Assembly: GCA_017983755.1 (NCBI GenBank)
Contig: JAGOAU010000010.1
Coordinates: 36,444-100,443, forward strand
Reading direction: 5' to 3'
Origin: Azonexus sp.
Lineage (GTDB): Bacteria; Pseudomonadota; Gammaproteobacteria; Burkholderiales; Rhodocyclaceae
DNA: 64,000 nt
Part shown: positions 1-64,000 of the stretch, in pieces
Layout: every line of letters begins with the position of its first letter
Numbering within the stretch: the first letter of the stretch is position 1
Program-made: the position numbers and the translations under genes
Notes under the pieces: model-generated
Told to the model about the DNA's origin: nothing
Database searches by the model: none
The model's input: only the letters and a program-made list of their open reading frames with translations

Positions 1-2441
1 CGGTGGCACAGGGCCGGCAGCAGTTCCTGATCCGCTCGCTCGGGCTCCTGCATTCCTCGGCCGACATCGGCAGCGTGGTCGTGACCGAAAACAACGGAAC
101 ACCGATCCTGGTCCGCGATGTCGCGGAGGTCGTCGAATCGCGAGTACCGCCACAGGGCATGGTCGGTTTCACCGACGCGACCGGCGATCAGGACGACGTC
201 GTGTCAGGTATCGTGCTGCTGCGCAAGGACGAAAACCCGTCGATGGTTCTCGACGCGCTGAAGGCCAAGGTAGACGTATTGAACAGTTCGGTGCTGCCAC
301 CGGGCGTCAGCATCGTTCCCTTTTACGACCGTTCGTGGCTGATCAGCAAGACCCTGAGAACGGTTTTCATGAACCTGCTCGAAGGCGCCCTGCTGGTCAC
401 GCTGGTGCTATACCTTTTCCTCGCCGACCTGCGCGCGGCAGCCATCGTCGCCTCGATCATTCCGCTGGCACTGCTCGGCACCTTCATCTGCCTGTCACTG
501 GTCGGCATTCCGGCCAACCTGCTGTCACTGGGCGCGATGGATTTCGGCATCATCGTCGACGGCGCGGTCATCGTCATCGAAAACATTTTCCGGCGCCTCG
601 GCGAGGCACAAAAAGCCAACGATCACCGGCCGCACACGCGCACCATCCACGATGCGGTAATCGAAATCGGCCGCCCGACGGTGTTCTCGATCATCATCAT
701 CATCGTTGCCCACCTGCCGATCTTCACCATGCAGCGCCATGAAGGAAAGATATTCTCGCCGATGGCCTATTCGGTGGTCGGCGCGCTGGTCACCTCGCTG
801 ATCCTCTCGTTCACGCTGGTCCCCTTCCTCAGCAAGATCGCCTTCCGCAACCATGTGCCGCATGAGGAAACCAAACTCATGCACTGGTTCGCCAACCTCT
901 ACCAGCCGGCGCTCAAATGGGCGCTGGCCAATGCGAAGCGGGTGCTCGGCGGGGCGTTGGTCGCGCTCGCCATCACCGCCGCCCTGGTCTCGCAACTCGG
1001 CACCGAATTTCTTCCGGAACTCAACGAAGGTTCGATCTGGATAAACATCACCCTGCCGACCTCGGTTTCCGTAGATGAGGCGCAAAGCGACCTGCGCAAG
1101 TTGCGCGCCGTGGTCGCCAGCTTCCCCGAAGTCAATGCCGTCGTCTCGAAGGCCGGCCGCCCCGAGGATGGCACCGACCCCAAGAACATCAACATGACCG
1201 AGATGCTGGTCGATCTCAAGCCGGATGCCCAGTGGCGTTCCGGCATGACCAAGGAGAAACTGGTCCGCGAGATGGAAGACAAGATCAACGACATGCCGGG
1301 CATCGAACCGACCTTCAGCCAGCCGGTGCGTGACCAGATCCTCGAATCCATTTCCCAGATCGACGGCCAGATCGTCATCAAGATTTTCGGCGACGACATG
1401 ACGAAGCTCCGGGAAACCGGACGCCAGCTGCTCGACCGCATCGGCAGCGTGCCGGGCGTGGCGCGCGCCTTCATCGACCGCGACGGCGACCTGCCGCAGT
1501 ACCGGCTGGAAATCGACCGTGCCGCCGCCGCCCGCTACGGCCTCAATGTGGCGGACGTCCAGGATGTCATCGAAACCGCACTCGCCGGCAAGGCGGCGAC
1601 CGAACTGTGGGAAGGCGACCGCCATTTCAGCGTGGTCGTCCGTCTGAAGAACGACGAGCGGTCGCTCGACCGCCTGCGCGAGGTGCTGGTTCCGACCCCT
1701 TCCGGCGCTCAGGTGCCGCTCGCCAACCTGGTCGACTTCAAGCTCGGTAGCGGCGCCATGAACATCGCCCGCGAATCGGGGCAGCGCGTCGTCGCCATCG
1801 GTGTCTTCATCCGTGACCGCGACATGGGCAGCGTCGTTGCCGACATGCAGGCCCACGCCAGGGATATCGAGCTGCCCAAGGGCTATTCGATCCTCTGGTC
1901 GGGCGAATTCGAGAACCAGGAGCGAGCGATGAAGCGCCTGATGCTTGTCGTGCCGCTGTCGATCCTGCTGATCTTCGTGCTGCTCTTCGATGCCTTCGAG
2001 TCGTTCAAGGACGCGCTGATCATCATCTGCAACATTCCCTTCGCGTTGATCGGCGGCATTTTCGCGTTGCTGTTGAGCGGCATACCGCTTTCGGTATCGG
2101 CGGCCATCGGTTTCATCGCCCTCTTCGGGCAGGCGGTGCTGAACGGGGTGGTGATGGTCAGCTATTTCAACCAGCTCAAACAGCAGGGCATGGATTCCTA
2201 CCAGGTCGTCTTCCAGGGCGCCATGTCGCGTTTGCGCACGGTGCTGATGACCGCCCTGCTCGCCATGCTCGGCCTGGTGCCGATGGCGCTGTCGCACGGC
2301 ATCGGCTCGGAAACCCAGCGGCCGCTGGCGCTGGTCGTCATCGGCGGCCTGATTTCGGCGACGCTGCTGACTCTTTTCGTGCTGCCGACGCTCTATTACT
2401 ACCTCTCCACCCATCCGCGGCTGGCCAAGGCCCTGCACTGA
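1..2441 (+). CDS. Heavy-metal efflux RND transporter, CzcA-type (5' end outside window)
   Basis: Inner-membrane proton/metal antiporter subunit of a tripartite CzcCBA-like pump that drives divalent cations from periplasm or cytoplasm to the outside. About 812 C-terminal residues are visible; the family is about 1030-1060, so the N-terminal fifth is missing. The fourth-helix motif DFGIIVDGAVIVIEN (about residues 180-194 of the visible part) carries the two Asp and one Glu of the proton relay typical of CzcA/CnrA/NccA and unlike the monovalent CusA type. Several hydrophobic clusters and two large periplasmic loops fit the duplicated RND fold. Reading is open from the window edge. The exact metal cannot be read from sequence. 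Confidence 0.93.
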   Translation, partial: VAQGRQQFLIRSLGLLHSSADIGSVVVTENNGTPILVRDVAEVVESRVPPQGMVGFTDATGDQDDVVSGIVLLRKDENPSMVLDALKAKVDVLNSSVLPPGVSIVPFYDRSWLISKTLRTVFMNLLEGALLVTLVLYLFLADLRAAAIVASIIPLALLGTFICLSLVGIPANLLSLGAMDFGIIVDGAVIVIENIFRRLGEAQKANDHRPHTRTIHDAVIEIGRPTVFSIIIIIVAHLPIFTMQRHEGKIFSPMAYSVVGALVTSLILSFTLVPFLSKIAFRNHVPHEETKLMHWFANLYQPALKWALANAKRVLGGALVALAITAALVSQLGTEFLPELNEGSIWINITLPTSVSVDEAQSDLRKLRAVVASFPEVNAVVSKAGRPEDGTDPKNINMTEMLVDLKPDAQWRSGMTKEKLVREMEDKINDMPGIEPTFSQPVRDQILESISQIDGQIVIKIFGDDMTKLRETGRQLLDRIGSVPGVARAFIDRDGDLPQYRLEIDRAAAARYGLNVADVQDVIETALAGKAATELWEGDRHFSVVVRLKNDERSLDRLREVLVPTPSGAQVPLANLVDFKLGSGAMNIARESGQRVVAIGVFIRDRDMGSVVADMQAHARDIELPKGYSILWSGEFENQERAMKRLMLVVPLSILLIFVLLFDAFESFKDALIIICNIPFALIGGIFALLLSGIPLSVSAAIGFIALFGQAVLNGVVMVSYFNQLKQQGMDSYQVVFQGAMSRLRTVLMTALLAMLGLVPMALSHGIGSETQRPLALVVIGGLISATLLTLFVLPTLYYYLSTHPRLAKALH

Positions 2442-2465
2442 GCGCTGCCGCCCGGACAAAAAAAG

Positions 2466-2486
2466 AACCCGCCACGAAGGCGGGTT
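2466..2486. terminator. Intrinsic terminator after the RND gene
   Basis: Perfect 8-bp stem AACCCGCC / GGCGGGTT with a 5-nt loop, 24 nt after the RND stop. The clean T-run (from the A-tract at 2458-2464) is on the minus strand; the plus side is only moderately T-rich. Confidence 0.7.
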
Positions 2487-2603
2487 AAACTATTCTAGGA
2501 GGAGTTGCAGGTTCATTCTGCCCGAATAATCTGACCGCTCCCTGACCCGGCGGACGATGGCCGGATACAATCGACCCCCAGTCAAGTTTCTCGAAACAGC
2601 CGC

Positions 2604-3842
2604 ATGGCGAAAAAGCTGTCGCTCAACACGCTAATCCTGATCGGCTGCGCTGCCGGCATAGCAGGCGGCCTGTTCCTGCAGACGCAGGGGGCGACGCCGG
2701 CGGTCGAAAATACCCTGTACGGCGCCCGGCTGGTCGGCAACCTGTTCCTCGACCTGCTGCGCATGGTACTGGTGCCGCTGGTCTTTTCGTCCATCGTCGT
2801 CGGCGTCGCCAACCTGCGGGCGCACGACCAGATGCACCGCGTGTGGACGACGACGCTGGTCTTCTTCTTTGCCACCATGGGGATCGCCATCGTCATCGGC
2901 TTTGGCGCCGCCCACCTGTTCCGGCCGGGCGAGGGACTGCAACTGGAAATGTTCGCCGACGCCACGCGCGACTTCCAGGCGCGCCAGATGCCGCTGCCGG
3001 AATACATCGCCCAGTTCCTGCGCGGCCTGTTCCAGAACCCGTTCAAGGCGCTGGCCCAGGGAGAAATCCTGGCCATCGTTATCATCGCCCTCTTCCTCGG
3101 CATCGCGCTGGTCGTCGGCGGCGAGCGCTATCGCAACCTGCGCACCCTGCTTCAGGAACTGCAGGAACTCTGCCTGTTGGTCGTCGGCTGGATCATGCGC
3201 CTCGCCCCCCTTGGCCTGGCTGCCCTGCTACTGCAACTTGTCGCCAGCCAACAGGGCGCGCTGTTGCAGAGCCTCGCGCATTTCATCGTCGTCGTTACCG
3301 GCACCACGCTGTTCCACGGTATCGTCGTGCTGCCGCTGATCCTCTGGCTGTTTACTCGGATCTCACCGCTCCACTTCTTTAAGGGCGCGCGCGAGGCGCT
3401 GATCACCGCCTTCGCCACCAGTTCCAGCGCCGCGACGCTGCCGGTGACGCTGCGCTGCACCGAGCAGCACCTGCACGTGAGGAAGGACATCGCCAATTTC
3501 GTCGTGCCGCTCGGCGCTACCGTCAACATGGATGGCACCGCACTTTACGAAGCCGCCGCCGCACTGTTCGTCGCCCGCCTGGCCGGTATCGAACTCGATC
3601 TCGCGCACCAGGCGATCATCTTCTTTGTCGCCATGCTCGGCGCCATCGGCGCCCCCGGCATCCCCAGCGTCGGCATGCTGAGCATGGTGCTGGTGCTCGA
3701 ATCGGTCGGCCTGCCGACGGCGGCCATCGCCATCCTGCTGCCTATCGATCGCATCCTCGACACCACGCGCACCATGGTCAACGTCGAAGGCGACATGGTC
3801 GGCGCGCTGATCGTCCAGAAACTGGCCGACCGCCCGGCGTAA
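2604..3842 (+). CDS. Dicarboxylate/amino acid:cation symporter (DAACS family)
   Basis: Sodium- or proton-coupled importer of C4-dicarboxylates or glutamate/aspartate (GltP/DctA family) in the inner membrane, 412 residues. Family hallmarks in order: the serine-rich hairpin SSSAATLP (about residue 275), NMDGT in the helix that binds cation and substrate (about 312), GAPGIPSVG of the second re-entrant hairpin (about 352), and DRILDTTRTMVNVEGD in the last helix (about 380). The start at 2604 begins MAKKLSLN and directly enters the first membrane helix. The gene stands alone, convergent and only 12 nt from the next minus-strand gene. Substrate identity is not resolved. Confidence 0.93.
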   Translation: MAKKLSLNTLILIGCAAGIAGGLFLQTQGATPAVENTLYGARLVGNLFLDLLRMVLVPLVFSSIVVGVANLRAHDQMHRVWTTTLVFFFATMGIAIVIGFGAAHLFRPGEGLQLEMFADATRDFQARQMPLPEYIAQFLRGLFQNPFKALAQGEILAIVIIALFLGIALVVGGERYRNLRTLLQELQELCLLVVGWIMRLAPLGLAALLLQLVASQQGALLQSLAHFIVVVTGTTLFHGIVVLPLILWLFTRISPLHFFKGAREALITAFATSSSAATLPVTLRCTEQHLHVRKDIANFVVPLGATVNMDGTALYEAAAALFVARLAGIELDLAHQAIIFFVAMLGAIGAPGIPSVGMLSMVLVLESVGLPTAAIAILLPIDRILDTTRTMVNVEGDMVGALIVQKLADRPA

Positions 3843-3854
3843 GGCTGGGGCCGG

Positions 3855-4289
3855 CTACTTGTCCGGCACCTGAATGTGATTGCGCCGCAGCCACTCGCGG
3901 TCCAGTTCCCAGCGCACCTCCTTGATGCCGGGCTGGGCGAGGACGATGTCCCGGACTTCGTCCTGCACCTTGCCAAGGGCATTCTGCAGCGCGATGAAGG
4001 CCGGGTTGTTGGCGTCCTTGACGTTCACGTCCGGGTACATGGCGCCGAGAAAACGGAAGGCTGGCATGTCGAAGTTGCGCGGCGTGCCGATGACCGCCGT
4101 GCTGCCCTCCACCCGCAGGACATGGAAGGGATATGGATAATTCTTCAGCTGCGGGCTGCCCTGGGTCTGGATGATGGCATTGAGCTCGCGCGTGCGGGGA
4201 TCCGGGCGGCGGATCGCCCAGTCGAGGGCGACCAGCAGCGCGAGCACCAGCAGCGCCCACTGCCACGATTTGATTTTGCGGAAATTCAT
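3855..4289 (-). CDS. Hypothetical single-pass membrane-anchored protein
   Basis: 144 residues, not recognised as a named family. A short basic N-terminus (MNFRKIKSW) is followed by one hydrophobic helix (about residues 10-24, WALLVLALLVALDWAI), then a soluble domain of about 120 residues rich in P/N/V. This predicts a protein anchored in the inner membrane with a periplasmic domain. The start is supported by a strong AGGGGG ribosome site just upstream. It ends 12 nt from the convergent symporter. Function unknown. Confidence 0.75.
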   Translation of the reverse strand: MNFRKIKSWQWALLVLALLVALDWAIRRPDPRTRELNAIIQTQGSPQLKNYPYPFHVLRVEGSTAVIGTPRNFDMPAFRFLGAMYPDVNVKDANNPAFIALQNALGKVQDEVRDIVLAQPGIKEVRWELDREWLRRNHIQVPDK

Positions 4290-4352
4290 GCTTCCCCCTG
4301 AGTATTAGGCCGGACTAATCGGCAAGTCGCCGCTGAGCGTAACATTGCAGGG

Positions 4353-4391
4353 CTGTTGCGGTCGACGCCGCAAAATGGCCGATTTCCAAAT
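4353..4391 (+). repeat. USS-like dispersed motif, copy 1
   Basis: CTGTTGCGGTCGAC core followed by AAAA and ATTT tracts spaced about 10 nt apart. It is intergenic and ends close to the ribosome site of the gamma-carbonic anhydrase gene. See the findings for the family. Confidence 0.75.
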
Positions 4392-4407
4392 TTCGCAAGG
4401 AGCCCGC

Positions 4408-4929
4408 ATGTCCCTCTTCCGCCTCGGAGAAAAGCAGCCGCAACTCGGCGAGAACGCCTGGGTCGCCCCCAACGCCACCGTGATCGGCGACATCCGCCTC
4501 GGCGCCAACGCCTCGATCTGGTGGAACGCCACGCTGCGCGGCGACAACGACCCGATCCACATCGGCGAGAACACCAACATCCAGGACGGTTCGGTGCTGC
4601 ACACTGACGAAGGCATCCCGATGCACATCGGCGCCAACGTCACCGTCGGCCACCTGGTCATGCTGCACGGCTGCACCGTCGGCGATGGCAGCCTGATCGG
4701 CATCGGCTCGGTCATCCTCAACCGCGCGGTGATCGGCAAGGGCTGCATCGTCGGCGCCAACACCCTGATCCCCGAGGGCAAGGTGTTTCCCGACCGCGTG
4801 CTGATCGTCGGCTCGCCGGGCAAGGTCGTGCGCGAACTTTCCGACGACGATGTCGCCCGCCTGAAAGCCTCGGCCGACCATTACGTCGACAACGCCCGCC
4901 GCTATCGGCAGACACTGCAGCCTGTGTAA
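4408..4929 (+). CDS. Gamma-carbonic anhydrase family protein (YrdA/PaaY-like)
   Basis: 173 residues of left-handed beta-helix built from hexapeptide repeats (for example [22 protein letters not shown]). Metal-ligand histidines lie in LHTD (about residue 68) and in GHLVMLHG (about residues 85-92), matching the three-His zinc or iron site of gamma-class anhydrases. Known homologues either hydrate CO2 weakly or act as uncharacterised trimers. The start at 4408 is chosen because AAGGAG lies 6 nt upstream; the longer in-frame extension would read through the dispersed motif. It is convergent with ccoG. Confidence 0.9.
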
Positions 4930-4934
4930 GCGCG

Positions 4935-4963
4935 AAAAAAGAGGCGGGAGACCAGCTCCCGCC
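4935..4963 (-). terminator. Intrinsic terminator of ccoG
   Basis: Stem GGCGGGAG / CTCCCGCC with loop ACCAG, followed on the minus strand by six T. It lies between convergent ccoG and the carbonic anhydrase gene. Confidence 0.85.
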
Positions 4964-4988
4964 CAAGCGGAGTCTGCCGGGACGGACG

Positions 4989-6401
4989 TCACGGCAGGAG
5001 GAAGGAGGCTTTCTCGCGGACCTTGATGTCGGCGTTTTCGGCGGCGGCGATCTCGAAATGGATCGGATTGGCGCCCCGCTTGCCGGCATCCGGCGCCACG
5101 CGCACGACGGTATTGAAGGCCTGCAGCGAGGCGGCCGGCACCTCGACTTCGCTGGCGCCGGCGATTTCCGCCCCCGGCAGACCGTCGACCGTAACCGTGT
5201 AGCGGTGCGGCTGCTCTTCGGTGTTCATGATCTGCAGGGTATACACATTCTCGATGCTGCCGTCGTCGGCTTCGCGCGCCAGGGTGGAGCGGTCGCGGAT
5301 GATGTCCACCTTGAGCGGGATGCGGTGCGCGAGGAACCACGCGGCGAGGCCGGTGATGAGGACGAGGATGGCCGTGTACAGCAGGATGCGTGGCCGGACG
5401 ACGTGGCTGGCGATTTCCTTCGGCGTCAGGTGCCGGGTCATCGCCGTTTCGGTCGAATAGCGCACCAGGCCGCGCGGCAGGCCGACCTTGTCCATCACCT
5501 GGTCGCAGACGTCGATACAGGCGGCGCAGCCGATGCACTCGTATTGCAGGCCGTTGCGGATGTCGATGCCGGTTGGGCAGACCTGGACGCAAAGCCCGCA
5601 ATCGACGCAGTCGCCGAGGCCGGCCGCCTTGGCATCGACGCCCTTGCGGCGCGCCCCGCGGGTTTCGCCGCGTTCCGGGTCGTAGGTGATGATCAGCGTG
5701 TCCGGGTCGAACATCACGCTCTGGAAGCGCGCGTAGGGACACATGTACTTGCACACCTGCTCGCGCATGAAGCCGGCCATCAGGTAGGTGAAGCCGCCGT
5801 AGAAGAAGATCCAGAAGGTTTCCCAGCCACTGAGACTGCCGGTGCGCACCGATTCCATCAGTTCGCTGACCGGCGTGAAGTAGCAGACCAGCGTGAAGCC
5901 GGTCCACAGCGACAGCAGGCCCCAGAGCAGGTGCTTGCTGCCCTTGATGCGCAGCTTGCGGGCATCGAGCGGCGCCTTGTCGAGCTTGATCCGCGCATTG
6001 CGGTCGCCTTCGATCCAGTTCTCGATCCACATGAACATCTGCGTGTAGACCGTCTGCGGGCAGGCGTAGCCACAGAACAGGCGGCCGGCGATGGCGGTGA
6101 CCAGGAACAGCGCGTAGGCGGAAATGATCAGCAGCGCCGCCAGGTAGATGACGTCCTGCGGCCAGAAGACCAGGCCGAAAATGTAGAACTTGCGCTCGAC
6201 CAGATGCAGGAGGACGGCCTGGCGATCGTTCCACACCAGCCATGGCGTTACATAGAACAGGATCTGCGTGAAGACGACGAGGGCGATGCGCCAGTTGTCG
6301 AAGAAGCCGCGCACGCCCTTGGCGTAGATCTTCTTGCGCTTTTCGTAGAACGAGACTTGATTGGGTTTTTCCGGCAATACGCTGGTTTCTGGCTGGCTCA
6401 T
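4989..6401 (-). CDS. ccoG: Cytochrome oxidase accessory protein CcoG (polyferredoxin)
   Basis: Membrane Fe-S protein that helps mature cbb3-type cytochrome oxidase; homologues reduce Cu(II) for delivery to the oxidase. 470 residues with four or five hydrophobic helices. CGYACPQTVY and CPYARF occur in the membrane part. Two ferredoxin clusters follow: CVDCGLCVQVCP (about residue 266) and CIGCAACIDVCD (about 291). The C-terminal IG-like periplasmic domain runs from about residue 355 to 470. No ccoNOP genes are in the window, so the gene is detached from its usual cluster. A second copy lies at 40939-42345. Confidence 0.95.
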   Translation of the reverse strand: MSQPETSVLPEKPNQVSFYEKRKKIYAKGVRGFFDNWRIALVVFTQILFYVTPWLVWNDRQAVLLHLVERKFYIFGLVFWPQDVIYLAALLIISAYALFLVTAIAGRLFCGYACPQTVYTQMFMWIENWIEGDRNARIKLDKAPLDARKLRIKGSKHLLWGLLSLWTGFTLVCYFTPVSELMESVRTGSLSGWETFWIFFYGGFTYLMAGFMREQVCKYMCPYARFQSVMFDPDTLIITYDPERGETRGARRKGVDAKAAGLGDCVDCGLCVQVCPTGIDIRNGLQYECIGCAACIDVCDQVMDKVGLPRGLVRYSTETAMTRHLTPKEIASHVVRPRILLYTAILVLITGLAAWFLAHRIPLKVDIIRDRSTLAREADDGSIENVYTLQIMNTEEQPHRYTVTVDGLPGAEIAGASEVEVPAASLQAFNTVVRVAPDAGKRGANPIHFEIAAAENADIKVREKASFLLP

Positions 6402-6750
6402 TGATGATCTGTTTTCGACTTGTCGATAGGGTCGGAAACCGGGACTACGGTCATCGTCGCGGGTCTGGCCGCATCAAGCAGGCCTGCGGGGCGAAGCTGG
6501 GAAAAAATGCCGCCGGACCACCTCACGATTGACCGGCTGCATCCCCGAATGAAGCCGGCACTGCACTTCTTCCGGAAACGGGTCACCGGTTTCCGACAAA
6601 GCCATTAACAAGATGCGTGCCTGCATCGCGAAAATTATGTTTTTCTTATAAATCAGCAGCTTGAGCCAATCCATTTGGACTAGCACTTTCGAACGATGAC
6701 TCCTTGTGTCAATATTGGCACACAAAATTGTCAATAATGACTTCCTTGGC
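6402..6750. other. Intergenic region between divergent ccoG and the sigma-54 activator
   Basis: About 350 nt without a convincing gene. It holds a separated inverted repeat (GTCGGAAACCGG at 6431-6442 and CCGGTTTCCGAC at 6586-6597), a compact CGGAAAC/GTTTCCG dyad at 6573-6595, an AT-rich stretch at 6632-6655 and a palindromic region at 6704-6745. Confidence 0.6.
6704..6732 (+). promoter_or_regulatory. Palindromic region with sigma-54-like element before the activator
   Basis: CAATATTG at 6710-6717 is flanked by TTGTGT and ACACAA arms. Overlapping it, TTGGCAC then TTG has the GG and the second doublet at the right 10-nt spacing for a -24/-12 promoter, but the -12 doublet is TG instead of GC. 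Weak evidence for autoregulation by a sigma-54 activator. Confidence 0.3.
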
Positions 6751-8070
6751 ATGACTGCCCACTTTCTGAGCGAACTGATTTCCTTCCTCGACGGCCTGCC
6801 CGAACCGCGTATCGTGATGGATGCCGATTACCGCATCGTCGCCGCCAACGCCGCCTACATGCGGGAATTCGGCGGCAATGCTGCGGTCGCCGGGCGCACC
6901 TGCTACGAGGTTTCACACCACTTCGACGTGCCCTGCGACCAGGCCGGCGAATCCTGCCCGCTCAAGCAAAGCCTCGAAGCCGGCACCCCGCAGCGCGTCC
7001 TGCACCTGCATCAGACGCCGCGCGGCGAAGAACATGTCGATGTGGAGACGACACCAATCCGCGACGACCAGGGCCAGATCGTCTATTTCGTGGAAACCAT
7101 GCGCCTTGTCCGCCAGGCCAGCGGCCGGGCGGCGGCGCAAGGACTGGTAGGGCGGGCGCCGGCCTTCGTCGGCATGCTGGAAAAGGTGCTGCGTGTCGCA
7201 CCTTCCGACGCCGCCGTGCTGCTGCTCGGCGAAACCGGCACCGGCAAGGAACTGGTCGCCCACGCGATTCATGATGCCGGCCGGCGCAACGAAGGACCGT
7301 TCGTTGCGGTCGACTGTGCCGGAATGACCGAAACGCTGTTCGAGAGCGAACTGTTCGGTTATGAAAAAGGTGCCTTCACTGGCGCCAGCCATCGCAAGCA
7401 GGGGCTGGTCGAAGCGGCGTCCGGCGGCACGCTGTTCCTCGACGAAATCGGCGAACTGCCGCTCGTCCTGCAGGTCAAGCTGCTGCGCCTGCTGGAAACC
7501 GGCACCTATCGCCGGGTCGGCGGTCTCGACTGGCTGCCCGCCGACTTCCGCCTGATCACCGCTACCCACCGCGACCTGCGAGCCATGGTGCAGTCCGAGA
7601 CCTTCCGCCGCGACCTCTATTTCCGCATCAACACCTTCCCGATCCACACCCCCGCGCTGCACGAACGGGCCGAAGACATTCCGCTACTGGCCAATTCACT
7701 GCTCGAGCGCGTCGACCGCGAGACCGGGCGCAGTTTCACCCCGGCAGCGCTCGCCTGGCTGGCCGGCCGCCGCTACAGCGGCAATATCCGCGAACTGCGC
7801 AACCTGATCGAACGTGCCACCCTGCTCGCAGACGGCGACGTGATCGACGTGCACCACCTCGCCGAAATGGCCGACGACATCCCCCCGGCACCTCCCGAAA
7901 CGACTGCTTCGTTCCACCTGAGCGAGGTGGTCGATCTGGAGACACTGGAAAAACGCTACCTGGAATGGGTCCGGACAAACCCGGAAAGCGACCTGCCAAC
8001 GCTGGCCGGCAAGCTCGGCATCAGCCCGCGGACGCTTTATCGCAAGCTGCAGAATGGGCGCAAGGTATGA
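6751..8070 (+). CDS. Sigma-54-dependent transcriptional activator with Cys-rich PAS sensor
   Basis: Enhancer-binding protein of 439 residues that remodels sigma-54 RNA polymerase by ATP hydrolysis. Order: PAS-like sensor (about 10-125); AAA+ domain with Walker A GETGTGKE (about 160), GAFTGA loop (about 209) and Walker [11 protein letters not shown] (about 228); and a Fis-type helix-turn-helix [16 protein letters not shown] at the C-terminus. There is no receiver domain, so the signal enters through the PAS domain. The PAS domain has three clustered cysteines (CYEV, PCDQ, SCPL) suggesting redox or metal sensing. ATG 6751 was preferred to GTG 6706 because the latter lies inside the palindromic promoter region. 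The target operon is not evident. Confidence 0.92.
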
Positions 8071-8100
8071 ATTGATGTCGCACAAGGGCTCATCGCATGC

Positions 8101-8352
8101 TCAAGAAGCATCGAGCACGCTACCCGACTGCCCATCCGTTGCCGCACGCTGCTCGGCCAACAGTTTCAGAAGAAGCTGCTCAATATGGCGCCTGTCAGCA
8201 CTGATTTGTTCCTTCAGCCCCACCAACCCAAGTTCATACGCAACCTCCGCCGCATGCGCTTCAACTCTGACCAGCGCCTCAAGGTAGCTTCGTTCCAGTT
8301 CAAGGGCGTCTTCCGGCTCCAATTTCCGCTCCCGACGAAACCATTTCACCAT
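8101..8352 (-). CDS. Hypothetical small helical protein
   Basis: 83 residues, unrecognised. Charged and predicted helical throughout, with Leu/Glu/Arg-rich heptads (for example LEPEDALELERSYLEALVRVEAHAAEVAYEL) that suggest a coiled coil. A longer in-frame version to 8409 exists, but it would be read through the tRNA-Ser terminator, so the Met at 8352 is taken. No clear ribosome site. It lies downstream of the tRNA gene on the same strand. Confidence 0.5.
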   Translation of the reverse strand: MVKWFRRERKLEPEDALELERSYLEALVRVEAHAAEVAYELGLVGLKEQISADRRHIEQLLLKLLAEQRAATDGQSGSVLDAS

Positions 8353-8372
8353 GCGACTGGCAGGCAAAATGG

Positions 8373-8406
8373 AAAAAACCCGCCAAGCGATCTGCCGTGC
8401 GGGTTT
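8373..8406 (-). terminator. Intrinsic terminator of tRNA-Ser
   Basis: Stem AAACCCGC / GCGGGTTT followed by a T-run on the minus strand, 11 nt after the tRNA 3' end. Confidence 0.85.
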
Positions 8407-8416
8407 CAATATTAAC

Positions 8417-8507
8417 TGGCGGAGAGGGCGGGATTCGAACCCGCGTTAGGGTATTACCCTAAACACGCTTTCCAGGCGTGCGACTTAAACCGCTCATCCA
8501 CCTCTCC
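8417..8507 (-). tRNA. tRNA-Ser (anticodon GGA)
   Basis: 91 nt including an encoded CCA. The acceptor GGAGAGG pairs with CCTCTCC. The anticodon stem CACGC/GCGTG holds loop CTGGAAA, giving anticodon GGA (reads UCC and UCU). A long variable arm (TTAGGG/CCCTAA) is typical of serine tRNA, and the T-arm has GTTCGAATCC. A perfect terminator follows. No integrated element uses its 3' end in this window. Confidence 0.98.
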
Positions 8508-8542
8508 GGAAGGCGCGCATTGTAGCAGAGGGGGGCTGTTCG

Positions 8543-8812
8543 TCAAAGGAACTTTCGCAGCCACGCCAGCCCGATCCAGAGTGCGAATAGAAGCATGAAT
8601 GCGAGCAGTCCGACCAGGCTATTGGAAGCCCGTTTCGGCAACAGCAACGCAGTCAGTCGTCGCGGTGGACGCGTCAGCAGGTCGAAAAACCGGTAGATGG
8701 CATTCTGTTGCCGCCGTTCGCATGCCAGCAGGTGGAGAAAACCCTGGCCGATCAGGCACAGGCCGAGCATTTCGACGATCGCCCGCAACGCGCCAATCAT
8801 GAAGACAAGCAT
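8543..8812 (-). CDS. Small membrane protein at the end of the symporter cluster
   Basis: 89 residues, not recognised. Two hydrophobic helices (about residues 2-27 and 65-84) flank a basic middle stretch (FFDLLTRPPRRLTALLLPK) that probably faces the cytoplasm; the layout recalls YggT-like proteins, but the match is not convincing. It follows the DUF4212 gene by 9 nt and so is probably cotranscribed with the symporter. Confidence 0.65.
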   Translation of the reverse strand: MLVFMIGALRAIVEMLGLCLIGQGFLHLLACERRQQNAIYRFFDLLTRPPRRLTALLLPKRASNSLVGLLAFMLLFALWIGLAWLRKFL

Positions 8813-8821
8813 GGGCGCGCC

Positions 8822-9070
8822 CTATTCGTCATCGATGCCGAATTCCTTCTCCAGTTGCCGCATCCGTCGGTTGTAATACCAGATGATGGCAAGGTAGATG
8901 ACGAGCGATCCCTGCGCCGCCATGTAGAAGCCGAGCGGAAACCCGAACAGGCTGAAGGCATTGAGTTCCTTCGCGTACCAGGCGAGAACGAAGGTGATGA
9001 AGACCCAGATGACGAGCAGACCGAGGGTCAGGCGCCGCGTCTTCAGCCAGTAGAGGTCGCGCGGCATCAA
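8822..9070 (-). CDS. DUF4212 small subunit of a sodium:solute symporter
   Basis: 82 residues with two transmembrane helices (about 15-32 and 44-64) and a charged C-terminus ending QLEKEFGIDDE, the pattern of DUF4212 proteins. Members are almost always encoded immediately beside a large SSS-family permease and are thought to be its small subunit. The start overlaps the permease stop by 4 nt (ATGA), implying coupled translation and fixed stoichiometry. Confidence 0.9.
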   Translation of the reverse strand: MMPRDLYWLKTRRLTLGLLVIWVFITFVLAWYAKELNAFSLFGFPLGFYMAAQGSLVIYLAIIWYYNRRMRQLEKEFGIDDE

Positions 9071-11112
9071 TTCCCCTCCCGGGAACGGGTGCGACGAATG
9101 GTATCGAGAAAGGCCCCGACCTCCTTGTCCGGGACCTTGCTAAACAGGCTGACCAGGATGATGGTGACGATGCCGGCGGCCACCCCGAAGACGCCGGCCG
9201 AGGTGCTTTGCACGTGGAACCAGAGCTCCATGCGCAGGCCGCTGATGCCCAGCCAGGGAATGCTGTCGAACTCGACGCGGAAGATATAGTAGATCGCGAC
9301 GGCAAGGCCGACCACCATGCCTGCCAGCGCCCCGGGGCGCGTCGCCCGGCGCCAGAAGATGCCGAGCACGAGGGCCGGAAAGAAGGCCGAACCGGCAATC
9401 GAGAAGGCCCAGGCGACCATCGACAGGATGGTGCCCGGCTTTTGCGCGGCGACCGTGGCGGCCAGTACCGCGACCACCAGCAGCATGGACTTGGAGATCA
9501 CTAGGCGGAACTGGGTCGAGGATTGCGGACGGAATATCCGGTAATAGACATCGTGCGACAGGGCACTGGTGATCGTCAGCAGCAGGCCGTCGGCGGTGGA
9601 CAGCGCTGCCGCCAGGCCGCCGGCGGCGACGAGGCCGGAAACGACATAGGGCATGCCGGCGATCTCGGGCGTGGCAAGCACGATGACGTCAGGGTTGAGC
9701 GAAAGTTCGGCCAGTTGCAGGATGCCGTCACGGTTGATGTCCTCGATGCTGACCAGGCCGATCTTGCTCCACGCCGCAACCCAGCCCGGCAGCTTGGCGA
9801 TGGGGATGTCGACCAGGTGCGTGAACACCTCGTACTTGACGAACACGGCATAGGCCGGCGCCGTGATGTAGAGCAGCAGGATGAACAGCAGCGACCAGAA
9901 TACCGACTCCCGCGCCTCGCGGACGCTGGGTGTCGTGTAATAGCGCATCAGCACATGCGGCAAGGCAGCGGTACCCACCGTCAGACAGAAGACGAGCGCC
10001 AGAAAATTGATGCGCTGCGCCCAGCCGTCCTCGTCGTCGCCGGGGAAGGCTGCCGCATGATGGATCGGCGGCGCGGCCCTCTCGGCAGCGGCGAACATCG
10101 CCGCTTCCCAGCGCAGCCGGGCCTGATCGGGGTCGTGCGGCAGTTCGCGACGCTGCCTTTCCAGGGCGACGATGTCCTTCATCTGGGCATCACTGGCCTT
10201 GAGTTCATTGATCCTCGCCGTCAGCTGTTCTCGTTCGAGCGACAGCGAATTCGGCAACTGCATGATCTTCTGGGCGTATTCGTCGGCGCGCTCGCGGTAA
10301 AGACGGCGGGCATCGACCTCGGCCGGGCTGTCGAACAGCCTGTCTTCCATCTGCTGCACCTGCTGCAGCACATGGCCGTAAACCACCTGCGGCACCGGGT
10401 TGCCGGTGACCGACCAGGACAGGATGGCGACCGGCGTGATGTAAGCGATGATCAGGATCACGTACTGTGCGACCTGGGTCCACGTCACCGCGCGCATGCC
10501 GCCGAGGAAGGAGCAGACGAGAATGCCGGCGAGGCCGACGAAGACGCCGATCTCGAACTGCAGGCTGACAAAGCGGCTGGTAATGACGCCGACGCCGTAG
10601 ATCTGCGCCACGACATAGACGAACGAGGCGAGGATGGCGGCAGCGACGGCGACCAGCCGGATCGCGTTGCCGCCATAGCGGGCACTCAGGAAATCGGGAA
10701 TCGTGTATTCGCCGAAGCGTCGCAGATAGGGTGCGAGCAGCAGCGCGACGAGGACGAAGCCACCGGTCCAGCCGAGAACGAAGGCCAGCCCCTGGTAACC
10801 CGAAAGATAGAGCGTGCCGGCGAGGCCGATGAAGGACGCCGCGCTCATCCAGTCGGCGCCGGTCGCCATGCCGTTGAAAAAGGCCGGCACGCGGCGGCCG
10901 GCGACGTAGAACTCGGAAACGTCCGAGGTCCGGCTCATGATGCCGATCACCGCGTACATCGAGATCGTGAAGATCAGGAAGGAATAGCCGATCCAGCGCG
11001 GCGGCATGCCGTGATCTTCAAGCAGCGCGAGCGCCGCCACGAAGAGGACGAACCCCCCGGTATAGAGCAGGTAGTAACGCTGAAGCCTGGTCAGGGAGCC
11101 CGGCATCGCCAC
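9067..11112 (-). CDS. Sodium:solute symporter, VC_2705/ActP-like family
   Basis: 681-residue permease of the solute:sodium symporter superfamily. The N-terminal helix is followed by the conserved SEFYVAGRRVPAFFNGMATGADWMSAASF segment (about residues 65-93), then about 12 more helices. A long hydrophilic insertion (about residues 240-350) between helices is characteristic of the VC_2705 subfamily and absent from ActP proper. Probable substrate is acetate or another short carboxylate, inferred from the acs-linked cluster, not from binding residues. It is the large partner of the DUF4212 protein. Confidence 0.9.
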   Translation of the reverse strand: MAMPGSLTRLQRYYLLYTGGFVLFVAALALLEDHGMPPRWIGYSFLIFTISMYAVIGIMSRTSDVSEFYVAGRRVPAFFNGMATGADWMSAASFIGLAGTLYLSGYQGLAFVLGWTGGFVLVALLLAPYLRRFGEYTIPDFLSARYGGNAIRLVAVAAAILASFVYVVAQIYGVGVITSRFVSLQFEIGVFVGLAGILVCSFLGGMRAVTWTQVAQYVILIIAYITPVAILSWSVTGNPVPQVVYGHVLQQVQQMEDRLFDSPAEVDARRLYRERADEYAQKIMQLPNSLSLEREQLTARINELKASDAQMKDIVALERQRRELPHDPDQARLRWEAAMFAAAERAAPPIHHAAAFPGDDEDGWAQRINFLALVFCLTVGTAALPHVLMRYYTTPSVREARESVFWSLLFILLLYITAPAYAVFVKYEVFTHLVDIPIAKLPGWVAAWSKIGLVSIEDINRDGILQLAELSLNPDVIVLATPEIAGMPYVVSGLVAAGGLAAALSTADGLLLTITSALSHDVYYRIFRPQSSTQFRLVISKSMLLVVAVLAATVAAQKPGTILSMVAWAFSIAGSAFFPALVLGIFWRRATRPGALAGMVVGLAVAIYYIFRVEFDSIPWLGISGLRMELWFHVQSTSAGVFGVAAGIVTIILVSLFSKVPDKEVGAFLDTIRRTRSREGN

Positions 11113-11115
11113 CTT

Positions 11116-11790
11116 TTAGTGATTGCGGCGCAGGAAGGTGGCAGCCTGCGATTCCTCGATCAGCTTGCCGGCAGTGGCGATTTCCTTGCCCGTCGCGCGC
11201 ACCAGCAGCATCTGGAACAGGCGCGCCAGCATCAGCGTGTTGGCCATCGTGTCGCGGCGCCCGCTGCTGGCAATGCCGAACATTTCCAGCCAGTCGTCAA
11301 GCGGCAGCGTGACCATCGATTTCTCGTTGAACAGCGACGGCAACAGCCAGGCGAGATCGACCCACTGCGGCTGGAAATCGACGCCGAGACGTTCCTTGTA
11401 GGCGCGCTGCAGGAAGCCGCTGACGAACGGGCTGTGGTAGGTCACCAGTGGCGCCTTGGCGGCATAGGTCAAAAATGCCGTCAATTGACGGTCGACCGCA
11501 GCATCGTCGGCCTCCTCGCCTGAGAGGTCGAGGGCAAAGGCGTCGATCGGCTGGATTGCCCCGTTCGGCAGGCCGACGGCCGTAATCCCCTGCAATTCGT
11601 CCTCCGTCGCGCGTGGTCCCGTGGTGGCGATGTCGACCACCACGTAACGCGTGTGGAAATGCGGTTCGTCCAAGGCCGGCGCCTTGCTGGCGCGCCAGTC
11701 GGCGAGCGCCTGACGCACGTCCTCGGGCAGGTTGGCCGGCGAACGGGCACCGCCCTTGAAGAGAAAGTTCTTGAGTCCGAATACCATCAA
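11116..11790 (-). CDS. Degenerate DnaQ-like exonuclease-fold protein
   Basis: 224 residues aligned to the 3'-5' exonuclease fold (DEDD superfamily), but the catalytic residues are changed. Exo I reads VVVDIATTGP where active enzymes have D-x-E, so Glu is replaced by Ala. Exo II reads YHSPFVSGFL instead of HNxxFDxxFL. Exo III reads GRRDTMANTL instead of HxAxxDA. This predicts a non-catalytic protein, perhaps a binding or scaffold module for the neighbouring nucleotidyltransferase-like proteins. It overlaps the DUF294 gene start by 4 nt. One copy of the dispersed motif lies inside (11467-11501). Confidence 0.8.
   Translation of the reverse strand: MMVFGLKNFLFKGGARSPANLPEDVRQALADWRASKAPALDEPHFHTRYVVVDIATTGPRATEDELQGITAVGLPNGAIQPIDAFALDLSGEEADDAAVDRQLTAFLTYAAKAPLVTYHSPFVSGFLQRAYKERLGVDFQPQWVDLAWLLPSLFNEKSMVTLPLDDWLEMFGIASSGRRDTMANTLMLARLFQMLLVRATGKEIATAGKLIEESQAATFLRRNH
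11467..11501 (-). repeat. USS-like dispersed motif, copy inside the degenerate exonuclease gene
   Basis: Minus-strand CTGCGGTCGAC core with AATT and ATTTTT tracts. It encodes AAVDRQLTAFLT in frame. Confidence 0.7.
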
Positions 11791-13763
11791 TGCACCTGGT
11801 AATCGAGTTTGAGACGGGTCTGGATCTTGCGCGCCTGACGGAAGGATTCCTTGAGGATGCGGCGATCGAGTTCGTTCAGGTTGTCCGGATTGATCAGGTT
11901 GTCACCCTGGCGGCCGGGCTCGCCTTCGAGGTACTGGTGGCGCAGGCGCAGCAACTGGATGAAATCGAGGCCTTCGAGCACGGCGTTGATTTCCTCGTCG
12001 CGGATCGACAGGCGCTTCGAGGCCAGGCGCAGGCGCTGCACCGAGTTGGTGTTGTGCACGCCGGTGGCCAGCGCGTAGATGCGCGCGACGTCGACGAAGA
12101 TGCGCGAGCCGTATTTCTTGAGGTCGATCTTGCCCGGATGATCGGGTTCGAGATCGGTCAGGAAGTCGCGGATCTTGCCCAGCGGCGGCTCGACGTCGAG
12201 CGCGTTCTGCGCCATGCAGCGCAGGAACATCGGGTTAGACGAGGTCTGCATCAGCAGGTGGCGGCGCATCGCCTCGGCCAGCTCGGCCTTGCCGAACAGG
12301 GTGCGGAAGTCGAAGAAGATGGTGGCGTTGAGCAGCGCTTCCGGCTGCGGCACGCGGATCCACTGCGAGAACTGTTCCTTCCATTCATCCAGCGACAGGC
12401 ACCACTGCGGGTTGCTGGCCATGATGTTGCCCTTGCACAGTGGGAAACCGCAGCGGTCGAGATCCTTGTTGACCTCGAGGGCGAAGGCGAGGAAGCGCTG
12501 GCGCAGGGCATCGACGCCAGCCTCGTCGGCACAGGCGAAGACGATGCCGTTATCCTGGTCGGTGCTGAAGGTCTGCTCATCGCGCCCTTCGGAACCGAAA
12601 GCCAGCCATGCCCACTCGATGCCGTCGAAGTTGTGGTTTTCGAGGTTGAGCTGGATGACGCGGCGGGTCAGCGCGTCGTTGAGCGCGGAAATGAACTGCG
12701 TCAGCTGCTCGGCGCCGACGCCCTGAGCCAGCATGTTGAACGACAGCTGGCGAACGTCGGCGGCCGACTGCTGCAGCGCTTCGACATTGGCCGCCGACTC
12801 GATGGTCTGGCGGATCTGGCGCAGGCCGACACGCTGCAGGGCGAACAGGTCGCGCTCGGAAACGACGCCGGTGAGCTTGCCTTCGGCGTCGGTGACCAGC
12901 ACGTGGCGGATGCCGTTGGTCGCCATCGCCAGCATGGCGTCATAAGCAGTGGCGTGCTCTTCGAGCATGCAGGGGGTCGGCGACATGGCCTGGCTGATCG
13001 GCGCATCGTGCGGCAGGTCGGCCAGCACGACGCGGTCGAGCAGGTCGGAGCGGGTGAACACGCCGACCGGCTTGCGGTCTTCGCCGGCAATCACCAATGA
13101 GCCGACACCGGCTTTCGACATGCTCTCCAGCGCCGTGCGCAATGGCGTTTCCGGCGCCACGCTGACCGGCGAGCGCGAACCGATGCCGGCGAGCGGCGAG
13201 TTGAGCGTCTGCTGTTCGCTGGCGCGCTGGGCGAATTGCAGTTGCAGCTGCTGGCGCGACTGGTTGAGCAGGCTGGCGATGTACTGGGTGCAGAACAGGT
13301 TGAATTCGCGGCTGGTCGCCATCAGCGTCAGGAAGTCCTCGGCCGGCAACTGGTAGCAGAAGGTATCCTCGACCGCGGTGTAGGTATTGGTCGATGGCCG
13401 GCCGGCGGTCACTGCACCGATCGGAAAGCTCTCGCCGGGGCTGAGGCTGAGGATCGAATATTCTGTCACCGTCACTTCGCCGGCCTGGCGGGCCTGCACC
13501 TTGCCGCTCTCGATCAGGTAGAAGAAGCGCACGTTGCCGGAATCCGGGCCGACGATCTCGCTGCCGGCGGCATAGAAGGTCAGCTGCGCCTTTTCTGCGA
13601 ACAGCTGCAGCGCTTCCGCCGCCATCTTGTCGAACGGCGCGTGCAGCTTGAGGAAACTCTGGGTGCTGCCTGCGACGCGGCGGCTGCCCTGCTGCCGCAA
13701 TTCCATCTCTGCCTGGCCGATGGCCTGTTGTTCGGTGCTCACGACAACCTCATTTTTCTTCAA
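11787..13763 (-). CDS. cNMP-binding/CBS/DUF294 nucleotidyltransferase-like regulator
   Basis: 658 residues. Order: Crp-type cyclic-nucleotide domain (about 30-150), two CBS domains (about 190-245 and 255-310), a GlnD-like nucleotidyltransferase domain, DUF294 (about 340-480), with the signature GSEGRDEQTFSTDQDNG, and the DUF294 C-terminal domain (about 510-650). The GS, Glu and DxD residues needed for nucleotidyl transfer are present. Such proteins are commonly encoded beside ActP-type symporters and are believed to modify or regulate transport or signalling in response to adenine nucleotides; the actual target is unknown. It overlaps both neighbours by 4 nt. Confidence 0.9.
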   Translation of the reverse strand: MKKNEVVVSTEQQAIGQAEMELRQQGSRRVAGSTQSFLKLHAPFDKMAAEALQLFAEKAQLTFYAAGSEIVGPDSGNVRFFYLIESGKVQARQAGEVTVTEYSILSLSPGESFPIGAVTAGRPSTNTYTAVEDTFCYQLPAEDFLTLMATSREFNLFCTQYIASLLNQSRQQLQLQFAQRASEQQTLNSPLAGIGSRSPVSVAPETPLRTALESMSKAGVGSLVIAGEDRKPVGVFTRSDLLDRVVLADLPHDAPISQAMSPTPCMLEEHATAYDAMLAMATNGIRHVLVTDAEGKLTGVVSERDLFALQRVGLRQIRQTIESAANVEALQQSAADVRQLSFNMLAQGVGAEQLTQFISALNDALTRRVIQLNLENHNFDGIEWAWLAFGSEGRDEQTFSTDQDNGIVFACADEAGVDALRQRFLAFALEVNKDLDRCGFPLCKGNIMASNPQWCLSLDEWKEQFSQWIRVPQPEALLNATIFFDFRTLFGKAELAEAMRRHLLMQTSSNPMFLRCMAQNALDVEPPLGKIRDFLTDLEPDHPGKIDLKKYGSRIFVDVARIYALATGVHNTNSVQRLRLASKRLSIRDEEINAVLEGLDFIQLLRLRHQYLEGEPGRQGDNLINPDNLNELDRRILKESFRQARKIQTRLKLDYQVH

Positions 13764-14821
13764 AGTCCGTAGTTTAACTTGAGACGCTGCTGCAGTCGTC
13801 TTGCCTGCTTCAGCGACTCCCTGAGGATCGCCCGGTCGATGTCGTTCAGGCTGGCCAGCGGCACCCCGTTGCCGCCTTCCGGCCCGGCAGTGATCTGGTG
13901 CGCCAGGCGTAGCCGCAAAATGTGCGAAAAAGCGGCGTCGACCGCAACGATCTCGTCCGCCAGCAAGCCGCTGGCCGGTCCGGCATCGATCAGCCGGGCG
14001 CTGGTGTTCACCGCACGGGCACCGCCGGACAAGGCGAAGATACGCGCCGCGTCGACGAAGATGCGGCTGCCGAATTTCTTCAGGTCAACCTGCTCGCCGG
14101 ACTCGCCGCTCTCCCCCGCCACCTCGCCGCGGAAATTCAGCGGCACCGTTGCGTGCAGCGCATTGCTCGCCATCAGGTGCAGGAAGGCCGGCGTCTCGAC
14201 GGTCAGCGACAGGAGCAGGCTGCGCAGGGTCTCGCCGAGATCGGCGTCGCCATGCAGCGGGCGCAGGTCGAAGAAGATGGTGGCGTTGAGCAGCGCCCGC
14301 GGTTCCGGCCGCCGCACCCATTCGATGAACTGCTGCCGCCATTCGTCGAGCGACAGGCACCAGGCCGGGTTGCCGGCCATGATGCCGCCGGTGCACAGCG
14401 TGAAGCCGCAATCGGCCAGGCGCCGGTTGACGTCCTGGGCGAAGGGCAGGAAGAGCTGACGCAGGGCGTCCGCCTCCTGGCGGTCGGCGGCGCTGAAAAC
14501 CAGGCCGTTGTCCTGATCGCTGACGAAGGTCTGCTCGTGCCGCCCTTCCGAACCGAGCGCCAGCCAGCACCAGGACACCGCCGGCAGGCGATGGCGACGC
14601 GCCGTCAGTTCGATGACGCGCAGCGACAGGCGGTCGTTGAAGGCCGAAATCAGGCGCGTCAGCAGGCGGCCGCTGAGATCGCGGGCAGCCAGCTCGCGCA
14701 GGAATTCATCGATCCGGACGGCGAGGCGCGGCGCGTCGTCGAGCGCGGCCAGCGCGTTCAGGTCGTTTTCGAGTGCCAGCTGCCGGCGGCAGGGCAGAAC
14801 GCTTTCCAGGGACCAGGGCAC
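13760..14821 (-). CDS. DUF294 nucleotidyltransferase-like protein lacking sensor domains
   Basis: 353 residues corresponding only to the second half of the neighbouring 658-residue protein. GSEGRHEQTFVSDQDNG (about residue 93) and the DUF294 C-terminal region with VDLKKFGSRIFVDAARI are retained, while the cyclic-nucleotide and CBS domains are absent. This is likely a tandem duplication followed by loss of the regulatory half, giving a possible heteromeric partner. It overlaps the downstream gene by 4 nt. A dispersed motif near 13914-13947 encodes the VAVDAAFSHIL stretch. Confidence 0.88.
   Translation of the reverse strand: MPWSLESVLPCRRQLALENDLNALAALDDAPRLAVRIDEFLRELAARDLSGRLLTRLISAFNDRLSLRVIELTARRHRLPAVSWCWLALGSEGRHEQTFVSDQDNGLVFSAADRQEADALRQLFLPFAQDVNRRLADCGFTLCTGGIMAGNPAWCLSLDEWRQQFIEWVRRPEPRALLNATIFFDLRPLHGDADLGETLRSLLLSLTVETPAFLHLMASNALHATVPLNFRGEVAGESGESGEQVDLKKFGSRIFVDAARIFALSGGARAVNTSARLIDAGPASGLLADEIVAVDAAFSHILRLRLAHQITAGPEGGNGVPLASLNDIDRAILRESLKQARRLQQRLKLNYGL
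13914..13947 (-). repeat. USS-like dispersed motif, copy inside DUF294 gene
   Basis: Minus-strand TTGCGGTCGAC core, then TTTTT and ATTTT tracts at helical-turn spacing, within coding sequence. Confidence 0.7.
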
Positions 14822-14822
14822 G

Positions 14823-16979
14823 TCAGTACTTCACGCGGGCAAAGAAGGTTTTCTCGGAGGCTTCCAGCGCCTGGCGCACGGTGACAATGCCCTTTTCTTC
14901 CAGCAGCGGCACCAGCTTGAGGAACACCTCGGCGGTCGCCAGGGAATCTTCCAGCGCGTTGTGACGGCTCTCGATATGGATGCCAAGGCGCTCCAGGATG
15001 ACATCCAGCTTGTGCGACTCCTGGTTGGGATGGACGACCGCCGACAGCAGCAGCGTATCGAGCACCGGCTGCGAGAATTTCACCCCGGTGCGTTCCTCTT
15101 TGAGCTGCAGGAAACGCATGTCGAACGCCGCGTTGTGGGCGATCAGGACCGTGTCCTCGCAGAATTCGTGGAAGGCCGGCAGGACGATGTCGATGTTCGG
15201 CTGACCGCGCACCATGTCCTCGGTGATGCCATGGATGGGAATCGACTCCGGCTTCAGCGGACATTCCGGGTCGACCAGCTGGTTGAAGATTTCCTGGCGC
15301 AGCAGCCGGTTGTTGACGATGCGCGCGGCCCCGATCTGGATGATTTCATCGCCCTTGGACGGCTCCAGGCCGGTGGTTTCGGTGTCGAAGACGGTGTAGG
15401 TCAGTTCGCTCAGCTTGCGGTCGAGGTCGATCGACTTGTCCTCGAACTTGAACAGGTCGAAGTCGTAATACTCCGGCCGGTTGCTGCCGCGCGAGCTGTC
15501 TTCGTCATGGCCGGCTTCCGGCGTCGCCACCGGCAGCACGAAGCGGAAGAAGGCGCGGTGCGCCGCCTTTTCGCGCTGATACCAGATCTCGCCGCCGTGG
15601 CGGTCGATGACATCGCGCAGGCTGAGCGGCGAGGTCTCTCCGGCGGCATGCATCGACTCCATTTCCCAGGTATAGAAAGTCTCGGACGACATCGCCGGGC
15701 CGGCCCAGATCAGGTCGAGGTAGGCAAGCTTGCCTTCGGCGGTCAGGCGGAAGCGCAATTCGCGCGGCTCGTAGTGATCCTGCAGTTTGGACGCCAGGAA
15801 AACCAGTGCGAAGACCAGCGAGAAGCTGTCGGCCTTGATCCACAAGGCATCGTCCAGTTCCTCGGTCTTGGTCGGCAGCTTGAGCTTGTCCTCGATTCGG
15901 CGCTGGGCCGCCGCGATGACGTCGATGCCGAGAATGTCCTCGAGCGGCCAGCGCGTCTTCATCGAGTGCGAAAACTCGGCCATCGTCTGGTCGACGCTTT
16001 GACCGCGCTTGGCGACCTCCTCTTCGATCACCCGCAGGAAACGTTCGCGCAACTCCGGTTCCATGTCCGGGTAATCGATCAGGTTGGTCACGGCGGCCCG
16101 GATGTTGCCCAGCGCCGACCGGCTGCCTTCGGTCATCACGTGCAGCAACTGGTCGCGGTGGGCTTCCTGCTCGATGCTGCGGGTAATGTTCTCGACCGTC
16201 AGCACGTAGCCGGACATCGCCGCCTCGCCCTCGCCCGGCGCTGCCAGGACGGGAACCATCTGGATGCGCAGGAGCTGGCCGCCGCGCGTGGTCGTGATGA
16301 AGTTGGCCATCGCCGTCTTGCCGGTGGCCACGCGCTGACGAATGACTTCCTGTGCGTGCTGCACCTGGTTCTTTTCCAGAATCGAAAAAATCGAACGGCC
16401 GAGGCCGATCAAGGCGCCGCCGGAAACCGAGGTCGGCCCTTGCGCCAGCGCCTTGAACTGCAGGCGGGCGCGGTTGTTGTAGAGCAGGATGCGGCCATCG
16501 AGGTTGCAGACGACAACGGCCTGGGCCAGTTCCGACATCAGCGCCGCCAGCCGGTTCTTTTCTTCTTCGACCGAGGCCTTGGCCATGGCGATCTGCGCAT
16601 CGACATCGTCCATCAGTGCATCGCGCTGCTGCGCCAGGTCGTTGGCGGCGCGCGCCAGTTGCTGCACCTCTGGCGGGCCTTCGATGGTGACCCGGAAATT
16701 GCGGTTGGCCCCCAGCATCAGGCGCAGGGTCTCGGCCATGCGCAACAGCCCCTCGACGTACTGCTTGAACAAACGGTGCAGGACCAGCACGCCGACGACG
16801 AAACCGAACAGCGTCATCATGGTGCCGACCGGCAGGCGCGAGACCAGCAGCTCGGTCAGCATCTGGCGCTCGCCCTCCTTCATGTCGAGCCAGACCAGCA
16901 GCGAGGTGACGACGAAGGGGCCGGTCATCAGCAGACCAAGCACGACGACAGCGAGGATGAAACGGTGTTTTGCCTTCAT
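14823..16979 (-). CDS. Membrane PAS/kinase-like signalling protein fused to a DEDDh exonuclease
   Basis: 718 residues in an unusual fusion. Two N-terminal transmembrane helices flank a short periplasmic loop. A HAMP/coiled-coil linker and a PAS-like domain (about 150-270) follow. Next comes a histidine-kinase-shaped region without a clear H-box or ATP lid (about 290-490). The C-terminus is a complete 3'-5' exonuclease (about 530-700) with FDTETTG, HNAAFD and RHNALEDS, so the D-E-D-H-D catalytic set is intact. Known DnaQ domains digest single-stranded DNA or RNA ends. It sits directly after the response regulator and before the DUF294 genes. ATG 16979 was chosen; an upstream TTG would be formed by the dispersed motif. 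Confidence 0.85.
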   Translation of the reverse strand: MKAKHRFILAVVVLGLLMTGPFVVTSLLVWLDMKEGERQMLTELLVSRLPVGTMMTLFGFVVGVLVLHRLFKQYVEGLLRMAETLRLMLGANRNFRVTIEGPPEVQQLARAANDLAQQRDALMDDVDAQIAMAKASVEEEKNRLAALMSELAQAVVVCNLDGRILLYNNRARLQFKALAQGPTSVSGGALIGLGRSIFSILEKNQVQHAQEVIRQRVATGKTAMANFITTTRGGQLLRIQMVPVLAAPGEGEAAMSGYVLTVENITRSIEQEAHRDQLLHVMTEGSRSALGNIRAAVTNLIDYPDMEPELRERFLRVIEEEVAKRGQSVDQTMAEFSHSMKTRWPLEDILGIDVIAAAQRRIEDKLKLPTKTEELDDALWIKADSFSLVFALVFLASKLQDHYEPRELRFRLTAEGKLAYLDLIWAGPAMSSETFYTWEMESMHAAGETSPLSLRDVIDRHGGEIWYQREKAAHRAFFRFVLPVATPEAGHDEDSSRGSNRPEYYDFDLFKFEDKSIDLDRKLSELTYTVFDTETTGLEPSKGDEIIQIGAARIVNNRLLRQEIFNQLVDPECPLKPESIPIHGITEDMVRGQPNIDIVLPAFHEFCEDTVLIAHNAAFDMRFLQLKEERTGVKFSQPVLDTLLLSAVVHPNQESHKLDVILERLGIHIESRHNALEDSLATAEVFLKLVPLLEEKGIVTVRQALEASEKTFFARVKY

Positions 16980-16995
16980 GGCGGGCATCCGTAAT

Positions 16996-17030
16996 GGATT
17001 TCGGGCAATTGCGGCCGTCGACCGCAACAG
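16996..17030 (-). repeat. USS-like dispersed motif between response regulator and exonuclease fusion
   Basis: Minus-strand CTGTTGCGGTCGAC core followed by AATT and AAAT tracts. It occupies most of the 60-nt spacer between the two genes. Confidence 0.75.
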
Positions 17031-17040
17031 GGTGGCGATA

Positions 17041-17409
17041 TCAGCGAGCCAGCATTTCCTTGACCTTGGCTACCAGATCCTTGGTCGAAAACGGCTTCGT
17101 GACATACGCATCGGCGCCGAGCGCCAGCCCCTTGGCCACTTCGGTGTCGCGTCCCTTGGCGGTCAGCATGACGATCTGCAGGCCGCTGCGTCCCGGGTCG
17201 GCGCGCAGCGCCTCGCAGACTTCGAAACCCGACTTCTTGGGCATCATCACGTCGAGCAGCATCAGGTCGGGATTGAAGCTGGCAACCTTGGCCAGCGCCT
17301 CCTCGCCGTCGTTGGCGACAGCGACCTCGAAGCCTTCCTTCTTCATCAGGAATTCGAGTGAAATGACGATGTTCGGCTCATCGTCAACGATCAGGATCTT
17401 GTGCGCCAT
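17041..17409 (-). CDS. Single-domain (CheY-like) response regulator
   Basis: 122-residue receiver domain with no output domain. The acidic pair DDE is at residues 9-11, the phospho-acceptor Asp is in LLDVMMPK (about 53), the switch Thr/Ala is in MLTAKG and the conserved Lys is in TKPFS. The probable phosphodonor is the symporter-histidine kinase encoded 13 nt upstream. Output must therefore be protein-protein contact, plausibly with the exonuclease fusion or DUF294 proteins in the same operon. The start is set by GGGAG ahead of ATG 17409. Confidence 0.93.
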   Translation of the reverse strand: MAHKILIVDDEPNIVISLEFLMKKEGFEVAVANDGEEALAKVASFNPDLMLLDVMMPKKSGFEVCEALRADPGRSGLQIVMLTAKGRDTEVAKGLALGADAYVTKPFSTKDLVAKVKEMLAR

Positions 17410-17422
17410 CTTTTTGTCTCCC

Positions 17423-20134
<2,712 letters not shown>

Positions 20135-20329
20135 CTATTTCCCCCGCCGCTCGGCGACCATTGCCGCCAGTGCGATGAGCAGCGTCCACACGCCGAAAAG
20201 ATAAAGGTAAGACGCCGGAATTCCGGCGATTTCCCCGGTCGGCAAGCTGAGCAACGGATAGGTCAACAAGGGAATACCGAGCAGGCCGAGCGCCGCCAGA
20301 CGCTGCCGCATCGGATTTGCACGCTTCAT
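20135..20329 (-). CDS. Small two-helix membrane protein upstream of the symporter kinase (CbrX-like position)
   Basis: 64 residues with basic N-terminus MKRANPMRQR and two hydrophobic helices (about 12-27 and 38-57). It abuts the kinase gene with no gap, and its ATG overlaps the stop of the 35-codon ORF ahead of it (ATGA). A small membrane protein in the same place precedes cbrA in pseudomonads. The same arrangement is seen here, but homology at this length is uncertain. Probably an accessory or translational-coupling element for the kinase. Confidence 0.8.
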   Translation of the reverse strand: MKRANPMRQRLAALGLLGIPLLTYPLLSLPTGEIAGIPASYLYLFGVWTLLIALAAMVAERRGK

Positions 20330-20433
20330 GCGCTCCCCCCGGAAAAGAAAACGGCCGACACGCCAAGCGTGCCAGCCGTTGGTGGCATGCAGTCTGTTGC
20401 GACCACACGGGAGGTCACCTTATGGGCGACCAT
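20326..20433 (-). CDS. 35-codon leader ORF ahead of the sensor operon (candidate leader peptide)
   Basis: Short ORF starting MVAHKVTSRVV and ending FFSGGSA. It has one of the best ribosome sites in the window (AAGGAGG, 6 nt before ATG 20433). Its TGA overlaps the ATG of the next gene (ATGA). A Rho-independent terminator-like hairpin with T-run lies inside the ORF, at codons 18-30, so translation of the ORF would melt the hairpin. That arrangement predicts translation-controlled read-through into the sensor operon. No amino-acid run like those of biosynthetic leaders is present. It could instead be a plain small protein gene. Confidence 0.6.
   Translation of the reverse strand: MVAHKVTSRVVATDCMPPTAGTLGVSAVFFSGGSA
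20342..20379 (-). terminator. Terminator-like hairpin inside the leader ORF
   Basis: On the minus strand ACGGC-TGG-CACGC-TTG-GCGTG-TCG-GCCGT is followed by TTTCTTTT. The stem is interrupted by a 3x3 internal loop. It lies between acs and the sensor operon, on the path of transcription for both. Confidence 0.65.
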
Positions 20434-20458
20434 TGTCTCCTCCTTGCCTTTATTGGTT

Positions 20459-20487
20459 GGAGGCGGCGTGGCAAGCTCGCCGCCTCC
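20459..20487. terminator. Strong hairpin after acs
   Basis: Perfect 10-bp stem GGAGGCGGCG / CGCCGCCTCC with a 9-nt loop, 27 nt after the acs stop. There is no T-run, so it may act as an mRNA-stabilising 3' hairpin or a Rho-related pause instead of an intrinsic terminator. Confidence 0.55.
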
Positions 20488-20513
20488 TTGGCTGATCAGG
20501 AAAACCGGGGGAA

Positions 20514-22475
<1,962 letters not shown>

Positions 22476-22727
22476 ATTCTTCTCCTCTGCGGTACTTCGC
22501 AATTATGTTGAAACAACCGATCGGATCTCGGGTAGGCACCCGGGACTGTTTAAAGCCGCACAAGCTGGAGAAAAACCACTCCCCTCGCCAGCGTTGAGGC
22601 GGCATTAGACGTTGATAATCTTACAAAGTCCTTACGAAATCACGCTGCGGCGCAGCAATCCAGGGCATCCCGGCTGCCATATGCTCCGTGTTAAACTTTT
22701 GCCTCCCCAAAATCAGTCAATCAAAAA

Positions 22728-23264
22728 ATGAATTCCCCAGTCAAATCTCTCGAAACCGTCATTTTTGCCAGCCGCTGGATTCAGGCACCGCTTTACGTCG
22801 GCCTGATCGTCGCCCAGATCATTTATTGCTGGCTGTTCATGGTCGAGCTGAGCCATCTTGTGCATGGCGCCTTCACCGGCAGCAACTTCAGCGAAGTCGA
22901 AGTCATGCTGGTCGTCCTCGGCCTGATCGACGTGGTGATGATCGCCAACCTGCTGATCATGGTCATCGTCGGCGGCTACGAAACCTTTGTTTCGCGCCTC
23001 GACCTCGAAGACCACCCGGACCAGCCGGAATGGCTCTCGCACGTCAATGCCGGCGTCCTCAAGATCAAGCTGTCGACTGCCATCATCGGCATCTCGTCGA
23101 TTCACCTGCTGAAGAGCTTCATCAATGCCGCCAACCTGTCCGGGCACACGCTGCAGTGGCAGGTCATCATTCACGTCGTATTCCTTTTCTCCGCCCTGGC
23201 CATGGCCATCGTCGACAAGACCATGACCCAGACCCTCGCCCTGCAACATCAAAAACATCATTGA
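22728..23264 (+). CDS. UPF0114/YqhA family inner-membrane protein
   Basis: 178 residues with about four transmembrane helices. The N-terminal segment SLETVIFASRWIQAPLYVGL and the loop GGYETFVSRLDLEDHPDQPEWL are diagnostic of the TIGR00645/YqhA family. Function unknown in all members known to me. It is divergent from acs and followed 13 nt later by fumarase, so the two may share a transcript. The 250-nt divergent region has no clear operator beyond a CGGGT/ACCCG hairpin near 22529. Confidence 0.92.
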   Translation: MNSPVKSLETVIFASRWIQAPLYVGLIVAQIIYCWLFMVELSHLVHGAFTGSNFSEVEVMLVVLGLIDVVMIANLLIMVIVGGYETFVSRLDLEDHPDQPEWLSHVNAGVLKIKLSTAIIGISSIHLLKSFINAANLSGHTLQWQVIIHVVFLFSALAMAIVDKTMTQTLALQHQKHH

Positions 23265-23277
23265 TCCGGAGTTGCGC

Positions 23278-24798
23278 ATGACCGCCATCAAACAGGAAGA
23301 CCTGATCCAGTCCGTCGCCGATGCCTTCCAGTACATCAGCTACTATCACCCGCTGGACTACATCACGGCGCTGGGCGAAGCCTACGAGCGCGAGGAAAGC
23401 CCCGCCGCCAAGGACGCCATCGCCCAGATCCTCACCAACTCGCGCATGGCCGCCGAAGGCCACCGTCCGATCTGCCAGGACACCGGCATCGGCATGGTCT
23501 TCATCAAGGTCGGCATGCAGGTCACCTGGCCGGATGCGACGATGAGCATCCAGCAGATGATCGACGAAGGCGTCCGCCGCGCCTATGCCAACCCGGACAA
23601 CCCGTTGCGCGCTTCGGTGCTGGCCGACCCGGCCGGCGCGCGCAAGAACACCAAGGACAACACCCCGGCCGTCGTCCATTTCGAAATCGTTCCCGGCCAC
23701 CACGTCGAGGTCATCTGTGCGGCCAAGGGCGGCGGCTCGGAGGCCAAGTCCAAGTTCGCCATGCTCAACCCATCCGACGACCTGGTCGACTGGGTGTTGC
23801 ACAAGATTCCGGAAATGGGTGCCGGCTGGTGCCCGCCCGGCATCATCGGCATCGGCATCGGCGGCACGCCGGAAAAGGCGATGCTGCTGGCCAAGGAATC
23901 GATCATGGCGCCGGTGGACATCCACGAACTGAAGGCCCGCGGCGCCAAGACCCGCGCCGAGGAACTGCGCCTAGAACTGCATGAAAAGATCAACGCCCTC
24001 GGCGTCGGCGCCCAGGGCCTCGGCGGTCTGACCACCGTGCTCGACGTCAAGGTGCTGGACTACCCCTGCCACGCCGCCAACCTTCCGGTAGCGCTGGTCC
24101 CGAACTGTGCGGCGACCCGCCACTGCCACTTCCATCTCGATGGTTCCGGCCCGGCCAAGATCGAGCCGCCGAAGCTGGAAGACTGGCCGGCCGTGACCTG
24201 GACGCCGGACCTCAAGGCCGCGACGCAAGTCAATCTGAACACGTTGACCAAGGAAGAAGTCGCTGCCTGGAAGCCGGGCCAGAAGCTGCTACTGAACGGC
24301 AAGATGCTGACCGGCCGCGACGCGGCCCACAAGCGCATCGCCGACATGCTGGCCAAGGGCGAGAAGTTGCCGGTCGACTTCACCAACCGCGTCATCTACT
24401 ACGTCGGTCCGGTCGACCCGGTGCGCGACGAAGTCGTCGGCCCGGCCGGCCCGACCACCGCCACCCGCATGGACAAATTCACCCGCATGATGCTGGAGAA
24501 GACCGGCCTGATCTCGATGATCGGCAAGTCCGAGCGCGGCCCGGTCGCCATCGAGGCGATCAAGGACAACAAGTCGGCCTACCTGATGGCCGTCGGCGGC
24601 GCCGCCTACCTGGTCGCCAAGGCGATCAAGTCGGCCAAGGTCGTCGGCTTCGCCGACCTCGGCATGGAAGCCATCTACGAGTTCGACGTCGAGAACATGC
24701 CGGTGACGGTTGCGGTCGACTCCTCGGGCACCTCGGTTCACAACACCGGCCCGAAGGAATGGCAGGTCAAGATCGGCAAGATCCCGGTCGCCGCCTGA
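23278..24798 (+). CDS. Fumarate hydratase, class I (iron-sulfur)
   Basis: Single-chain oxygen-sensitive fumarase interconverting fumarate and L-malate in the TCA cycle, 506 residues. Cluster cysteines occur in CQDTGIG (about 66), NCAATRH (about 278) and CPPGIIG (about 183); the catalytic C-terminal domain ends with SSGTSVHNTGPKEW. ATG 23278 follows GGAG; a TTG two codons earlier is less likely. VAVDSS near the end matches the dispersed-motif core but lacks the A/T tracts. Two hairpins follow. Confidence 0.95.
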   Translation: MTAIKQEDLIQSVADAFQYISYYHPLDYITALGEAYEREESPAAKDAIAQILTNSRMAAEGHRPICQDTGIGMVFIKVGMQVTWPDATMSIQQMIDEGVRRAYANPDNPLRASVLADPAGARKNTKDNTPAVVHFEIVPGHHVEVICAAKGGGSEAKSKFAMLNPSDDLVDWVLHKIPEMGAGWCPPGIIGIGIGGTPEKAMLLAKESIMAPVDIHELKARGAKTRAEELRLELHEKINALGVGAQGLGGLTTVLDVKVLDYPCHAANLPVALVPNCAATRHCHFHLDGSGPAKIEPPKLEDWPAVTWTPDLKAATQVNLNTLTKEEVAAWKPGQKLLLNGKMLTGRDAAHKRIADMLAKGEKLPVDFTNRVIYYVGPVDPVRDEVVGPAGPTTATRMDKFTRMMLEKTGLISMIGKSERGPVAIEAIKDNKSAYLMAVGGAAYLVAKAIKSAKVVGFADLGMEAIYEFDVENMPVTVAVDSSGTSVHNTGPKEWQVKIGKIPVAA

Positions 24799-24812
24799 TT
24801 CCAGAAACAGAA

Positions 24813-24832
24813 AACCGGCCCTCGGGCCGGTT
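24813..24832 (+). terminator. First hairpin after fumarase
   Basis: Nine-base stem AACCGGCCC / GGGCCGGTT, weak T-tail. Confidence 0.65.
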
Positions 24833-24838
24833 CGTGAT

Positions 24839-24861
24839 GCCCCGCCTGCCGGGGGCTTTTT
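24839..24861 (+). terminator. Second terminator after fumarase
   Basis: Stem GCCCC / GGGGC, followed by TTTTT. In series with the preceding hairpin. Confidence 0.7.
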
Positions 24862-24880
24862 CATGTCTGGAAATTGCCGC

Positions 24881-24921
24881 CTGTTGCGGTCGACCCGCAA
24901 AAAACGGCAAAAATCACCAAT
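24881..24921 (+). repeat. USS-like dispersed motif, intergenic copy
   Basis: CTGTTGCGGTCGAC core followed by AAAAAA and AAAAAT tracts about 10 nt apart. One of the clearest copies, between convergent genes. Confidence 0.8.
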
Positions 24922-24927
24922 CGCAGA

Positions 24928-25365
24928 TCAACGAATACGTTCCAGCCTGCCATTCCTGACGCGAACGCGTTCACCGGCCCATACCGGCGGCTGGGAATCC
25001 TGTTCGATATTAGCGTTCGTACCATCATCGAATTGCACATTGACGACCCACACCGTCGTGGTGCCGCTGGTCATGCGGTTACCCACCATGCCCCCGGCGG
25101 CAGCGCCGCCCACCGTGGCGACGGTGCGCCCCCGGCCCTGACCGACCTGATTGCCAAGCACACCGCCGACGACCGCGCCGCCGACCGTGCCGAGGGTGGA
25201 CCCGGAAGTCGGCACCGCCTGGGTGCGAACGGATTCAACGGTGCCAACCCGGCCTTCGAACTGGGCTGCGGAGCTGCCGGTTTGTGCCTGCACGGTTGCG
25301 GCCAGCGGTGCAGCAAGGGTTGCGCCGAGCAGCAGCGCGCGAATCAAGGTTTTGGGTTTCATCAT
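24928..25365 (-). CDS. Glycine-zipper 2TM outer-membrane protein (SlyB-like)
   Basis: 145 residues. A signal peptide (residues 1-28, ending VQAQ) without a lipobox Cys is followed by a glycine-zipper pair (about residues 55-95) made of GGAVVGGVLGNQVG and GGAAAGGMVGNRM, the mark of the SlyB/Rick-17kDa family, and a C-terminal beta-rich part. Members stabilise the outer membrane or form small oligomeric channels. The start is preceded by GAGGAG; two consecutive Met codons leave 25365 or 25362 possible. Function here is inferred by family only. Confidence 0.88.
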   Translation of the reverse strand: MMKPKTLIRALLLGATLAAPLAATVQAQTGSSAAQFEGRVGTVESVRTQAVPTSGSTLGTVGGAVVGGVLGNQVGQGRGRTVATVGGAAAGGMVGNRMTSGTTTVWVVNVQFDDGTNANIEQDSQPPVWAGERVRVRNGRLERIR

Positions 25366-25512
25366 TCACTCCTCAGGATAATGTAGGGCGTTTTCAAATT
25401 TCACGCAGTTGGGGCTGCATGACAGTATTCTAGCCCGCCGCGCCGCGCTTTCCGTAAAATCCCGCCAACAGAATTCCGCCAGCCCGGCAATACCCCTCCT
25501 GGTTCCAAGCGC

Positions 25513-26292
25513 ATGTTCCGCAAATTCCGCATCCTGATCCTGCTGCTGATCCTCGCCACCGTCGGCCTCGGCGCCTGGCGTGCCAACAGCCGGCTGACGG
25601 CCTGGGAACACACCGTCCACGTCGCCATCTACCCGATCGCCGCCGACGATTCCCCGGCGACGGCCCACTTCGTCGCCGAACTGGATGGCGATGCCTTCGC
25701 CGACATCGGCCAATGGCTGCAGGAGCAGAGCGACCGCTACGGCCGCTCGCTCCTGCAGCCGGTAGCCCTGCACATCGCGCCGCCGCTCGGCGCCCGCCCG
25801 CCACTGCCGCCCCCCGGCCGTTCCGGCCCGCTTGACGCGATCCTGTGGAGCCTGCAACTACGCTGGTGGGCTGCGCGGCACAACAGCATCGACGGCCCCA
25901 GGCCGCAAGTCCGCCTGTTCGTCCTTTTCCACGACCCCGAGCGCAGCAGCGTCCTGCCGCACTCGACCGGCCTCAGCAAGGGCCAGATCGGCGTCATCCA
26001 CGCCTTCGCCAGCCGGCCGCAACGCCGGCAGAACGCCGTGGTCATCGCCCACGAACTGCTGCATACCTTCGGCGCCAGCGACAAGTACGACCTCGCCACG
26101 CTGCAGCCGATCTTCCCGGCAGGCTATGCCGAACCGGACAGGAATCCCCGCCTGCCACAGGACAAGGCGGAAATCATGGGCGGCCGCACGCCGGTGGACG
26201 AGCAGCGCGCCGACATTCCCGCCAGCCTCGCCGACACGGTGATCGGCAATGAAACGGCACGGGAAATCGGCCTGTTGCGGTCGACGCCGTAA
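25513..26292 (+). CDS. Putative membrane-anchored zinc metalloprotease
   Basis: 259 residues. One N-terminal helix (about 6-22) anchors a soluble domain. Around residue 182 the sequence VVIAHELLHTFGASDKYD gives a HExxHxxGxxDxY zinc-protease motif, followed by EIMGGR, which could serve as a Met-turn. No family name is recognised; the motif order resembles metzincin- or M6-like peptidases. The last nine residues EIGLLRSTP are encoded by a copy of the dispersed motif. A decayed partial copy lies about 1.2 kb downstream. Confidence 0.8.
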   Translation: MFRKFRILILLLILATVGLGAWRANSRLTAWEHTVHVAIYPIAADDSPATAHFVAELDGDAFADIGQWLQEQSDRYGRSLLQPVALHIAPPLGARPPLPPPGRSGPLDAILWSLQLRWWAARHNSIDGPRPQVRLFVLFHDPERSSVLPHSTGLSKGQIGVIHAFASRPQRRQNAVVIAHELLHTFGASDKYDLATLQPIFPAGYAEPDRNPRLPQDKAEIMGGRTPVDEQRADIPASLADTVIGNETAREIGLLRSTP

Positions 26293-26310
26293 AACGGCCA
26301 GATTTCAAAA
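26272..26310 (+). repeat. USS-like dispersed motif spanning a stop codon
   Basis: CTGTTGCGGTCGAC core plus AAAA and ATTTC tracts. The core codes for the last residues LLRST of the metalloprotease, and the stop codon falls in the first A tract. Confidence 0.75.
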
Positions 26311-26333
26311 ACAGATTCGCAGATCCGGCACCG

Positions 26334-27047
26334 TCAAGATGCAGAACCGCCGAGTCCGCTCGCGATTCCCGCCCCGGACCTGCACACGGGCACGCTCAGC
26401 ACCACGGAAAGCAGCTCCGTCTGCTTCGACGTCATGGTCTTCTGCATGGCAGCCTGCAGTTGCGTCCGGACGGTCGCAACGCTGACGTTCAAGGCCTCCG
26501 CACATTTTTGTGCCGACTCGACCTGACAGCGCGTCAGGCAGGTTCGCGCTTCGGCCGAGGTCAGGCCGAACAGAACCATCAATTGCTCCGGGCTCGGCAG
26601 TTGATGCCAACCTCGCTCCTGCACCATGAGCATGGCGCCGCCGCGGCGGCCGAGAATGCTCGGGCAGTCACAGGTCACCCGCAGGGGCAGTATCTGGATC
26701 AGCAAGTTGCCGCACGGACTGCCCCAGATTTCGCGCACGCTACCGATCTCCTGAACCACCCGCGCCAGGCCGCCACGCAAGCGGTGTTGCCAGCTACCTT
26801 CTGCTGCCGCGACGTCGCGTACCACAAGTGAATACAGGCTCAGGAGTTCTCTGGCGCATTCGTTCGCATACATGAGCTCGCCGCTCCTGCGGGAAAAGGC
26901 AATCCCCGTGCAGACCAGATCCAGCGCTCCTTCGAGCATGGCAATATTCCAAGGATCTTTTGGCGACCCGACGCTATTCATTTTTGATGGTGGCTTACGC
27001 GATTTATAAGAGATTCGAGTTGGTCGCCGGCTCGGAAGTTCATCCAT
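26334..27047 (-). CDS. LuxR-type HTH regulator with PAS-like N-terminus
   Basis: 237 residues. The N-terminal part (about 40-140) resembles a PAS fold beginning GALDLVCTGIAFSRRSGELMYAN. The C-terminal helix-turn-helix (about 155-215) reads LFGLTSAEARTC...CAEALNVSVATVRTQLQAAM, close to the LuxR/GerE pattern LTxxExxVxxxxxxGxxxKxIAxxLxxSxxTVRxHL. Divergent from a small exported protein gene, 145 nt away, which is its most likely target. Start uncertain: 27047 or the Met at 26981, neither with a good ribosome site. Base composition is slightly lower in GC than its neighbours. Confidence 0.75.
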   Translation of the reverse strand: MDELPSRRPTRISYKSRKPPSKMNSVGSPKDPWNIAMLEGALDLVCTGIAFSRRSGELMYANECARELLSLYSLVVRDVAAAEGSWQHRLRGGLARVVQEIGSVREIWGSPCGNLLIQILPLRVTCDCPSILGRRGGAMLMVQERGWHQLPSPEQLMVLFGLTSAEARTCLTRCQVESAQKCAEALNVSVATVRTQLQAAMQKTMTSKQTELLSVVLSVPVCRSGAGIASGLGGSAS

Positions 27048-27191
27048 TCTGATGATGACAAATGCGGGGTAACCGGAACAGACTCCAAATCAACGATGCG
27101 CTCGCTGCAATCTCAACCTGCCCCATGAGCCGGGTTGTTCGAGCAGCATCGTCAACCAGGCAAATTTTCTACCAATGAAAGGGAGAAAATC

Positions 27192-27458
27192 ATGTCACCC
27201 AAAGTCATTGCCGCAGCTATCCTCGCCCTGGGTGTGGCCAGTCAAGGTCTTGCCGCCACAGTCAAGGTCACTCACAATCATCAAACCGGCGCAGTTCATA
27301 AGGTCAAGTACCATCACACCGGCATCAAATCCAGGCACGTCAGCAAGGACGCCGTTTCGGTCCAGTATGCGGCGCTCCACGAATCCAGTGCCGTACCCCA
27401 AGAAATCAGAATCCAGAGCGCAGAGGAAGTATTCACGCACAATTCCTGCTGCCCCTGA
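27192..27458 (+). CDS. Small exported His/Lys-rich protein
   Basis: 88 residues. A signal peptide MSPKVIAAAILALGVASQGLA (about 1-21) precedes a short mature part rich in His, Lys and Val (VKVTHNHQTGAVHKVKYHHT) ending with a CysCys pair. Not recognised. The histidines and C-terminal cysteines suggest metal binding, which is speculative. GGGAG lies 8 nt before ATG 27192. It is divergent from the LuxR-like regulator. Confidence 0.65.
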   Translation: MSPKVIAAAILALGVASQGLAATVKVTHNHQTGAVHKVKYHHTGIKSRHVSKDAVSVQYAALHESSAVPQEIRIQSAEEVFTHNSCCP

Positions 27459-27509
27459 TTTCGCATCGAGTTCAGCAAGATCACCCATGTACCCGGCCGC
27501 CGCTGCCAA

Positions 27510-27643
27510 CCGCCCCGGCCCCGGGCTAAAGGTGGCATCTTGTTGCTCTCTACGACCCTGAGCGCAATCCTCGCCAGCCTCGCCAGCGCCGTCATCGGTA
27601 CAAAAACCACGCGGGAAATCGGCCGGCTGCGGTCGACGCCGTA
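27510..27643 (+). pseudogene. Decayed fragment of the metalloprotease gene
   Basis: The 3' part encodes SLASAVIGTKTTREIGRLRSTP and stop, aligning with SLADTVIGNETAREIGLLRSTP and stop at the end of the gene at 25513-26292. Just upstream, TACGACCCTGAGCGCAA aligns with CACGACCCCGAGCGCAG of the same gene, so the middle, including the zinc motif, has been deleted. The reading frame is broken between the two blocks. The copy ends in the same dispersed motif. A relic of a duplication flanking the small exported protein gene. Confidence 0.7.
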
Positions 27644-27658
27644 ATCCGGGCGATTTCC
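27627..27658 (+). repeat. USS-like dispersed motif in the pseudogene end
   Basis: CTGCGGTCGAC core with degenerate A/T tracts; homologous to the copy at 26272. Confidence 0.6.
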
Positions 27659-27683
27659 GGCACCGGCCAGCCGGGAAAGGCAT

Positions 27684-28865
27684 ATGATTGCCGCCATGCG
27701 ATCAAGCCACACCGCGCCTGCCCCAAGCCGCATTCTGCACGCCGGCATCCTGTTGCTGACGACCGCCCTTCTTTCATCTTCTGCAACGGCCCAGGTCATC
27801 GATAGCGAGTTGCAACGCTTTCGCGCCATCACCCTCACCGAAAAGCTCGAACATCCGTGGAGCCTCGCCTTCCTGCCCGACGGGCGGATGCTGGTGACCG
27901 AGCGTCCCGGCCGGCTGCGCCTAGTGGGCGCCGACGGCAAGCTCGATCCGCAGCCTGTCTCGGGCCTGCCGCCGATCGCCGCCGTCGGCCAGGGCGGACT
28001 GCTCGACGTCGCGCTGCATCCGGATTACGCCAAAAACGGCTGGCTCTATCTCTCCTACGCCGGTGAAGGCCCCGGCGGCTATGGCACCGAGGTGCTGCGC
28101 GCCAAACTCGACGGCCATGCGCTGCGCGACGTACAGGTTCTTTTCCGTCTGCAGCCCAAGTCGCGGGCCGGTCACCATTTCGGCTCGCGCCTCGTCCTCG
28201 ACCGCCGGGGCTACCTCTACATCACTCTTGGCGACCGCGGCGACATGGAGCGCGCCCAGCGCCTCGACGACCATGCCGGCTCGGTCATCCGCCTGCACGA
28301 CGACGGCCGCGTGCCGGCGGACAATCCCTTCGTCGGCAAACCGGGGGCAAAGCCGGAGAAATTCACCCTCGGCAACCGCAACGTTCAGGGTGCGGCGCTG
28401 CACCCGCAGACCGGCGAGGTGTGGGCGCACGAGCACGGGCCGCAGGGCGGCGACGAGATCAACATCATCCGCGCCGGGGTCAATTACGGCTGGCCGGTCA
28501 TCACCTACGGCCGCAACTACGTCACCGGCACCAGGATCGGCGAGGGCACGGCCAAGCCCGGCATGGCGCAGCCGCTGCTGCAATGGACGCCGTCGATCGC
28601 TCCCTCGGGCATGGCCTTCTACACCGGCGACCGCTTTCCGCAGTGGCGCGGGAACCTGTTCGTCGGCGCCCTCAAGTTCCAGATGCTGGTCCGCCTCCAG
28701 CTGGACGGCGAGCGGATCGTCCGCGAGGAGCGCCTGCTCGAAGGCGTGCTCGGTCGCATCCGCGACGTGCGCAACGGCCCCGACGGGCTGCTCTACCTGC
28801 TGACCGACAGCCCGCAGGGGCGCATCGTCCGCCTCGAACCGGTGCCGGCCGTCGCCGCGAAATAA
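27684..28865 (+). CDS. PQQ-dependent aldose sugar dehydrogenase family protein (YliI-like)
   Basis: 393 residues, periplasmic. The signal peptide is about residues 1-36 (ending ATAQ). A six-bladed beta-propeller follows with LEHPWSLAFLPDGRMLVTERPGRL, GQGGLLDVALHPDYA, SRAGHHFGSRLVLDRRGYLYITLGDRG, and HEHGPQGGDEIN. These match soluble glucose/aldose dehydrogenases that bind PQQ and Ca2+ and oxidise sugars to lactones. GGGAAAGG precedes ATG 27684. No PQQ synthesis genes are in the window. Substrate unknown. Confidence 0.92.
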   Translation: MIAAMRSSHTAPAPSRILHAGILLLTTALLSSSATAQVIDSELQRFRAITLTEKLEHPWSLAFLPDGRMLVTERPGRLRLVGADGKLDPQPVSGLPPIAAVGQGGLLDVALHPDYAKNGWLYLSYAGEGPGGYGTEVLRAKLDGHALRDVQVLFRLQPKSRAGHHFGSRLVLDRRGYLYITLGDRGDMERAQRLDDHAGSVIRLHDDGRVPADNPFVGKPGAKPEKFTLGNRNVQGAALHPQTGEVWAHEHGPQGGDEINIIRAGVNYGWPVITYGRNYVTGTRIGEGTAKPGMAQPLLQWTPSIAPSGMAFYTGDRFPQWRGNLFVGALKFQMLVRLQLDGERIVREERLLEGVLGRIRDVRNGPDGLLYLLTDSPQGRIVRLEPVPAVAAK

Positions 28866-28882
28866 CCCTACAATTCAAGGGC

Positions 28883-28911
28883 TTGATTTTCAGGAATTTC
28901 TCGGCGATAGT
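28883..28911 (+). promoter_or_regulatory. Candidate sigma-70 promoter of the ilvBN leader
   Basis: TTGATT and GATAGT separated by 17 nt, 36 nt before the leader start codon. Confidence 0.45.
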
Positions 28912-28947
28912 TCGGCCTCGTTCCATTTTCATGCACACCCCATCCTG

Positions 28948-29055
28948 ATGATCGCTACCCGACCCTGCTGCGCTGCTGCCATTGCCGCCAAACCGGTCGT
29001 CGTACGCGTCGTCATCGTAGGCGTCGTTACGCACGCGCCGTCGCGGATCGGGTAA
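28948..29055 (+). CDS. ilvBN leader peptide (attenuator peptide)
   Basis: 35 codons starting MIATRPCC, with a branched-chain-rich stretch KPVVVRVVIVGVVTHAP. Ten Val and four Ile residues match in type and arrangement the E. coli IvbL leader, whose Val/Leu codons sense charged tRNA and control ilvBN. A 13-bp terminator follows 23 nt after the stop. A five-codon ORF at 28931-28948 ends in TGATG overlapping the leader start. The ribosome site is weak, so translation may depend on that upstream ORF. Confidence 0.82.
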   Translation: MIATRPCCAAAIAAKPVVVRVVIVGVVTHAPSRIG

Positions 29056-29078
29056 GCAAGCAAAACAGCAGATTTCCC

Positions 29079-29116
29079 AAACCCCCGCCGGCGCAAACCG
29101 GCGGGGGTTTTGTTTT
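29079..29116 (+). terminator. ilvBN attenuator terminator
   Basis: Perfect 13-bp stem AAACCCCCGCCGG / CCGGCGGGGGTTT with loop CGCAAA, then TTTTGTTTT. It lies between the leader peptide and ilvB. Confidence 0.92.
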
Positions 29117-29157
29117 GCAGCTCCGCCGGTAGCGCCAGAACCCGAAAGGAGCCTTGC

Positions 29158-30828
29158 ATGACCGAAACCCTCACCGGCGCCCAGATCGCCATCCGCCTGC
29201 TCGAACGCCAGGGCGTGCGCACCGTCGCCGGTATTCCCGGCGGCGCCATCCTGCCGATCTACGACGCCCTCGGGCAATCGACGCTGATCCACCACGTCCT
29301 CGCCCGCCACGAACAGGGCGCCGGCTTCATGGCCCAGGGCATGGCGCGCGCCAGCGGCCGGCCGGCGGTCTGCCTGGCCTCCTCCGGCCCCGGCGCGACC
29401 AACCTGCTGACCGCCATCGCCGACGCCAAGCTCGATTCGATCCCGCTCGTCGCCATCACCGGCCAGGTGCCGAAGGCGATGATCGGCACCGACGCCTTCC
29501 AGGAAGTCGACACCTACGGGCTGTCGATCCCGATCACCAAGCACAATTTCCTGGTCTCATCGGTCGAGGAACTGCTGGAAGTCATTCCACGTGCCTTCCA
29601 GATCGCCGCTTCCGGCCGCCCCGGCCCGGTGCTGGTGGATATTCCCAAGGACGTCCAGACGCAGGCCATCGAGGTCACCGACTGGCCGGCGCCGGGCGCC
29701 CGCCAGCTGCCGCCGCCGGCCGATGCCTGGGCGATTTCCGAAGCGGCGGCAATGATCAATGCCGCCAAACGCCCCATCCTTTACCTCGGCGGCGGCGTCG
29801 TGCATTCCGGCGCCGCGTCGGTTGCGGTCGACCTCGCGGAAAAGGCCAGTTTGCCGACCGTGATGACCCTGATGGCGCTCGGCGCGATGCCGGTCGATCA
29901 CCCGCTGTCGCTCGGCATGCTGGGCATGCATGGCGCCCGCTGCACCAACCTGGCGCTCGACGAGTGCGACCTGCTGATCGCCGTCGGCGCCCGCTTCGAC
30001 GACCGCGCCACCGGCAAGGTCGCCGCCTTCTGCCCGCAGGCGAAGATCATTCACATCGACATCGACGCCGCCGAGCTCGACAAGATCAAGACCGCCCACG
30101 TCGGCATCGCCGCCGATGTGCAGGAAGCGTTGGAACGCTTGTCGCCGTTGGTCAGCGCCAACCCGCGCCGCGAATGGAACACGCGCGTCGATGAACTCAA
30201 GCGCGACTTCCCGCAGCACATGCCCGATCTCGAGCAGCCGCTGTCGCACTTCGGCCTCATCCGCACCGTCGCCGCCTGCCTCGACGACGACGCCATCATC
30301 GCCACCGACGTCGGCCAGCACCAGATGTGGGTCGCCCAGGGCTACCCGCTGCGCCGCCCGCGCCAGTGGCTGACCTCCGGCGGGCTGGGCACCATGGGCT
30401 TCGGCGTGCCGGCCGCCATCGGCGCCGCGCTCGCCGAGCCGCAGCGCACCGTCGTCTGCTTCACCGGCGACGGCTCGATCCTGATGAATATCCAGGAACT
30501 GGTCACCGCCGCCGAGGAGCACGTCAACGTCAAGATCGTGCTGATGGACAACGCCTCGCTCGGCCTCGTGCACCAGCAGCAGACGCTGTTCTACGGCGAG
30601 CGCCTGTTCGCCTCGCAGTTCAAGGCGACGCCCGATTTCGTCAAGGTCGCGCAAGGTTTCGGCATCGCCGCGGTCGACCTCGACACCGCCGCCAATCCCT
30701 GCGCCGCACTGATGGAGGCCATCGCACGTCCCGGCCCCTGCCTGATCCACGCCAGCATCGACGTCGAGCAGAAAGTCTTCCCGATGGTCCCCCCCGGCGC
30801 CGCCAACCACGAAATGATCGGAAACTGA
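29158..30828 (+). CDS. ilvB: Acetolactate synthase, large subunit (IlvB type)
   Basis: Thiamine-diphosphate enzyme that condenses pyruvate into 2-acetolactate (valine/leucine) or with 2-ketobutyrate (isoleucine). 556 residues. N-terminal GIPGGAILPIYDAL contains the region of the TPP-activating Glu. The TPP/Mg motif is GDGSILMNIQELVTAAEEHVNVKIVLMDN (about 438). The ending PMVPPGAANHEMIG and the motif GLVHQQQTLFYGE are those of the E. coli IlvB isozyme, not IlvI or IlvG. ATG 29158 follows AAAGGAG. Four nt separate it from ilvN. A dispersed motif lies inside at 29821. Confidence 0.96.
   Translation: MTETLTGAQIAIRLLERQGVRTVAGIPGGAILPIYDALGQSTLIHHVLARHEQGAGFMAQGMARASGRPAVCLASSGPGATNLLTAIADAKLDSIPLVAITGQVPKAMIGTDAFQEVDTYGLSIPITKHNFLVSSVEELLEVIPRAFQIAASGRPGPVLVDIPKDVQTQAIEVTDWPAPGARQLPPPADAWAISEAAAMINAAKRPILYLGGGVVHSGAASVAVDLAEKASLPTVMTLMALGAMPVDHPLSLGMLGMHGARCTNLALDECDLLIAVGARFDDRATGKVAAFCPQAKIIHIDIDAAELDKIKTAHVGIAADVQEALERLSPLVSANPRREWNTRVDELKRDFPQHMPDLEQPLSHFGLIRTVAACLDDDAIIATDVGQHQMWVAQGYPLRRPRQWLTSGGLGTMGFGVPAAIGAALAEPQRTVVCFTGDGSILMNIQELVTAAEEHVNVKIVLMDNASLGLVHQQQTLFYGERLFASQFKATPDFVKVAQGFGIAAVDLDTAANPCAALMEAIARPGPCLIHASIDVEQKVFPMVPPGAANHEMIGN
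29821..29856 (+). repeat. USS-like dispersed motif inside ilvB
   Basis: GTTGCGGTCGAC core followed by AAAA and a short TTT tract; encodes VAVDLAEKAS. Confidence 0.55.
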
Positions 30829-30830
30829 AC

Positions 30831-31142
30831 ATGAACGCCATCAACCGCAACGAACTGCAGGCCCTCTCGCGCGCCGTGCTGGAAATCGACGTCAACAACC
30901 ACCCGGGGGTGATGTCGCACGTCATCGGCCTCTTTTCCCGGCGTACCTACAACGTCGAGGGCATCCTCTGTCTGCCGGTCGGCGACGGCCGGCAAAGCCG
31001 CATCTGGCTGCTGGTCAACGAGGACCAGCGCCTGCCGCAGATGATGAAACAGGCGGAGAAGCTGGAGGACGTCATCGCCATCCGCCGCCACAACGCCGAT
31101 CACGCGGTATTCAGTGAACTGGAGGCCTTCTTCCGGCCCTGA
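30831..31142 (+). CDS. ilvN: Acetolactate synthase, small regulatory subunit (IlvN type)
   Basis: 103-residue ACT-domain protein that activates the large subunit and confers valine feedback inhibition. The sequence VNNHPGVMSHVIGLFSRR and YNVEGILCLPVGDG...SRIWLLVNEDQRLPQM closely follows E. coli IlvN. It lacks the C-terminal domain of IlvH-type subunits. It begins 2 nt after the ilvB stop, so the pair is coupled and under the same attenuator. Confidence 0.96.
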   Translation: MNAINRNELQALSRAVLEIDVNNHPGVMSHVIGLFSRRTYNVEGILCLPVGDGRQSRIWLLVNEDQRLPQMMKQAEKLEDVIAIRRHNADHAVFSELEAFFRP

Positions 31143-31262
31143 GACTGCCGCCAGGCCAGTGCCCATGACGTGGTAATTCGGCAAGCTGCTTGGTCTTCCC
31201 GGGAAACAAGGGCAGAGTGATGTCTGTCCAATGATTGATCGGGTTCCCACGGAGATCATCGC

Positions 31263-32696
31263 ATGCCGTCTTGCAGCTTGGCCTGGTTCAGGCGTTTCGT
31301 CGGATGGTCGCTCTGGCTGGCCATGCTGGCCTTAAGCGGCAGCGCACTGGCGACAACGGGCACCGGCAGCGTGCTCGTCCTGCGCCTGGATGGCGCGATC
31401 GGCCCGGCCACGGTCGACTACATCCGCGGCGGCCTGACACGCGCCGCCGGTTCGGGCGCCGGACTGGTGGTCATCGAGATGGATACGCCGGGCGGGCTCG
31501 ACACCTCGATGCGCGCCATCATCAAGGACATTCTCGCCTCGCCGGTTCCCGTCGCCACCTTCGTTTCCCCCGAAGGCGCCCGGGCGGCGAGTGCCGGCGC
31601 CTACATCCTGTATGCCAGCCATGTCGCCGCGATGGCGCCGGCGACCAATCTCGGCGCGGCCACCCCGGTCGCCATCGGTGTCGGCGGCAGCCCGCCGGAA
31701 AAACCCGGCGCCAAGCCCGAGGCGGAGAGCGGCAGGAAGGAAGGCGAAGCGCCAGGGTCAGCCGCCAAGCCGCTCGCCGGCAGCGACGCGATGGCGGCCA
31801 AGTCGGTGGCCGATGCCGCCGCCTATATGCGCAGCCTGGCGCAGCTACGCGGCCGCAACGCCGATTTCGCCGAACGCGCCGTGCGCGAAGCGGCCAGCCT
31901 GTCGGCGGCGGAGGCGCTGGAAAACAAGGTTATCGACCTCGTTGCCGTCGACCTGCCCGAGTTGCTGGCCAGGATCGACGGGCGCCAGGTCGCACTGGGC
32001 AGCGGCACGGCCACCCTGGCGACCTCCAAGGCAACGATCGAACGCCTCGAACCCGACTGGCGCAACCGCTTCCTGGCCGTGATCACCACCCCGCAGATCG
32101 CGCTGATCCTGATGATGATCGGCATCTACGGCCTCTTCTTCGAGGCGACCTCGCCCGGATTCGGCGTACCCGGCGTCGCCGGCGCCATCTCGCTGCTGAT
32201 CGCCCTCTATGCCTTCCAGTTGCTGCCGGTGAACTGGGCCGGCGTGGCGTTGCTGGCAATCGGCGCCGGACTGATGCTGGCCGAAGCCTTCATGCCGAGC
32301 TTCGGCGTGCTCGGGGTCGGCGGTTTCATCGCCTTCGTCGTCGGCGGGCTGTTCCTGATGGACGCCGAAGCGCCCGGCTTCGGCATCCCGTTCGCCCTGA
32401 TCGGCGGACTGGCGCTCGCCAGCCTGGCGACCCTGCTGATGATCGGCAACTTCGCGGTACGCAGTCACAAACGACCGGTGGTCAGCGGGCGCGAGGAAAT
32501 GACCGGCGCCCTCGGCACCGTCAGCGGCCCGGCCGACGGCGGCGGCTGGTGGGTGACCGTGCATGGCGAAAACTGGCGCGCCCGCTCGGCAGCGCCGCTC
32601 GCCCCCGGCTGCCGGGTGCATGTCGACCGCCTCGACGGCCTCACCCTCGACGTCTCGCCGGTCGGCGATTCCACAACCTTCGGGAGTACATCATGA
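31263..32696 (+). CDS. NfeD-family membrane serine protease (long form)
   Basis: 477 residues. A signal sequence (about 1-31) is followed by a ClpP-like protease domain (about 35-220) with the nucleophile Ser in [15 protein letters not shown] and a general-base Lys in [17 protein letters not shown]. Four to five membrane helices (about 265-400) and a C-terminal OB-fold (about 415-475) complete it. Homologues cleave the C-terminus of stomatin, and the stomatin gene follows with a 4-nt overlap (ATGA), as in many genomes. GGAG lies 9 nt before ATG 31263. Confidence 0.94.
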
Positions 32697-33472
32697 TCGA
32701 CCTGCAACTCGGCTTCCTTCCCCTGCTTCTGGCGCTCGCCGTCCTCGCGTTCAGCTCGATCAAGATCCTGCGCGAATACGAGCGTGGCGTGATATTCATG
32801 CTCGGCCGTTTCTGGAAGGTGAAGGGGCCGGGCCTGGTGCTCGTCGTTCCCGGCATCCAGCAGATCGTCAAGGTGGACCTGCGCGTGGTGACCATGGACG
32901 TCCCGCCGCAGGACGTCATCTCGCGCGACAACGTCTCGGTGAAGGTCAACGCCATCGTCTTTTTCCGCGTCGTCGATCCCGAGAAGGCGATCATCCAGGT
33001 CGAAAACTTCCTCGTCGCCACCAGCCAGCTCGCGCAAACCACGCTGCGGGCGGTGCTCGGCAAGCACGAACTCGACGAGATGCTCGCCGAACGCGAGCGC
33101 CTCAACCTCGATGTGCAGCAGATCCTCGATGCCCAGACCGATTCCTGGGGCATCAAGGTGACCAATGTCGAGATCAAGCACATCGACCTCAACGAGAGCA
33201 TGGTGCGCGCCATCGCCCGCCAGGCCGAAGCCGAACGCGAACGGCGCGCCAAGGTGATTCACGCCGAAGGCGAGAAGCAGGCGGCGCAGGCCTTGCGGGA
33301 GGCGGCCGAAATGCTCTCGCGCGAACCGGCGGCGATGCAGCTGCGCTACCTGCAGACGCTGACCCAGATCGCCGGCGACAAGAGTTCGACGCTGGTCTTC
33401 CCGGTCCCGGTCGATCTGCTCGGCAGCCTGCTCGCGAGCGCCGCGAAAGGTACGCCGCCGCCGACCAAGTAA
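32693..33472 (+). CDS. Stomatin-like SPFH protein (QmcA/YbbK-like)
   Basis: 259 residues. One N-terminal membrane helix (about 5-22) precedes an SPFH/band-7 domain ([41 protein letters not shown]) and a coiled-coil with [26 protein letters not shown], then a Pro-rich C-terminal tail. It forms oligomers in membrane microdomains; probable substrate and partner of the NfeD protease encoded by the overlapping upstream gene. ATG 32693 is preceded by CGGGAG. Confidence 0.95.
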
Positions 33473-33536
33473 TCATCAAATCGGCGGACGGCACGGACAG
33501 CTATACTCGCTGCCTGTCCATCACCCAGCGTTCGAC

Positions 33537-34364
33537 ATGTCCAGCACACTCCCGGCCTGGCAGCCCCAGGCCATCTACTCCGACATCCTCTACGATGCCG
33601 CCGAAGGCATCGCCCGCATCACCATCAACCGCCCCGGGCGGCGCAACGCCTTCCGCCCGGAAACCGTCACGCAGCTGATCGACGCCTTCCACCGCGCCCA
33701 CCACGACAACGCCATCGGCGCCATCATCCTCACCGGCGCCGGCGACGAAGCCTTCTGCTCGGGTGGCGACCAGAAGGTGCGCGGCGATGAGGGCTACATC
33801 GACGAAGGCGGCACGCCGCACCTCAACGTGCTCGATTTGCAGATGCAGATCCGCCGCTGCCCGAAGCCGGTAGTGGCGATGGTCGCCGGCTACGCCATCG
33901 GCGGCGGCCATGTGCTGCACCTCGTCTGCGACCTGACCATCGCCGCCGACAACGCCCGCTTCGGCCAGACCGGGCCGCGCGTCGGCAGCTTCGACGCCGG
34001 CCTCGGCGCCGGCCTCATGGCGCGCACCATCGGCCTCAAGCGGGCCAAGGAAATCTGGCTGCTCTGCCGCCAATACGACGCCGCCACCGCGCTGGACTGG
34101 GGCCTGGTCAACGCCGTCGTCCCAGTCGCCGAGCTGGAAGCCGAAACCGTGCGCTGGTGCCGCGACATGCTCAAGCTGTCGCCGATGGCGCTGCGCATGA
34201 TCAAGGCCGGCTTCAATGCCGACACCGACGGCCTGGCCGGCATCCAGGAACTCGCCGGCAACGCCACCGGCCTCTTCTACATGAGCGAGGAAGGCCAGGA
34301 AGGCCGCAACGCCTGGCTCGAACGCCGCCCGCCGAACTTCGGCAAATACCGCAAGCGCCCGTGA
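33537..34364 (+). CDS. menB: 1,4-Dihydroxy-2-naphthoyl-CoA synthase
   Basis: Crotonase-fold enzyme closing the naphthoquinone ring of menaquinone from o-succinylbenzoyl-CoA. 275 residues. Oxyanion-hole segments [10 protein letters not shown] and [16 protein letters not shown] are present, and the MenB-specific motif [13 protein letters not shown] (about 140) separates it from other enoyl-CoA hydratases. The C-terminus [20 protein letters not shown] is also MenB-like. Its stop overlaps the GTG start of menC, so the two are coupled. menE and menF lie 11.6 kb further on. Confidence 0.95.
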
Positions 34365-35338
34365 AGGTCGTCGCCGCCGACTGGCTGCCCTACTGCCTGC
34401 CGCTGCGCAGGCCGTGGCAGACCAGCCGCAGCGTCCTGACCGAAAGGCACGGCCGCCTGCGCCGCCTGACCACCGACGACGGCCGCACCGGCTGGGGCGA
34501 CTGCGCCCCGCTCCCCGAATTCGGCATCGACGAAACCGCCGCCACCGCCTTCGCCGAGGAATGCGCCACCCTCGACCTCGCCGCGCAAGGCGCCGGCCTG
34601 CCGCTCAACGCCTGGCTCAGCGGCCGCCCCCCGGTAGCGTCTGTTGCGGTCAACGCCAGTTTTGTGCCGATTTTCACGGTCGACCGCAACAGCCTCGCCC
34701 AAGCCGCCAACGCAGGCTACACCGTCGCCAAGCTGAAGGTCGGCGTCGCCCCGGTCGCCGACGAAATCGCCGCCCTGTACCGGCTCGCCACCGTCCTGCC
34801 CCCCACGCTGCGCCTGCGCCTGGACGCCAACCGCGCCTGGCCTTTCGCCACCGCCCAACGCTTCGTCGCCGCCAGCGCCGACCTGCCCATCGACGGCCTG
34901 GAAGAACCGCTGGCCAACCCCGAACCGGGCCAACTCGCCAGCCTGCAAGCGGCCGCTGCCTTCCCGCTCGCCATCGACGAATCGACCCACCTGCTCAATG
35001 CACATTTCTTCCGCCACCCGCCGGTCCGCCGCCTCGTCCTAAAACCGGCGCGCCACGGCGGCCTGCTCGCCAGCACCGAACTCGCCCTGCGCGCCCGCGC
35101 CAGCGGCCTCGAAGTGATCGTCACCTCGGCCCTCGAAAGCGCCTGTGGCATCACCGCCCTTGCCCACTTCGCTGCCGCCGTAGCACCCGATGCCGTGCAC
35201 GGGCTGGCGACCGGCGACTGGTTTGCCAGCGATACCGGCCCATCGCCGCCCGTCGTCGATGGACGGATGCGATTGCCGAAGGGCAACGGCGTCGGGTTTG
35301 CGATGGAGGGGAAGCGCTGCATTAGCGCTCCCGGTTAA
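34361..35338 (+). CDS. menC: o-Succinylbenzoate synthase
   Basis: Enolase-superfamily dehydratase of menaquinone synthesis, 325 residues, GTG start inside the menB stop. Catalytic features: KLKVG (KxK, about 126), LRLDAN (about 152), LEEP (about 180), AIDES (about 205) and LKPARHGG (about 228). The segment just before KxK is encoded by an inverted pair of dispersed motifs (34641-34692), which adds [22 protein letters not shown] is conserved in MenC, the rest looks like repeat-derived linker. Otherwise intact. Confidence 0.92.
34641..34692. repeat. Inverted pair of USS-like motifs inside menC
   Basis: Arms CTGTTGCGGTC (34641-34651) and GACCGCAACAG (34682-34692) are perfect inverted repeats, with AT tracts TTTT and ATTTT between them. 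The only head-to-head pair seen, and it lies in a coding sequence. Confidence 0.8.
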
Positions 35339-35516
35339 GGCGCAACAGATCCTGCCCAATAACTCTGGGAGGCGCACCGGTAATGGCTGCCGCTCGACCG
35401 GTGAGCATTTCAGTCAGTAATTAATCGGTTGGTGGCCCTTGGTGGGAAGTTGTAAGCGACAGCCTTAATTTGTCCAGGTCGCCCTCGTCGGGTAGCAATA
35501 ATGCTTGCATTAAATG

Positions 35517-35532
35517 AGACAATCGGTCTAAT
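35517..35532. promoter_or_regulatory. Candidate AcuR operator upstream of acuR
   Basis: AGAC-AATCG-GTCT dyad followed by AATATATAT, 9 nt before the regulator start codon. Matches the site ahead of acuI. Confidence 0.7.
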
Positions 35533-35540
35533 ATATATCC

Positions 35541-36179
35541 ATGGACATTCAGCAATCCGTTGCCCGTAAGCGGGGCCGCCCGCCAAAGCGACCCGAAGAG
35601 ACGCTCGAAACCAGAGAGCTATTGGTTCGCGCCGGACTGGAGGCGCTTACTGAAAAGGGTTTCTCGGCTACGGGCATTGACGAAGTGCTCAAGCGGGTAG
35701 GCGTACCGAAGGGTTCCTTCTATCACTATTTCGAAAGCAAGGAAGCCTTCGGGGCGACGTTGATTGATCGTTACGCGAGCTACTTTGCCCACAAACTGGA
35801 ACGTCACTTCAATGACCAATCGAAGAAACCGCTTGAGCGCCTGTGGGCCTTTGTCGAAGACGCCCGAGGTGGAATGGCGCGGCACGATTTCCGCCGTGGC
35901 TGTCTGATTGGCAACCTCGGCCAGGAGATGGCTGCCTTGCCGGAGAGTTTTCGCGCGAGTCTCAACGCCGTGTTTGACGACTGGGAACGGCGCTTTGCAC
36001 GCTGTCTCGAAGCGGCGCAACGGGAGGGCGAAATCCCCGCCGCCGTGGACTGCGCGCAGCAGGCCACTTTTTTCTGGATCGGCTGGGAAGGTGCGGTCCT
36101 GCGCGCCAAGCTCGAACGTAGTACCAAACCTCTGGAAATCTTTGCGCGCGGATTTTTCGTCGGGCTACAGAGGGCCTAA
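35541..36179 (+). CDS. acuR: TetR-family repressor (AcuR-like)
   Basis: 212 residues. The N-terminal basic arm ARKRGRPPKRPEET precedes a TetR helix-turn-helix (GFSATGIDEVLKRVGVPKGSFYHYFESKEAFG, about residues 40-72). The ligand domain contains the RGCLIGNLGQEMA motif shared with AcuR-type TetR proteins. In Rhodobacter, AcuR represses acuI and responds to acrylate. The same regulator-enzyme order and twin operators are seen here. GC content is visibly lower than in the men genes on either side, suggesting acquisition. Confidence 0.85.
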   Translation: MDIQQSVARKRGRPPKRPEETLETRELLVRAGLEALTEKGFSATGIDEVLKRVGVPKGSFYHYFESKEAFGATLIDRYASYFAHKLERHFNDQSKKPLERLWAFVEDARGGMARHDFRRGCLIGNLGQEMAALPESFRASLNAVFDDWERRFARCLEAAQREGEIPAAVDCAQQATFFWIGWEGAVLRAKLERSTKPLEIFARGFFVGLQRA

Positions 36180-36195
36180 TTTTTTTAACTTTTTA

Positions 36196-36210
36196 TAGAC
36201 GATCGGTCTA
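36196..36210. promoter_or_regulatory. Candidate AcuR operator upstream of acuI
   Basis: TAGAC-GATCG-GTCTA dyad in an AT-rich spacer, 19 nt before the acuI start codon; the same arms and central ATCG as the site before acuR. Confidence 0.75.
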
Positions 36211-36229
36211 AATTATCAAGGAGCTAAAC

Positions 36230-37213
36230 ATGTTCAAAGGTATTCTGATTGAGAAGGATGATGCCGGCTACCGCGCCAACATCAAGGACATTGACGAAGG
36301 GCAGTTGCCCGATGGCGATGTCACCGTCCGTGTTAGTCATTCGACGCTCAATTACAAGGATGGCCTTGCCATCACGGGTAAGGGGCCGGTGGTTCGACGC
36401 TTCCCGATGGTGCCTGGCATCGATCTGGTAGGCATCGTCGAATCGAGTACACACCCGGAATACAAGGCCGGAGACAGTGTGCTACTGAATGGATGGGGCG
36501 TCGGCGAGGGGCACTGGGGCGGCCTGGCCCAGAAAGCGCGTCTCAAGGGGGACTGGCTGGTGCCACTGCCAGAACAGTTTTCCCCGCAGCAGGCAATGGC
36601 AATCGGCACTGCTGGCTACACCGCCATGCTGTGCGTGCTGGCACTGGAACGCCATGGTGTAACACCGGCGCACGGGGAGATCGTTGTCTCCGGTGCGGCA
36701 GGGGGGGTCGGCAGCGTAGCAACCGCAGTGCTTGCAAAGCTCGGCTATACGGTGGTCGCGATCAGCGGACGGACAGAAGAGGCAGACTACCTGAAACACT
36801 TGGGGGCCAGTGAAGTGCTTAATCGCGCAGAGTTTGGAACGCCGGGTAAGCCGCTGGGTAAGGAACGTTGGGCCGGCGCAGTCGATGTCGTCGGCAGCCA
36901 CACCCTGGCAAATATCTGTGCGACCACTAAATATCGTGGCGTGGTCACGGCGTGCGGATTGGCTGGTGGGATGGATTTCCCGGCTACGGTCGCGCCGTTT
37001 ATCCTTCGTGGTGTGACACTTGCCGGCATCGACAGTGTGATGTGCCCGCGCATCGATCGCCTTGAGGCATGGCGTCGCCTGGGTACTGACCTCGATGTCT
37101 CGAAGTTGGCGATGATCAGCAATGAGATTTCGCTAAGTGAAGCAATCCCCACGGCTTTGAAGCTCGTCAATGGCGAGATTCGCGGCCGCGTAATCGTGGA
37201 CGTCAATCGCTGA
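36230..37213 (+). CDS. acuI: Acrylyl-CoA reductase, AcuI/YhdH family
   Basis: 327-residue MDR-superfamily NADPH oxidoreductase that reduces toxic acryloyl-CoA to propionyl-CoA. Features: [31 protein letters not shown], the nucleotide-binding [21 protein letters not shown] (about 151-171), and the family-specific [16 protein letters not shown]. No zinc ligands, as expected. AAGGAG precedes ATG 36230. It forms a two-gene unit with acuR and shares its lower GC. Confidence 0.92.
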
Positions 37214-37796
37214 CAGATGGTGATTGGTTGTCGCGGGCAGACGGTCAGGTCAGCCACATGGCGTTGCTCGTTCGCAGCGCTGACCGGCCGTCATTTGGCT
37301 TCGAATGTGAGATCGTCAGTTATGCATGTTGCCGTCGATGGTGACCGTTCATTGACGCTGACCACTTTGATCCGACGCCAAGGCGAGCCATAGGCCGAAT
37401 TGGCTCGCGTCGATCACGAGACATCTCTCCCGGCTGACCCTGCCGTCGGGCGAAGGATGTCGATTTCCAACACGGGGAGGTTGAGCGCCTGAATTCGGCG
37501 CAGCATTTCCTGATCGATGCCATCTGCCGCGATCTATGCGCGACGTGTGAGTGACAAGTAGGGATTGTTCGGCGGCAGCCACGCCCGCCGGCACGCCGAC
37601 ATACCTTCTCCCCCATGAGCGGCAGGTAACCAAAATATAGCTGCCCAATTCCAGCTGAGAGCTGGGAGCTGAGAGTCGGCTTTGGCCGAAACAGCGCCCC
37701 TCAAACAGCCCGGAACAAAGGCCTGTTGAACCGCCACCCACCAGGCGTATCCTTTCCCCACCGACCTTTCCGCCGCCGCCCCCTGAGGACCCGCTC
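37214..37796. other. Non-coding or decayed interval between acuI and the alcohol dehydrogenase
   Basis: About 580 nt in which no frame shows a recognisable protein. Short open stretches exist on both strands, with interrupted frames typical of decay. Near 37650-37675 there is a short imperfect tandem array of GCTGAGAGCTGGGAGCTGAGAG. It may be the scar of the acuRI insertion; nothing firmer can be said. Confidence 0.5.
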
Positions 37797-38951
37797 ATGC
37801 CCTACCTGTTCGAATTCACATACCACAACCCGACCCAGATCGTTTTCGGCCCGAACAGCTTTGCCAAGCTGGGCAGCCTGGTTCCGGCCGATGCCAAGGT
37901 GCTGCTGCTCTACGGCGGCGGCTCGATCAAGGGCAATGGTGTTTACGACAAGGTGGTGGCCGCGCTGGCCGGGCGCGAGGTGGTCGAATTCGCCGGCGTG
38001 GAACCCAACCCGACGCTGGAAACCCTGTCTGCTGCGGTCGACCTCGCAAAAAGGCGGAAAATCGATTTCATCCTCGGCGTCGGTGGCGGTTCGGTGTCGG
38101 ATGGCGCCAAGTACGTCGCCTGCGCCGCGCTCTACGATGGCGACGGCTGGGATATCGTCAGCGGCAGGCATGCGCCCCGGGAGGCGCTGCCGGTCGGCAT
38201 CGTGCTGACGCTGCCGGCGACCGGCTCGGAATCGAATCCCGCCGCCGTGGTCACGCGCAAGGCCATGCACGAGAAGCGGGTTTTCTACGTGCCGCCGGCG
38301 CGGCCGCGCTTCGCCGTGCTCAATCCCGAGGTGATGGCCAGCCTGCCCGACCGCCAGCTGGAAAACGGTGTCGTCGATGCCTTCGTGCATGTCTGCGAGC
38401 AGTACCTGACCTACCCGGTCGGCGCGCTGGTGCAGGATGGCTACGCCGAGGCGGTGATGAGGGCGCTGAAGACGCTGGCCGACACCTTCGCGCAGCGCCG
38501 CGAAACCGCCTGGCAGCAGAACCTGATGTGGGCCGCCAACCAGGCGTTGTGCGGCATCATCGGCGTCGGCGTGCCTGCCGACTGGGTCACCCACCGCATC
38601 GCCGTCGAGCTCACCGCGCTGTGGGGCATCGACCACGGCCGCACCCTTTCCATCATCCAGCCCAACCTGCTGCGCGAGCTGATCGAGCCCAAGCGCGCCA
38701 AGCTGGAGCAGATGGGGCGCAACGTTTTCGGCCTCGCCGACCCGAGCGCCGAAGACACCATCGCCGCCATCGAAGCCTTCTACCGCAGCCTGCGCATGCC
38801 GGTGCACCTGCGCGAGGCCGGCATTGCCGACAGCGACGCCGCCGATCGCGTCCTTGCCGCCGTTCGCGCCCATGGAAACGCCGCGCTCGGCACCCACGCC
38901 GAGGTCGACGACGCGAAGACCGAACGCATCATCCGCCGCGCCTGCGCCTGA
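37797..38951 (+). CDS. Iron-containing alcohol dehydrogenase (YqhD/BdhA-like)
   Basis: 384 residues of the group III alcohol dehydrogenase family; YqhD-type members reduce aldehydes with NADPH. The nucleotide-binding motif is GVGGGSVSDGAKY (about 95). Metal ligands are in DAFVHVCEQ (Asp, His about 195-199) and in DWVTHRIAVELTALWGIDHG (two His about 267-281). A dispersed motif at 38033 encodes AAVDLAKRRKIDF. The stop is 29 nt before the truncated menE copy, suggesting this gene originally preceded menE. Confidence 0.93.
   Translation: MPYLFEFTYHNPTQIVFGPNSFAKLGSLVPADAKVLLLYGGGSIKGNGVYDKVVAALAGREVVEFAGVEPNPTLETLSAAVDLAKRRKIDFILGVGGGSVSDGAKYVACAALYDGDGWDIVSGRHAPREALPVGIVLTLPATGSESNPAAVVTRKAMHEKRVFYVPPARPRFAVLNPEVMASLPDRQLENGVVDAFVHVCEQYLTYPVGALVQDGYAEAVMRALKTLADTFAQRRETAWQQNLMWAANQALCGIIGVGVPADWVTHRIAVELTALWGIDHGRTLSIIQPNLLRELIEPKRAKLEQMGRNVFGLADPSAEDTIAAIEAFYRSLRMPVHLREAGIADSDAADRVLAAVRAHGNAALGTHAEVDDAKTERIIRRACA
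38033..38070 (+). repeat. USS-like dispersed motif inside the alcohol dehydrogenase gene
   Basis: CTGCGGTCGAC core followed by AAAAA and AAAAT tracts, in frame. Confidence 0.7.
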
Positions 38952-38980
38952 GCGGGAACGCCGCAGCCGCCTGCAGCGCG

Positions 38981-39411
38981 GATTTCTTGATCTGACTTGC
39001 CGCCGCCCGGCGTCGGCCGGAAGCGCTTGCCCTGAGCTACGCCGGGCAGAACCGGACGTTCGCCGAACTGCTGGCCGAGGCCGGCGCGCTGGGTGCGACA
39101 CTGGAAGGCGGCACGGCGCCGCTCGTCGTTGCCGGCGACAGCCTCGACCTCGCCCGCCACGCCTACGCCTGCAGCCTTGAAAATCGGCCGTTCTGGCCGG
39201 TCGACCGCAACCGTTCGGTGCACTGGACCGGCGAACTGCCGCCGCGCGTCGCGCTGGTCATTGCGACCAGCGGCAGCGAGGGCGAGCCGCGCGGGGTCAT
39301 GCTGAGCAACGCCAGCCTCGACGCCGCGGCCACCGTCGCCAATCGCCATCTGCCCCTGAAGGCCGGCGATCTCTGGCTGGACTGCCTGCCGCTGCATCAC
39401 ATCGGCGGCCT
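38981..39411 (+). pseudogene. Truncated, internally deleted copy of menE
   Basis: About 95 % identical by eye to 46931-47435 of the intact menE locus, but 75 nt are missing: 39001 aligns with 47026 instead of 46951. Both endpoints carry CGCCGC, so deletion between short direct repeats is likely. The deletion removes the start codon and first 13 codons. Homology stops abruptly after HHIGGL, and unrelated sequence follows. The remnant keeps the ATSGSEGEPRG adenylation motif but cannot make an enzyme. Confidence 0.92.
39177..39210 (-). repeat. USS-like dispersed motif in the menE copy
   Basis: Minus-strand TTGCGGTCGAC core with AA and ATTTT tracts; shared with the intact menE at 47202. Confidence 0.65.
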
Positions 39412-39538
39412 GAACAGTCCTTGGCTTGGCAAGGCACCAATATCCGGAAGGTATTTTTTCTGTCGGAAATGCTGGTCGGTCAGTTGCCCCTCTGTCCGCT
39501 TGCTCTGTGACGGAGATCAAATCCCTGCAAAATAGCTG

Positions 39539-39554
39539 AGTTGTATACTCAACT
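39539..39554. promoter_or_regulatory. Short dyad upstream of the DUF3079 gene
   Basis: AGTTG-TATACT-CAACT in AT-rich sequence 44 nt before the start codon. Possible operator or extended -10 region; no known regulator assigned. Confidence 0.35.
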
Positions 39555-39597
39555 ATTGTGAAACAGACCGGCATGGTTGATGCCAAGGTGACGGATT

Positions 39598-39828
39598 ATG
39601 AGTGCGAAGCCCTTGTTTTTTAAATCTTCCGAGATGGCAAAAAAATTTCCGCTGCACCCCAAACACCCTGAGCGAACCTGCTGGGGGTGCGACAAGTATT
39701 GCTCCGTAAATTCGCTGCAGTGCGGCAACGGTTCCGGTCGCACCCAGCACCCGGCCGAAATGCTCGGAGAGGATTGGTACAAGTGGGGGGACTGGGGCAT
39801 CGACCCGGCCGATGATGAGTCGGCATAA
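39598..39828 (+). CDS. DUF3079 family small protein
   Basis: 76 residues with four cysteines in CWGCDKYCSVNSLQCGNG and conserved HPKHPERTCWGCDKYC and RTQHPAEMLGEDW, which I recognise as DUF3079. The Cys pattern suggests a small zinc or iron site. Function unknown. Start 39598 or the Met at 39634 (MAKKFPLHP, where most members begin); the ribosome site is weak for both. It lies just inside the region separating the two menE copies. Confidence 0.8.
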   Translation: MSAKPLFFKSSEMAKKFPLHPKHPERTCWGCDKYCSVNSLQCGNGSGRTQHPAEMLGEDWYKWGDWGIDPADDESA

Positions 39829-39895
39829 CCCCAGCTAACGCATGCTGGAATCCGGATATGATCGCCAATTCAACGCTCCGGCAACACTGAAGCAA

Positions 39896-40330
39896 TCATG
39901 GCCTCCCTTGCGCCGCTCCTTGTGCCGCCATCCTTTCCCGCTCCATGCGTTCGGTCACATCACGCACCATCGCGACCGACCCGAGAACCGCTCCTGCCGC
40001 ATCGACTACCAGGGCAAAACTCATCTCGACATAAAGCTTGCTACCTGACTTGTGCTGCGCCCGGGTAAGCGTAGGGCGGCCATGCAGCCGCGTTGTACCG
40101 CTTGCCATTGCAGCATCGAAACCACGCCAGTGCGCAGCACGCAAATGCTCGGGGATGATCAGGTCCAGGCTCTGCCCAAGCGCCTCGGCAGCGGTGTAGC
40201 CGAACATTGCTGTCGCTGCGGCGTTCCAGCGTTCGATCATGCCTTGCCGGTCGGAATAGATGATGGCATCGGCAGCCTGTTCGACTATCAAATCCCCGAG
40301 CAGGGATACTGGCTGCTTATTACTACCCAT
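39896..40330 (-). CDS. Stand-alone PAS-domain protein
   Basis: 144 residues, almost entirely one PAS domain: DLIVEQAADAIIYSDRQGMIERWNAAATAMFGYTAAEALGQSLDLIIPEHLR, then SFALVVDAAGAVLGSVAMVRDVTERMERE. There is no output domain. The first 8 nt overlap the end of the NsrR-like gene, and TGGAG lies 7 nt before ATG 40330, so the two are translationally coupled. It probably senses a small ligand or redox state and acts by contact with a partner, possibly the repressor encoded upstream. Confidence 0.85.
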   Translation of the reverse strand: MGSNKQPVSLLGDLIVEQAADAIIYSDRQGMIERWNAAATAMFGYTAAEALGQSLDLIIPEHLRAAHWRGFDAAMASGTTRLHGRPTLTRAQHKSGSKLYVEMSFALVVDAAGAVLGSVAMVRDVTERMERERMAAQGAAQGRP

Positions 40331-40808
40331 GGTCATCTCCAGTAACCGAGTCCGTCGTTACCGTCTGGCTGGCGGTTTCGCTGCATGGTATCGCCGGGAT
40401 GAGTCCTTGCGGATTCCCCAACAGATCCGCCAGCGTATAGCCATCAAGCACCAGGAACAGTGCGTTCAAAGCCTCATCGAGAATGGCGTTCAGATGGCAT
40501 GCCCCCTGAATCCGGCAGGTAGCGTTGGCACCGAAACATTCAACCAGCGTGAAATCGCTCTCGGTCTGGCGGATCACATCACCGAGCACAATGTTCTGCG
40601 GTGCAATGGCCAGCCGCATTCCCCCACCCTTGCCGCGAACCGTCTCGACCAAGCCGCAGCGGCCTAGCTGATGCACGACCTTCATCAGGTGGCTTTCGGA
40701 AATGCCATGGCCGGCAGCAATCTCGGCAATCGTCGCCAGTCGGTCCGGCTGCGCGCCAAGGTACATCAGGACGCGCAGGCTGTAGTCGGAAAAGGTACTC
40801 AGGCGCAT
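40323..40808 (-). CDS. Rrf2-family repressor, NsrR-like
   Basis: 161 residues. The N-terminal winged helix MRLSTFSDYSLRVLMYLG...TIAEIAAGHGISESHLMKVVHQLGRCGLVETVRGKGGGMRLA is typical of Rrf2. Three cysteines in VECFGANATCRIQGAC (about 90-103) match the cluster ligands of NsrR, the nitric-oxide-sensing repressor. A plausible NsrR operator lies between this gene and divergent ccoG. It is coupled to the PAS protein gene. The C-terminal 25 residues extend past the usual NsrR end. Confidence 0.88.
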   Translation of the reverse strand: MRLSTFSDYSLRVLMYLGAQPDRLATIAEIAAGHGISESHLMKVVHQLGRCGLVETVRGKGGGMRLAIAPQNIVLGDVIRQTESDFTLVECFGANATCRIQGACHLNAILDEALNALFLVLDGYTLADLLGNPQGLIPAIPCSETASQTVTTDSVTGDDHG

Positions 40809-40818
40809 ATCAGCTTAT

Positions 40819-40841
40819 AAGATATATTTAATATATTGCTT
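40819..40841. promoter_or_regulatory. Candidate NsrR operator between nsrR-like gene and ccoG2
   Basis: AAGATATATTT followed by AATATATTGCTT forms an AT-rich inverted repeat of the AAGAT(N)ATTT type known for NsrR. It lies 11 nt upstream of the repressor start and about 100 nt before the divergent ccoG start. Confidence 0.6.
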
Positions 40842-40938
40842 ATGGCAAAGAAGCTTGTTAGGATCAAGATTCATTTCATTTATACCTTATGGCAAATGCC
40901 CGGCGCAATCCTTACCGATCGCCCTGGCTGAAGCAAGA

Positions 40939-42345
40939 ATGTCAAAGCCGCCCGCTACCAGGAAAGTCTTCGAGATCAAGCCGGTCGCCGACCCGGACGC
41001 CAAGGTCTACCCGCGTTCGATCAGCGGCCCCTACACGCGCTGGCGCTGGGTTTGCGTCTGGCTGACGCAGATCGTCTTCTACGGCCTGTGCTGGGTGCCC
41101 TGGCACGGTCGACAGGCCGTGTTGTTCGATATCGACAACCGCAAGTTCTATTTCTTCGACCTTGTTCTCTGGCCGCAGGACACGATCTATCTCGTGTTGC
41201 TGATGATTCTCGGGGCGCTGGCGCTGTTCCTGTTCACCGCCGTGGCCGGGCGTCTGTGGTGCGGGTATGCCTGCCCGCAAACCGTTTATACGGAAATCTT
41301 CCTGTGGTTCGAGAAAGTCATCGAAGGCGAACGGCCGCAACGCATCAAGCTCGATGCAGCGCCGTGGTCGCCGCGCAAGCTGGCGATCAAGAGTGCCAAG
41401 CATGCCACCTGGGGACTCTTCTCGCTGTGGACCGGGATCACCTTCGTCGGTTACTTCATGCCGATCCGCGAACTGATGCACGACCTGGTGACCCTGTCGC
41501 CGGGTGCCTGGTCGGCGTTCTGGGTGGTGTTCTACGCCTTCGCCACTTACGGCAATGCTGGTTTCCTGCGCGAGCAGATGTGCCGGCAGATCTGCCCTTA
41601 CGCCCGCTTCCAGTTCGTGATGCTCGACCCGGATACGCTGATCATTGCCTACGACACGGTACGGGGCGAATCACGCGGTGCCCGCGCCAAGGGCAGCGAC
41701 CCGCGCGCCCAGGGACTCGGTGATTGCGTGGACTGCGGCATCTGCGTTCAGGTCTGCCCGACCGGCATCGACATCCGCAATGGCCTGCAGAACGAGTGCA
41801 TCGGCTGTGCCGCCTGTATCGATGCCTGCGACCAGGTGATGGACAAGATGAGTTACCCGCGCGGCCTGATCCGCTACTCGACTGAAAACGCGGTCAGCAT
41901 GCGCTACACGCCAATGGATATCGTCCGTCGGGCCGCCCGGCCACGGGTGATCATCTACACCGCCATCCTGCTTCTGCTCACGGTGGCAACCGCCTGGTCC
42001 GTGGCTACCCGCATCCCGCTGAAGGTCAACGTCCTGAAGGATCGCAACGTGCTCTCCCGCGAGGCGGACGACGGCGCGATCGAGAATACATATCGCCTGC
42101 AGATCATGAATACCGGTGACCAGACCCGGACTTTCCGCATCAGCATTGCTGGTATCGACGGTATCCGCCTGGCCGGGGGCAACGAAGTCACTGTCGCCGG
42201 CGGCGAGATCGGCACGCAGACGGCGGTCGTCAGGGCCGACCCCGGGGCGACGGGCAGCGGCGCCACTCCTGTCGCTTTCGACATCGTGGACGTGGCCGAT
42301 GCAAGCGTCGCCGTCACCGAGCGCTCAAAGTTCTGGATGCCTTAA
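40939..42345 (+). CDS. CcoG paralogue (polyferredoxin), second copy
   Basis: 468 residues, strongly similar to the ccoG at 4989-6401, with all the same motifs: CGYACPQTVY, CPYARF, CVDCGICVQVCP, CIGCAACIDACD and the C-terminal IG-like domain. The N-terminus differs (MSKPPATRKVFEIKPVADPDAKVYPRS). ATG 40939 was chosen by homology with the first copy. Its position behind an NsrR-like repressor and operator suggests expression under nitric oxide or microaerobic stress, perhaps for repair of a copper enzyme damaged by NO. Confidence 0.93.
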   Translation: MSKPPATRKVFEIKPVADPDAKVYPRSISGPYTRWRWVCVWLTQIVFYGLCWVPWHGRQAVLFDIDNRKFYFFDLVLWPQDTIYLVLLMILGALALFLFTAVAGRLWCGYACPQTVYTEIFLWFEKVIEGERPQRIKLDAAPWSPRKLAIKSAKHATWGLFSLWTGITFVGYFMPIRELMHDLVTLSPGAWSAFWVVFYAFATYGNAGFLREQMCRQICPYARFQFVMLDPDTLIIAYDTVRGESRGARAKGSDPRAQGLGDCVDCGICVQVCPTGIDIRNGLQNECIGCAACIDACDQVMDKMSYPRGLIRYSTENAVSMRYTPMDIVRRAARPRVIIYTAILLLLTVATAWSVATRIPLKVNVLKDRNVLSREADDGAIENTYRLQIMNTGDQTRTFRISIAGIDGIRLAGGNEVTVAGGEIGTQTAVVRADPGATGSGATPVAFDIVDVADASVAVTERSKFWMP

Positions 42346-42354
42346 CGAATCCGG

Positions 42355-42588
42355 TTATTTGCCGCAGCGGCCGGTGCGGTCGACAGGTTTACCCGGTGCA
42401 GTTTGGCCTGATGACTCCCTCTTTACGCTCCACGCGTACATCAGGGATGACTCGTTGAACTCCTGCCTGGTTTCCAGATCCATCCACCAGACCAGGCGCC
42501 GACTGTCCAGGCCAAGGTATTTCCACTGCCTCAACTCTCCGCTGCAGAGTTCGACCGTATATACCGTGTTGATATCGAGAGCGATCAT
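42355..42588 (-). CDS. Small hypothetical protein, SH3-like
   Basis: 77 residues. The core reads INTVYTVELCSGELRQWKYLGLDSRRLVWWMDLETRQEFNESSLMYAW, with balanced hydrophobic beta-strand pattern and many aromatics, which looks like a genuine small beta-barrel, not a shadow frame. The last 20 residues (SGQTAPGKPVDRTGRCGK) are encoded over a dispersed-motif copy and may be an extension. No ribosome site is obvious. Not named. Confidence 0.5.
   Translation of the reverse strand: MIALDINTVYTVELCSGELRQWKYLGLDSRRLVWWMDLETRQEFNESSLMYAWSVKRESSGQTAPGKPVDRTGRCGK
42375..42410 (+). repeat. USS-like dispersed motif, degenerate copy
   Basis: GTGCGGTCGAC core with TTTA and TTT tracts after ccoG2. Confidence 0.45.
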
Positions 42589-42727
42589 GGATGAAGTTGC
42601 ATGTTGTGGGCATGCAACGATGGTGACCTAGTCACGGCTTTCTGAAAATCCGCCATCCGGTGTAGCCAGAAAGTGCGCCTCGCCTTTTGATGGCATTTTT
42701 ATACCCGTTTTCTTAGCATCCCCGACC

Positions 42728-44215
42728 ATGAAACTTCTACAGCAACCCGGGGAGACCATTGCTTACCTTTGGGCGGTTCCGGGAACCTGCCTTGGGAGCC
42801 TGCTGCTCAGCCCGCTTCGCCACTACGTCGATCTGTCGAACGTGGCCCTGCTGTATGTCCTGTGGGTCGTTTTGATGGCGGTGACCTACGGTCGCGGGCC
42901 CGCGGTGGCGACCGCCCTGCTGGCATCGCTGGCGTATGCCTACTTCTTTGTTCCCCCGCACTTCTCCCTGGCGATTACCGAAGGGCAGTATCTTCTGGCC
43001 GCCGTGATCATGCTGGTGGTGGCGATGATGGTCAGCCATCTGACCTCCCGGCTGAAACAGATTGCCGATTTTGCCAGCCGCAAGTCGATCGAAAGCACAA
43101 AGCTGTATCAGCTGACGCAGGAGTTGGCAGGTGCGACGACACCGGAAACGGTCATCGACCTGGCGAGCCGGTTTCTGGCGGTGTCGTATCGCGCCAGCCA
43201 AGTCAGGGTCTATATGCCGAGTGAGTTCAATTCGACGTCCGGGCAAACCAATCCGGCGCTGCTCAATCGCTGCGCCGAACGGCAGGAACTCCTGTCCCGC
43301 CCGACAAGCCAGGGAAAATTCTACGCATTGGTTCCGCTCATGGCCGGCAGCGGCAATCAGGGCATCCTGGGGTTCGAAGTCGAATCCGCCATCCTGGGCT
43401 CCCAGGATGCGGTCGAACATATCGAGACCGTCGCTTCCGTCGTCGCCGTCGCCTTGGAGCGTTCGTATTTCGCCGAGAAGGCGAGACAGACGGAAATCAA
43501 GCACGCGGCGGAAGCGTTGCGCAGTTCGATCCTCGCCGCGCTCTCGCACGATCTGCGCACGCCGCTGACCGCATTGGTTGGGATGGCTGAAACCATCGCC
43601 ATGGGGAAAGTCCCGATCGAAAAGCAGAGGCAGACACTCGATGCTATCCGCAACCAGGCCGTCTCGATCAGCCAGCAGATGACCAACCTGCTCGACATGG
43701 CCAAGCTCAGCGCCGGGAAGTTCGAACTTGTCCGGGCCTGGCAACCGGTTGAAGAGGTGATCGGCGCCACCCTGCAGCAGGTCCATGCGCAGTGGCATGA
43801 CCGTGAGGTCACGGTCGAACTGGCCAGAGATCTCCCACCCATCAATATCGATGCCGTCCTGATCGAGCGTGTGCTGTGGAACCTGATCGAGAACGCCATC
43901 AAATATTCTCCCGCCGACACACCCGTTCAAATGCTCGTCAAGGCAGTCGGCGAGGACATGGAAATCTCCGTCTGCGACTCGGGCTCCGGGATTCCGGCAG
44001 AAAACGGCGACAAGCTGTTCGATCTGTTCCAGCGCGGGAAAACCGAATCCGGAATCCCTGGCGTCGGCCTCGGCCTTTCCATCGCAAAAACGATCGTTGA
44101 GGCACACGAAGGAACGATCACGGCCCGGAATCGTGAAAGTGGCGGCAGCTGCTTCAGCATCCGGATACCGCTCGGCAATCCGCCGCATTTTGAAGAAATG
44201 GAAGAGCAATCTTGA
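42728..44215 (+). CDS. KdpD-like sensor histidine kinase lacking the cytoplasmic sensor half
   Basis: 495 residues. A DUF4118 membrane domain of four helices (about 10-110) is followed by a GAF domain (about 130-245), HisKA with ALSHDLRTPLTALVGMAE (about 275), N-box NLIENAIKYS, G1 VCDSGSGIP and G2 GVGLGLSIAK. The KdpD and UspA domains that precede DUF4118 in true KdpD are absent. No kdpFABC genes are nearby. It forms a pair with the overlapping response regulator. The signal is unknown; it lies in the NO/redox block. Confidence 0.92.
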   Translation: MKLLQQPGETIAYLWAVPGTCLGSLLLSPLRHYVDLSNVALLYVLWVVLMAVTYGRGPAVATALLASLAYAYFFVPPHFSLAITEGQYLLAAVIMLVVAMMVSHLTSRLKQIADFASRKSIESTKLYQLTQELAGATTPETVIDLASRFLAVSYRASQVRVYMPSEFNSTSGQTNPALLNRCAERQELLSRPTSQGKFYALVPLMAGSGNQGILGFEVESAILGSQDAVEHIETVASVVAVALERSYFAEKARQTEIKHAAEALRSSILAALSHDLRTPLTALVGMAETIAMGKVPIEKQRQTLDAIRNQAVSISQQMTNLLDMAKLSAGKFELVRAWQPVEEVIGATLQQVHAQWHDREVTVELARDLPPINIDAVLIERVLWNLIENAIKYSPADTPVQMLVKAVGEDMEISVCDSGSGIPAENGDKLFDLFQRGKTESGIPGVGLGLSIAKTIVEAHEGTITARNRESGGSCFSIRIPLGNPPHFEEMEEQS

Positions 44216-44901
44216 CTGATGCGGAAACCATCCTGATCGTCGAAGACGAGCAGCAGATTCGCGAAGCCGTCGCCATGGCGCTCGAGTGCGAGGGATTCGG
44301 CATCTGCGAAGCGGGAACGGCCCGGCATGCCGCCGTCCAGGCCGCTGCGCGCAAGCCCAACCTGGTCATCCTCGACCTGGGCCTGCCGGACCGCGACGGC
44401 TTGCACTTCATCCGGGATTTCCGTGCCTGGTCGCCCACGCCGATCCTGATTCTCTCTGCCCGCAGCGAAGAGAGCAGCAAGGTCGATGCGCTGGATGCCG
44501 GCGCCGACGACTACCTGACCAAGCCTTTCGGCATCGCCGAACTGCTGGCGCGTGTCCGGGCCCTGCTGCGCCGGCGTCAGCCGGGGTTGCCGGCAGGCGA
44601 GGCTACCCTCCAGTTTGGCGACTACCTCGTCGATTGCGTCAATCGCGTCGTTACCCGGGCGGGAAGTGTCGTTCGCCTGACCCAGATCGAATACCGCCTT
44701 CTTGCCTTCCTCGCCGCAAACCCAGGCCGGGTGTTGACCCATCGCCACCTCCTTACCCAGGTATGGGGCGGGCAGGCAGCCGAGAACCATCAGTACCTGA
44801 GGGTCTACGTCGGCCACCTGCGCCAGAAGATCGAAGACAACCCGGCTCAGCCACGCCACATCATTACCGAGATCGGCGTCGGCTACCGCTTTCAACCCTG
44901 A
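44212..44901 (+). CDS. OmpR/KdpE-family response regulator
   Basis: 229 residues. The receiver domain has EDE (about 11), phospho-Asp in ILDLGLPDRDG (about 54) and Lys in TKPFG (about 103). The winged-helix output reads VRLTQIEYRLLAFLAANPGRVLTHRHLLTQVWG...RVYVGHLRQKIE, closest to KdpE. Initiates at TTG overlapping the kinase stop (TTGA), so synthesis is coupled. Targets are not evident in the window. Confidence 0.93.
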   Translation: MTDAETILIVEDEQQIREAVAMALECEGFGICEAGTARHAAVQAAARKPNLVILDLGLPDRDGLHFIRDFRAWSPTPILILSARSEESSKVDALDAGADDYLTKPFGIAELLARVRALLRRRQPGLPAGEATLQFGDYLVDCVNRVVTRAGSVVRLTQIEYRLLAFLAANPGRVLTHRHLLTQVWGGQAAENHQYLRVYVGHLRQKIEDNPAQPRHIITEIGVGYRFQP

Positions 44902-44928
44902 TTTTTTCCATCCCACTGAAACAACGCC

Positions 44929-45705
44929 ATGAGTGCCTATTCCAACGAAACCGTTCTGTCTGTCCATCACTGGAACGACACCCTCTTCAGCTTCCGTTGC
45001 ACGCGCGGGACGAGCCTGCGCTTTACCAGCGGGCAGTTCGTGATGATCGGCCTGGAGGTCAATGGGCGTCCGCTGACCCGTGCCTACAGCATCGCCAGTG
45101 CCAGCCACGAGGAGCATCTGGAGTTCTTCAGCATCAAGGTGCCGAACGGCCCGCTGACCTCACGCCTGCAGCACCTGAAAGTCGGCGACCCGGTGCTGAT
45201 CAGCCGCAAGCCGACCGGCACGCTCGTGCTGCGCGACCTGAAGCCGGGCAAGCGCCTGTTCATGTTCGCCACGGGGACGGGGCTGGCACCGTTCATGAGC
45301 CTGATCCACGAACCGGAAACCTACGAGCGCTTCGAGAAAGTGATCCTCATTCATGGCGTCCGCTGGACCAACGAACTGGCCTACCACGACTACATCGAGG
45401 AAGACCTCCGCGACCATGAATATCTCGGCGAGATGATCCGGGAACAACTCGTCTATTACCCCACCGTCACACGCGAGCCGTTCCGCAACGAAGGGCGCCA
45501 GACCGACCTGATCTTGACCGGCAAGCTGTTCGACGACCTCGGCATCGAACCGCTCGACCCCGCCACCGACCGCGGCATGATCTGCGGCAGTCCGGCCATG
45601 CTCAAGGAAATCTCGGCGATGCTCGATGGCTTCGGTTTCCAGATTTCACCGCGCATCGGCGAAATGGGCGATTACGTCATCGAGCGGGCGTTCGTCGAGC
45701 AATAA
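44929..45705 (+). CDS. fpr: Ferredoxin/flavodoxin-NADP+ reductase
   Basis: 258-residue FAD enzyme of the subclass I bacterial type. FAD-binding RAYSIAS (about 51), the NADP-binding FATGTGLAPFMSL (about 111) and CGSPAM (about 222) are present, with the typical C-terminal EMGDYVIERAFVE. It exchanges electrons between NADPH and ferredoxin or flavodoxin. It follows the two-component pair by 27 nt and could be cotranscribed, linking it to redox or NO stress in this block. Confidence 0.95.
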   Translation: MSAYSNETVLSVHHWNDTLFSFRCTRGTSLRFTSGQFVMIGLEVNGRPLTRAYSIASASHEEHLEFFSIKVPNGPLTSRLQHLKVGDPVLISRKPTGTLVLRDLKPGKRLFMFATGTGLAPFMSLIHEPETYERFEKVILIHGVRWTNELAYHDYIEEDLRDHEYLGEMIREQLVYYPTVTREPFRNEGRQTDLILTGKLFDDLGIEPLDPATDRGMICGSPAMLKEISAMLDGFGFQISPRIGEMGDYVIERAFVEQ

Positions 45706-45717
45706 GCAACCGGCGCG

Positions 45718-46272
45718 ATGAACGCCGACCTGGAAAGTGGCGATCCGGAGGCAATCTGCTCGGCTTTGACGCGCCTGATCCAGGCGCTCGTCGATCACCG
45801 GGCGGGCTCTCCCGAACAGGCAATTGCCTGGGAGAACGCCCTGCTTGCCTTGCCGAAACCGCTTGGCGAATTCATGCCATCGCTTGCCACGCTCAATGCG
45901 CTGGCGCAAAAGGCATGGCCGGATACGAAGGAATATCCGGGTATGAAGTGGCAGTCATGGGGAGCTTTTACTCCCCAACGACTACGCCAAGCCGAGTTGC
46001 AACCGGGAAACGCTGTCGATGTGGATGTCGCGCCCATGGATGGCGAAGTAACCCTGCTCGCTCAAATCATGCAGGATGCGGGAGAAATACTCGGGGCTGA
46101 GATTCAGGCGCGAGGCAATGACGCCCTTGGGTGCCGACAGCCTGACTACGGCCGATTCGTTGCATGGCTCCTGAACGGCCGCTTCGCGCAGCAGGAAGGT
46201 AAGCACGCGCGCCACGCCGGTGTGCAGCGTGTACCCTTCCAGGTCGATCATCAGGTCGTGCAGGCGTCTTGA
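45718..46272 (+). CDS. Doubtful ORF after fpr, possibly a truncated gene
   Basis: Starts 12 nt after fpr. The first 85 or so residues (MNADLESGDPEAICSALTRLIQALVDH...) look protein-like and are not antisense to anything. The rest (from about 45982) is the complement of the Crp/Fnr gene and is probably not meaningful. It may be the 5' part of a gene cut when the regulator arrived. Not recognised. Confidence 0.3.
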   Translation: MNADLESGDPEAICSALTRLIQALVDHRAGSPEQAIAWENALLALPKPLGEFMPSLATLNALAQKAWPDTKEYPGMKWQSWGAFTPQRLRQAELQPGNAVDVDVAPMDGEVTLLAQIMQDAGEILGAEIQARGNDALGCRQPDYGRFVAWLLNGRFAQQEGKHARHAGVQRVPFQVDHQVVQAS

Positions 46273-46677
46273 CATGCCGTTCAGCAGCTTGTGGGCGAAG
46301 CCGGGGTTACGGGCGATGAGATCGAGAATCGCCGTCCTGGCGATCTGCAGCACCAGCGTGTCGCCCAGCGCCTGGGCATGAGCGCGGTACGGTTCGTCCA
46401 GCAGCAGCTCGGCCTCGCCGAAGCTGTGGCCCGCCTGCAGGATGTCGACCACTTTCTCGCTGCCCTGCGTTGACGAAAACGCCACCTTGACCTGGCCATA
46501 CATCACCACATGCAGGCCGGGGCAGGTTTCACCCGTTCGGAACAGCGTGCCGCACTTTTCGAGAACAAGTGTCTTGCTGGCCTTGGCAAGCTGCCGAATT
46601 TCCTCGACAGGAAGATTCTCGAACAAGGGAATGCGACCCAGATGGGTCTCGTTGTGGACAGGCTTCGAGTCGCGCAT
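45982..46677 (-). CDS. Crp/Fnr-family regulator (DNR-like)
   Basis: 231 residues. The effector domain (about 15-135) contains LFENLPVEEIRQLAK and GHSFGEAELLLDEPYRAHAQA. The DNA-binding domain ends in APKGVIASRLNLSPEYFSRILHDLSEQGYFAI; E-x-x-S-R in the recognition helix matches the FNR/DNR half-site TTGAT. The N-terminal cysteines that bind the Fe-S cluster in FNR are missing, so it is closer to DNR/NnrR proteins that sense nitrogen oxides through haem. A perfect TTGAT-N4-ATCAA site lies upstream. Confidence 0.88.
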   Translation of the reverse strand: MRDSKPVHNETHLGRIPLFENLPVEEIRQLAKASKTLVLEKCGTLFRTGETCPGLHVVMYGQVKVAFSSTQGSEKVVDILQAGHSFGEAELLLDEPYRAHAQALGDTLVLQIARTAILDLIARNPGFAHKLLNGMSRRLHDLMIDLEGYTLHTGVARVLTFLLREAAVQEPCNESAVVRLSAPKGVIASRLNLSPEYFSRILHDLSEQGYFAIHGRDIHIDSVSRLQLGLA

Positions 46678-46743
46678 TGCTGCTCCTGGCGGTGGGGCTG
46701 GGGTAGTCGGGCACCCAATGTGCCGCCGCCGGGCGGGCCCGGC

Positions 46744-46757
46744 TTGATCTGGATCAA
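46744..46757. promoter_or_regulatory. FNR/DNR box
   Basis: TTGATCTGGATCAA is a perfect TTGAT-N4-ATCAA palindrome, 67 nt upstream of the divergent Crp/Fnr gene and 230 nt upstream of menE. Confidence 0.8.
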
Positions 46758-46987
46758 GTCAATCCGAATGGCCTATGTTGGACCCTGCCGAAATAACTAG
46801 GCCTGAAGCCTGCATTTCGGCAGCGGCGGCAGTCGACCGTGAAAGCGCATGGACAATGTACTCATCGGACACAATCATCGAGGCCGAATCACTTTGTTCA
46901 AAACCGTTTTTCAAGTCCGGCAACCCCGCAGATTTCTTGATCTGCCTCGCCGCCGCTCGACCGCCTGCTATTTATAATTCGAGGCTT

Positions 46988-48253
46988 ATGAAGCCCGCCG
47001 GATCGCTCGCCCGCCACCTCGCCACCGCCGCCCGGCGCCGGCCGGAGGCGCTTGCCATGAGTTGCGCCGGGCAGAACTGGACCTTCGCCGAATTGCTGGC
47101 CGAAACCGGCGCGCTCGGTGCGACGCTGGAAGGCGGCGCGGCGCCGCTCGTCGTTGCCGGCAGCGGCCTCGACCTCGCCCGCCACGCCTACGCCTGCAGC
47201 CTTGAAAATCGGCCTTTCTGGCCGGTCGACCGCAACCGCTCGGTGCACTGGACCGGCGAACTGCCGCCGCGCGTCGCGCTGGTCATTGCCACCAGCGGCA
47301 GCGAGGGCGAGCCGCGCGGGGTCATGCTGAGCAACGCCAACCTCGACGCCGCGGCCGCCGCCGCCAATCGCCATCTGCCGCTGGCGGCCGGCGATCTCTG
47401 GCTGGACTGCCTGCCGCTGCATCACATCGGCGGCCTCGCCATCCTCTGGCGCTGCGCACGCGCCGGGGCCGGCGTGCTGTTGCACGACGGCTTCGACGCA
47501 ACGACGGTAGCCGCCGATCTGGCGCGCCAGCCGGTCACCCATCTTTCACTGGTACCGGCGATGCTGGCCCGCCTGCTGGAAACCGGCGTCACGCCGCCGG
47601 CCAGCCTGCGCCACGTGATGATCGGCGGCGCCGCGCTGTCGCAGGCCCTGCACGACCGGGCGCGCGCCGCCGGCTGGCCGCTCAACCCGAGCTACGGCAT
47701 GAGCGAGACGGCGGCCCAGATCGCCACCTGGACGCCAGCCGACGGGCCGTGGCACGAAGGCCTGGTCGGCCGCCCGCTCGGCCGCAACGAATTCGCGCTC
47801 GCCGCCGACGGCCGACTCCGCATCCGCGGTCCGCAGGTCATGGCCGGCTACCTCGATGGCAGCGGGATTGACGCCGACGGCTGGCTGACCACCGGTGACC
47901 TCGGCGAAATCGATGCTTTTGGGCGGTTGACCGTAACCGGCCGCGCCGATGACATGCTGATCAGCGGCGGCCGCAACGTGCATCCGCTGGAAATCGAATC
48001 CTGTCTTGCCGCCTGCCCCGGCGTGCGCGACGTGGCGGTCACCGGCCTGCCCGACCCGGTCTGGGGCGACCTGATCGTCGCACTGGTGGTCGGCGAGGCG
48101 GAACCGGCCCACCTGCGCGCCTGGAGCGAAGCGCGCCTGCCCGGCCCGGCCCGGCCGCGGCGCATCGTCCGCCTGCCCGACCTGCCACGCAACGCCGCCG
48201 GCAAGCTCGAACGCGCCGCACTGCGTCGCCTCGCCCGCGAGGCCACGGCATGA
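46988..48253 (+). CDS. menE: o-Succinylbenzoate-CoA ligase
   Basis: 421-residue acyl-adenylate-forming ligase that activates o-succinylbenzoate for MenB. Motifs: ATSGSEGEPRGVML (about 100), LPLHHIGGL (about 146), NPSYGMSETAAQIATW (about 238), TTGDLGEIDAFGRLTVTGRADDML (about 304) and the C-terminal catalytic Lys in RNAAGKLERAALRR. ATG 46988 begins MKPAGSLARHLATAARRRPE; a longer in-frame ORF reaches 46775 but has no protein-like start. Overlaps menF by 4 nt. A truncated second copy lies at 38981. Confidence 0.93.
   Translation: MKPAGSLARHLATAARRRPEALAMSCAGQNWTFAELLAETGALGATLEGGAAPLVVAGSGLDLARHAYACSLENRPFWPVDRNRSVHWTGELPPRVALVIATSGSEGEPRGVMLSNANLDAAAAAANRHLPLAAGDLWLDCLPLHHIGGLAILWRCARAGAGVLLHDGFDATTVAADLARQPVTHLSLVPAMLARLLETGVTPPASLRHVMIGGAALSQALHDRARAAGWPLNPSYGMSETAAQIATWTPADGPWHEGLVGRPLGRNEFALAADGRLRIRGPQVMAGYLDGSGIDADGWLTTGDLGEIDAFGRLTVTGRADDMLISGGRNVHPLEIESCLAACPGVRDVAVTGLPDPVWGDLIVALVVGEAEPAHLRAWSEARLPGPARPRRIVRLPDLPRNAAGKLERAALRRLAREATA
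47202..47235 (-). repeat. USS-like dispersed motif inside menE
   Basis: Minus-strand TTGCGGTCGAC core with ATTTT tract; encodes ENRPFWPVDRN on the plus strand. Confidence 0.65.
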
Positions 48254-49584
48254 TCGCCACCCTGCGCCGGCACCTGGCCGACCCGGCACTGCCCGCCCGG
48301 CTACGCGCGTTGGCTGCCGATGCGCCGGCGGCGGCGCCGCTCAGCCTCACCCTCGATCTAGGCCCGACAGCCAACGACTGGCTCGCTGCCCTGCAGGCGG
48401 CCGGCCCCTTCTGGTACCAGGCGCGCCCGGCTGCCGGCCTGTACCAGCTTGGCATCGGCCACGCCTTTCAGGTCGCCAGCGCCGGCCCGCAGCGCTTCGC
48501 CGCGCTCGACAACGCCTTCGCCGGGCTGGCCCGCAACTGGCGCCACGACGGCGCGCCGCTCGCCTTCTGCGGCTTCGCCTTCGACGAGCACAACAACGCG
48601 CCGCTGCCCAACGCCCTGCTGGCGATCCCCGCCGTGCTCCTCGAAAGCCGCGCCGGGCGCGGCCGGGCAGTCCTCAGCACGCCAGCCGGGCGCCTCGACG
48701 CCGCCCCCGACCTGTGGCTGCAGCTGCTGGCCCGGCCGGCGGCGCAACCAGCGCACAGCCTGAAGCCGGCCACCGACCAGACGCTGGCCGAGCGTGCCTG
48801 GGTCGCCCGGGTCAACGCCGCCCTGCGCGACATTGCCGGCGGGCATGTCGCCAAGATCGTGCTCGCCCGTCAGCGCCGGCTGGCCGCCGACCGGGCGCCC
48901 GCTGCCGGCCGCGTGCTGGCCGCCCTCGCCGTGCAGCAGCCGGACAGCCTGATCTACGCGCACGGCAACGGCCCCACCGTCTTCCTCGGCGCCACCCCCG
49001 AGCGCCTGATCCGCCTCGTCGGGCGGCAGATCGCCACCGACGCGCTGGCCGGCACCGCCTGGCCCGGCTCGCCCGAGCTCGACGCGCCCAAGAACCGGCA
49101 CGAGCAGTCGCTGGTCGTCCATGCCATCCTCGACGCACTGGCCGGCCATTGCAGCGCGCCGCCGCTGGCCGGGCCGGTCGAAATCCGGCAGGCCGGGTCG
49201 GTCGCTCACCTGCGCAGCCGGATCGTCGGCACGGCGGCAGCCAGAGTGACGCTGTTCGACCTGCTGCGCGCCCTGCATCCGACGCCAGCGGTCGGCGGCT
49301 TCCCCGGCCCGGCGGCGCTCGACTGGCTGGCGCGCCACGGCGAGCAACGCAGCGCCTGGTACAGCGGCGGCTTCGGCAGCCTCGCGCCGAACGGCGACGG
49401 GGAGTTCTCCGTCGCCCTGCGTTCGGCGCTGATCGACGGCAACGGCATCGAGTTGCACGCCGGCGCCGGCATCGTTGCCGGCTCCGATCCGCAGCAGGAA
49501 CTGGCCGAGACCGAGGCCAAGTTTGCCACGTTGCTCGCGGCGCTCGCCGGGCACGAAGGCGAACGCCGAAAGGTGCTCGGCTGA
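48250..49584 (+). CDS. menF: Isochorismate synthase (MenF-like)
   Basis: 444-residue chorismate-utilising enzyme producing isochorismate for menaquinone. The C-terminal catalytic domain shows KIVLARQRRL, FLGATPERLIRL, AGTAWPG, KNRHEQSLVVHAI, LHPTPAVGGFP, and the Glu-rich end AGAGIVAGSDPQQELAETEAK. The N-terminal part is variable, as in MenF/EntC. Genomic coupling to menE (ATGA overlap) favours MenF over a siderophore EntC. menD, menH and menA are not in the window. Confidence 0.9.
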   Translation: MIATLRRHLADPALPARLRALAADAPAAAPLSLTLDLGPTANDWLAALQAAGPFWYQARPAAGLYQLGIGHAFQVASAGPQRFAALDNAFAGLARNWRHDGAPLAFCGFAFDEHNNAPLPNALLAIPAVLLESRAGRGRAVLSTPAGRLDAAPDLWLQLLARPAAQPAHSLKPATDQTLAERAWVARVNAALRDIAGGHVAKIVLARQRRLAADRAPAAGRVLAALAVQQPDSLIYAHGNGPTVFLGATPERLIRLVGRQIATDALAGTAWPGSPELDAPKNRHEQSLVVHAILDALAGHCSAPPLAGPVEIRQAGSVAHLRSRIVGTAAARVTLFDLLRALHPTPAVGGFPGPAALDWLARHGEQRSAWYSGGFGSLAPNGDGEFSVALRSALIDGNGIELHAGAGIVAGSDPQQELAETEAKFATLLAALAGHEGERRKVLG

Positions 49585-49633
49585 CCCTTCCGCTGTCACA
49601 CGGTGGAAATATAAATGCAACAAAATGACGGGC

Positions 49634-49651
49634 TTGAAGCATATACTTCAA
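49634..49651. promoter_or_regulatory. Dyad upstream of ppk1
   Basis: TTGAAG-CATATA-CTTCAA, a perfect 18-nt palindrome 19 nt before the ppk start codon. No known operator is assigned. Confidence 0.45.
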
Positions 49652-49670
49652 GAAAAAGAGGAGACTTTCC

Positions 49671-51755
49671 ATGACCCGTCAACACATCAAGCCGCGCTTT
49701 CCGGCCGAGGAATATCTGAACCGGGAACTGAGCATGCTGGCCTTCAACCGCCGCGTCCTGGCCCAGGCCCAGGATGAACGAATGCCACTGCTGGAACGCC
49801 TGCGCTTCCTCTGCATCGTCTCCAGCAACCTCGACGAGTTCTTCGAAATCCGCATGGCCGGCCTCAAGGAGCAAATCAGGGCCCACGTGGCTGTGGTCAC
49901 CACCGACGGCAAGACGGCGCACGAGGCCTTTCGCCTGGTCGCCGCCGAAGCGCACGCCATCGTCGCCGAGCAGTATCGCCACCTGAACGAGGTCATCCTG
50001 CCGCTGATGGCGGAACAGGGCATCCGTTTCCTGCGCCGCTCGAAATGGACCGAAGCGCAGCGCGAATGGATTCGCGACTACTTCGTGCGCGAGATGGTGC
50101 CGGTGCTGACGCCGATCGGCCTCGACCCGTCGCACCCCTTCCCGAAAGTGCTCAACAAGAGCCTGAATTTTGCCGTCGAACTGGAAGGCAAGGATGCCTT
50201 TGGCCGCAGCTCCAACGCCGCCATCGTCCAGGCGCCGCGCGTGCTGCCGCGCGTCACCCGCCTGCCTGCGGAACTCGCCGGCTGCGAGTATGGCTTCGTT
50301 TTCCTCTCCTCGGTCCTGCACGAGTTCGTGGGCGAACTATTCACCGGCATGACGGTGCTCGGCTGCTACCAGTTCCGCGCCACGCGCAATTCCGACCTCT
50401 TCGTCGACGAGGAAGAAGTCACCAACCTGCGCACCAAGCTACAGGGCGAACTGCCGCACCGCCATTTCGGTGACGCCGTTCGCCTCGAAGTCGCCGAGAA
50501 CTGCTCGGAATCGATGACCGATTTTCTGCTCGCCCAGTTCGGCCTCGGGGCCGACGACCTCTACCGCGTCGAAGGCCCGGTCAACCTGGTTCGCCTGATG
50601 CAGGTGCCGGACTGGGTCGACCGCCCGGATCTCAAGTTTTCCGCCTTCACGCCCGGCGTGCCCAAGGCCGTCGGCAAGGGCGCCAACATCTTCGACAGCA
50701 TCCGTCGCAGCGACATCCTGCTGCACCATCCCTACCAGTCGTTCGCGCCGGTCATCGAATTCCTCAACCAGGCGGCGCTTGACCCGCAGGTGGTGGCGAT
50801 CAAGATGACCGTCTACCGCACCGGCACCGACTCGGTGCTAATGCAGTCGCTGATCCGCGCCGCACAGAACGGCAAGGAAGTCACCGTCGTCGTCGAACTG
50901 ATGGCGCGCTTTGACGAGGAGGCCAACATCGGCTGGGCGACCAAGCTGGAGGAAGTCGGCGCCCATGTCGTCTATGGCGTCGTCGGCTACAAGACGCACG
51001 CCAAGGCGCTGCTGATCGTCCGCCGCGAGGAAGGCAGCCTGCGCCGCTACGCTCACCTCGGCACCGGCAACTACCATCCGCGTACCGCCCGCCTCTATTC
51101 CGACTTCGGCCTGATGACAGCCAACGAGGAAATCACCCACGACGTCAGCGAAGTCTTCAAGCAGCTGACCGGGCTGGGCAAGGCGCGCACTCTGCGCCAC
51201 CTTTGGCAGGCGCCGTTCACGCTGCAGCCCAACGTCGTCGCGGCGATCCAGGCGGAAGCCGAAACGGCGCGCGCCGGCGGCAAGGCGATGATCGTCGCCA
51301 AGATGAACTCGCTGCTCGAACCGGAAACCATCCATGCGCTGTACGAGGCTTCGCAGGCCGGCGTCTCGATCGAACTGATCATCCGCGGCGTCTGCGCGCT
51401 ACGCCCCGGTATGCCCGGGCTGTCGGAAAACATCCGCGTCCGTTCGATCATCGGCCGCTTCCTCGAACATCACCGGGTCTTCTACTTCTACGCCGGCGGC
51501 GAGGAAAAGGTTTACCTGTCGAGCGCCGACTGGATGGAGCGCAATTTCTTCAAGCGCATCGAACTCGCCTTCCCGATCCTCGACCCCAAGCTGAAGAAGC
51601 GCGTCATCACCGAAGGCCTCAAGTTCTACCTGGCCGACAACCAGCAAAGCTGGGACATGAACGGCGACGGTGTTTACCAGCGGCGGCGCAATGTGCGCGC
51701 CAAGCCGCATAACGCGCAGGGCGAGCTGATGGTGACGCTGGGCGGCGGCACTTAG
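49671..51755 (+). CDS. ppk1: Polyphosphate kinase 1
   Basis: Polymerises the gamma-phosphate of ATP into polyphosphate, reversibly. 694 residues. The N-terminal RFPAEEYLNRELSMLAFNRRVL, the phosphorylated His in GYKTHAKALLIV (about 439), HLGTGNYHPRTARLYSDFGL, and the second PLD-like site HHRVFYFYAGGEEKVYLSSADWM are present. GAGGAG precedes ATG 49671. No ppx lies nearby. A terminator and a dispersed motif follow. Confidence 0.97.
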   Translation: MTRQHIKPRFPAEEYLNRELSMLAFNRRVLAQAQDERMPLLERLRFLCIVSSNLDEFFEIRMAGLKEQIRAHVAVVTTDGKTAHEAFRLVAAEAHAIVAEQYRHLNEVILPLMAEQGIRFLRRSKWTEAQREWIRDYFVREMVPVLTPIGLDPSHPFPKVLNKSLNFAVELEGKDAFGRSSNAAIVQAPRVLPRVTRLPAELAGCEYGFVFLSSVLHEFVGELFTGMTVLGCYQFRATRNSDLFVDEEEVTNLRTKLQGELPHRHFGDAVRLEVAENCSESMTDFLLAQFGLGADDLYRVEGPVNLVRLMQVPDWVDRPDLKFSAFTPGVPKAVGKGANIFDSIRRSDILLHHPYQSFAPVIEFLNQAALDPQVVAIKMTVYRTGTDSVLMQSLIRAAQNGKEVTVVVELMARFDEEANIGWATKLEEVGAHVVYGVVGYKTHAKALLIVRREEGSLRRYAHLGTGNYHPRTARLYSDFGLMTANEEITHDVSEVFKQLTGLGKARTLRHLWQAPFTLQPNVVAAIQAEAETARAGGKAMIVAKMNSLLEPETIHALYEASQAGVSIELIIRGVCALRPGMPGLSENIRVRSIIGRFLEHHRVFYFYAGGEEKVYLSSADWMERNFFKRIELAFPILDPKLKKRVITEGLKFYLADNQQSWDMNGDGVYQRRRNVRAKPHNAQGELMVTLGGGT

Positions 51756-51761
51756 TCGCCT

Positions 51762-51796
51762 GCTGCGGTCGACTGCCCGTAGAGGGCAAAAATGCG
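51762..51796 (+). repeat. USS-like dispersed motif after ppk1
   Basis: CTGCGGTCGAC core; the single long A tract AAAAAT forms the start of the terminator stem that follows. Confidence 0.65.
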
Positions 51797-51814
51797 GCTG
51801 AAAAGCCGCATTTT
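51789..51814. terminator. Bidirectional terminator between ppk1 and a minus-strand gene
   Basis: Perfect 11-bp stem AAAATGCGGCT / AGCCGCATTTT with a GAAA tetraloop; T-rich on both sides. Confidence 0.85.
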
Positions 51815-51823
51815 ATTTGCTGC

Positions 51824-52012
51824 CTACGAACCGGAGTTCTTGCGCCCACCACCATCCGGCGTGAAGAACAGCGCCGCGCCGACGGCAATCAAGGCCAGCG
51901 GCCACCACTTGCGCAGCAGCGCGACGAGATCAAACTCGATCAGGTCGAGATTGACCGCCAGCGCAATGGCGCCGACGACGATCAGCGCGATGGAGATGAA
52001 ATTGCCCTTCAT
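51824..52012 (-). CDS. Small two-helix membrane protein (LiaI/LiaF-TM-like, DUF5668)
   Basis: 62 residues. Two hydrophobic helices (about 5-21 and 33-48) joined by LDLIEFDLVALLRKWWPL, the pattern of LiaI-LiaF-like transmembrane segments, with a Gly/Lys-rich tail. AGGGA precedes ATG 52012; the upstream in-frame extension is encoded by the dispersed motif and is not used. It is 42 nt downstream of relA on the same strand. Function unknown. Confidence 0.75.
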   Translation of the reverse strand: MKGNFISIALIVVGAIALAVNLDLIEFDLVALLRKWWPLALIAVGAALFFTPDGGGRKNSGS

Positions 52013-52015
52013 GGT

Positions 52016-52046
52016 TTTTCCCTGTTTTAGGCGGTCGACCGCAACA
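52016..52046 (-). repeat. USS-like dispersed motif between relA and the small membrane protein gene
   Basis: Minus-strand TTGCGGTCGACCGC followed by AAAA and AAAAA tracts; contains the ribosome site of the downstream gene. Confidence 0.75.
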
Positions 52047-52054
52047 TTCGCCAA

Positions 52055-54277
52055 TCAGGCCCGCCGCACGCCGACCACGCCTTCGACCTCGTGGATCAGC
52101 ATCAGCGTGCGCTGCAACTGCTGCAGGTTGGTGATCTCGACGGTAAAGCCCATGTGCGCCTTGCCCTGTTTGGATTGAGTGTTCACGCCGACGACGTTGA
52201 GCTTTTCCTTGGTGAAGATTTCCGAGATGTCGCGCAGCAGGCCCTGGCGGTCATGGGCGTCGACGACGATGTCGGCGGCGAAGACACCGGTGGTCTGCAG
52301 TCCCCAGTCGGTCTCGATGACGCGCTCGGGATGCAGCGCCGCCAGGTTGGCGAAGTTGGGGCAGTCCATGCGGTGGATCGAAATGCCCTTGCCGCGGGTG
52401 ACGAAGCCCTGGATTTCATCCGGCGGCGCCGGCTTGCAGCAACGCGCCAGTTGCGTCAGCAGCTTGTCGACACCGACGATCAGGATGCCCTGGTTGCCGG
52501 CGACCGGCTTGCTCGGCCGGGTCTGCACCGCATCCGGCAACTGGGTCTCCGCAAGCAGGTCGCCGCCACGCGCCACCGACTGGAACTGGCGCTGGTTGAG
52601 GTCGCCGCGCGCCGCCGCGATATACAGGTCATCGGCACGCGAAAAGCCCAGCTTGTGGGCGAGTTCGTCGATGTTGGCGCCGGTCTGCCCGGCCCGCTGC
52701 AGTTCCTTGGCGATCAGCGCGCGCCCTTCGGCCAGCGTCTCTTCCAGTGCCAGGTTGGAGAACCAGGCGCGGACCTTGACCCGCGCGCTCTTGGTGTGGA
52801 TGTAGTTGAGCGACGGGTTCAGCCAGTCGCGCGACGGACCACCATGCTTGGCGGTGATGATCTCGACGCGCTGCCCGGTTTCCAGCGGCGTGTTGAGCGG
52901 CACCAGTTGCCCGTTGACCTTGGCGCCGCGGCAGCGGTGACCGAGGTCGGTATGCACGCGGTAGGCGAAGTCGACCGGCGTCGCCCCCTGCGGCAGGTCG
53001 ACCACCTTGCCCTGCGGCGTGATGACGTAGAGCGTCTCGTCGAGCGCCGCCTGCTTGTAGTGGGTGATCCAGTCCGAGCTATCGGCGACTTCGTCCTTCC
53101 AGGTCAGGAGCTGGCGCAACCAGGCGATCTTCTCGTCGTAGTTGTCCTCGGCGCTGCGCTTGGTGCCTTCCTTGTAGCGCCAGTGGGCGGCTACACCGAG
53201 TTCGGCGTGCTTGTGCATCTCCCAGGTGCGAATCTGGATTTCCAGGCTGCGCCCGTCCGGGCAGCGCACCGCCGTGTGCAGCGAGCGGTAGTAATTGCCC
53301 TTGGGGTTGGAGATGTAGTCGTCGAACTCCTTGGATATCGGCGACCACAGGTTATGCACGATGCCGAGCGCGGTATAGCAGTCCTTGAGGTCGTCGACGA
53401 TGATCCGCAAGGCACGCACGTCGTAGACCTCGGAGAACTCGACGCCCTTCTTGCGCATCTTGTTCCAGATGCTGTAGATGTGTTTCGGCCGGCCGTAAAC
53501 TTCGACCCTGGTCACCCCGGCCGCCGCCAGCTCGGCGCGTACCTTCGCCACCGCGTCGGTGATGAACTGCTCGCGCTCGCTGCGCTTCTCGTCGAGCATC
53601 CCGGCGATCTTCTTGTAGGTATCCGGATGCAGGAAGCGGAAGGAAAGGTCCTCCAGCTCCCATTTCAGTTCCCAGACCCCGAGCCGGTTGGCCAGCGGCG
53701 AGTAGAGTTCCAGCGTTTCGCGCGCCACTTGCACGCGCAGGTCATCCTGGTGCACGGCGTAGAAGCGCAGCGTCTGGGTGCGGCTAGCCAGGCGTAGCAG
53801 GACGACGCGAATGTCTTCGACCATCGCCAGCAGCATCTTGCGCAGCACTTCGATCTGCGCCTTCATTTCCGCCGGATTGACTTCGCCGGCCTCGATGTTG
53901 GCGGCGACGAAGCCCTTGGTGATCGGCCGCAGCCGGTTCAGCCGCGATATGCCGTTGACCAGATGCGCCGCCGGCTTGCCGAAGCGTTCCTCGATGCGCG
54001 TGATGCCGTGTTCGTCATAGGCCGGCACCGCGAACAGCAACGCCGCCATGCGCGATTCGACATCGAGCTTGAGACCGGCGATGATGACCGCCATGCCCAG
54101 CGCGTGCGACCAGATGCGCTCGCCGCTGCCGAGCACGGCATCGCCATAGACCTCCCAGGCGTAGGTGACGACCTTCTGCAGCGCCGCCGCCTCATCGGCA
54201 TCGAGGCCTTCGGCAAGGATGGCGAAGAACTGGTCGAAATCGCTTTGTGCAGCGACGGAATGGACAACGGAAACCAT
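52055..54277 (-). CDS. relA: (p)ppGpp synthetase RelA
   Basis: 740 residues. The N-terminal hydrolase domain is degenerate: where SpoT has the His-Asp pair (LLHDVIED), this reads LLFAVPAYDEHG, so hydrolysis is not expected. The synthetase domain is intact, with YGRPKHIYSIWNKMRKKGV, VYDVRALRIIVDDLKDCY, EFDDYISNPKGNYYRSLHT and LEIQIRTWEMH. A TGS domain (LYVITPQGKVVDLPQGATPVDFAYRVHTDLGH), a zinc-finger/CC-type region and a C-terminal ACT domain follow. Start at 54277 by homology (MVSVVHSVAAQSDFDQFF). Divergent from an EamA transporter. Confidence 0.95.
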   Translation of the reverse strand: MVSVVHSVAAQSDFDQFFAILAEGLDADEAAALQKVVTYAWEVYGDAVLGSGERIWSHALGMAVIIAGLKLDVESRMAALLFAVPAYDEHGITRIEERFGKPAAHLVNGISRLNRLRPITKGFVAANIEAGEVNPAEMKAQIEVLRKMLLAMVEDIRVVLLRLASRTQTLRFYAVHQDDLRVQVARETLELYSPLANRLGVWELKWELEDLSFRFLHPDTYKKIAGMLDEKRSEREQFITDAVAKVRAELAAAGVTRVEVYGRPKHIYSIWNKMRKKGVEFSEVYDVRALRIIVDDLKDCYTALGIVHNLWSPISKEFDDYISNPKGNYYRSLHTAVRCPDGRSLEIQIRTWEMHKHAELGVAAHWRYKEGTKRSAEDNYDEKIAWLRQLLTWKDEVADSSDWITHYKQAALDETLYVITPQGKVVDLPQGATPVDFAYRVHTDLGHRCRGAKVNGQLVPLNTPLETGQRVEIITAKHGGPSRDWLNPSLNYIHTKSARVKVRAWFSNLALEETLAEGRALIAKELQRAGQTGANIDELAHKLGFSRADDLYIAAARGDLNQRQFQSVARGGDLLAETQLPDAVQTRPSKPVAGNQGILIVGVDKLLTQLARCCKPAPPDEIQGFVTRGKGISIHRMDCPNFANLAALHPERVIETDWGLQTTGVFAADIVVDAHDRQGLLRDISEIFTKEKLNVVGVNTQSKQGKAHMGFTVEITNLQQLQRTLMLIHEVEGVVGVRRA

Positions 54278-54330
54278 ATGGGAATTATACCGTCTGACCC
54301 TGCCCGGCACCCTGCGGCATAATTCACGCC

Positions 54331-55227
54331 ATGACGACGAAACCCCATCACTTCTATACCAACCCCTACCTGCTGCTGACCCTGACCGTGCTCTTCTGGT
54401 CGGGCAACATGGTGGTCGGCCGCGGCATTCGTGCCGACGTGCCGCCGCTGGCGTTGGCCTTCTGGCGCTGGGCGATCGCCTTCGTGCTGGTCCTGCCGCT
54501 GGCCTGGCCGCACTTCCGGGCGCAGTTGCCGCTGCTCAAGAAGGGCTGGAAACCGGTATTGATCCTCGGCGTGCTCGGCGTCGGCGGCTACAACACCTTC
54601 GCCTACCTCGCGCTGCAATACACCTCGGCGACCAACGCGGTGCTGCTCAACTCCTTCATCCCGGTCGCCACCATCGCCATTTCCTGGGCCTTTCTCGGCA
54701 AGCACCTGCGGCGCCTCGAAGGCCTCGGCGTTTTCATTTCGCTGTGCGGCGCGCTGACCATCATCGCCCGTGGCGACCTCGCCATCCTCACCCACCTCAA
54801 ACTCAATGCCGGCGACGTCTGGATGCTCGGCGCCGTGCTGGTCTGGGCCATCTACACCGTCGGCCTCGCCTGGCGTCCGGCCGGCGTGCACCCGATGCTG
54901 ATGCTGGCGGCGATGACGGCGGTCGGCCTCGCTGCGCTGGCCCCCGCCTATGCCTGGGAAATGATGCAGGGCCGGCAAATCAACGTGCATCTCGGTTCGC
55001 TCGCCTCGCTCGCCTATGTCGGCATCTTCCCCAGCTTTCTCGGCTACATCTTCTACAACCGTGGTGTCGCCGAGGTCGGCGCCAACAAGGCCAGCCTGTT
55101 CATCCACCTGATGCCGGTGTTCGGGACCATCCTTTCCGCCATCTTTCTGGCGGAAATTCCGCAGTGGTATCACTATCTCGGCATCGGCCTGATCTTCACC
55201 GGCATCTGGCTGACGACGAAAAAGTGA
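54331..55227 (+). CDS. EamA-family (DMT) transporter
   Basis: 298 residues with ten predicted helices from two EamA repeats. The first repeat starts PYLLLTLTVLFWSGNMVVGRGIRADVPPLALAFWRW; the second starts GDVWMLGAVLVWAIYTVGLAWRP. Members export metabolites or amino acids. The stop overlaps the mtfA start (TGATG). Substrate unknown. Confidence 0.92.
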   Translation: MTTKPHHFYTNPYLLLTLTVLFWSGNMVVGRGIRADVPPLALAFWRWAIAFVLVLPLAWPHFRAQLPLLKKGWKPVLILGVLGVGGYNTFAYLALQYTSATNAVLLNSFIPVATIAISWAFLGKHLRRLEGLGVFISLCGALTIIARGDLAILTHLKLNAGDVWMLGAVLVWAIYTVGLAWRPAGVHPMLMLAAMTAVGLAALAPAYAWEMMQGRQINVHLGSLASLAYVGIFPSFLGYIFYNRGVAEVGANKASLFIHLMPVFGTILSAIFLAEIPQWYHYLGIGLIFTGIWLTTKK

Positions 55228-56009
55228 TGGGACTCTTCGACTGGTTCGGCGGCCACAGGAAAACCGGCGTTGCCGATTCCCTGTGGGGGAAGACGGTGAG
55301 CGCCCTGCCCTTTCTCGACGCGCTTGCGGTCGACGAGAAAAAAAGGCTCAAAACGCTGGTCGAACAGTTCCTGGCGGAAAAGGAATTCAGCACCGCCGGC
55401 GGTCTTGAACTGAGCGACGAGATCTGCGTCGCCATTGCCGCCCAGGGCTGCCTGCCCATCCTCGAACTCGGCCTCACCGCCTACCGCGACTGGGTCGGCA
55501 TCGTCGTCTATCCCGACGAGTTCGTCGTCCCGCGCCGCGTCGAGGACGAGGACGGCATCGTGCACGAATACGACGACGTGCTCTCCGGCGAAGCCTGGGA
55601 AGGCGGGCCGCTGATCATCTCGTGGCACGACGCGCAGATGGCCGGCGCCGGCTACAACGTCGTCATCCACGAATTCGCGCACAAGCTCGACATGCTCAAC
55701 GGCGAGGCCGACGGGATGCCGGCGCTGCATTCCGGGCTGACGGCGGAAGCCTGGGACGACGTCTTCCTCGCCGCCTACGACGATTTTTGCCGCCGCGTGG
55801 ACAGTGGCGAGGAAACCGTCATCGACCCTTACGCCAGCGACGATCCGGCCGAGTTCTTCGCCGTGCTCTCGGAAAACTTCTTCGAACTGCCCGACGTGAT
55901 CAACCGCGAATATCCGGCTCTCTACGCGCTGCTGCGCACCTACTACCGTCAGGACCCGCTCAGCCGCCTGACGAAGGCATCGACCGCCCCGAGCACCGCC
56001 GCCGGCTGA
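55227..56009 (+). CDS. mtfA: MtfA-like zinc peptidase
   Basis: 260 residues of the M90/MtfA family. The zinc motif is VIHEFAHKLDMLNG (HExxH, about 150), with a downstream Glu in FAVLSENFFE acting as the third ligand. In E. coli, MtfA inactivates the glucose repressor Mlc and thereby affects ptsG. A dispersed motif at 55322 encodes LAVDEKKRLKTL. The 3' 61 nt overlap the convergent hydrolase gene. Initiation is coupled to the EamA gene. Confidence 0.93.
   Translation: MGLFDWFGGHRKTGVADSLWGKTVSALPFLDALAVDEKKRLKTLVEQFLAEKEFSTAGGLELSDEICVAIAAQGCLPILELGLTAYRDWVGIVVYPDEFVVPRRVEDEDGIVHEYDDVLSGEAWEGGPLIISWHDAQMAGAGYNVVIHEFAHKLDMLNGEADGMPALHSGLTAEAWDDVFLAAYDDFCRRVDSGEETVIDPYASDDPAEFFAVLSENFFELPDVINREYPALYALLRTYYRQDPLSRLTKASTAPSTAAG
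55324..55356 (+). repeat. USS-like dispersed motif inside mtfA
   Basis: CTTGCGGTCGAC core followed by AAAAAAA and AAAA tracts, in frame. Confidence 0.7.
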
Positions 56010-56716
56010 TCGCGGTGCGGCGAGTGGCCGCATTGGGGCAGCTTGAGGAGCGTCGCATCGGCCACGCGCTCGGCGATGACCTCGATCTGGCGCATCGTCG
56101 CGTACTCGTCGTCCTCACCCTGGATCGCCAGCACCGGGCAGCGGATCGGCGGCAGGTATTCCTCGATGTTCCAGTCGCGGAAGGCGGGCGACAGCCAGGT
56201 GTCGTTCCAGTCGGCAAATACCCGCGCCGTATCGGCGTGATAGCGCTCCAGCTTCTGCGGCAGGTCGGTTGCGGTCCACGCCTCTTTGGCGGCCAAAATG
56301 CCCGTCAGCGTTTCTTCCTCGACGAACTCGTGCGGCGCCATGACTATGACCCCGAGCGGCACCTCGGGAAAGGCCCCGGCGAAAATCAGCGCAATGCTGC
56401 CGCCATCGCTGTGGCCGAAGAGCAGCGGGCGCTCGATGCCCAACTCCGCCAGCAGCGCCGGCAGCTGTTCGAGCGCCTCGCGGTGCATGTAGCGCGGCGT
56501 GCGCGCTTCCGTGTAAGGCTGGGAATGGCCATAGCCGGCGCGCGACCAGACGATCACCCGGCAGCCGGTCACCGCCGCCACGCGTTCGGGAAAATGCCGC
56601 CACATGGCGATGCAGCCGAGGCCTTCGTGCAGCATAAGTATGGTCGGCAGGCCGGAGCGATGTGCCGGGTAGTCGAGATATTCGAGGCGCAGGCCGTTGA
56701 CAACGAGATGTTTCAT
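55949..56716 (-). CDS. Alpha/beta hydrolase
   Basis: 255 residues. The nucleophile elbow is GHSDGGS (about 103-109); the acid lies in IQGEDDEYAT (about 202) and the His in CGHSPHRDQP (about 230). Resembles esterase or haloperoxidase-type hydrolases; no specific substrate can be deduced. The end overlaps mtfA convergently by 61 nt, and the start overlaps the preceding hydrolase stop by 4 nt (ATGA). It holds a degenerate dispersed motif (56269-56300). Confidence 0.9.
   Translation of the reverse strand: MKHLVVNGLRLEYLDYPAHRSGLPTILMLHEGLGCIAMWRHFPERVAAVTGCRVIVWSRAGYGHSQPYTEARTPRYMHREALEQLPALLAELGIERPLLFGHSDGGSIALIFAGAFPEVPLGVIVMAPHEFVEEETLTGILAAKEAWTATDLPQKLERYHADTARVFADWNDTWLSPAFRDWNIEEYLPPIRCPVLAIQGEDDEYATMRQIEVIAERVADATLLKLPQCGHSPHRDQPAAVLGAVDAFVRRLSGS
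56269..56300 (+). repeat. USS-like dispersed motif, degenerate, inside hydrolase gene
   Basis: TTGCGGTCCAC (one mismatch in the core) with TTT and AAAAT tracts at the usual spacing. Confidence 0.5.
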
Positions 56717-57573
56717 GGCGATGGGGCAAGCAGGAAGTCACGGGCGACGGCAATCTGGTCGTCGGTCAGGAACAGCGGCGCATGGCCGACCTCAGGGATT
56801 TCGGCCAGTTTTGCCTGTGGACCGCGGCTGCCCATCTGCTGCCAGGTCTCGCGCGTCAGCAGGTCGGATTCGGCGCCGCGCACGACCAGGGTCGGGCAGC
56901 GCACCCGCTCGTAGTAAGGCCAGAGGTCGATCGGCTCGCCCGTGAAGGCAGCCTTGAACGGCTCGGAAACGCGCGGATCGTAGCGGAAGCGCCAGGTGCC
57001 GTCGGCATCGCGGATGACGCTGTGCTCGGTCAGGTGCCGCCACTGCGCGTCGCCGAGCCTGCCGAACGGCGCGCTGACGAGACGGATGTAGGCTTCGGCC
57101 GCTTCCAGGCTGGGCCAGCGCGGGTCGGTGCCGACGTAGGAGGCGATGCGTGCGATCGATTCCGGCGTGATTTCGGGTCCGACGTCACTCAATACCAGCC
57201 GGCGCACCGGCGACCCCTCCATGCTGGCCAGCGCGATGCCGATCAGCCCGCCCATCGAAATGCCGACCCAGTCCACCGTCTCGACATCGAGGCGAGCGAT
57301 CAGCGTGACGACGTCGGCGACGTAGTTGGGAATCGCGTATGCCGCCGGATCCTTAAGCCAGTCGCTCAGGCCGCGCCCGGCGATGTCCGGGCAGACGACC
57401 CGGTAATGGGAAGCCAGCGCCCGGGCAAGAAAATCGAAATCGCGGCAGTTGCGGGTCAGGGCATGCACGCAGACCAGGACCTTTGGATTCCGCGGGTCGC
57501 CCCACTCGGTATAAGCCATGCGATGCAGGCCGGCCGGGCCGGCGCATTGCACGCTGCGCAGTCTGAATTCCAT
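56713..57573 (-). CDS. Alpha/beta hydrolase
   Basis: 286 residues. The oxyanion region is CVHALTRNCRDFDFLA, the nucleophile elbow GISMGG (about 106), the acid VRGAESDLLT (about 232) and the His EVGHAPLF (about 264). ATG 57573 is fixed by an excellent GAGGAGG. Forms a coupled pair with the downstream hydrolase. The product class is clear, the substrate is not. Confidence 0.92.
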   Translation of the reverse strand: MEFRLRSVQCAGPAGLHRMAYTEWGDPRNPKVLVCVHALTRNCRDFDFLARALASHYRVVCPDIAGRGLSDWLKDPAAYAIPNYVADVVTLIARLDVETVDWVGISMGGLIGIALASMEGSPVRRLVLSDVGPEITPESIARIASYVGTDPRWPSLEAAEAYIRLVSAPFGRLGDAQWRHLTEHSVIRDADGTWRFRYDPRVSEPFKAAFTGEPIDLWPYYERVRCPTLVVRGAESDLLTRETWQQMGSRGPQAKLAEIPEVGHAPLFLTDDQIAVARDFLLAPSP

Positions 57574-57653
57574 GTGATTCCTCCTCGGCCCCCAATGTAG
57601 CACCTCGCCACGGAGCAATCTATAATGCATGACATAACATTAAGGAGACCGTC

Positions 57654-58511
57654 ATGCCGCGCATCCAGGTTGGAGACATTTCCCTGAACTACATCGAGCA
57701 CGGCAGCGGCGACAACGTCGTCCTCGCCGTCCATGGCAATCTCGGTTGCGCCCACTGGCTCGACCTTGCGATGCCGCTTCTCCCGGCAAACATCCGCGTC
57801 ATCGCCGCCGAATGGCGCGGCTGCGGGGATTCGGACAAACCCGAACCGGCCGCCGACTATTCCAATTACACGATGGAAACGCACGCCCGCGACCATCTCG
57901 CGCTGCTCGACGCGCTGGGTGTTGAAAAATGCCACCTCTACGGCCATTCGACCGGCGGCATCATCATCTCGCACATGCTGACCATGGCGCCGGAGCGCTT
58001 CGGCAAGGTACTCATGCTCGATCCGGTCAGCCCGCTCGGCCTGCAACTCGATCCGGGCCAGATCGGCATCCTAACCGCCATGAAAACCGACCGCGACGTC
58101 AGCTATGCTGGCCTGGCCAGCGCGGCGCCGACGCTGTTCCGTCCGGAAACCATGGTCGCCGGCCAGATGCCACAGTTCGCTGACGCCACCAGCACGGCGC
58201 AACGCGACCTGTTCGCCCTGATCATCGACAAGACCCGCACGCTTTCCGACGGCATCTGGTTTGGCACCCCACACAACCTGGGGCTGGAATGGGATTCGGG
58301 CGCCTTGGCCAAACGCATGCCGGAAATGACGCACGAGCACCTGATCCTCTACGGCAAGATGGACTACTGGATTCCGCGAGATCACATGGATGTCATGGCG
58401 CAGAGGCTGCCCAACGCCCGCCTCGAGATCTTCCCTTATGTCGGCCACTCGATGAACCTGGAACAGCCGCTGCTGTTCGCCCGCGTGTTCGGCGCCTTCT
58501 TCCGCGACTGA
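57654..58511 (+). CDS. Alpha/beta hydrolase
   Basis: 285 residues. The nucleophile elbow is GHSTGG (about 99), the acid YGKMDYWIPRDH (about 243) and the His VGHSMNLEQP (about 265). Divergent from the two minus-strand hydrolases and only distantly similar to them. AAGGAGA precedes the ATG. A terminator follows. Substrate unknown. Confidence 0.92.
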   Translation: MPRIQVGDISLNYIEHGSGDNVVLAVHGNLGCAHWLDLAMPLLPANIRVIAAEWRGCGDSDKPEPAADYSNYTMETHARDHLALLDALGVEKCHLYGHSTGGIIISHMLTMAPERFGKVLMLDPVSPLGLQLDPGQIGILTAMKTDRDVSYAGLASAAPTLFRPETMVAGQMPQFADATSTAQRDLFALIIDKTRTLSDGIWFGTPHNLGLEWDSGALAKRMPEMTHEHLILYGKMDYWIPRDHMDVMAQRLPNARLEIFPYVGHSMNLEQPLLFARVFGAFFRD

Positions 58512-58532
58512 GGCCGCTCATCCATCGACATC

Positions 58533-58556
58533 AGGGCAGCCTGTGGGCTGCCCTGT
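58533..58556. terminator. Terminator hairpin between convergent hydrolase and ldhA
   Basis: Perfect 10-bp stem CAGGGCAGCC / GGCTGCCCTG with a 4-nt loop. The T-run is weak (TGCATTTTC). Confidence 0.65.
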
Positions 58557-58565
58557 GCATTTTCA

Positions 58566-59564
58566 CTACGCGCCGGCCGAAATTTCGTCGGTCAGCGGTT
58601 GTCCGGTGGCAAACTGCGTGGCACTGCGCAGCGTGGTCTCGCTGATCGTCGTGATCGCCTCGCGTGTGAAGAAGGCCTGGTGCCCGGTGATGATCACGTT
58701 GGGGAAGGAGATCAGCCGCTGCAGCACGTCGTCGGTAACGATTACGCTCGACAGGTCACGGAAGAACAACCCTGCTTCCTGTTCATAGACGTCGGCAGCG
58801 AAACCGCCGATCTGACCGCTCTTGAGGCCCTCGATGACGGCCTCGGTATCGACCAGCCCACCGCGGCTGGTGTTGATCAGCAATACACCGGGCTTGGCAC
58901 GGGCGATCGTGTCCGCGTTGATGATGTGGTAAGTCTCTGGGGTGAGCGGCGCGTGCAGCGAGACGATGTCGGCGTCGTGGCCGATCTCTCCCGGCGCGGC
59001 ATAATGCCCGCCGAGCGCCTCGAATTCGGGCGACGGGAATTTGTCGTAGCCGATCACGTTGCAGCCGAAGCCGACCATGATCTTGGCGAAGATACGACCG
59101 ATCTTGCCGGTGCCGATGACGGCGACCGACTTGCCGTGCAGGTCGAAGCCCATCAACCCGTCGAGCGCGAAGTTGGAATCGCGCGTCCTGTTGTAGGCGC
59201 GATGGATCTTGCGGTTGATCGCCTGCAGCAGCGCCACGGCATGTTCAGCGACCGAGTACGGCGAATAATCCGTGACGCGCACGACCTTGAGGCCGAGCTG
59301 TGCCGCTGCTTTCAGGTCGACATTGTTGAAGCCGGTGCAGCGCAGGGCGACCAGCCCCGTGCCCCCTGCCTTCAATTGAGCCAGCACCTCGGCGTCGGCC
59401 TTGTCGTTAACGAAAATGCAGACGGCGTCGTAGCCGGCAGCCAGATGGACATTGTCGAGGTCGAGCGGAACCTCGTAGTACTTGAGCGTGTGCCCCTCGG
59501 CAGCATTGGCGGCGTCGAGGTATTCGCGGTCATAGCGCTTGGCGCTGAATACGGCGATCTTCAT
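58566..59564 (-). CDS. ldhA: D-lactate dehydrogenase (2-hydroxyacid dehydrogenase)
   Basis: 332 residues, very close in pattern to E. coli LdhA, which reduces pyruvate to D-lactate with NADH. Features: FSAKRYDREYLDAAN, ALRCTGFNNVD, the Rossmann motif GTGKIG (about 151), INTSRGGLVDTEAV with catalytic Arg (about 235), Glu in VYEQEAG (about 264) and catalytic His in GHQAFFTREA (about 296). The role is fermentation or lactate metabolism. 35 nt separate it from the upstream transporter gene. Confidence 0.95.
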   Translation of the reverse strand: MKIAVFSAKRYDREYLDAANAAEGHTLKYYEVPLDLDNVHLAAGYDAVCIFVNDKADAEVLAQLKAGGTGLVALRCTGFNNVDLKAAAQLGLKVVRVTDYSPYSVAEHAVALLQAINRKIHRAYNRTRDSNFALDGLMGFDLHGKSVAVIGTGKIGRIFAKIMVGFGCNVIGYDKFPSPEFEALGGHYAAPGEIGHDADIVSLHAPLTPETYHIINADTIARAKPGVLLINTSRGGLVDTEAVIEGLKSGQIGGFAADVYEQEAGLFFRDLSSVIVTDDVLQRLISFPNVIITGHQAFFTREAITTISETTLRSATQFATGQPLTDEISAGA

Positions 59565-59599
59565 GGCATGTCTCCTGATGTTGTTTGTTCATTGACCGG

Positions 59600-61192
59600 C
59601 TAGCCGCCCAGCAATGCGGCCGCTACCTGGACGAAGACGATCTTGGCGACCGTCATCGACGGGAAGATCATGGCGTAGCCGACATCCGGCTTGTCGGTCG
59701 GCGCGACGCGTCCGGCAAAGGCCAGAATGGCCGGATTGCCGGTCGCCCCGCTGATGACACCGGCCGTCGTATCGAAGGGCAGCCGGAACACCCACAGCGC
59801 CAGCACGGCGGTAATCAGCACCAGGGCAAGAAGGATCAGTGCTCCATAGACGATGAAGGTGATCCCCTGCGCCCCGACGGTCGCGAAGAACTTGGGCCCG
59901 GAAGCGATACCGACCTGGGCGAGAAAGATGGTCAGGCCGAAGTTGCGCAGGACGAGGTTTGCCGACAGCGGCATGGACCACACGAATGGTCCGGTACGCC
60001 TGACCTTGCCAAGCCAGAGCGCAAGCAACAGCAGCGCGGCGAGGCCAAGCGTCAGCCGGGCGACGCCGGGAATGACGATCGGGATAAGGCCAAGGCCCAG
60101 CCCAAGCGCGGCACCGATACCGATCGAGACGAAGCTCAGTTCGGCTGTGCCCTTGATCGAGTCGCCGAAGAACTTGCGCATCGCCTTGCTGTCATTGCGG
60201 TTCATCAGGAGACCTACGCGGTCGCCAAACTCGAGGACCAGCTCCGGATTGGGCAGCATATCCGCATCGCCACGGCGAACCTGGACGATGGACGCGGAGA
60301 CCCCCTCGGGGAAACGGAGATCGCCGAGCGCCAGACCGACCACCGCCTTGCTCGATGCGAACACGCGCTGGTAATCGAGATCCTCGCGGTGGCTGGTCAT
60401 GCGCCCCGGCTGTAGTTCCCCGCAAAGCTCCGCAGCCTTCTTGAGCGCTTCGGGACTTGTGCTCGTTGCCAGCAGCACGTCATCGTCGCGCAGCACGAGG
60501 CTGTCGGACGGCAGCTGGTTGTGGTGTTCGCGGCGGATTGCGGCGACGGCGACGCCGGGTGGCAATTTGGCCGCCAGCAGCGACAGGCGCTTGCCGACAA
60601 ACTCCGAGTTATGCAAGGCGATCTCGGCCAGTTCGATGACCTGGTTGGCGGGTTGCTCGATCTTCGGCTTGAGAATGGCCTTGAGCGCGTAGATACACAG
60701 GATCGGACCCGCGACCCCGAATGGATAGGCCACCGAGTAGCCGACTGCCGCGCCGTCGCCCTTGAGTGTGGCAATAATCGCCTGCAGCGTCGCCGTACTG
60801 GTGCCCGAGCCGGCGAACATGCCGAGCGCCTCGTCGAGCCTGATACCGGCGAACGGCACCAGCGCCAGCGCCACGCCGCCGGCGCCGAGCACACCGAGGA
60901 AGGCGGCAGCATTGGCCTTGAGGCCCTCGGGGGTCGTCATACCCTTGAAGAACTGGGCGCCGTACTGGATGCCGACGCCGTAGAGAAAGAGCAGCAGCCC
61001 GAGCGTACCGAGCAGCGCCGGCGGCGCCGCCTTGGGCGCAAACCCGCCGATCGCCAGCCCGACGAAGAGCACAGCGCCGGAACCCAGCGAAAAACCCTTG
61101 ATATTGATTTCGCCGACGATGTAGCCGAGCGCAACGGTAAGAAAAAGCGTCAGCAGCGGCTGGGTTTCGAGCAGCATTCTGATCTGTTCCAT
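59600..61192 (-). CDS. AspT/YidE-family transporter with TrkA-C domains
   Basis: 530 residues of the aspartate:alanine exchanger family. Two membrane halves (about 1-170 and 370-530, each about five to six helices) flank a cytoplasmic region with two RCK/TrkA-C domains (about 185-270 and 280-360: NQVIELAEIALHNSEFVGKRLS, GVSASIVQVRRGDADMLPNPELVLEFGDRV). GSGTSTATLQAIIA and GATGNPAILAFAGR are the paired family motifs. GGGAGGTGAT precedes ATG 61192. Location ahead of ldhA could suggest transport of a carboxylate, which is not proven. Confidence 0.92.
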   Translation of the reverse strand: MEQIRMLLETQPLLTLFLTVALGYIVGEINIKGFSLGSGAVLFVGLAIGGFAPKAAPPALLGTLGLLLFLYGVGIQYGAQFFKGMTTPEGLKANAAAFLGVLGAGGVALALVPFAGIRLDEALGMFAGSGTSTATLQAIIATLKGDGAAVGYSVAYPFGVAGPILCIYALKAILKPKIEQPANQVIELAEIALHNSEFVGKRLSLLAAKLPPGVAVAAIRREHHNQLPSDSLVLRDDDVLLATSTSPEALKKAAELCGELQPGRMTSHREDLDYQRVFASSKAVVGLALGDLRFPEGVSASIVQVRRGDADMLPNPELVLEFGDRVGLLMNRNDSKAMRKFFGDSIKGTAELSFVSIGIGAALGLGLGLIPIVIPGVARLTLGLAALLLLALWLGKVRRTGPFVWSMPLSANLVLRNFGLTIFLAQVGIASGPKFFATVGAQGITFIVYGALILLALVLITAVLALWVFRLPFDTTAGVISGATGNPAILAFAGRVAPTDKPDVGYAMIFPSMTVAKIVFVQVAAALLGG

Positions 61193-61298
61193 ATCACCTC
61201 CCTGGCATACGCCTTCCAAGATACGGACTTTCCATGAGCATCAACTCCAGCGGCGTTCGGCAAATGCTGCACCGCTTGAAAACAAGTATAGACCTGCC

Positions 61299-61338
61299 CG
61301 GTTGCGGTCGACAGCGAAAAATGACCAAAAATGCGCCG
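61299..61338 (+). repeat. USS-like dispersed motif, intergenic copy
   Basis: GGTTGCGGTCGAC core with AAAAAT and AAAAAT tracts 10 nt apart. The 320-nt interval 61193-61510 contains this, a terminator, and no gene. Confidence 0.78.
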
Positions 61339-61463
61339 TCGAGAAATGACATCGTGGTGCGGAAATTCGACCTACCGGCCGGCCCGCGTGATTTGCATCC
61401 AGCCGCCCGGACTATCGTGTCGGCAAACGATCGGCCTTACCCGAACCATCACGGCTTCCACGC

Positions 61464-61492
61464 AAAAAACAAGGCCGCCCGCAGGCGGCCTT
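61464..61492 (-). terminator. Intrinsic terminator of the exported hydrolase gene
   Basis: Stem AAGGCCGCC / GGCGGCCTT with loop CGCA, followed by GTTTTTTG on the minus strand. Confidence 0.88.
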
Positions 61493-61510
61493 GCATCGAT
61501 CACAGCGGCC

Positions 61511-62869
61511 CTACTTCGCCAGCCCGGCCGGTTTCTCGACCGCTGCCTGCGCGCCGCCACCGCCACTTGCACCGGCGATGCCCGGCAGGCTTGTGGTGAA
61601 GGTGTTGTCAACGAAGGACTTGATCGTATCCTTCAACACATTCGGCGCCTTGAACACGGCGTAATGCGCGGTCGGATCGGGGAAGCTGGCGAACGCCGCA
61701 CCCTCGACGGCCTGCGCCGCCTTCCGCGCGTTATCGACGATCAGCCACTTGTCGGTATCGACGTGCACCACCAGGGTCCGCGCCTTGATCCGCTTGAGAT
61801 CCTTGTTGATGTTGTAGTTGAAGCCGGAATCGTTGCGATACCAGAAGTCGACCGGATCCTCGTTCTTGACCCGAGCGATCCAGGCTGCCGACTGATTGCC
61901 GGTCGGTTCCCAGTAGAAGACTTCGCGCTCGATCCTGTCCCACGGGGTTGCTGAACGCACCGGGAAAGTGAAGCCGGTCAGTTGCAGGCGCGACCACATG
62001 AACTGTAGCCCCTGCTTGGGATGCTGGTCGACCGGCAGATGGTAGTAGTTTCCGTTGGTCGCCCGCCACTTGGGGTCGCTTTCGATCGCCGCCTGGGCGA
62101 GCAGGAAAGTCCAGGCACCGATCGGATCGTCGCCGTCGGAGGCCGTCGTGCCGCCGATCGGCATGATCGCCTTGACGAAGCCGCTCGGCGAATACATCAC
62201 CCCCCACACCCAGCTCTGCGTAGCGCCCATGGAAACCCCGGTGGCGACCTCGACCTGGGCGATTTTCAGATGATCGCGGAGCAGACGATAATTGCTCTGC
62301 ACCATGTCGAAGTAGCTGTAGTGCGGAAACTTGCGCCCCAGCCCGTCGGACGGCTTGGAGGTGCCCCAAAGGCCCAGCGCGTCGAGGAAGACCACGTAAT
62401 ACTTGTTGGTATCGATGGCCTTGCCGGGGCCGACCACCGCACCGCCGGAGAAGCCGTTGCCGGGCTGGCCGTCGTACCAGAAGTTGTACATGTTGGTCGA
62501 ATCGCCGGAGTAGAAGGTATTGACGATCACCGCGTTGATGATCTCGCCCCGGTCGTTACGCTTCGGTGTACCCACGGCAATGTAGGCAACCTTCAGCGGT
62601 GCGGCACCCAGCGATTCGAGCGTCGTTCCACCCTCGCCGCCGTTGCGCCAGGTTTCCGGGTCGGCGTCGAGATTGTATTTGCCGCCAATGCGGAAATTGG
62701 GAATCTCGTAGTGGCGTTTCAGGTGGTCGAACTCCATCGACCCCGAATTCGGCGTCAGCGGGAACTTGGTGTCGGCCGCCAGCGCAACGCCCGGCAGCGC
62801 GAATACAGCAGCCAGCGCCAAGGCAACGATATGCTTTTTCACGTCAGCTTTCCTCATGTTCGTTTTCAT
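61511..62869 (-). CDS. Exported alpha/beta hydrolase (MetX-like fold)
   Basis: 452 residues. The signal peptide (about 1-31) ends ALPGVALAAD. The fold order resembles homoserine acetyltransferase-type hydrolases: NAVIVNTFYSGDS, the oxyanion region, nucleophile elbow GVSMGA (about 213), acid VVHVDTDKWL (about 372) and His PTAHYAVF. The tail is GGGGAQAAVEKPAGLAK. GAGGTG lies upstream of ATG 62869. It follows a broken hydrolase by 8 nt, and both end in KPAGLAK. Substrate unknown. Confidence 0.88.
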   Translation of the reverse strand: MKTNMRKADVKKHIVALALAAVFALPGVALAADTKFPLTPNSGSMEFDHLKRHYEIPNFRIGGKYNLDADPETWRNGGEGGTTLESLGAAPLKVAYIAVGTPKRNDRGEIINAVIVNTFYSGDSTNMYNFWYDGQPGNGFSGGAVVGPGKAIDTNKYYVVFLDALGLWGTSKPSDGLGRKFPHYSYFDMVQSNYRLLRDHLKIAQVEVATGVSMGATQSWVWGVMYSPSGFVKAIMPIGGTTASDGDDPIGAWTFLLAQAAIESDPKWRATNGNYYHLPVDQHPKQGLQFMWSRLQLTGFTFPVRSATPWDRIEREVFYWEPTGNQSAAWIARVKNEDPVDFWYRNDSGFNYNINKDLKRIKARTLVVHVDTDKWLIVDNARKAAQAVEGAAFASFPDPTAHYAVFKAPNVLKDTIKSFVDNTFTTSLPGIAGASGGGGAQAAVEKPAGLAK

Positions 62870-62877
62870 GGCGCACC

Positions 62878-64000
62878 TCACTTGGCCAGACCGGCCGGCT
62901 TGTCGCCGCCGGCAGCGGGCGCAGCGGCAGCCATCGGCTTGGCGCCGTTGATCAGCGAGTCGATCACGTCGGGCGTCACCGAGTTCACATGGCGGGTCTT
63001 CATGAAGCTGACCGTGTCGCGAGCGAATTCGAGCGGCACATCGGTGTGGATGAAGTGCCCGACCCCCGGGTAGATCTTGACCACCGGCGGGTTGCCCGCG
63101 GCCGTCATGCGCTCGACGAAGGGAATGATGACCTGCTTCGACTTGTCGTTCAGCCCATTGAGCGCAGTACTCGGGATGAACGGCTCGATGGCGCCGAACG
63201 CCAGGAAGATCGGTGCCTTGATCTGCGGCAGACGCTTGTACAGCGAGTTCTCGTCCTCACGCGCATTTTCCGAACACATCGAGAAAGTGTCGTAGTGGAA
63301 CAGGAAGGCCCATTGCTCGAACTCGCGCTTGTTGCCGGTGATCATTGCGATGCGCTGGTCGGTGTGCAGACGCGAGTACTGGGTATCGTTCACGAAGTAA
63401 CCAGCCGGTGCGGGAACAGCATTGCCTGCGGCGTCGCGCTTTTGCCAGTAGAAGAAGTCACGCACCTGCTGCGGCGTGCGCTTCAATTCGGACTCGACCA
63501 ACCCAAACGGACCCCATGCGGCTTGCCAGCGATTCAAGTCGCGGCCGATAGCCTTGTCGCAAATCGGCAGTTCCTTGTCACCCAGCTTGAAGTTCTTCGG
63601 ATACTCTTCGAGACCGGCCGGGCCTTCGAGAATCAGCCCACCTACCGCTTCCGGATATCGTCCAGCGTACGCGCCTGCGACTTGTCGAGGTTACCAGGGC
63701 CGGATGTACCAGCCAGCGGCATGTCGGGCACGATCACGCGGAAGCCGCGTTCGACAGCATATTTGACGACGTTGCCGTAGTGGGCGCCGAACGCCCCCTT
63801 GCCGTGAACCATGACCAGCGTCGGCGGATTGGCTTCCTTGCCGCAGTATTCGTCCATGTAGCCGATCTGCCAGTTGACGCCATTGCGATCCTTGGCATTG
63901 GCGTATTTGACCGGGAACGGGTAAACGATTTCATCCTTCCAGAATGACTTCTTCGGATCCGGGTTCATGTTGACGCGCGGCCGGCGGTAATTCTTGGCCT
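62878..64000 (-). pseudogene. Broken alpha/beta hydrolase gene (5' end beyond window)
   Basis: The N-terminal part (63642-63968 and further upstream) ends ...DKSQARTLDDIRKR and stop. The C-terminal part continues in another frame from about 63660 as RYPEAVGGLILEGPAGLEEYP and runs to KPAGLAK and stop at 62878. The GxSxG nucleophile elbow, expected between DDIR and RYPE, is absent, so an internal deletion of a few tens of codons plus frameshift removed the catalytic Ser. Codons upstream of Met 63968 stay open to the window edge (AKNYRRPRVN). An assembly or sequencing error is the alternative. Confidence 0.8.

What the first reader, a model, noticed from the sequence alone, without database searches (positions are those of the whole stretch)
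4353..61338. A dispersed motif with the architecture of a DNA uptake signal sequence
The core TTGCGGTCGAC (also CTGCGGTCGAC) is followed by two A/T tracts of 3-6 nt about 10 nt apart. I located 17 good copies (4353, 11467r, 13914r, 16996r, 24881, 26272, 27627, 29821, 34641 and its inverted partner, 38033, 39177r, 47202r, 51762, 52016r, 55324, 61299) plus weaker ones (42375, 56269). By rough composition-based estimate the 9-mer GCGGTCGAC should occur only one or two times in both strands of 64 kb; I count about 20. Half the copies lie inside conserved genes, in frame (encoding VAVD, LRST, VDRN). Pasteurellaceae uptake sequences have a TGCGGT-containing core followed by two AT tracts at the same spacing, so a similar role in natural transformation is plausible. 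Such a sequence is not known to me for Rhodocyclales. Alternatives are a REP-like element or a nucleoid/partition site.
Basis: partly seen in the sequence, partly recalled or inferred. Interest (0 to 1): 0.85.

Follow-up and report, generated by a model that had tools for sequence, protein, structure and literature searches.

The report
DNA uptake signal in Azonexus/Dechloromonas bacteria
A short DNA motif followed by two A/T tracts recurs about a hundred to eight hundred times in the genomes of roughly half of the sampled species of one bacterial genus, in spellings that differ between species, and looks like a self-recognition tag for taking up DNA, a device known so far from two other bacterial families.

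Summary
GCGGTCGAC occurs 25 times in the window against 1.7 expected. TGCGGTCGAC occurs 586 times in the window's own incomplete genome, strands 295/291, reversed control 13. A/T tracts at +13..17 and +24..28 accompany 58 of 111 exact copies in 455 kb, against 0.58% of positions. Core plus tracts is confined to one genus (Azonexus/Dechloromonas): 31 of 60 drawn genomes hold 96-791 copies, one 89, 28 at most 35; 285 genomes of 67 other genera of the family hold at most 5. Spellings differ between species, e.g. TGCGGTCGAC, YACGGTCAAC, TCACGGTCGAC, CTGCGGTCAAC. Coding copies differ between relatives by substitution, and imperfect tract-bearing copies are mostly transitions. Copies prefer intergenic DNA, form some inverted pairs, and are absent from the one informative foreign insert. 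I read it as a third, independently evolved uptake-signal system of the Pasteurellaceae/Neisseriaceae kind, spread by transformation. Uptake and receptor are not shown. comEC was not found in the own 74% assembly, and the link between comEC damage and motif loss is not significant.

The parts
4358..4386 (+). core GCGGTCGAC (preceded by GTT) plus both A/T tracts; intergenic
   Evidence: A/T in tracts 4/5, 4/5
11471..11499 (-). core (preceded by GCT) plus both tracts, in predicted gene 11116-11787
   Evidence: 4/5, 5/5
13917..13945 (-). core (GTT) plus both tracts, in DUF294 nucleotidyltransferase gene 13760-14821
   Evidence: 4/5, 5/5
16997..17025 (-). core (GTT) plus tracts, intergenic
   Evidence: 3/5, 4/5
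24886..24914 (+). core (GTT) plus both tracts, intergenic
   Evidence: 5/5, 5/5
26277..26305 (+). core (GTT) plus both tracts, at the 3' end of predicted gene 25513-26292
   Evidence: 5/5, 4/5
27629..27657 (+). core (GCT) plus both tracts, intergenic
   Evidence: 4/5, 4/5
29824..29852 (+). core (GTT), weak first tract, in thiamine-pyrophosphate enzyme gene
   Evidence: 2/5, 4/5
34646..34674 (+). variant core GCGGTCAAC plus tracts; inverted partner of the next copy
   Evidence: 4/5, 5/5
34659..34687 (-). core (GTT) plus tracts; the pair can fold as a hairpin; inside a MenC-like gene
   Evidence: 5/5, 4/5
38034..38062 (+). core (GCT) plus tracts in iron-containing alcohol dehydrogenase gene; conserved in L033 and L060
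   Evidence: 4/5, 5/5
39180..39208 (-). core (GTT) plus tracts in a duplicated segment
   Evidence: 3/5, 5/5
42376..42404 (+). core preceded by GGT, degenerate tracts, intergenic
   Evidence: 3/5, 4/5
47205..47233 (-). core (GTT) plus tracts in AMP-binding enzyme gene, in the other copy of the duplicated segment; conserved in L033 and L060
   Evidence: 3/5, 5/5
51765..51793 (+). core (GCT) plus tracts just downstream of polyphosphate kinase; core conserved in L033 and L060
   Evidence: 2/5, 5/5
52014..52042 (-). core (GTT) plus tracts, intergenic by the RelA/SpoT-type gene 52055-54277; core conserved in L033, L034, L060
   Evidence: 5/5, 4/5
52031..52059 (+). overlapping opposite-strand core that completes the palindrome GCGGTCGACCGC; lacks the 5' T and the second tract
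   Evidence: 4/5, 2/5
55326..55354 (+). core (CTT) plus tracts in frame in peptidase M90 (MtfA-type) gene 55227-56009; core present in L033, L034, L039, L040, L060
   Evidence: 5/5, 4/5
56271..56299 (+). weaker variant GCGGTCCAC with tracts, intergenic
   Evidence: 3/5, 5/5
61304..61332 (+). core (GTT) plus both tracts, intergenic; core conserved in L034
   Evidence: 5/5, 5/5
7304..7314 (+). exact core TTGCGGTCGAC without tracts, in sigma-54 activator gene (may be chance)
18000..18010 (+). exact core TTGCGGTCGAC without full tracts, in predicted gene 17423-20134
24710..24720 (+). exact core TTGCGGTCGAC without tracts, in fumarase gene

Best explanation
The motif is an uptake signal for natural transformation. 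A protein on the cell surface, most likely a type IV minor pilin as in Neisseria (ComP), binds DNA that carries a core of the form NRCGGTCRAC followed, about one and two helical turns on, by two A/T tracts. Such DNA is pulled in by the pilus, made single-stranded at ComEC and recombined. Because fragments with a better match are taken up more often, copies that arise by point mutation are spread and kept by recombination (drive). Changes of the receptor shift the preferred spelling; loss of uptake lets copies decay. Shown here: dispersion, consensus, tracts, substitution rather than insertion in coding copies, conservation in three near relatives, different spellings in different species, restriction to the genus, absence from about half its sampled species. 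Inferred: surface binding, uptake bias, the receptor, the drive.
For: 586 copies of TGCGGTCGAC, 295/291 by strand, control 13. Top 10-mer of 455 kb, 111 against 5.1 by a second-order Markov model; GTTGCGGTCGAC 55 against 0.3. Both tracts with 58 of 111 exact copies against 0.58% background. Core+tract pattern: 31 of 60 genus genomes hold 96-791 copies, reversed control at most 5; 285 genomes of 67 other genera of the family hold at most 5, control at most 4. Spellings: TACGGTCAAC 20 of 22 copies with tracts in 202 kb of G051/G052; G011 and G042; G038. Seven genomes with YACGGTCAAC fall in one group of a SpoT tree (SH-aLRT 98), and the copy-number label is clustered, 14 changes against 21.1 shuffled. 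Single-mismatch copies carrying tracts: 17 of 76 transitions, 2 of 111 transversions. 15 of 15 aligned cases, seven different copies, identical in three relatives against 31-41% of arbitrary 10-mers. 42 of 111 copies intergenic against 13% noncoding. Inverted pairs that fold well. No core+tract copy in about 34 kb over the insert in comEC of G002, 4.75 expected, P 0.009. comEC in 56 of 60 genus genomes. A probable minor-pilin operon in the own genome.
Against: No uptake or binding experiment. comEC not found in the own assembly (74% complete); its contig ends 3.4 kb past the window. comEC damage is not significantly commoner in motif-poor genomes, 7 of 25 against 3 of 29, p=0.16; three motif-rich genomes (G002, G008, G054) have a broken comEC, and 18 motif-poor ones have a long open comEC frame (five of these re-checked). 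No minor pilin examined separates motif-rich from motif-poor genomes. Spacing is not significantly regular (p=0.13). One own contig (C5) has 23 copies on one strand and 10 on the other, although the total against GC skew is 59 to 51. The 15 conserved cases are not independent, and two of the seven copies align to one segment of the relative. In L035, L038, L041 and L043 the intergenic copy at 52014 falls in long alignment gaps, so that site does not tell substitution from insertion. In five more distant relatives 0 of 12 aligned copies are identical.
Confidence: 0.85

Rival explanations
1. Fossil signal: it was an uptake signal in the genus, but the window's own species no longer transforms and its copies are relics.
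For: comEC not found in the own assembly; about half of the genus lacks the motif, and comEC is broken in 10 of 54 assessed genomes.
Against: Own tract-bearing copies are sharp, 58 exact against 19 with one mismatch. The own contig ends 3.4 kb past the window, and in L033 and L060 short matches to the end of comEC lie 10.7 kb from the M90 gene, at the edge of those loci, so comEC may simply be missing from the assembly.
Confidence: 0.1
2. Chromosome-organising site: a nucleoid, partition or segregation protein binds it in the cytoplasm.
For: Hundreds of dispersed copies; A/T tracts also suit proteins that bend DNA. One own contig is uneven by strand, 23 against 10.
Against: No overall preference relative to local GC skew, 59 against 51, unlike KOPS or Chi as I recall them. 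About half of the genus lacks it, and the 285 genomes sampled from other genera of the family lack it. Change of spelling between species of one genus is unusual for such sites.
Confidence: 0.03
3. A DNA-modification (restriction-modification) site kept by selection.
For: The core contains the palindrome GTCGAC, and some copies overlap as GCGGTCGACCGC.
Against: The profile extends asymmetrically over about 30 bp with two A/T tracts on one side; YACGGTCAAC is not palindromic.
Confidence: 0.01
4. REP-like or transposed element.
For: High copy number and some inverted pairs.
Against: In-frame copies in conserved genes differ between relatives by substitution without flanking gaps in most alignments; the profile ends near +30.
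Confidence: 0.01

Closest known systems
Pasteurellaceae uptake signal sequence (USS; Hin type AAGTGCGGT, Apl type ACAAGCGGT)
   Same: GCGGT in the core (in the window's spelling), two A/T-rich segments on the 3' side about one helical turn apart, many copies, no orientation bias overall, intergenic preference, closely spaced inverted pairs, origin by mutation (PMC1626085 passages; PMC12616744 introduction).
   Different: Another class of Proteobacteria. The core extends 3' (GCGGTCGAC) instead of 5' (AAGTGCGGT). The first tract starts 13 nt after the first G of GCGG against about 6 nt by the cited numbering. GCGG is not invariant in the genus. Density is about 0.1-0.3 per kb against about one per kb in the cited paper.
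Neisseriaceae DNA uptake sequence (DUS; GCCGTCTGAA and dialects; receptor ComP)
   Same: Beta-proteobacterial lineage; several dialects consistent with phylogeny (PMC3630211, abstract seen); inverted pairs (PMC12616744 introduction).
   Different: Unrelated core; no flanking motifs (PMC1626085 passage). No entry named ComP among 17 PDB matches of the PilE-like pilin at E 0.01 or less.
FimT, DNA-binding minor pilin of Legionella and relatives
   Same: A GspH/FimT-family match is present in the own genome and in 57 of 60 genus genomes.
   Different: Found in motif-rich and motif-poor species alike; no sequence signal is known to me for FimT; its GRxR tail motif (PMC8897410 passages) was only looked at by eye in the 30 loci.

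Membership tests
Pasteurellaceae-type USS | Hundreds of copies far over expectation, both strands equally | tested here: met
   586 copies, 295/291, control 13
Pasteurellaceae-type USS | Inner core GCGG conserved in all members | tested here: not met
   Met in the window's spelling; G051/G052 use YACGGTCAAC and G011 TCACGGTCGAC
Pasteurellaceae-type USS | Two A/T-rich segments 3' of the core about one turn apart | tested here: met
   Tracts at +13..17 and +24..28, centres 11 nt apart; distance from the core differs from USS
Pasteurellaceae-type USS | Copies arise by point mutation, not insertion | tested here: met
   Coding copies; transitions dominate imperfect tract-bearing copies. Some intergenic sites lie in alignment gaps and do not decide
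Pasteurellaceae-type USS | Somewhat more regular spacing than random | tested here: not met
   Gap CV 0.886 against 0.988 random, p=0.13
Pasteurellaceae-type USS | Demonstrated preferential uptake | not testable with these tools
   Needs an uptake or transformation assay
Pasteurellaceae-type USS | Predicted receptor ComN (PpdA) | tested here: inconclusive
   FimT-like protein matches NF007800 only over residues 17-85, 31.7 bits against a cut-off of 158; that this model stands for PpdA is recalled
Neisseriaceae-type DUS | GCCGTCTGAA-like core with CTG, no A/T segments | tested here: not met
Neisseriaceae-type DUS | ComP receptor | tested here: inconclusive
   PilE-like pilin: 17 PDB matches at E 0.01 or less, none named ComP; not all pilins of the genome were compared
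Uptake signal in the general sense | Dialects that follow phylogeny | tested here: met
   one gene tree, and four of the seven YACGGTCAAC genomes rest on one or two copies
Uptake signal in the general sense | Depleted from foreign DNA | tested here: met
   0 copies in about 34 kb over the insert of G002, 4.75 expected; one element only, the others lie in motif-poor genomes
Uptake signal in the general sense | Transformation machinery in the organism | tested here: inconclusive
   comEC in 56 of 60 genus genomes, not found in the own 74% assembly; probable minor-pilin operon
REP / transposed element | Insertion signature at orthologous sites | tested here: not met
   Coding copies
Chi / KOPS polar sites | Strand bias with replication | tested here: not met
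   59 against 51 relative to GC skew; contig C5 alone 23 against 10

The most novel reading that the evidence does not exclude
A third, independently evolved sequence-specific DNA-uptake system exists in the Azonexus/Dechloromonas genus. It reached the same kind of solution as Pasteurellaceae (a CGGT-containing core plus two A/T tracts one turn apart), diversified into at least four spellings within one genus, was lost repeatedly, and stands in conflict with mobile elements that integrate into comEC.
Probability: 0.75. Interest if true: 0.88.

Novelty: new variant of a known kind. Interest (0 to 1): 0.82.

Why it matters
[quoted passage not shown] A third lineage with many species, motif-rich and motif-poor side by side, gives an independent replicate of how uptake specificity arises, changes its spelling and is lost. 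It turns the search for a receptor into a comparative problem with many contrasts inside one genus, and tests whether the A/T-tract architecture reflects a general physical need of the uptake step. It could also offer a practical route to genetic work in these bacteria.

Tried and rejected
Receptor by presence or absence: a match to the PilE-like pilin is in 58 of 60 genomes, many only through the shared N-terminal helix, and a GspH/FimT-family match in 57 of 60; both occur in motif-rich and motif-poor species. Adjacency of the two genes, judged by eye, did not separate the groups. PDB searches with two pilins named no uptake receptor.

comEC damage as the cause of motif loss: suggestive, not significant, 7 of 25 against 3 of 29, p=0.16; or 2 of 29, p=0.065, if the frame break in G054 is taken as an assembly error. 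Left out: four genomes without a hit (G000, G009, G032, G037) and two with comEC at a contig edge (G006, G019). Damage was verified on fetched DNA for the ten damaged genomes; of the 44 counted as intact, eight were re-checked there (G016, G017, G021, G023, G025, G026, G039, G040) besides G033 (the query) and G050, and the rest go by the open-frame length. Rich and poor were split at 90 copies of the core+tract pattern; G005 with 89 counts as poor.

Regular spacing: not significant. Strand bias: none overall, uneven on one contig. Other spellings in motif-poor G034, G043, G046, G021, G018: none found in about 65 kb each; a wholly different signal is not excluded. My first reading that genomes with 130-270 copies of TGCGGTCGAC are decaying was wrong for those examined: G051, G052, G038 and G042 carry another spelling at high copy number. 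CGCGGTCGAC, seen locally in L036 and L038, is not counted as a secure dialect: the genome of L038 also holds 350 copies of TGCGGTCGAC.

In print: Dechloromonas with 'DNA uptake sequence' and with 'uptake signal sequence' gave 0 papers; Azonexus with 'natural transformation' gave 2 listings, unrelated by title; the listings show nothing on this genus by title (capped lists); the 9-mer itself gave 162 papers, 20 listed, none on this subject by title. Only open-licence PubMed Central papers were searched. A Verminephrobacter paper suggests selective uptake in another betaproteobacterium; the passages read name no motif.


Full report
OBSERVATION. GCGGTCGAC occurs 25 times in the window; 100 dinucleotide shuffles give mean 1.72, maximum 6. 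In the window's own assembly (2.515 Mb, 43 contigs, 74% complete) TGCGGTCGAC occurs 295 times forward and 291 times reverse; the reversed pattern occurs 13 times.

ANATOMY. In 455 kb of own sequence (window plus 20 stretches) TGCGGTCGAC is the top 10-mer, 111 copies against 5.1 expected from a second-order Markov model, and GTTGCGGTCGAC the top 12-mer, 55 against 0.3. The profile of 156 sites shows G-(T/C)-T before the core, a C at +11, an A/T tract at +13..17, G/C-rich positions at +20..22 and an A/T tract at +24..28, and fades near +30. Both tracts (at least 4 of 5 A/T each) accompany 58 of 111 exact copies, against 0.58% of positions. Of single-mismatch copies, 17 of 76 transitions and 2 of 111 transversions carry both tracts, as expected if imperfect copies are mutated perfect ones.

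PLACE IN THE GENOME. By my own simple gene caller (87% coding; it missed a pilin operon, so it overstates noncoding DNA for copies and background alike) 42 of 111 copies are intergenic against 13% noncoding sequence (binomial p 3e-11). Of 69 coding copies 39 lie on the gene's strand in frame 0. Relative to local GC skew 59 copies lie on the G-rich and 51 on the C-rich strand; by contig, C5 has 23 against 10 and C1 22 against 24. Spacing is not significantly regular (CV 0.886 against 0.988 random, p 0.13). Inverted pairs occur 3 times in 455 kb of own sequence and 6 times in 191 kb of G050. Seven of these nine were folded; six fold better than all 200 shuffles, the window pair better than all but one. 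The window pair lies inside a predicted gene.

WHO HAS IT. Named relatives of a window protein place the genome in Azonexus/Dechloromonas; closest are Dechloromonas sp. UBA6271 (90%) and Dechloromonas sp. H13 (89%). TGCGGTCGAC in 14 named genomes: Azonexus sp. R2A61 1256, Azonexus sp. GS18 802, Dechloromonas sp. H13 735, UBA6271 684, SSB2 679, the MAG MnB_19 350, the MAG mtb01 133, the other seven at most 72 (L036 was not held). Across 60 genus genomes counts run from 18 to 1256. Among 285 genomes of 67 other genera of the family the maximum is 70; among 297 genomes outside the genus in an order-wide draw it is 107, in a 5.4 Mb genome.

CORE PLUS TRACTS. The pattern CGGTCRAC-N6-WWW-N6-WWWW was chosen on local data: 70 hits in 455 kb of own sequence, 0 for its reverse, 0 in 300 kb of five motif-poor relatives, 0 in 328 kb of outgroup loci. 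Genome-wide it occurs 350 times in the own genome. Of 60 genus genomes 31 hold 96 to 791, one holds 89, and 28 hold at most 35; reversed control at most 5. Two further genus genomes met only in the family draw hold 493 and 426 (G204, G257). In 285 genomes of 67 other genera it occurs at most 5 times, control at most 4. The distribution is two-peaked and confined to the genus within this family; core plus tracts was not searched beyond the family.

SPELLINGS. K-mers anchored on the tracts show that species spell the core differently. G051 and G052 use YACGGTCAAC (TACGGTCAAC 20 of 22 copies with tracts, CACGGTCAAC 10 of 12, in 202 kb). G038 has A before the core in 17 of 26 GCGGTCGAC copies and also CGGTCGAC after GA- or NA-. 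G011 uses TCACGGTCGAC (6 of 10 tract-bearing copies in 28 kb), G042 CTGCGGTCAAC (7 of 14 in 45 kb), G012 CCACGGTCAAC (3 of 6); G030 mostly ACGGTCGAC forms; G033 and G059 are mixed. mtb01 shows three CTGCGGTCAA copies. CGCGGTCGAC appears in L036 (2 copies) and L038/G015 (6 copies, 2 with tracts), but the genome of L038 also holds 350 TGCGGTCGAC, so I do not count it. On a SpoT tree of 54 rows the labels rich/middle/poor (by TGCGGTCGAC density, set before the spellings were known; five named rows unlabelled) need 14 changes against 21.1 when shuffled. Seven genomes with YACGGTCAAC copies (G051, G052, G054, G055, G002, G003, G012) fall in one group (SH-aLRT 98) that also holds motif-poor G034; for G054, G055, G002 and G003 this rests on one or two copies each, and single YACGGTCAAC-type copies also occur outside the group, in G017, G030 and G042. 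It is one gene's tree.

CHANGE AND UPKEEP. In alignments with L033, L034 and L060 all 15 aligned cases are identical in the 10-mer, against 31-41% of arbitrary 10-mers in the same alignments; they cover seven window copies, and those at 39200 and 47225 align to one segment. In five more distant relatives 0 of 12 are identical. The in-frame copy in the M90 peptidase gene (55326) is present in L033, L034, L039, L040 and L060 (with a 1-nt gap in an A run in L060); in L035, L036, L037, L038, L041, L042, L043, L045 and L046 the site differs by substitution without gaps; in L044 and L047 the alignment has gaps. The intergenic copy at 52014 is aligned without gaps in L033, L034 and L036, with small gaps in L060, and falls in long gaps in L035, L038, L041 and L043, so it does not decide between substitution and insertion.

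MACHINERY. ComEC is found in 56 of 60 genus genomes. It is not found in the own assembly, whose contig ends 3.4 kb past the window. In L033 and L060 only short matches to the last 30 or so residues of comEC are seen, at the edge of the loci, 10.7 kb from the M90 gene. The own genome has a row of pilin-like genes (PilE-like, FimT-like, PilV-like, then three genes that I name PilW, PilX and PilY1 by place and size) downstream of a gene I read as ispH; the PilV match is just under its cut-off, 49 against 52.2 bits, and PilX and PilY1 have no NCBIfam match.

MOBILE ELEMENTS IN comEC. In G002 and G043 comEC is split near residue 264 by about 33 kb; the first called gene of both inserts is a large serine recombinase (Resolvase, Recombinase, zinc ribbon). 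G028 has a 2.3 kb insert near residue 245. In G035 the halves are 5.3 kb apart and in G056 about 23 kb apart, broken near residue 247. G005 breaks at 247 and its first half was not met in 39 kb. G018 keeps a remnant. G034 has a frame break near residue 340, G008 is split over two contigs near residue 340, G054 has a frame break near 450. The stretches fetched over these inserts hold no core+tract copy; only G002 is motif-rich, so only there is this informative, 4.75 expected (P 0.009). Damage is not significantly linked to motif poverty.

COMPARISON. Pasteurellaceae USS have a GCGG inner core and two A/T segments centred 12 nt apart; Neisseriaceae DUS have a CTG core and no flanking motifs (PMC12616744 introduction; PMC1626085 passages; PMC7811141 passages; PMC3630211 abstract and outline). 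Here the tract centres are 11 nt apart but lie 6-7 nt further from GCGG, the core extends 3', and GCGG is ACGG in some species. It works like a USS by most genomic signs tested; by sequence it belongs to neither family. One 2025 paper states that only those two families are known to have such signals, and searches in open-licence papers found none for this genus.

VERDICT. A strong, genus-restricted uptake-signal-like sequence with species-specific spellings. The step from genomic signature to uptake is inference from the two known systems; uptake and receptor remain to be shown.

Noticed in passing
L205-L208 (G043, G002), L185-L190, L195-L197, L209-L214: comEC is interrupted or broken in 10 of 54 assessed genus genomes, seven times near residues 245-265; two inserts of about 33 kb begin with a large serine recombinase, which suggests site-specific integration into comEC.
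   Followed up: partly
G000:C1:131919-152496 (L015 from 11919, L016 to 12496): Largest motif-free gap on the own contigs measured, G+C 56% against 62.7% for the contig: probably a foreign island; its genes were not examined.
   Followed up: no
window 39000-39412 and about 47025-47437: A duplicated segment within the window, inferred from alignments to the same part of L033; each copy carries the motif.
   Followed up: no
window and L009-L028: GATTTCCTTG / CAAGGAAATC is over-represented, 20 against 0.8 expected; probably a ribosome-binding-site context (recalled, not tested).
   Followed up: no
L039, L083, L084, L154, L179-L184 (G050): 18 of 63 copies overlap an opposite copy as the palindrome GCGGTCGACCGC in the genome richest in TGCGGTCGAC.
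   Followed up: no
L085-L114, L225-L254: Minor pilins of the genus are divergent and differently arranged; no link with the motif seen by eye.
   Followed up: partly
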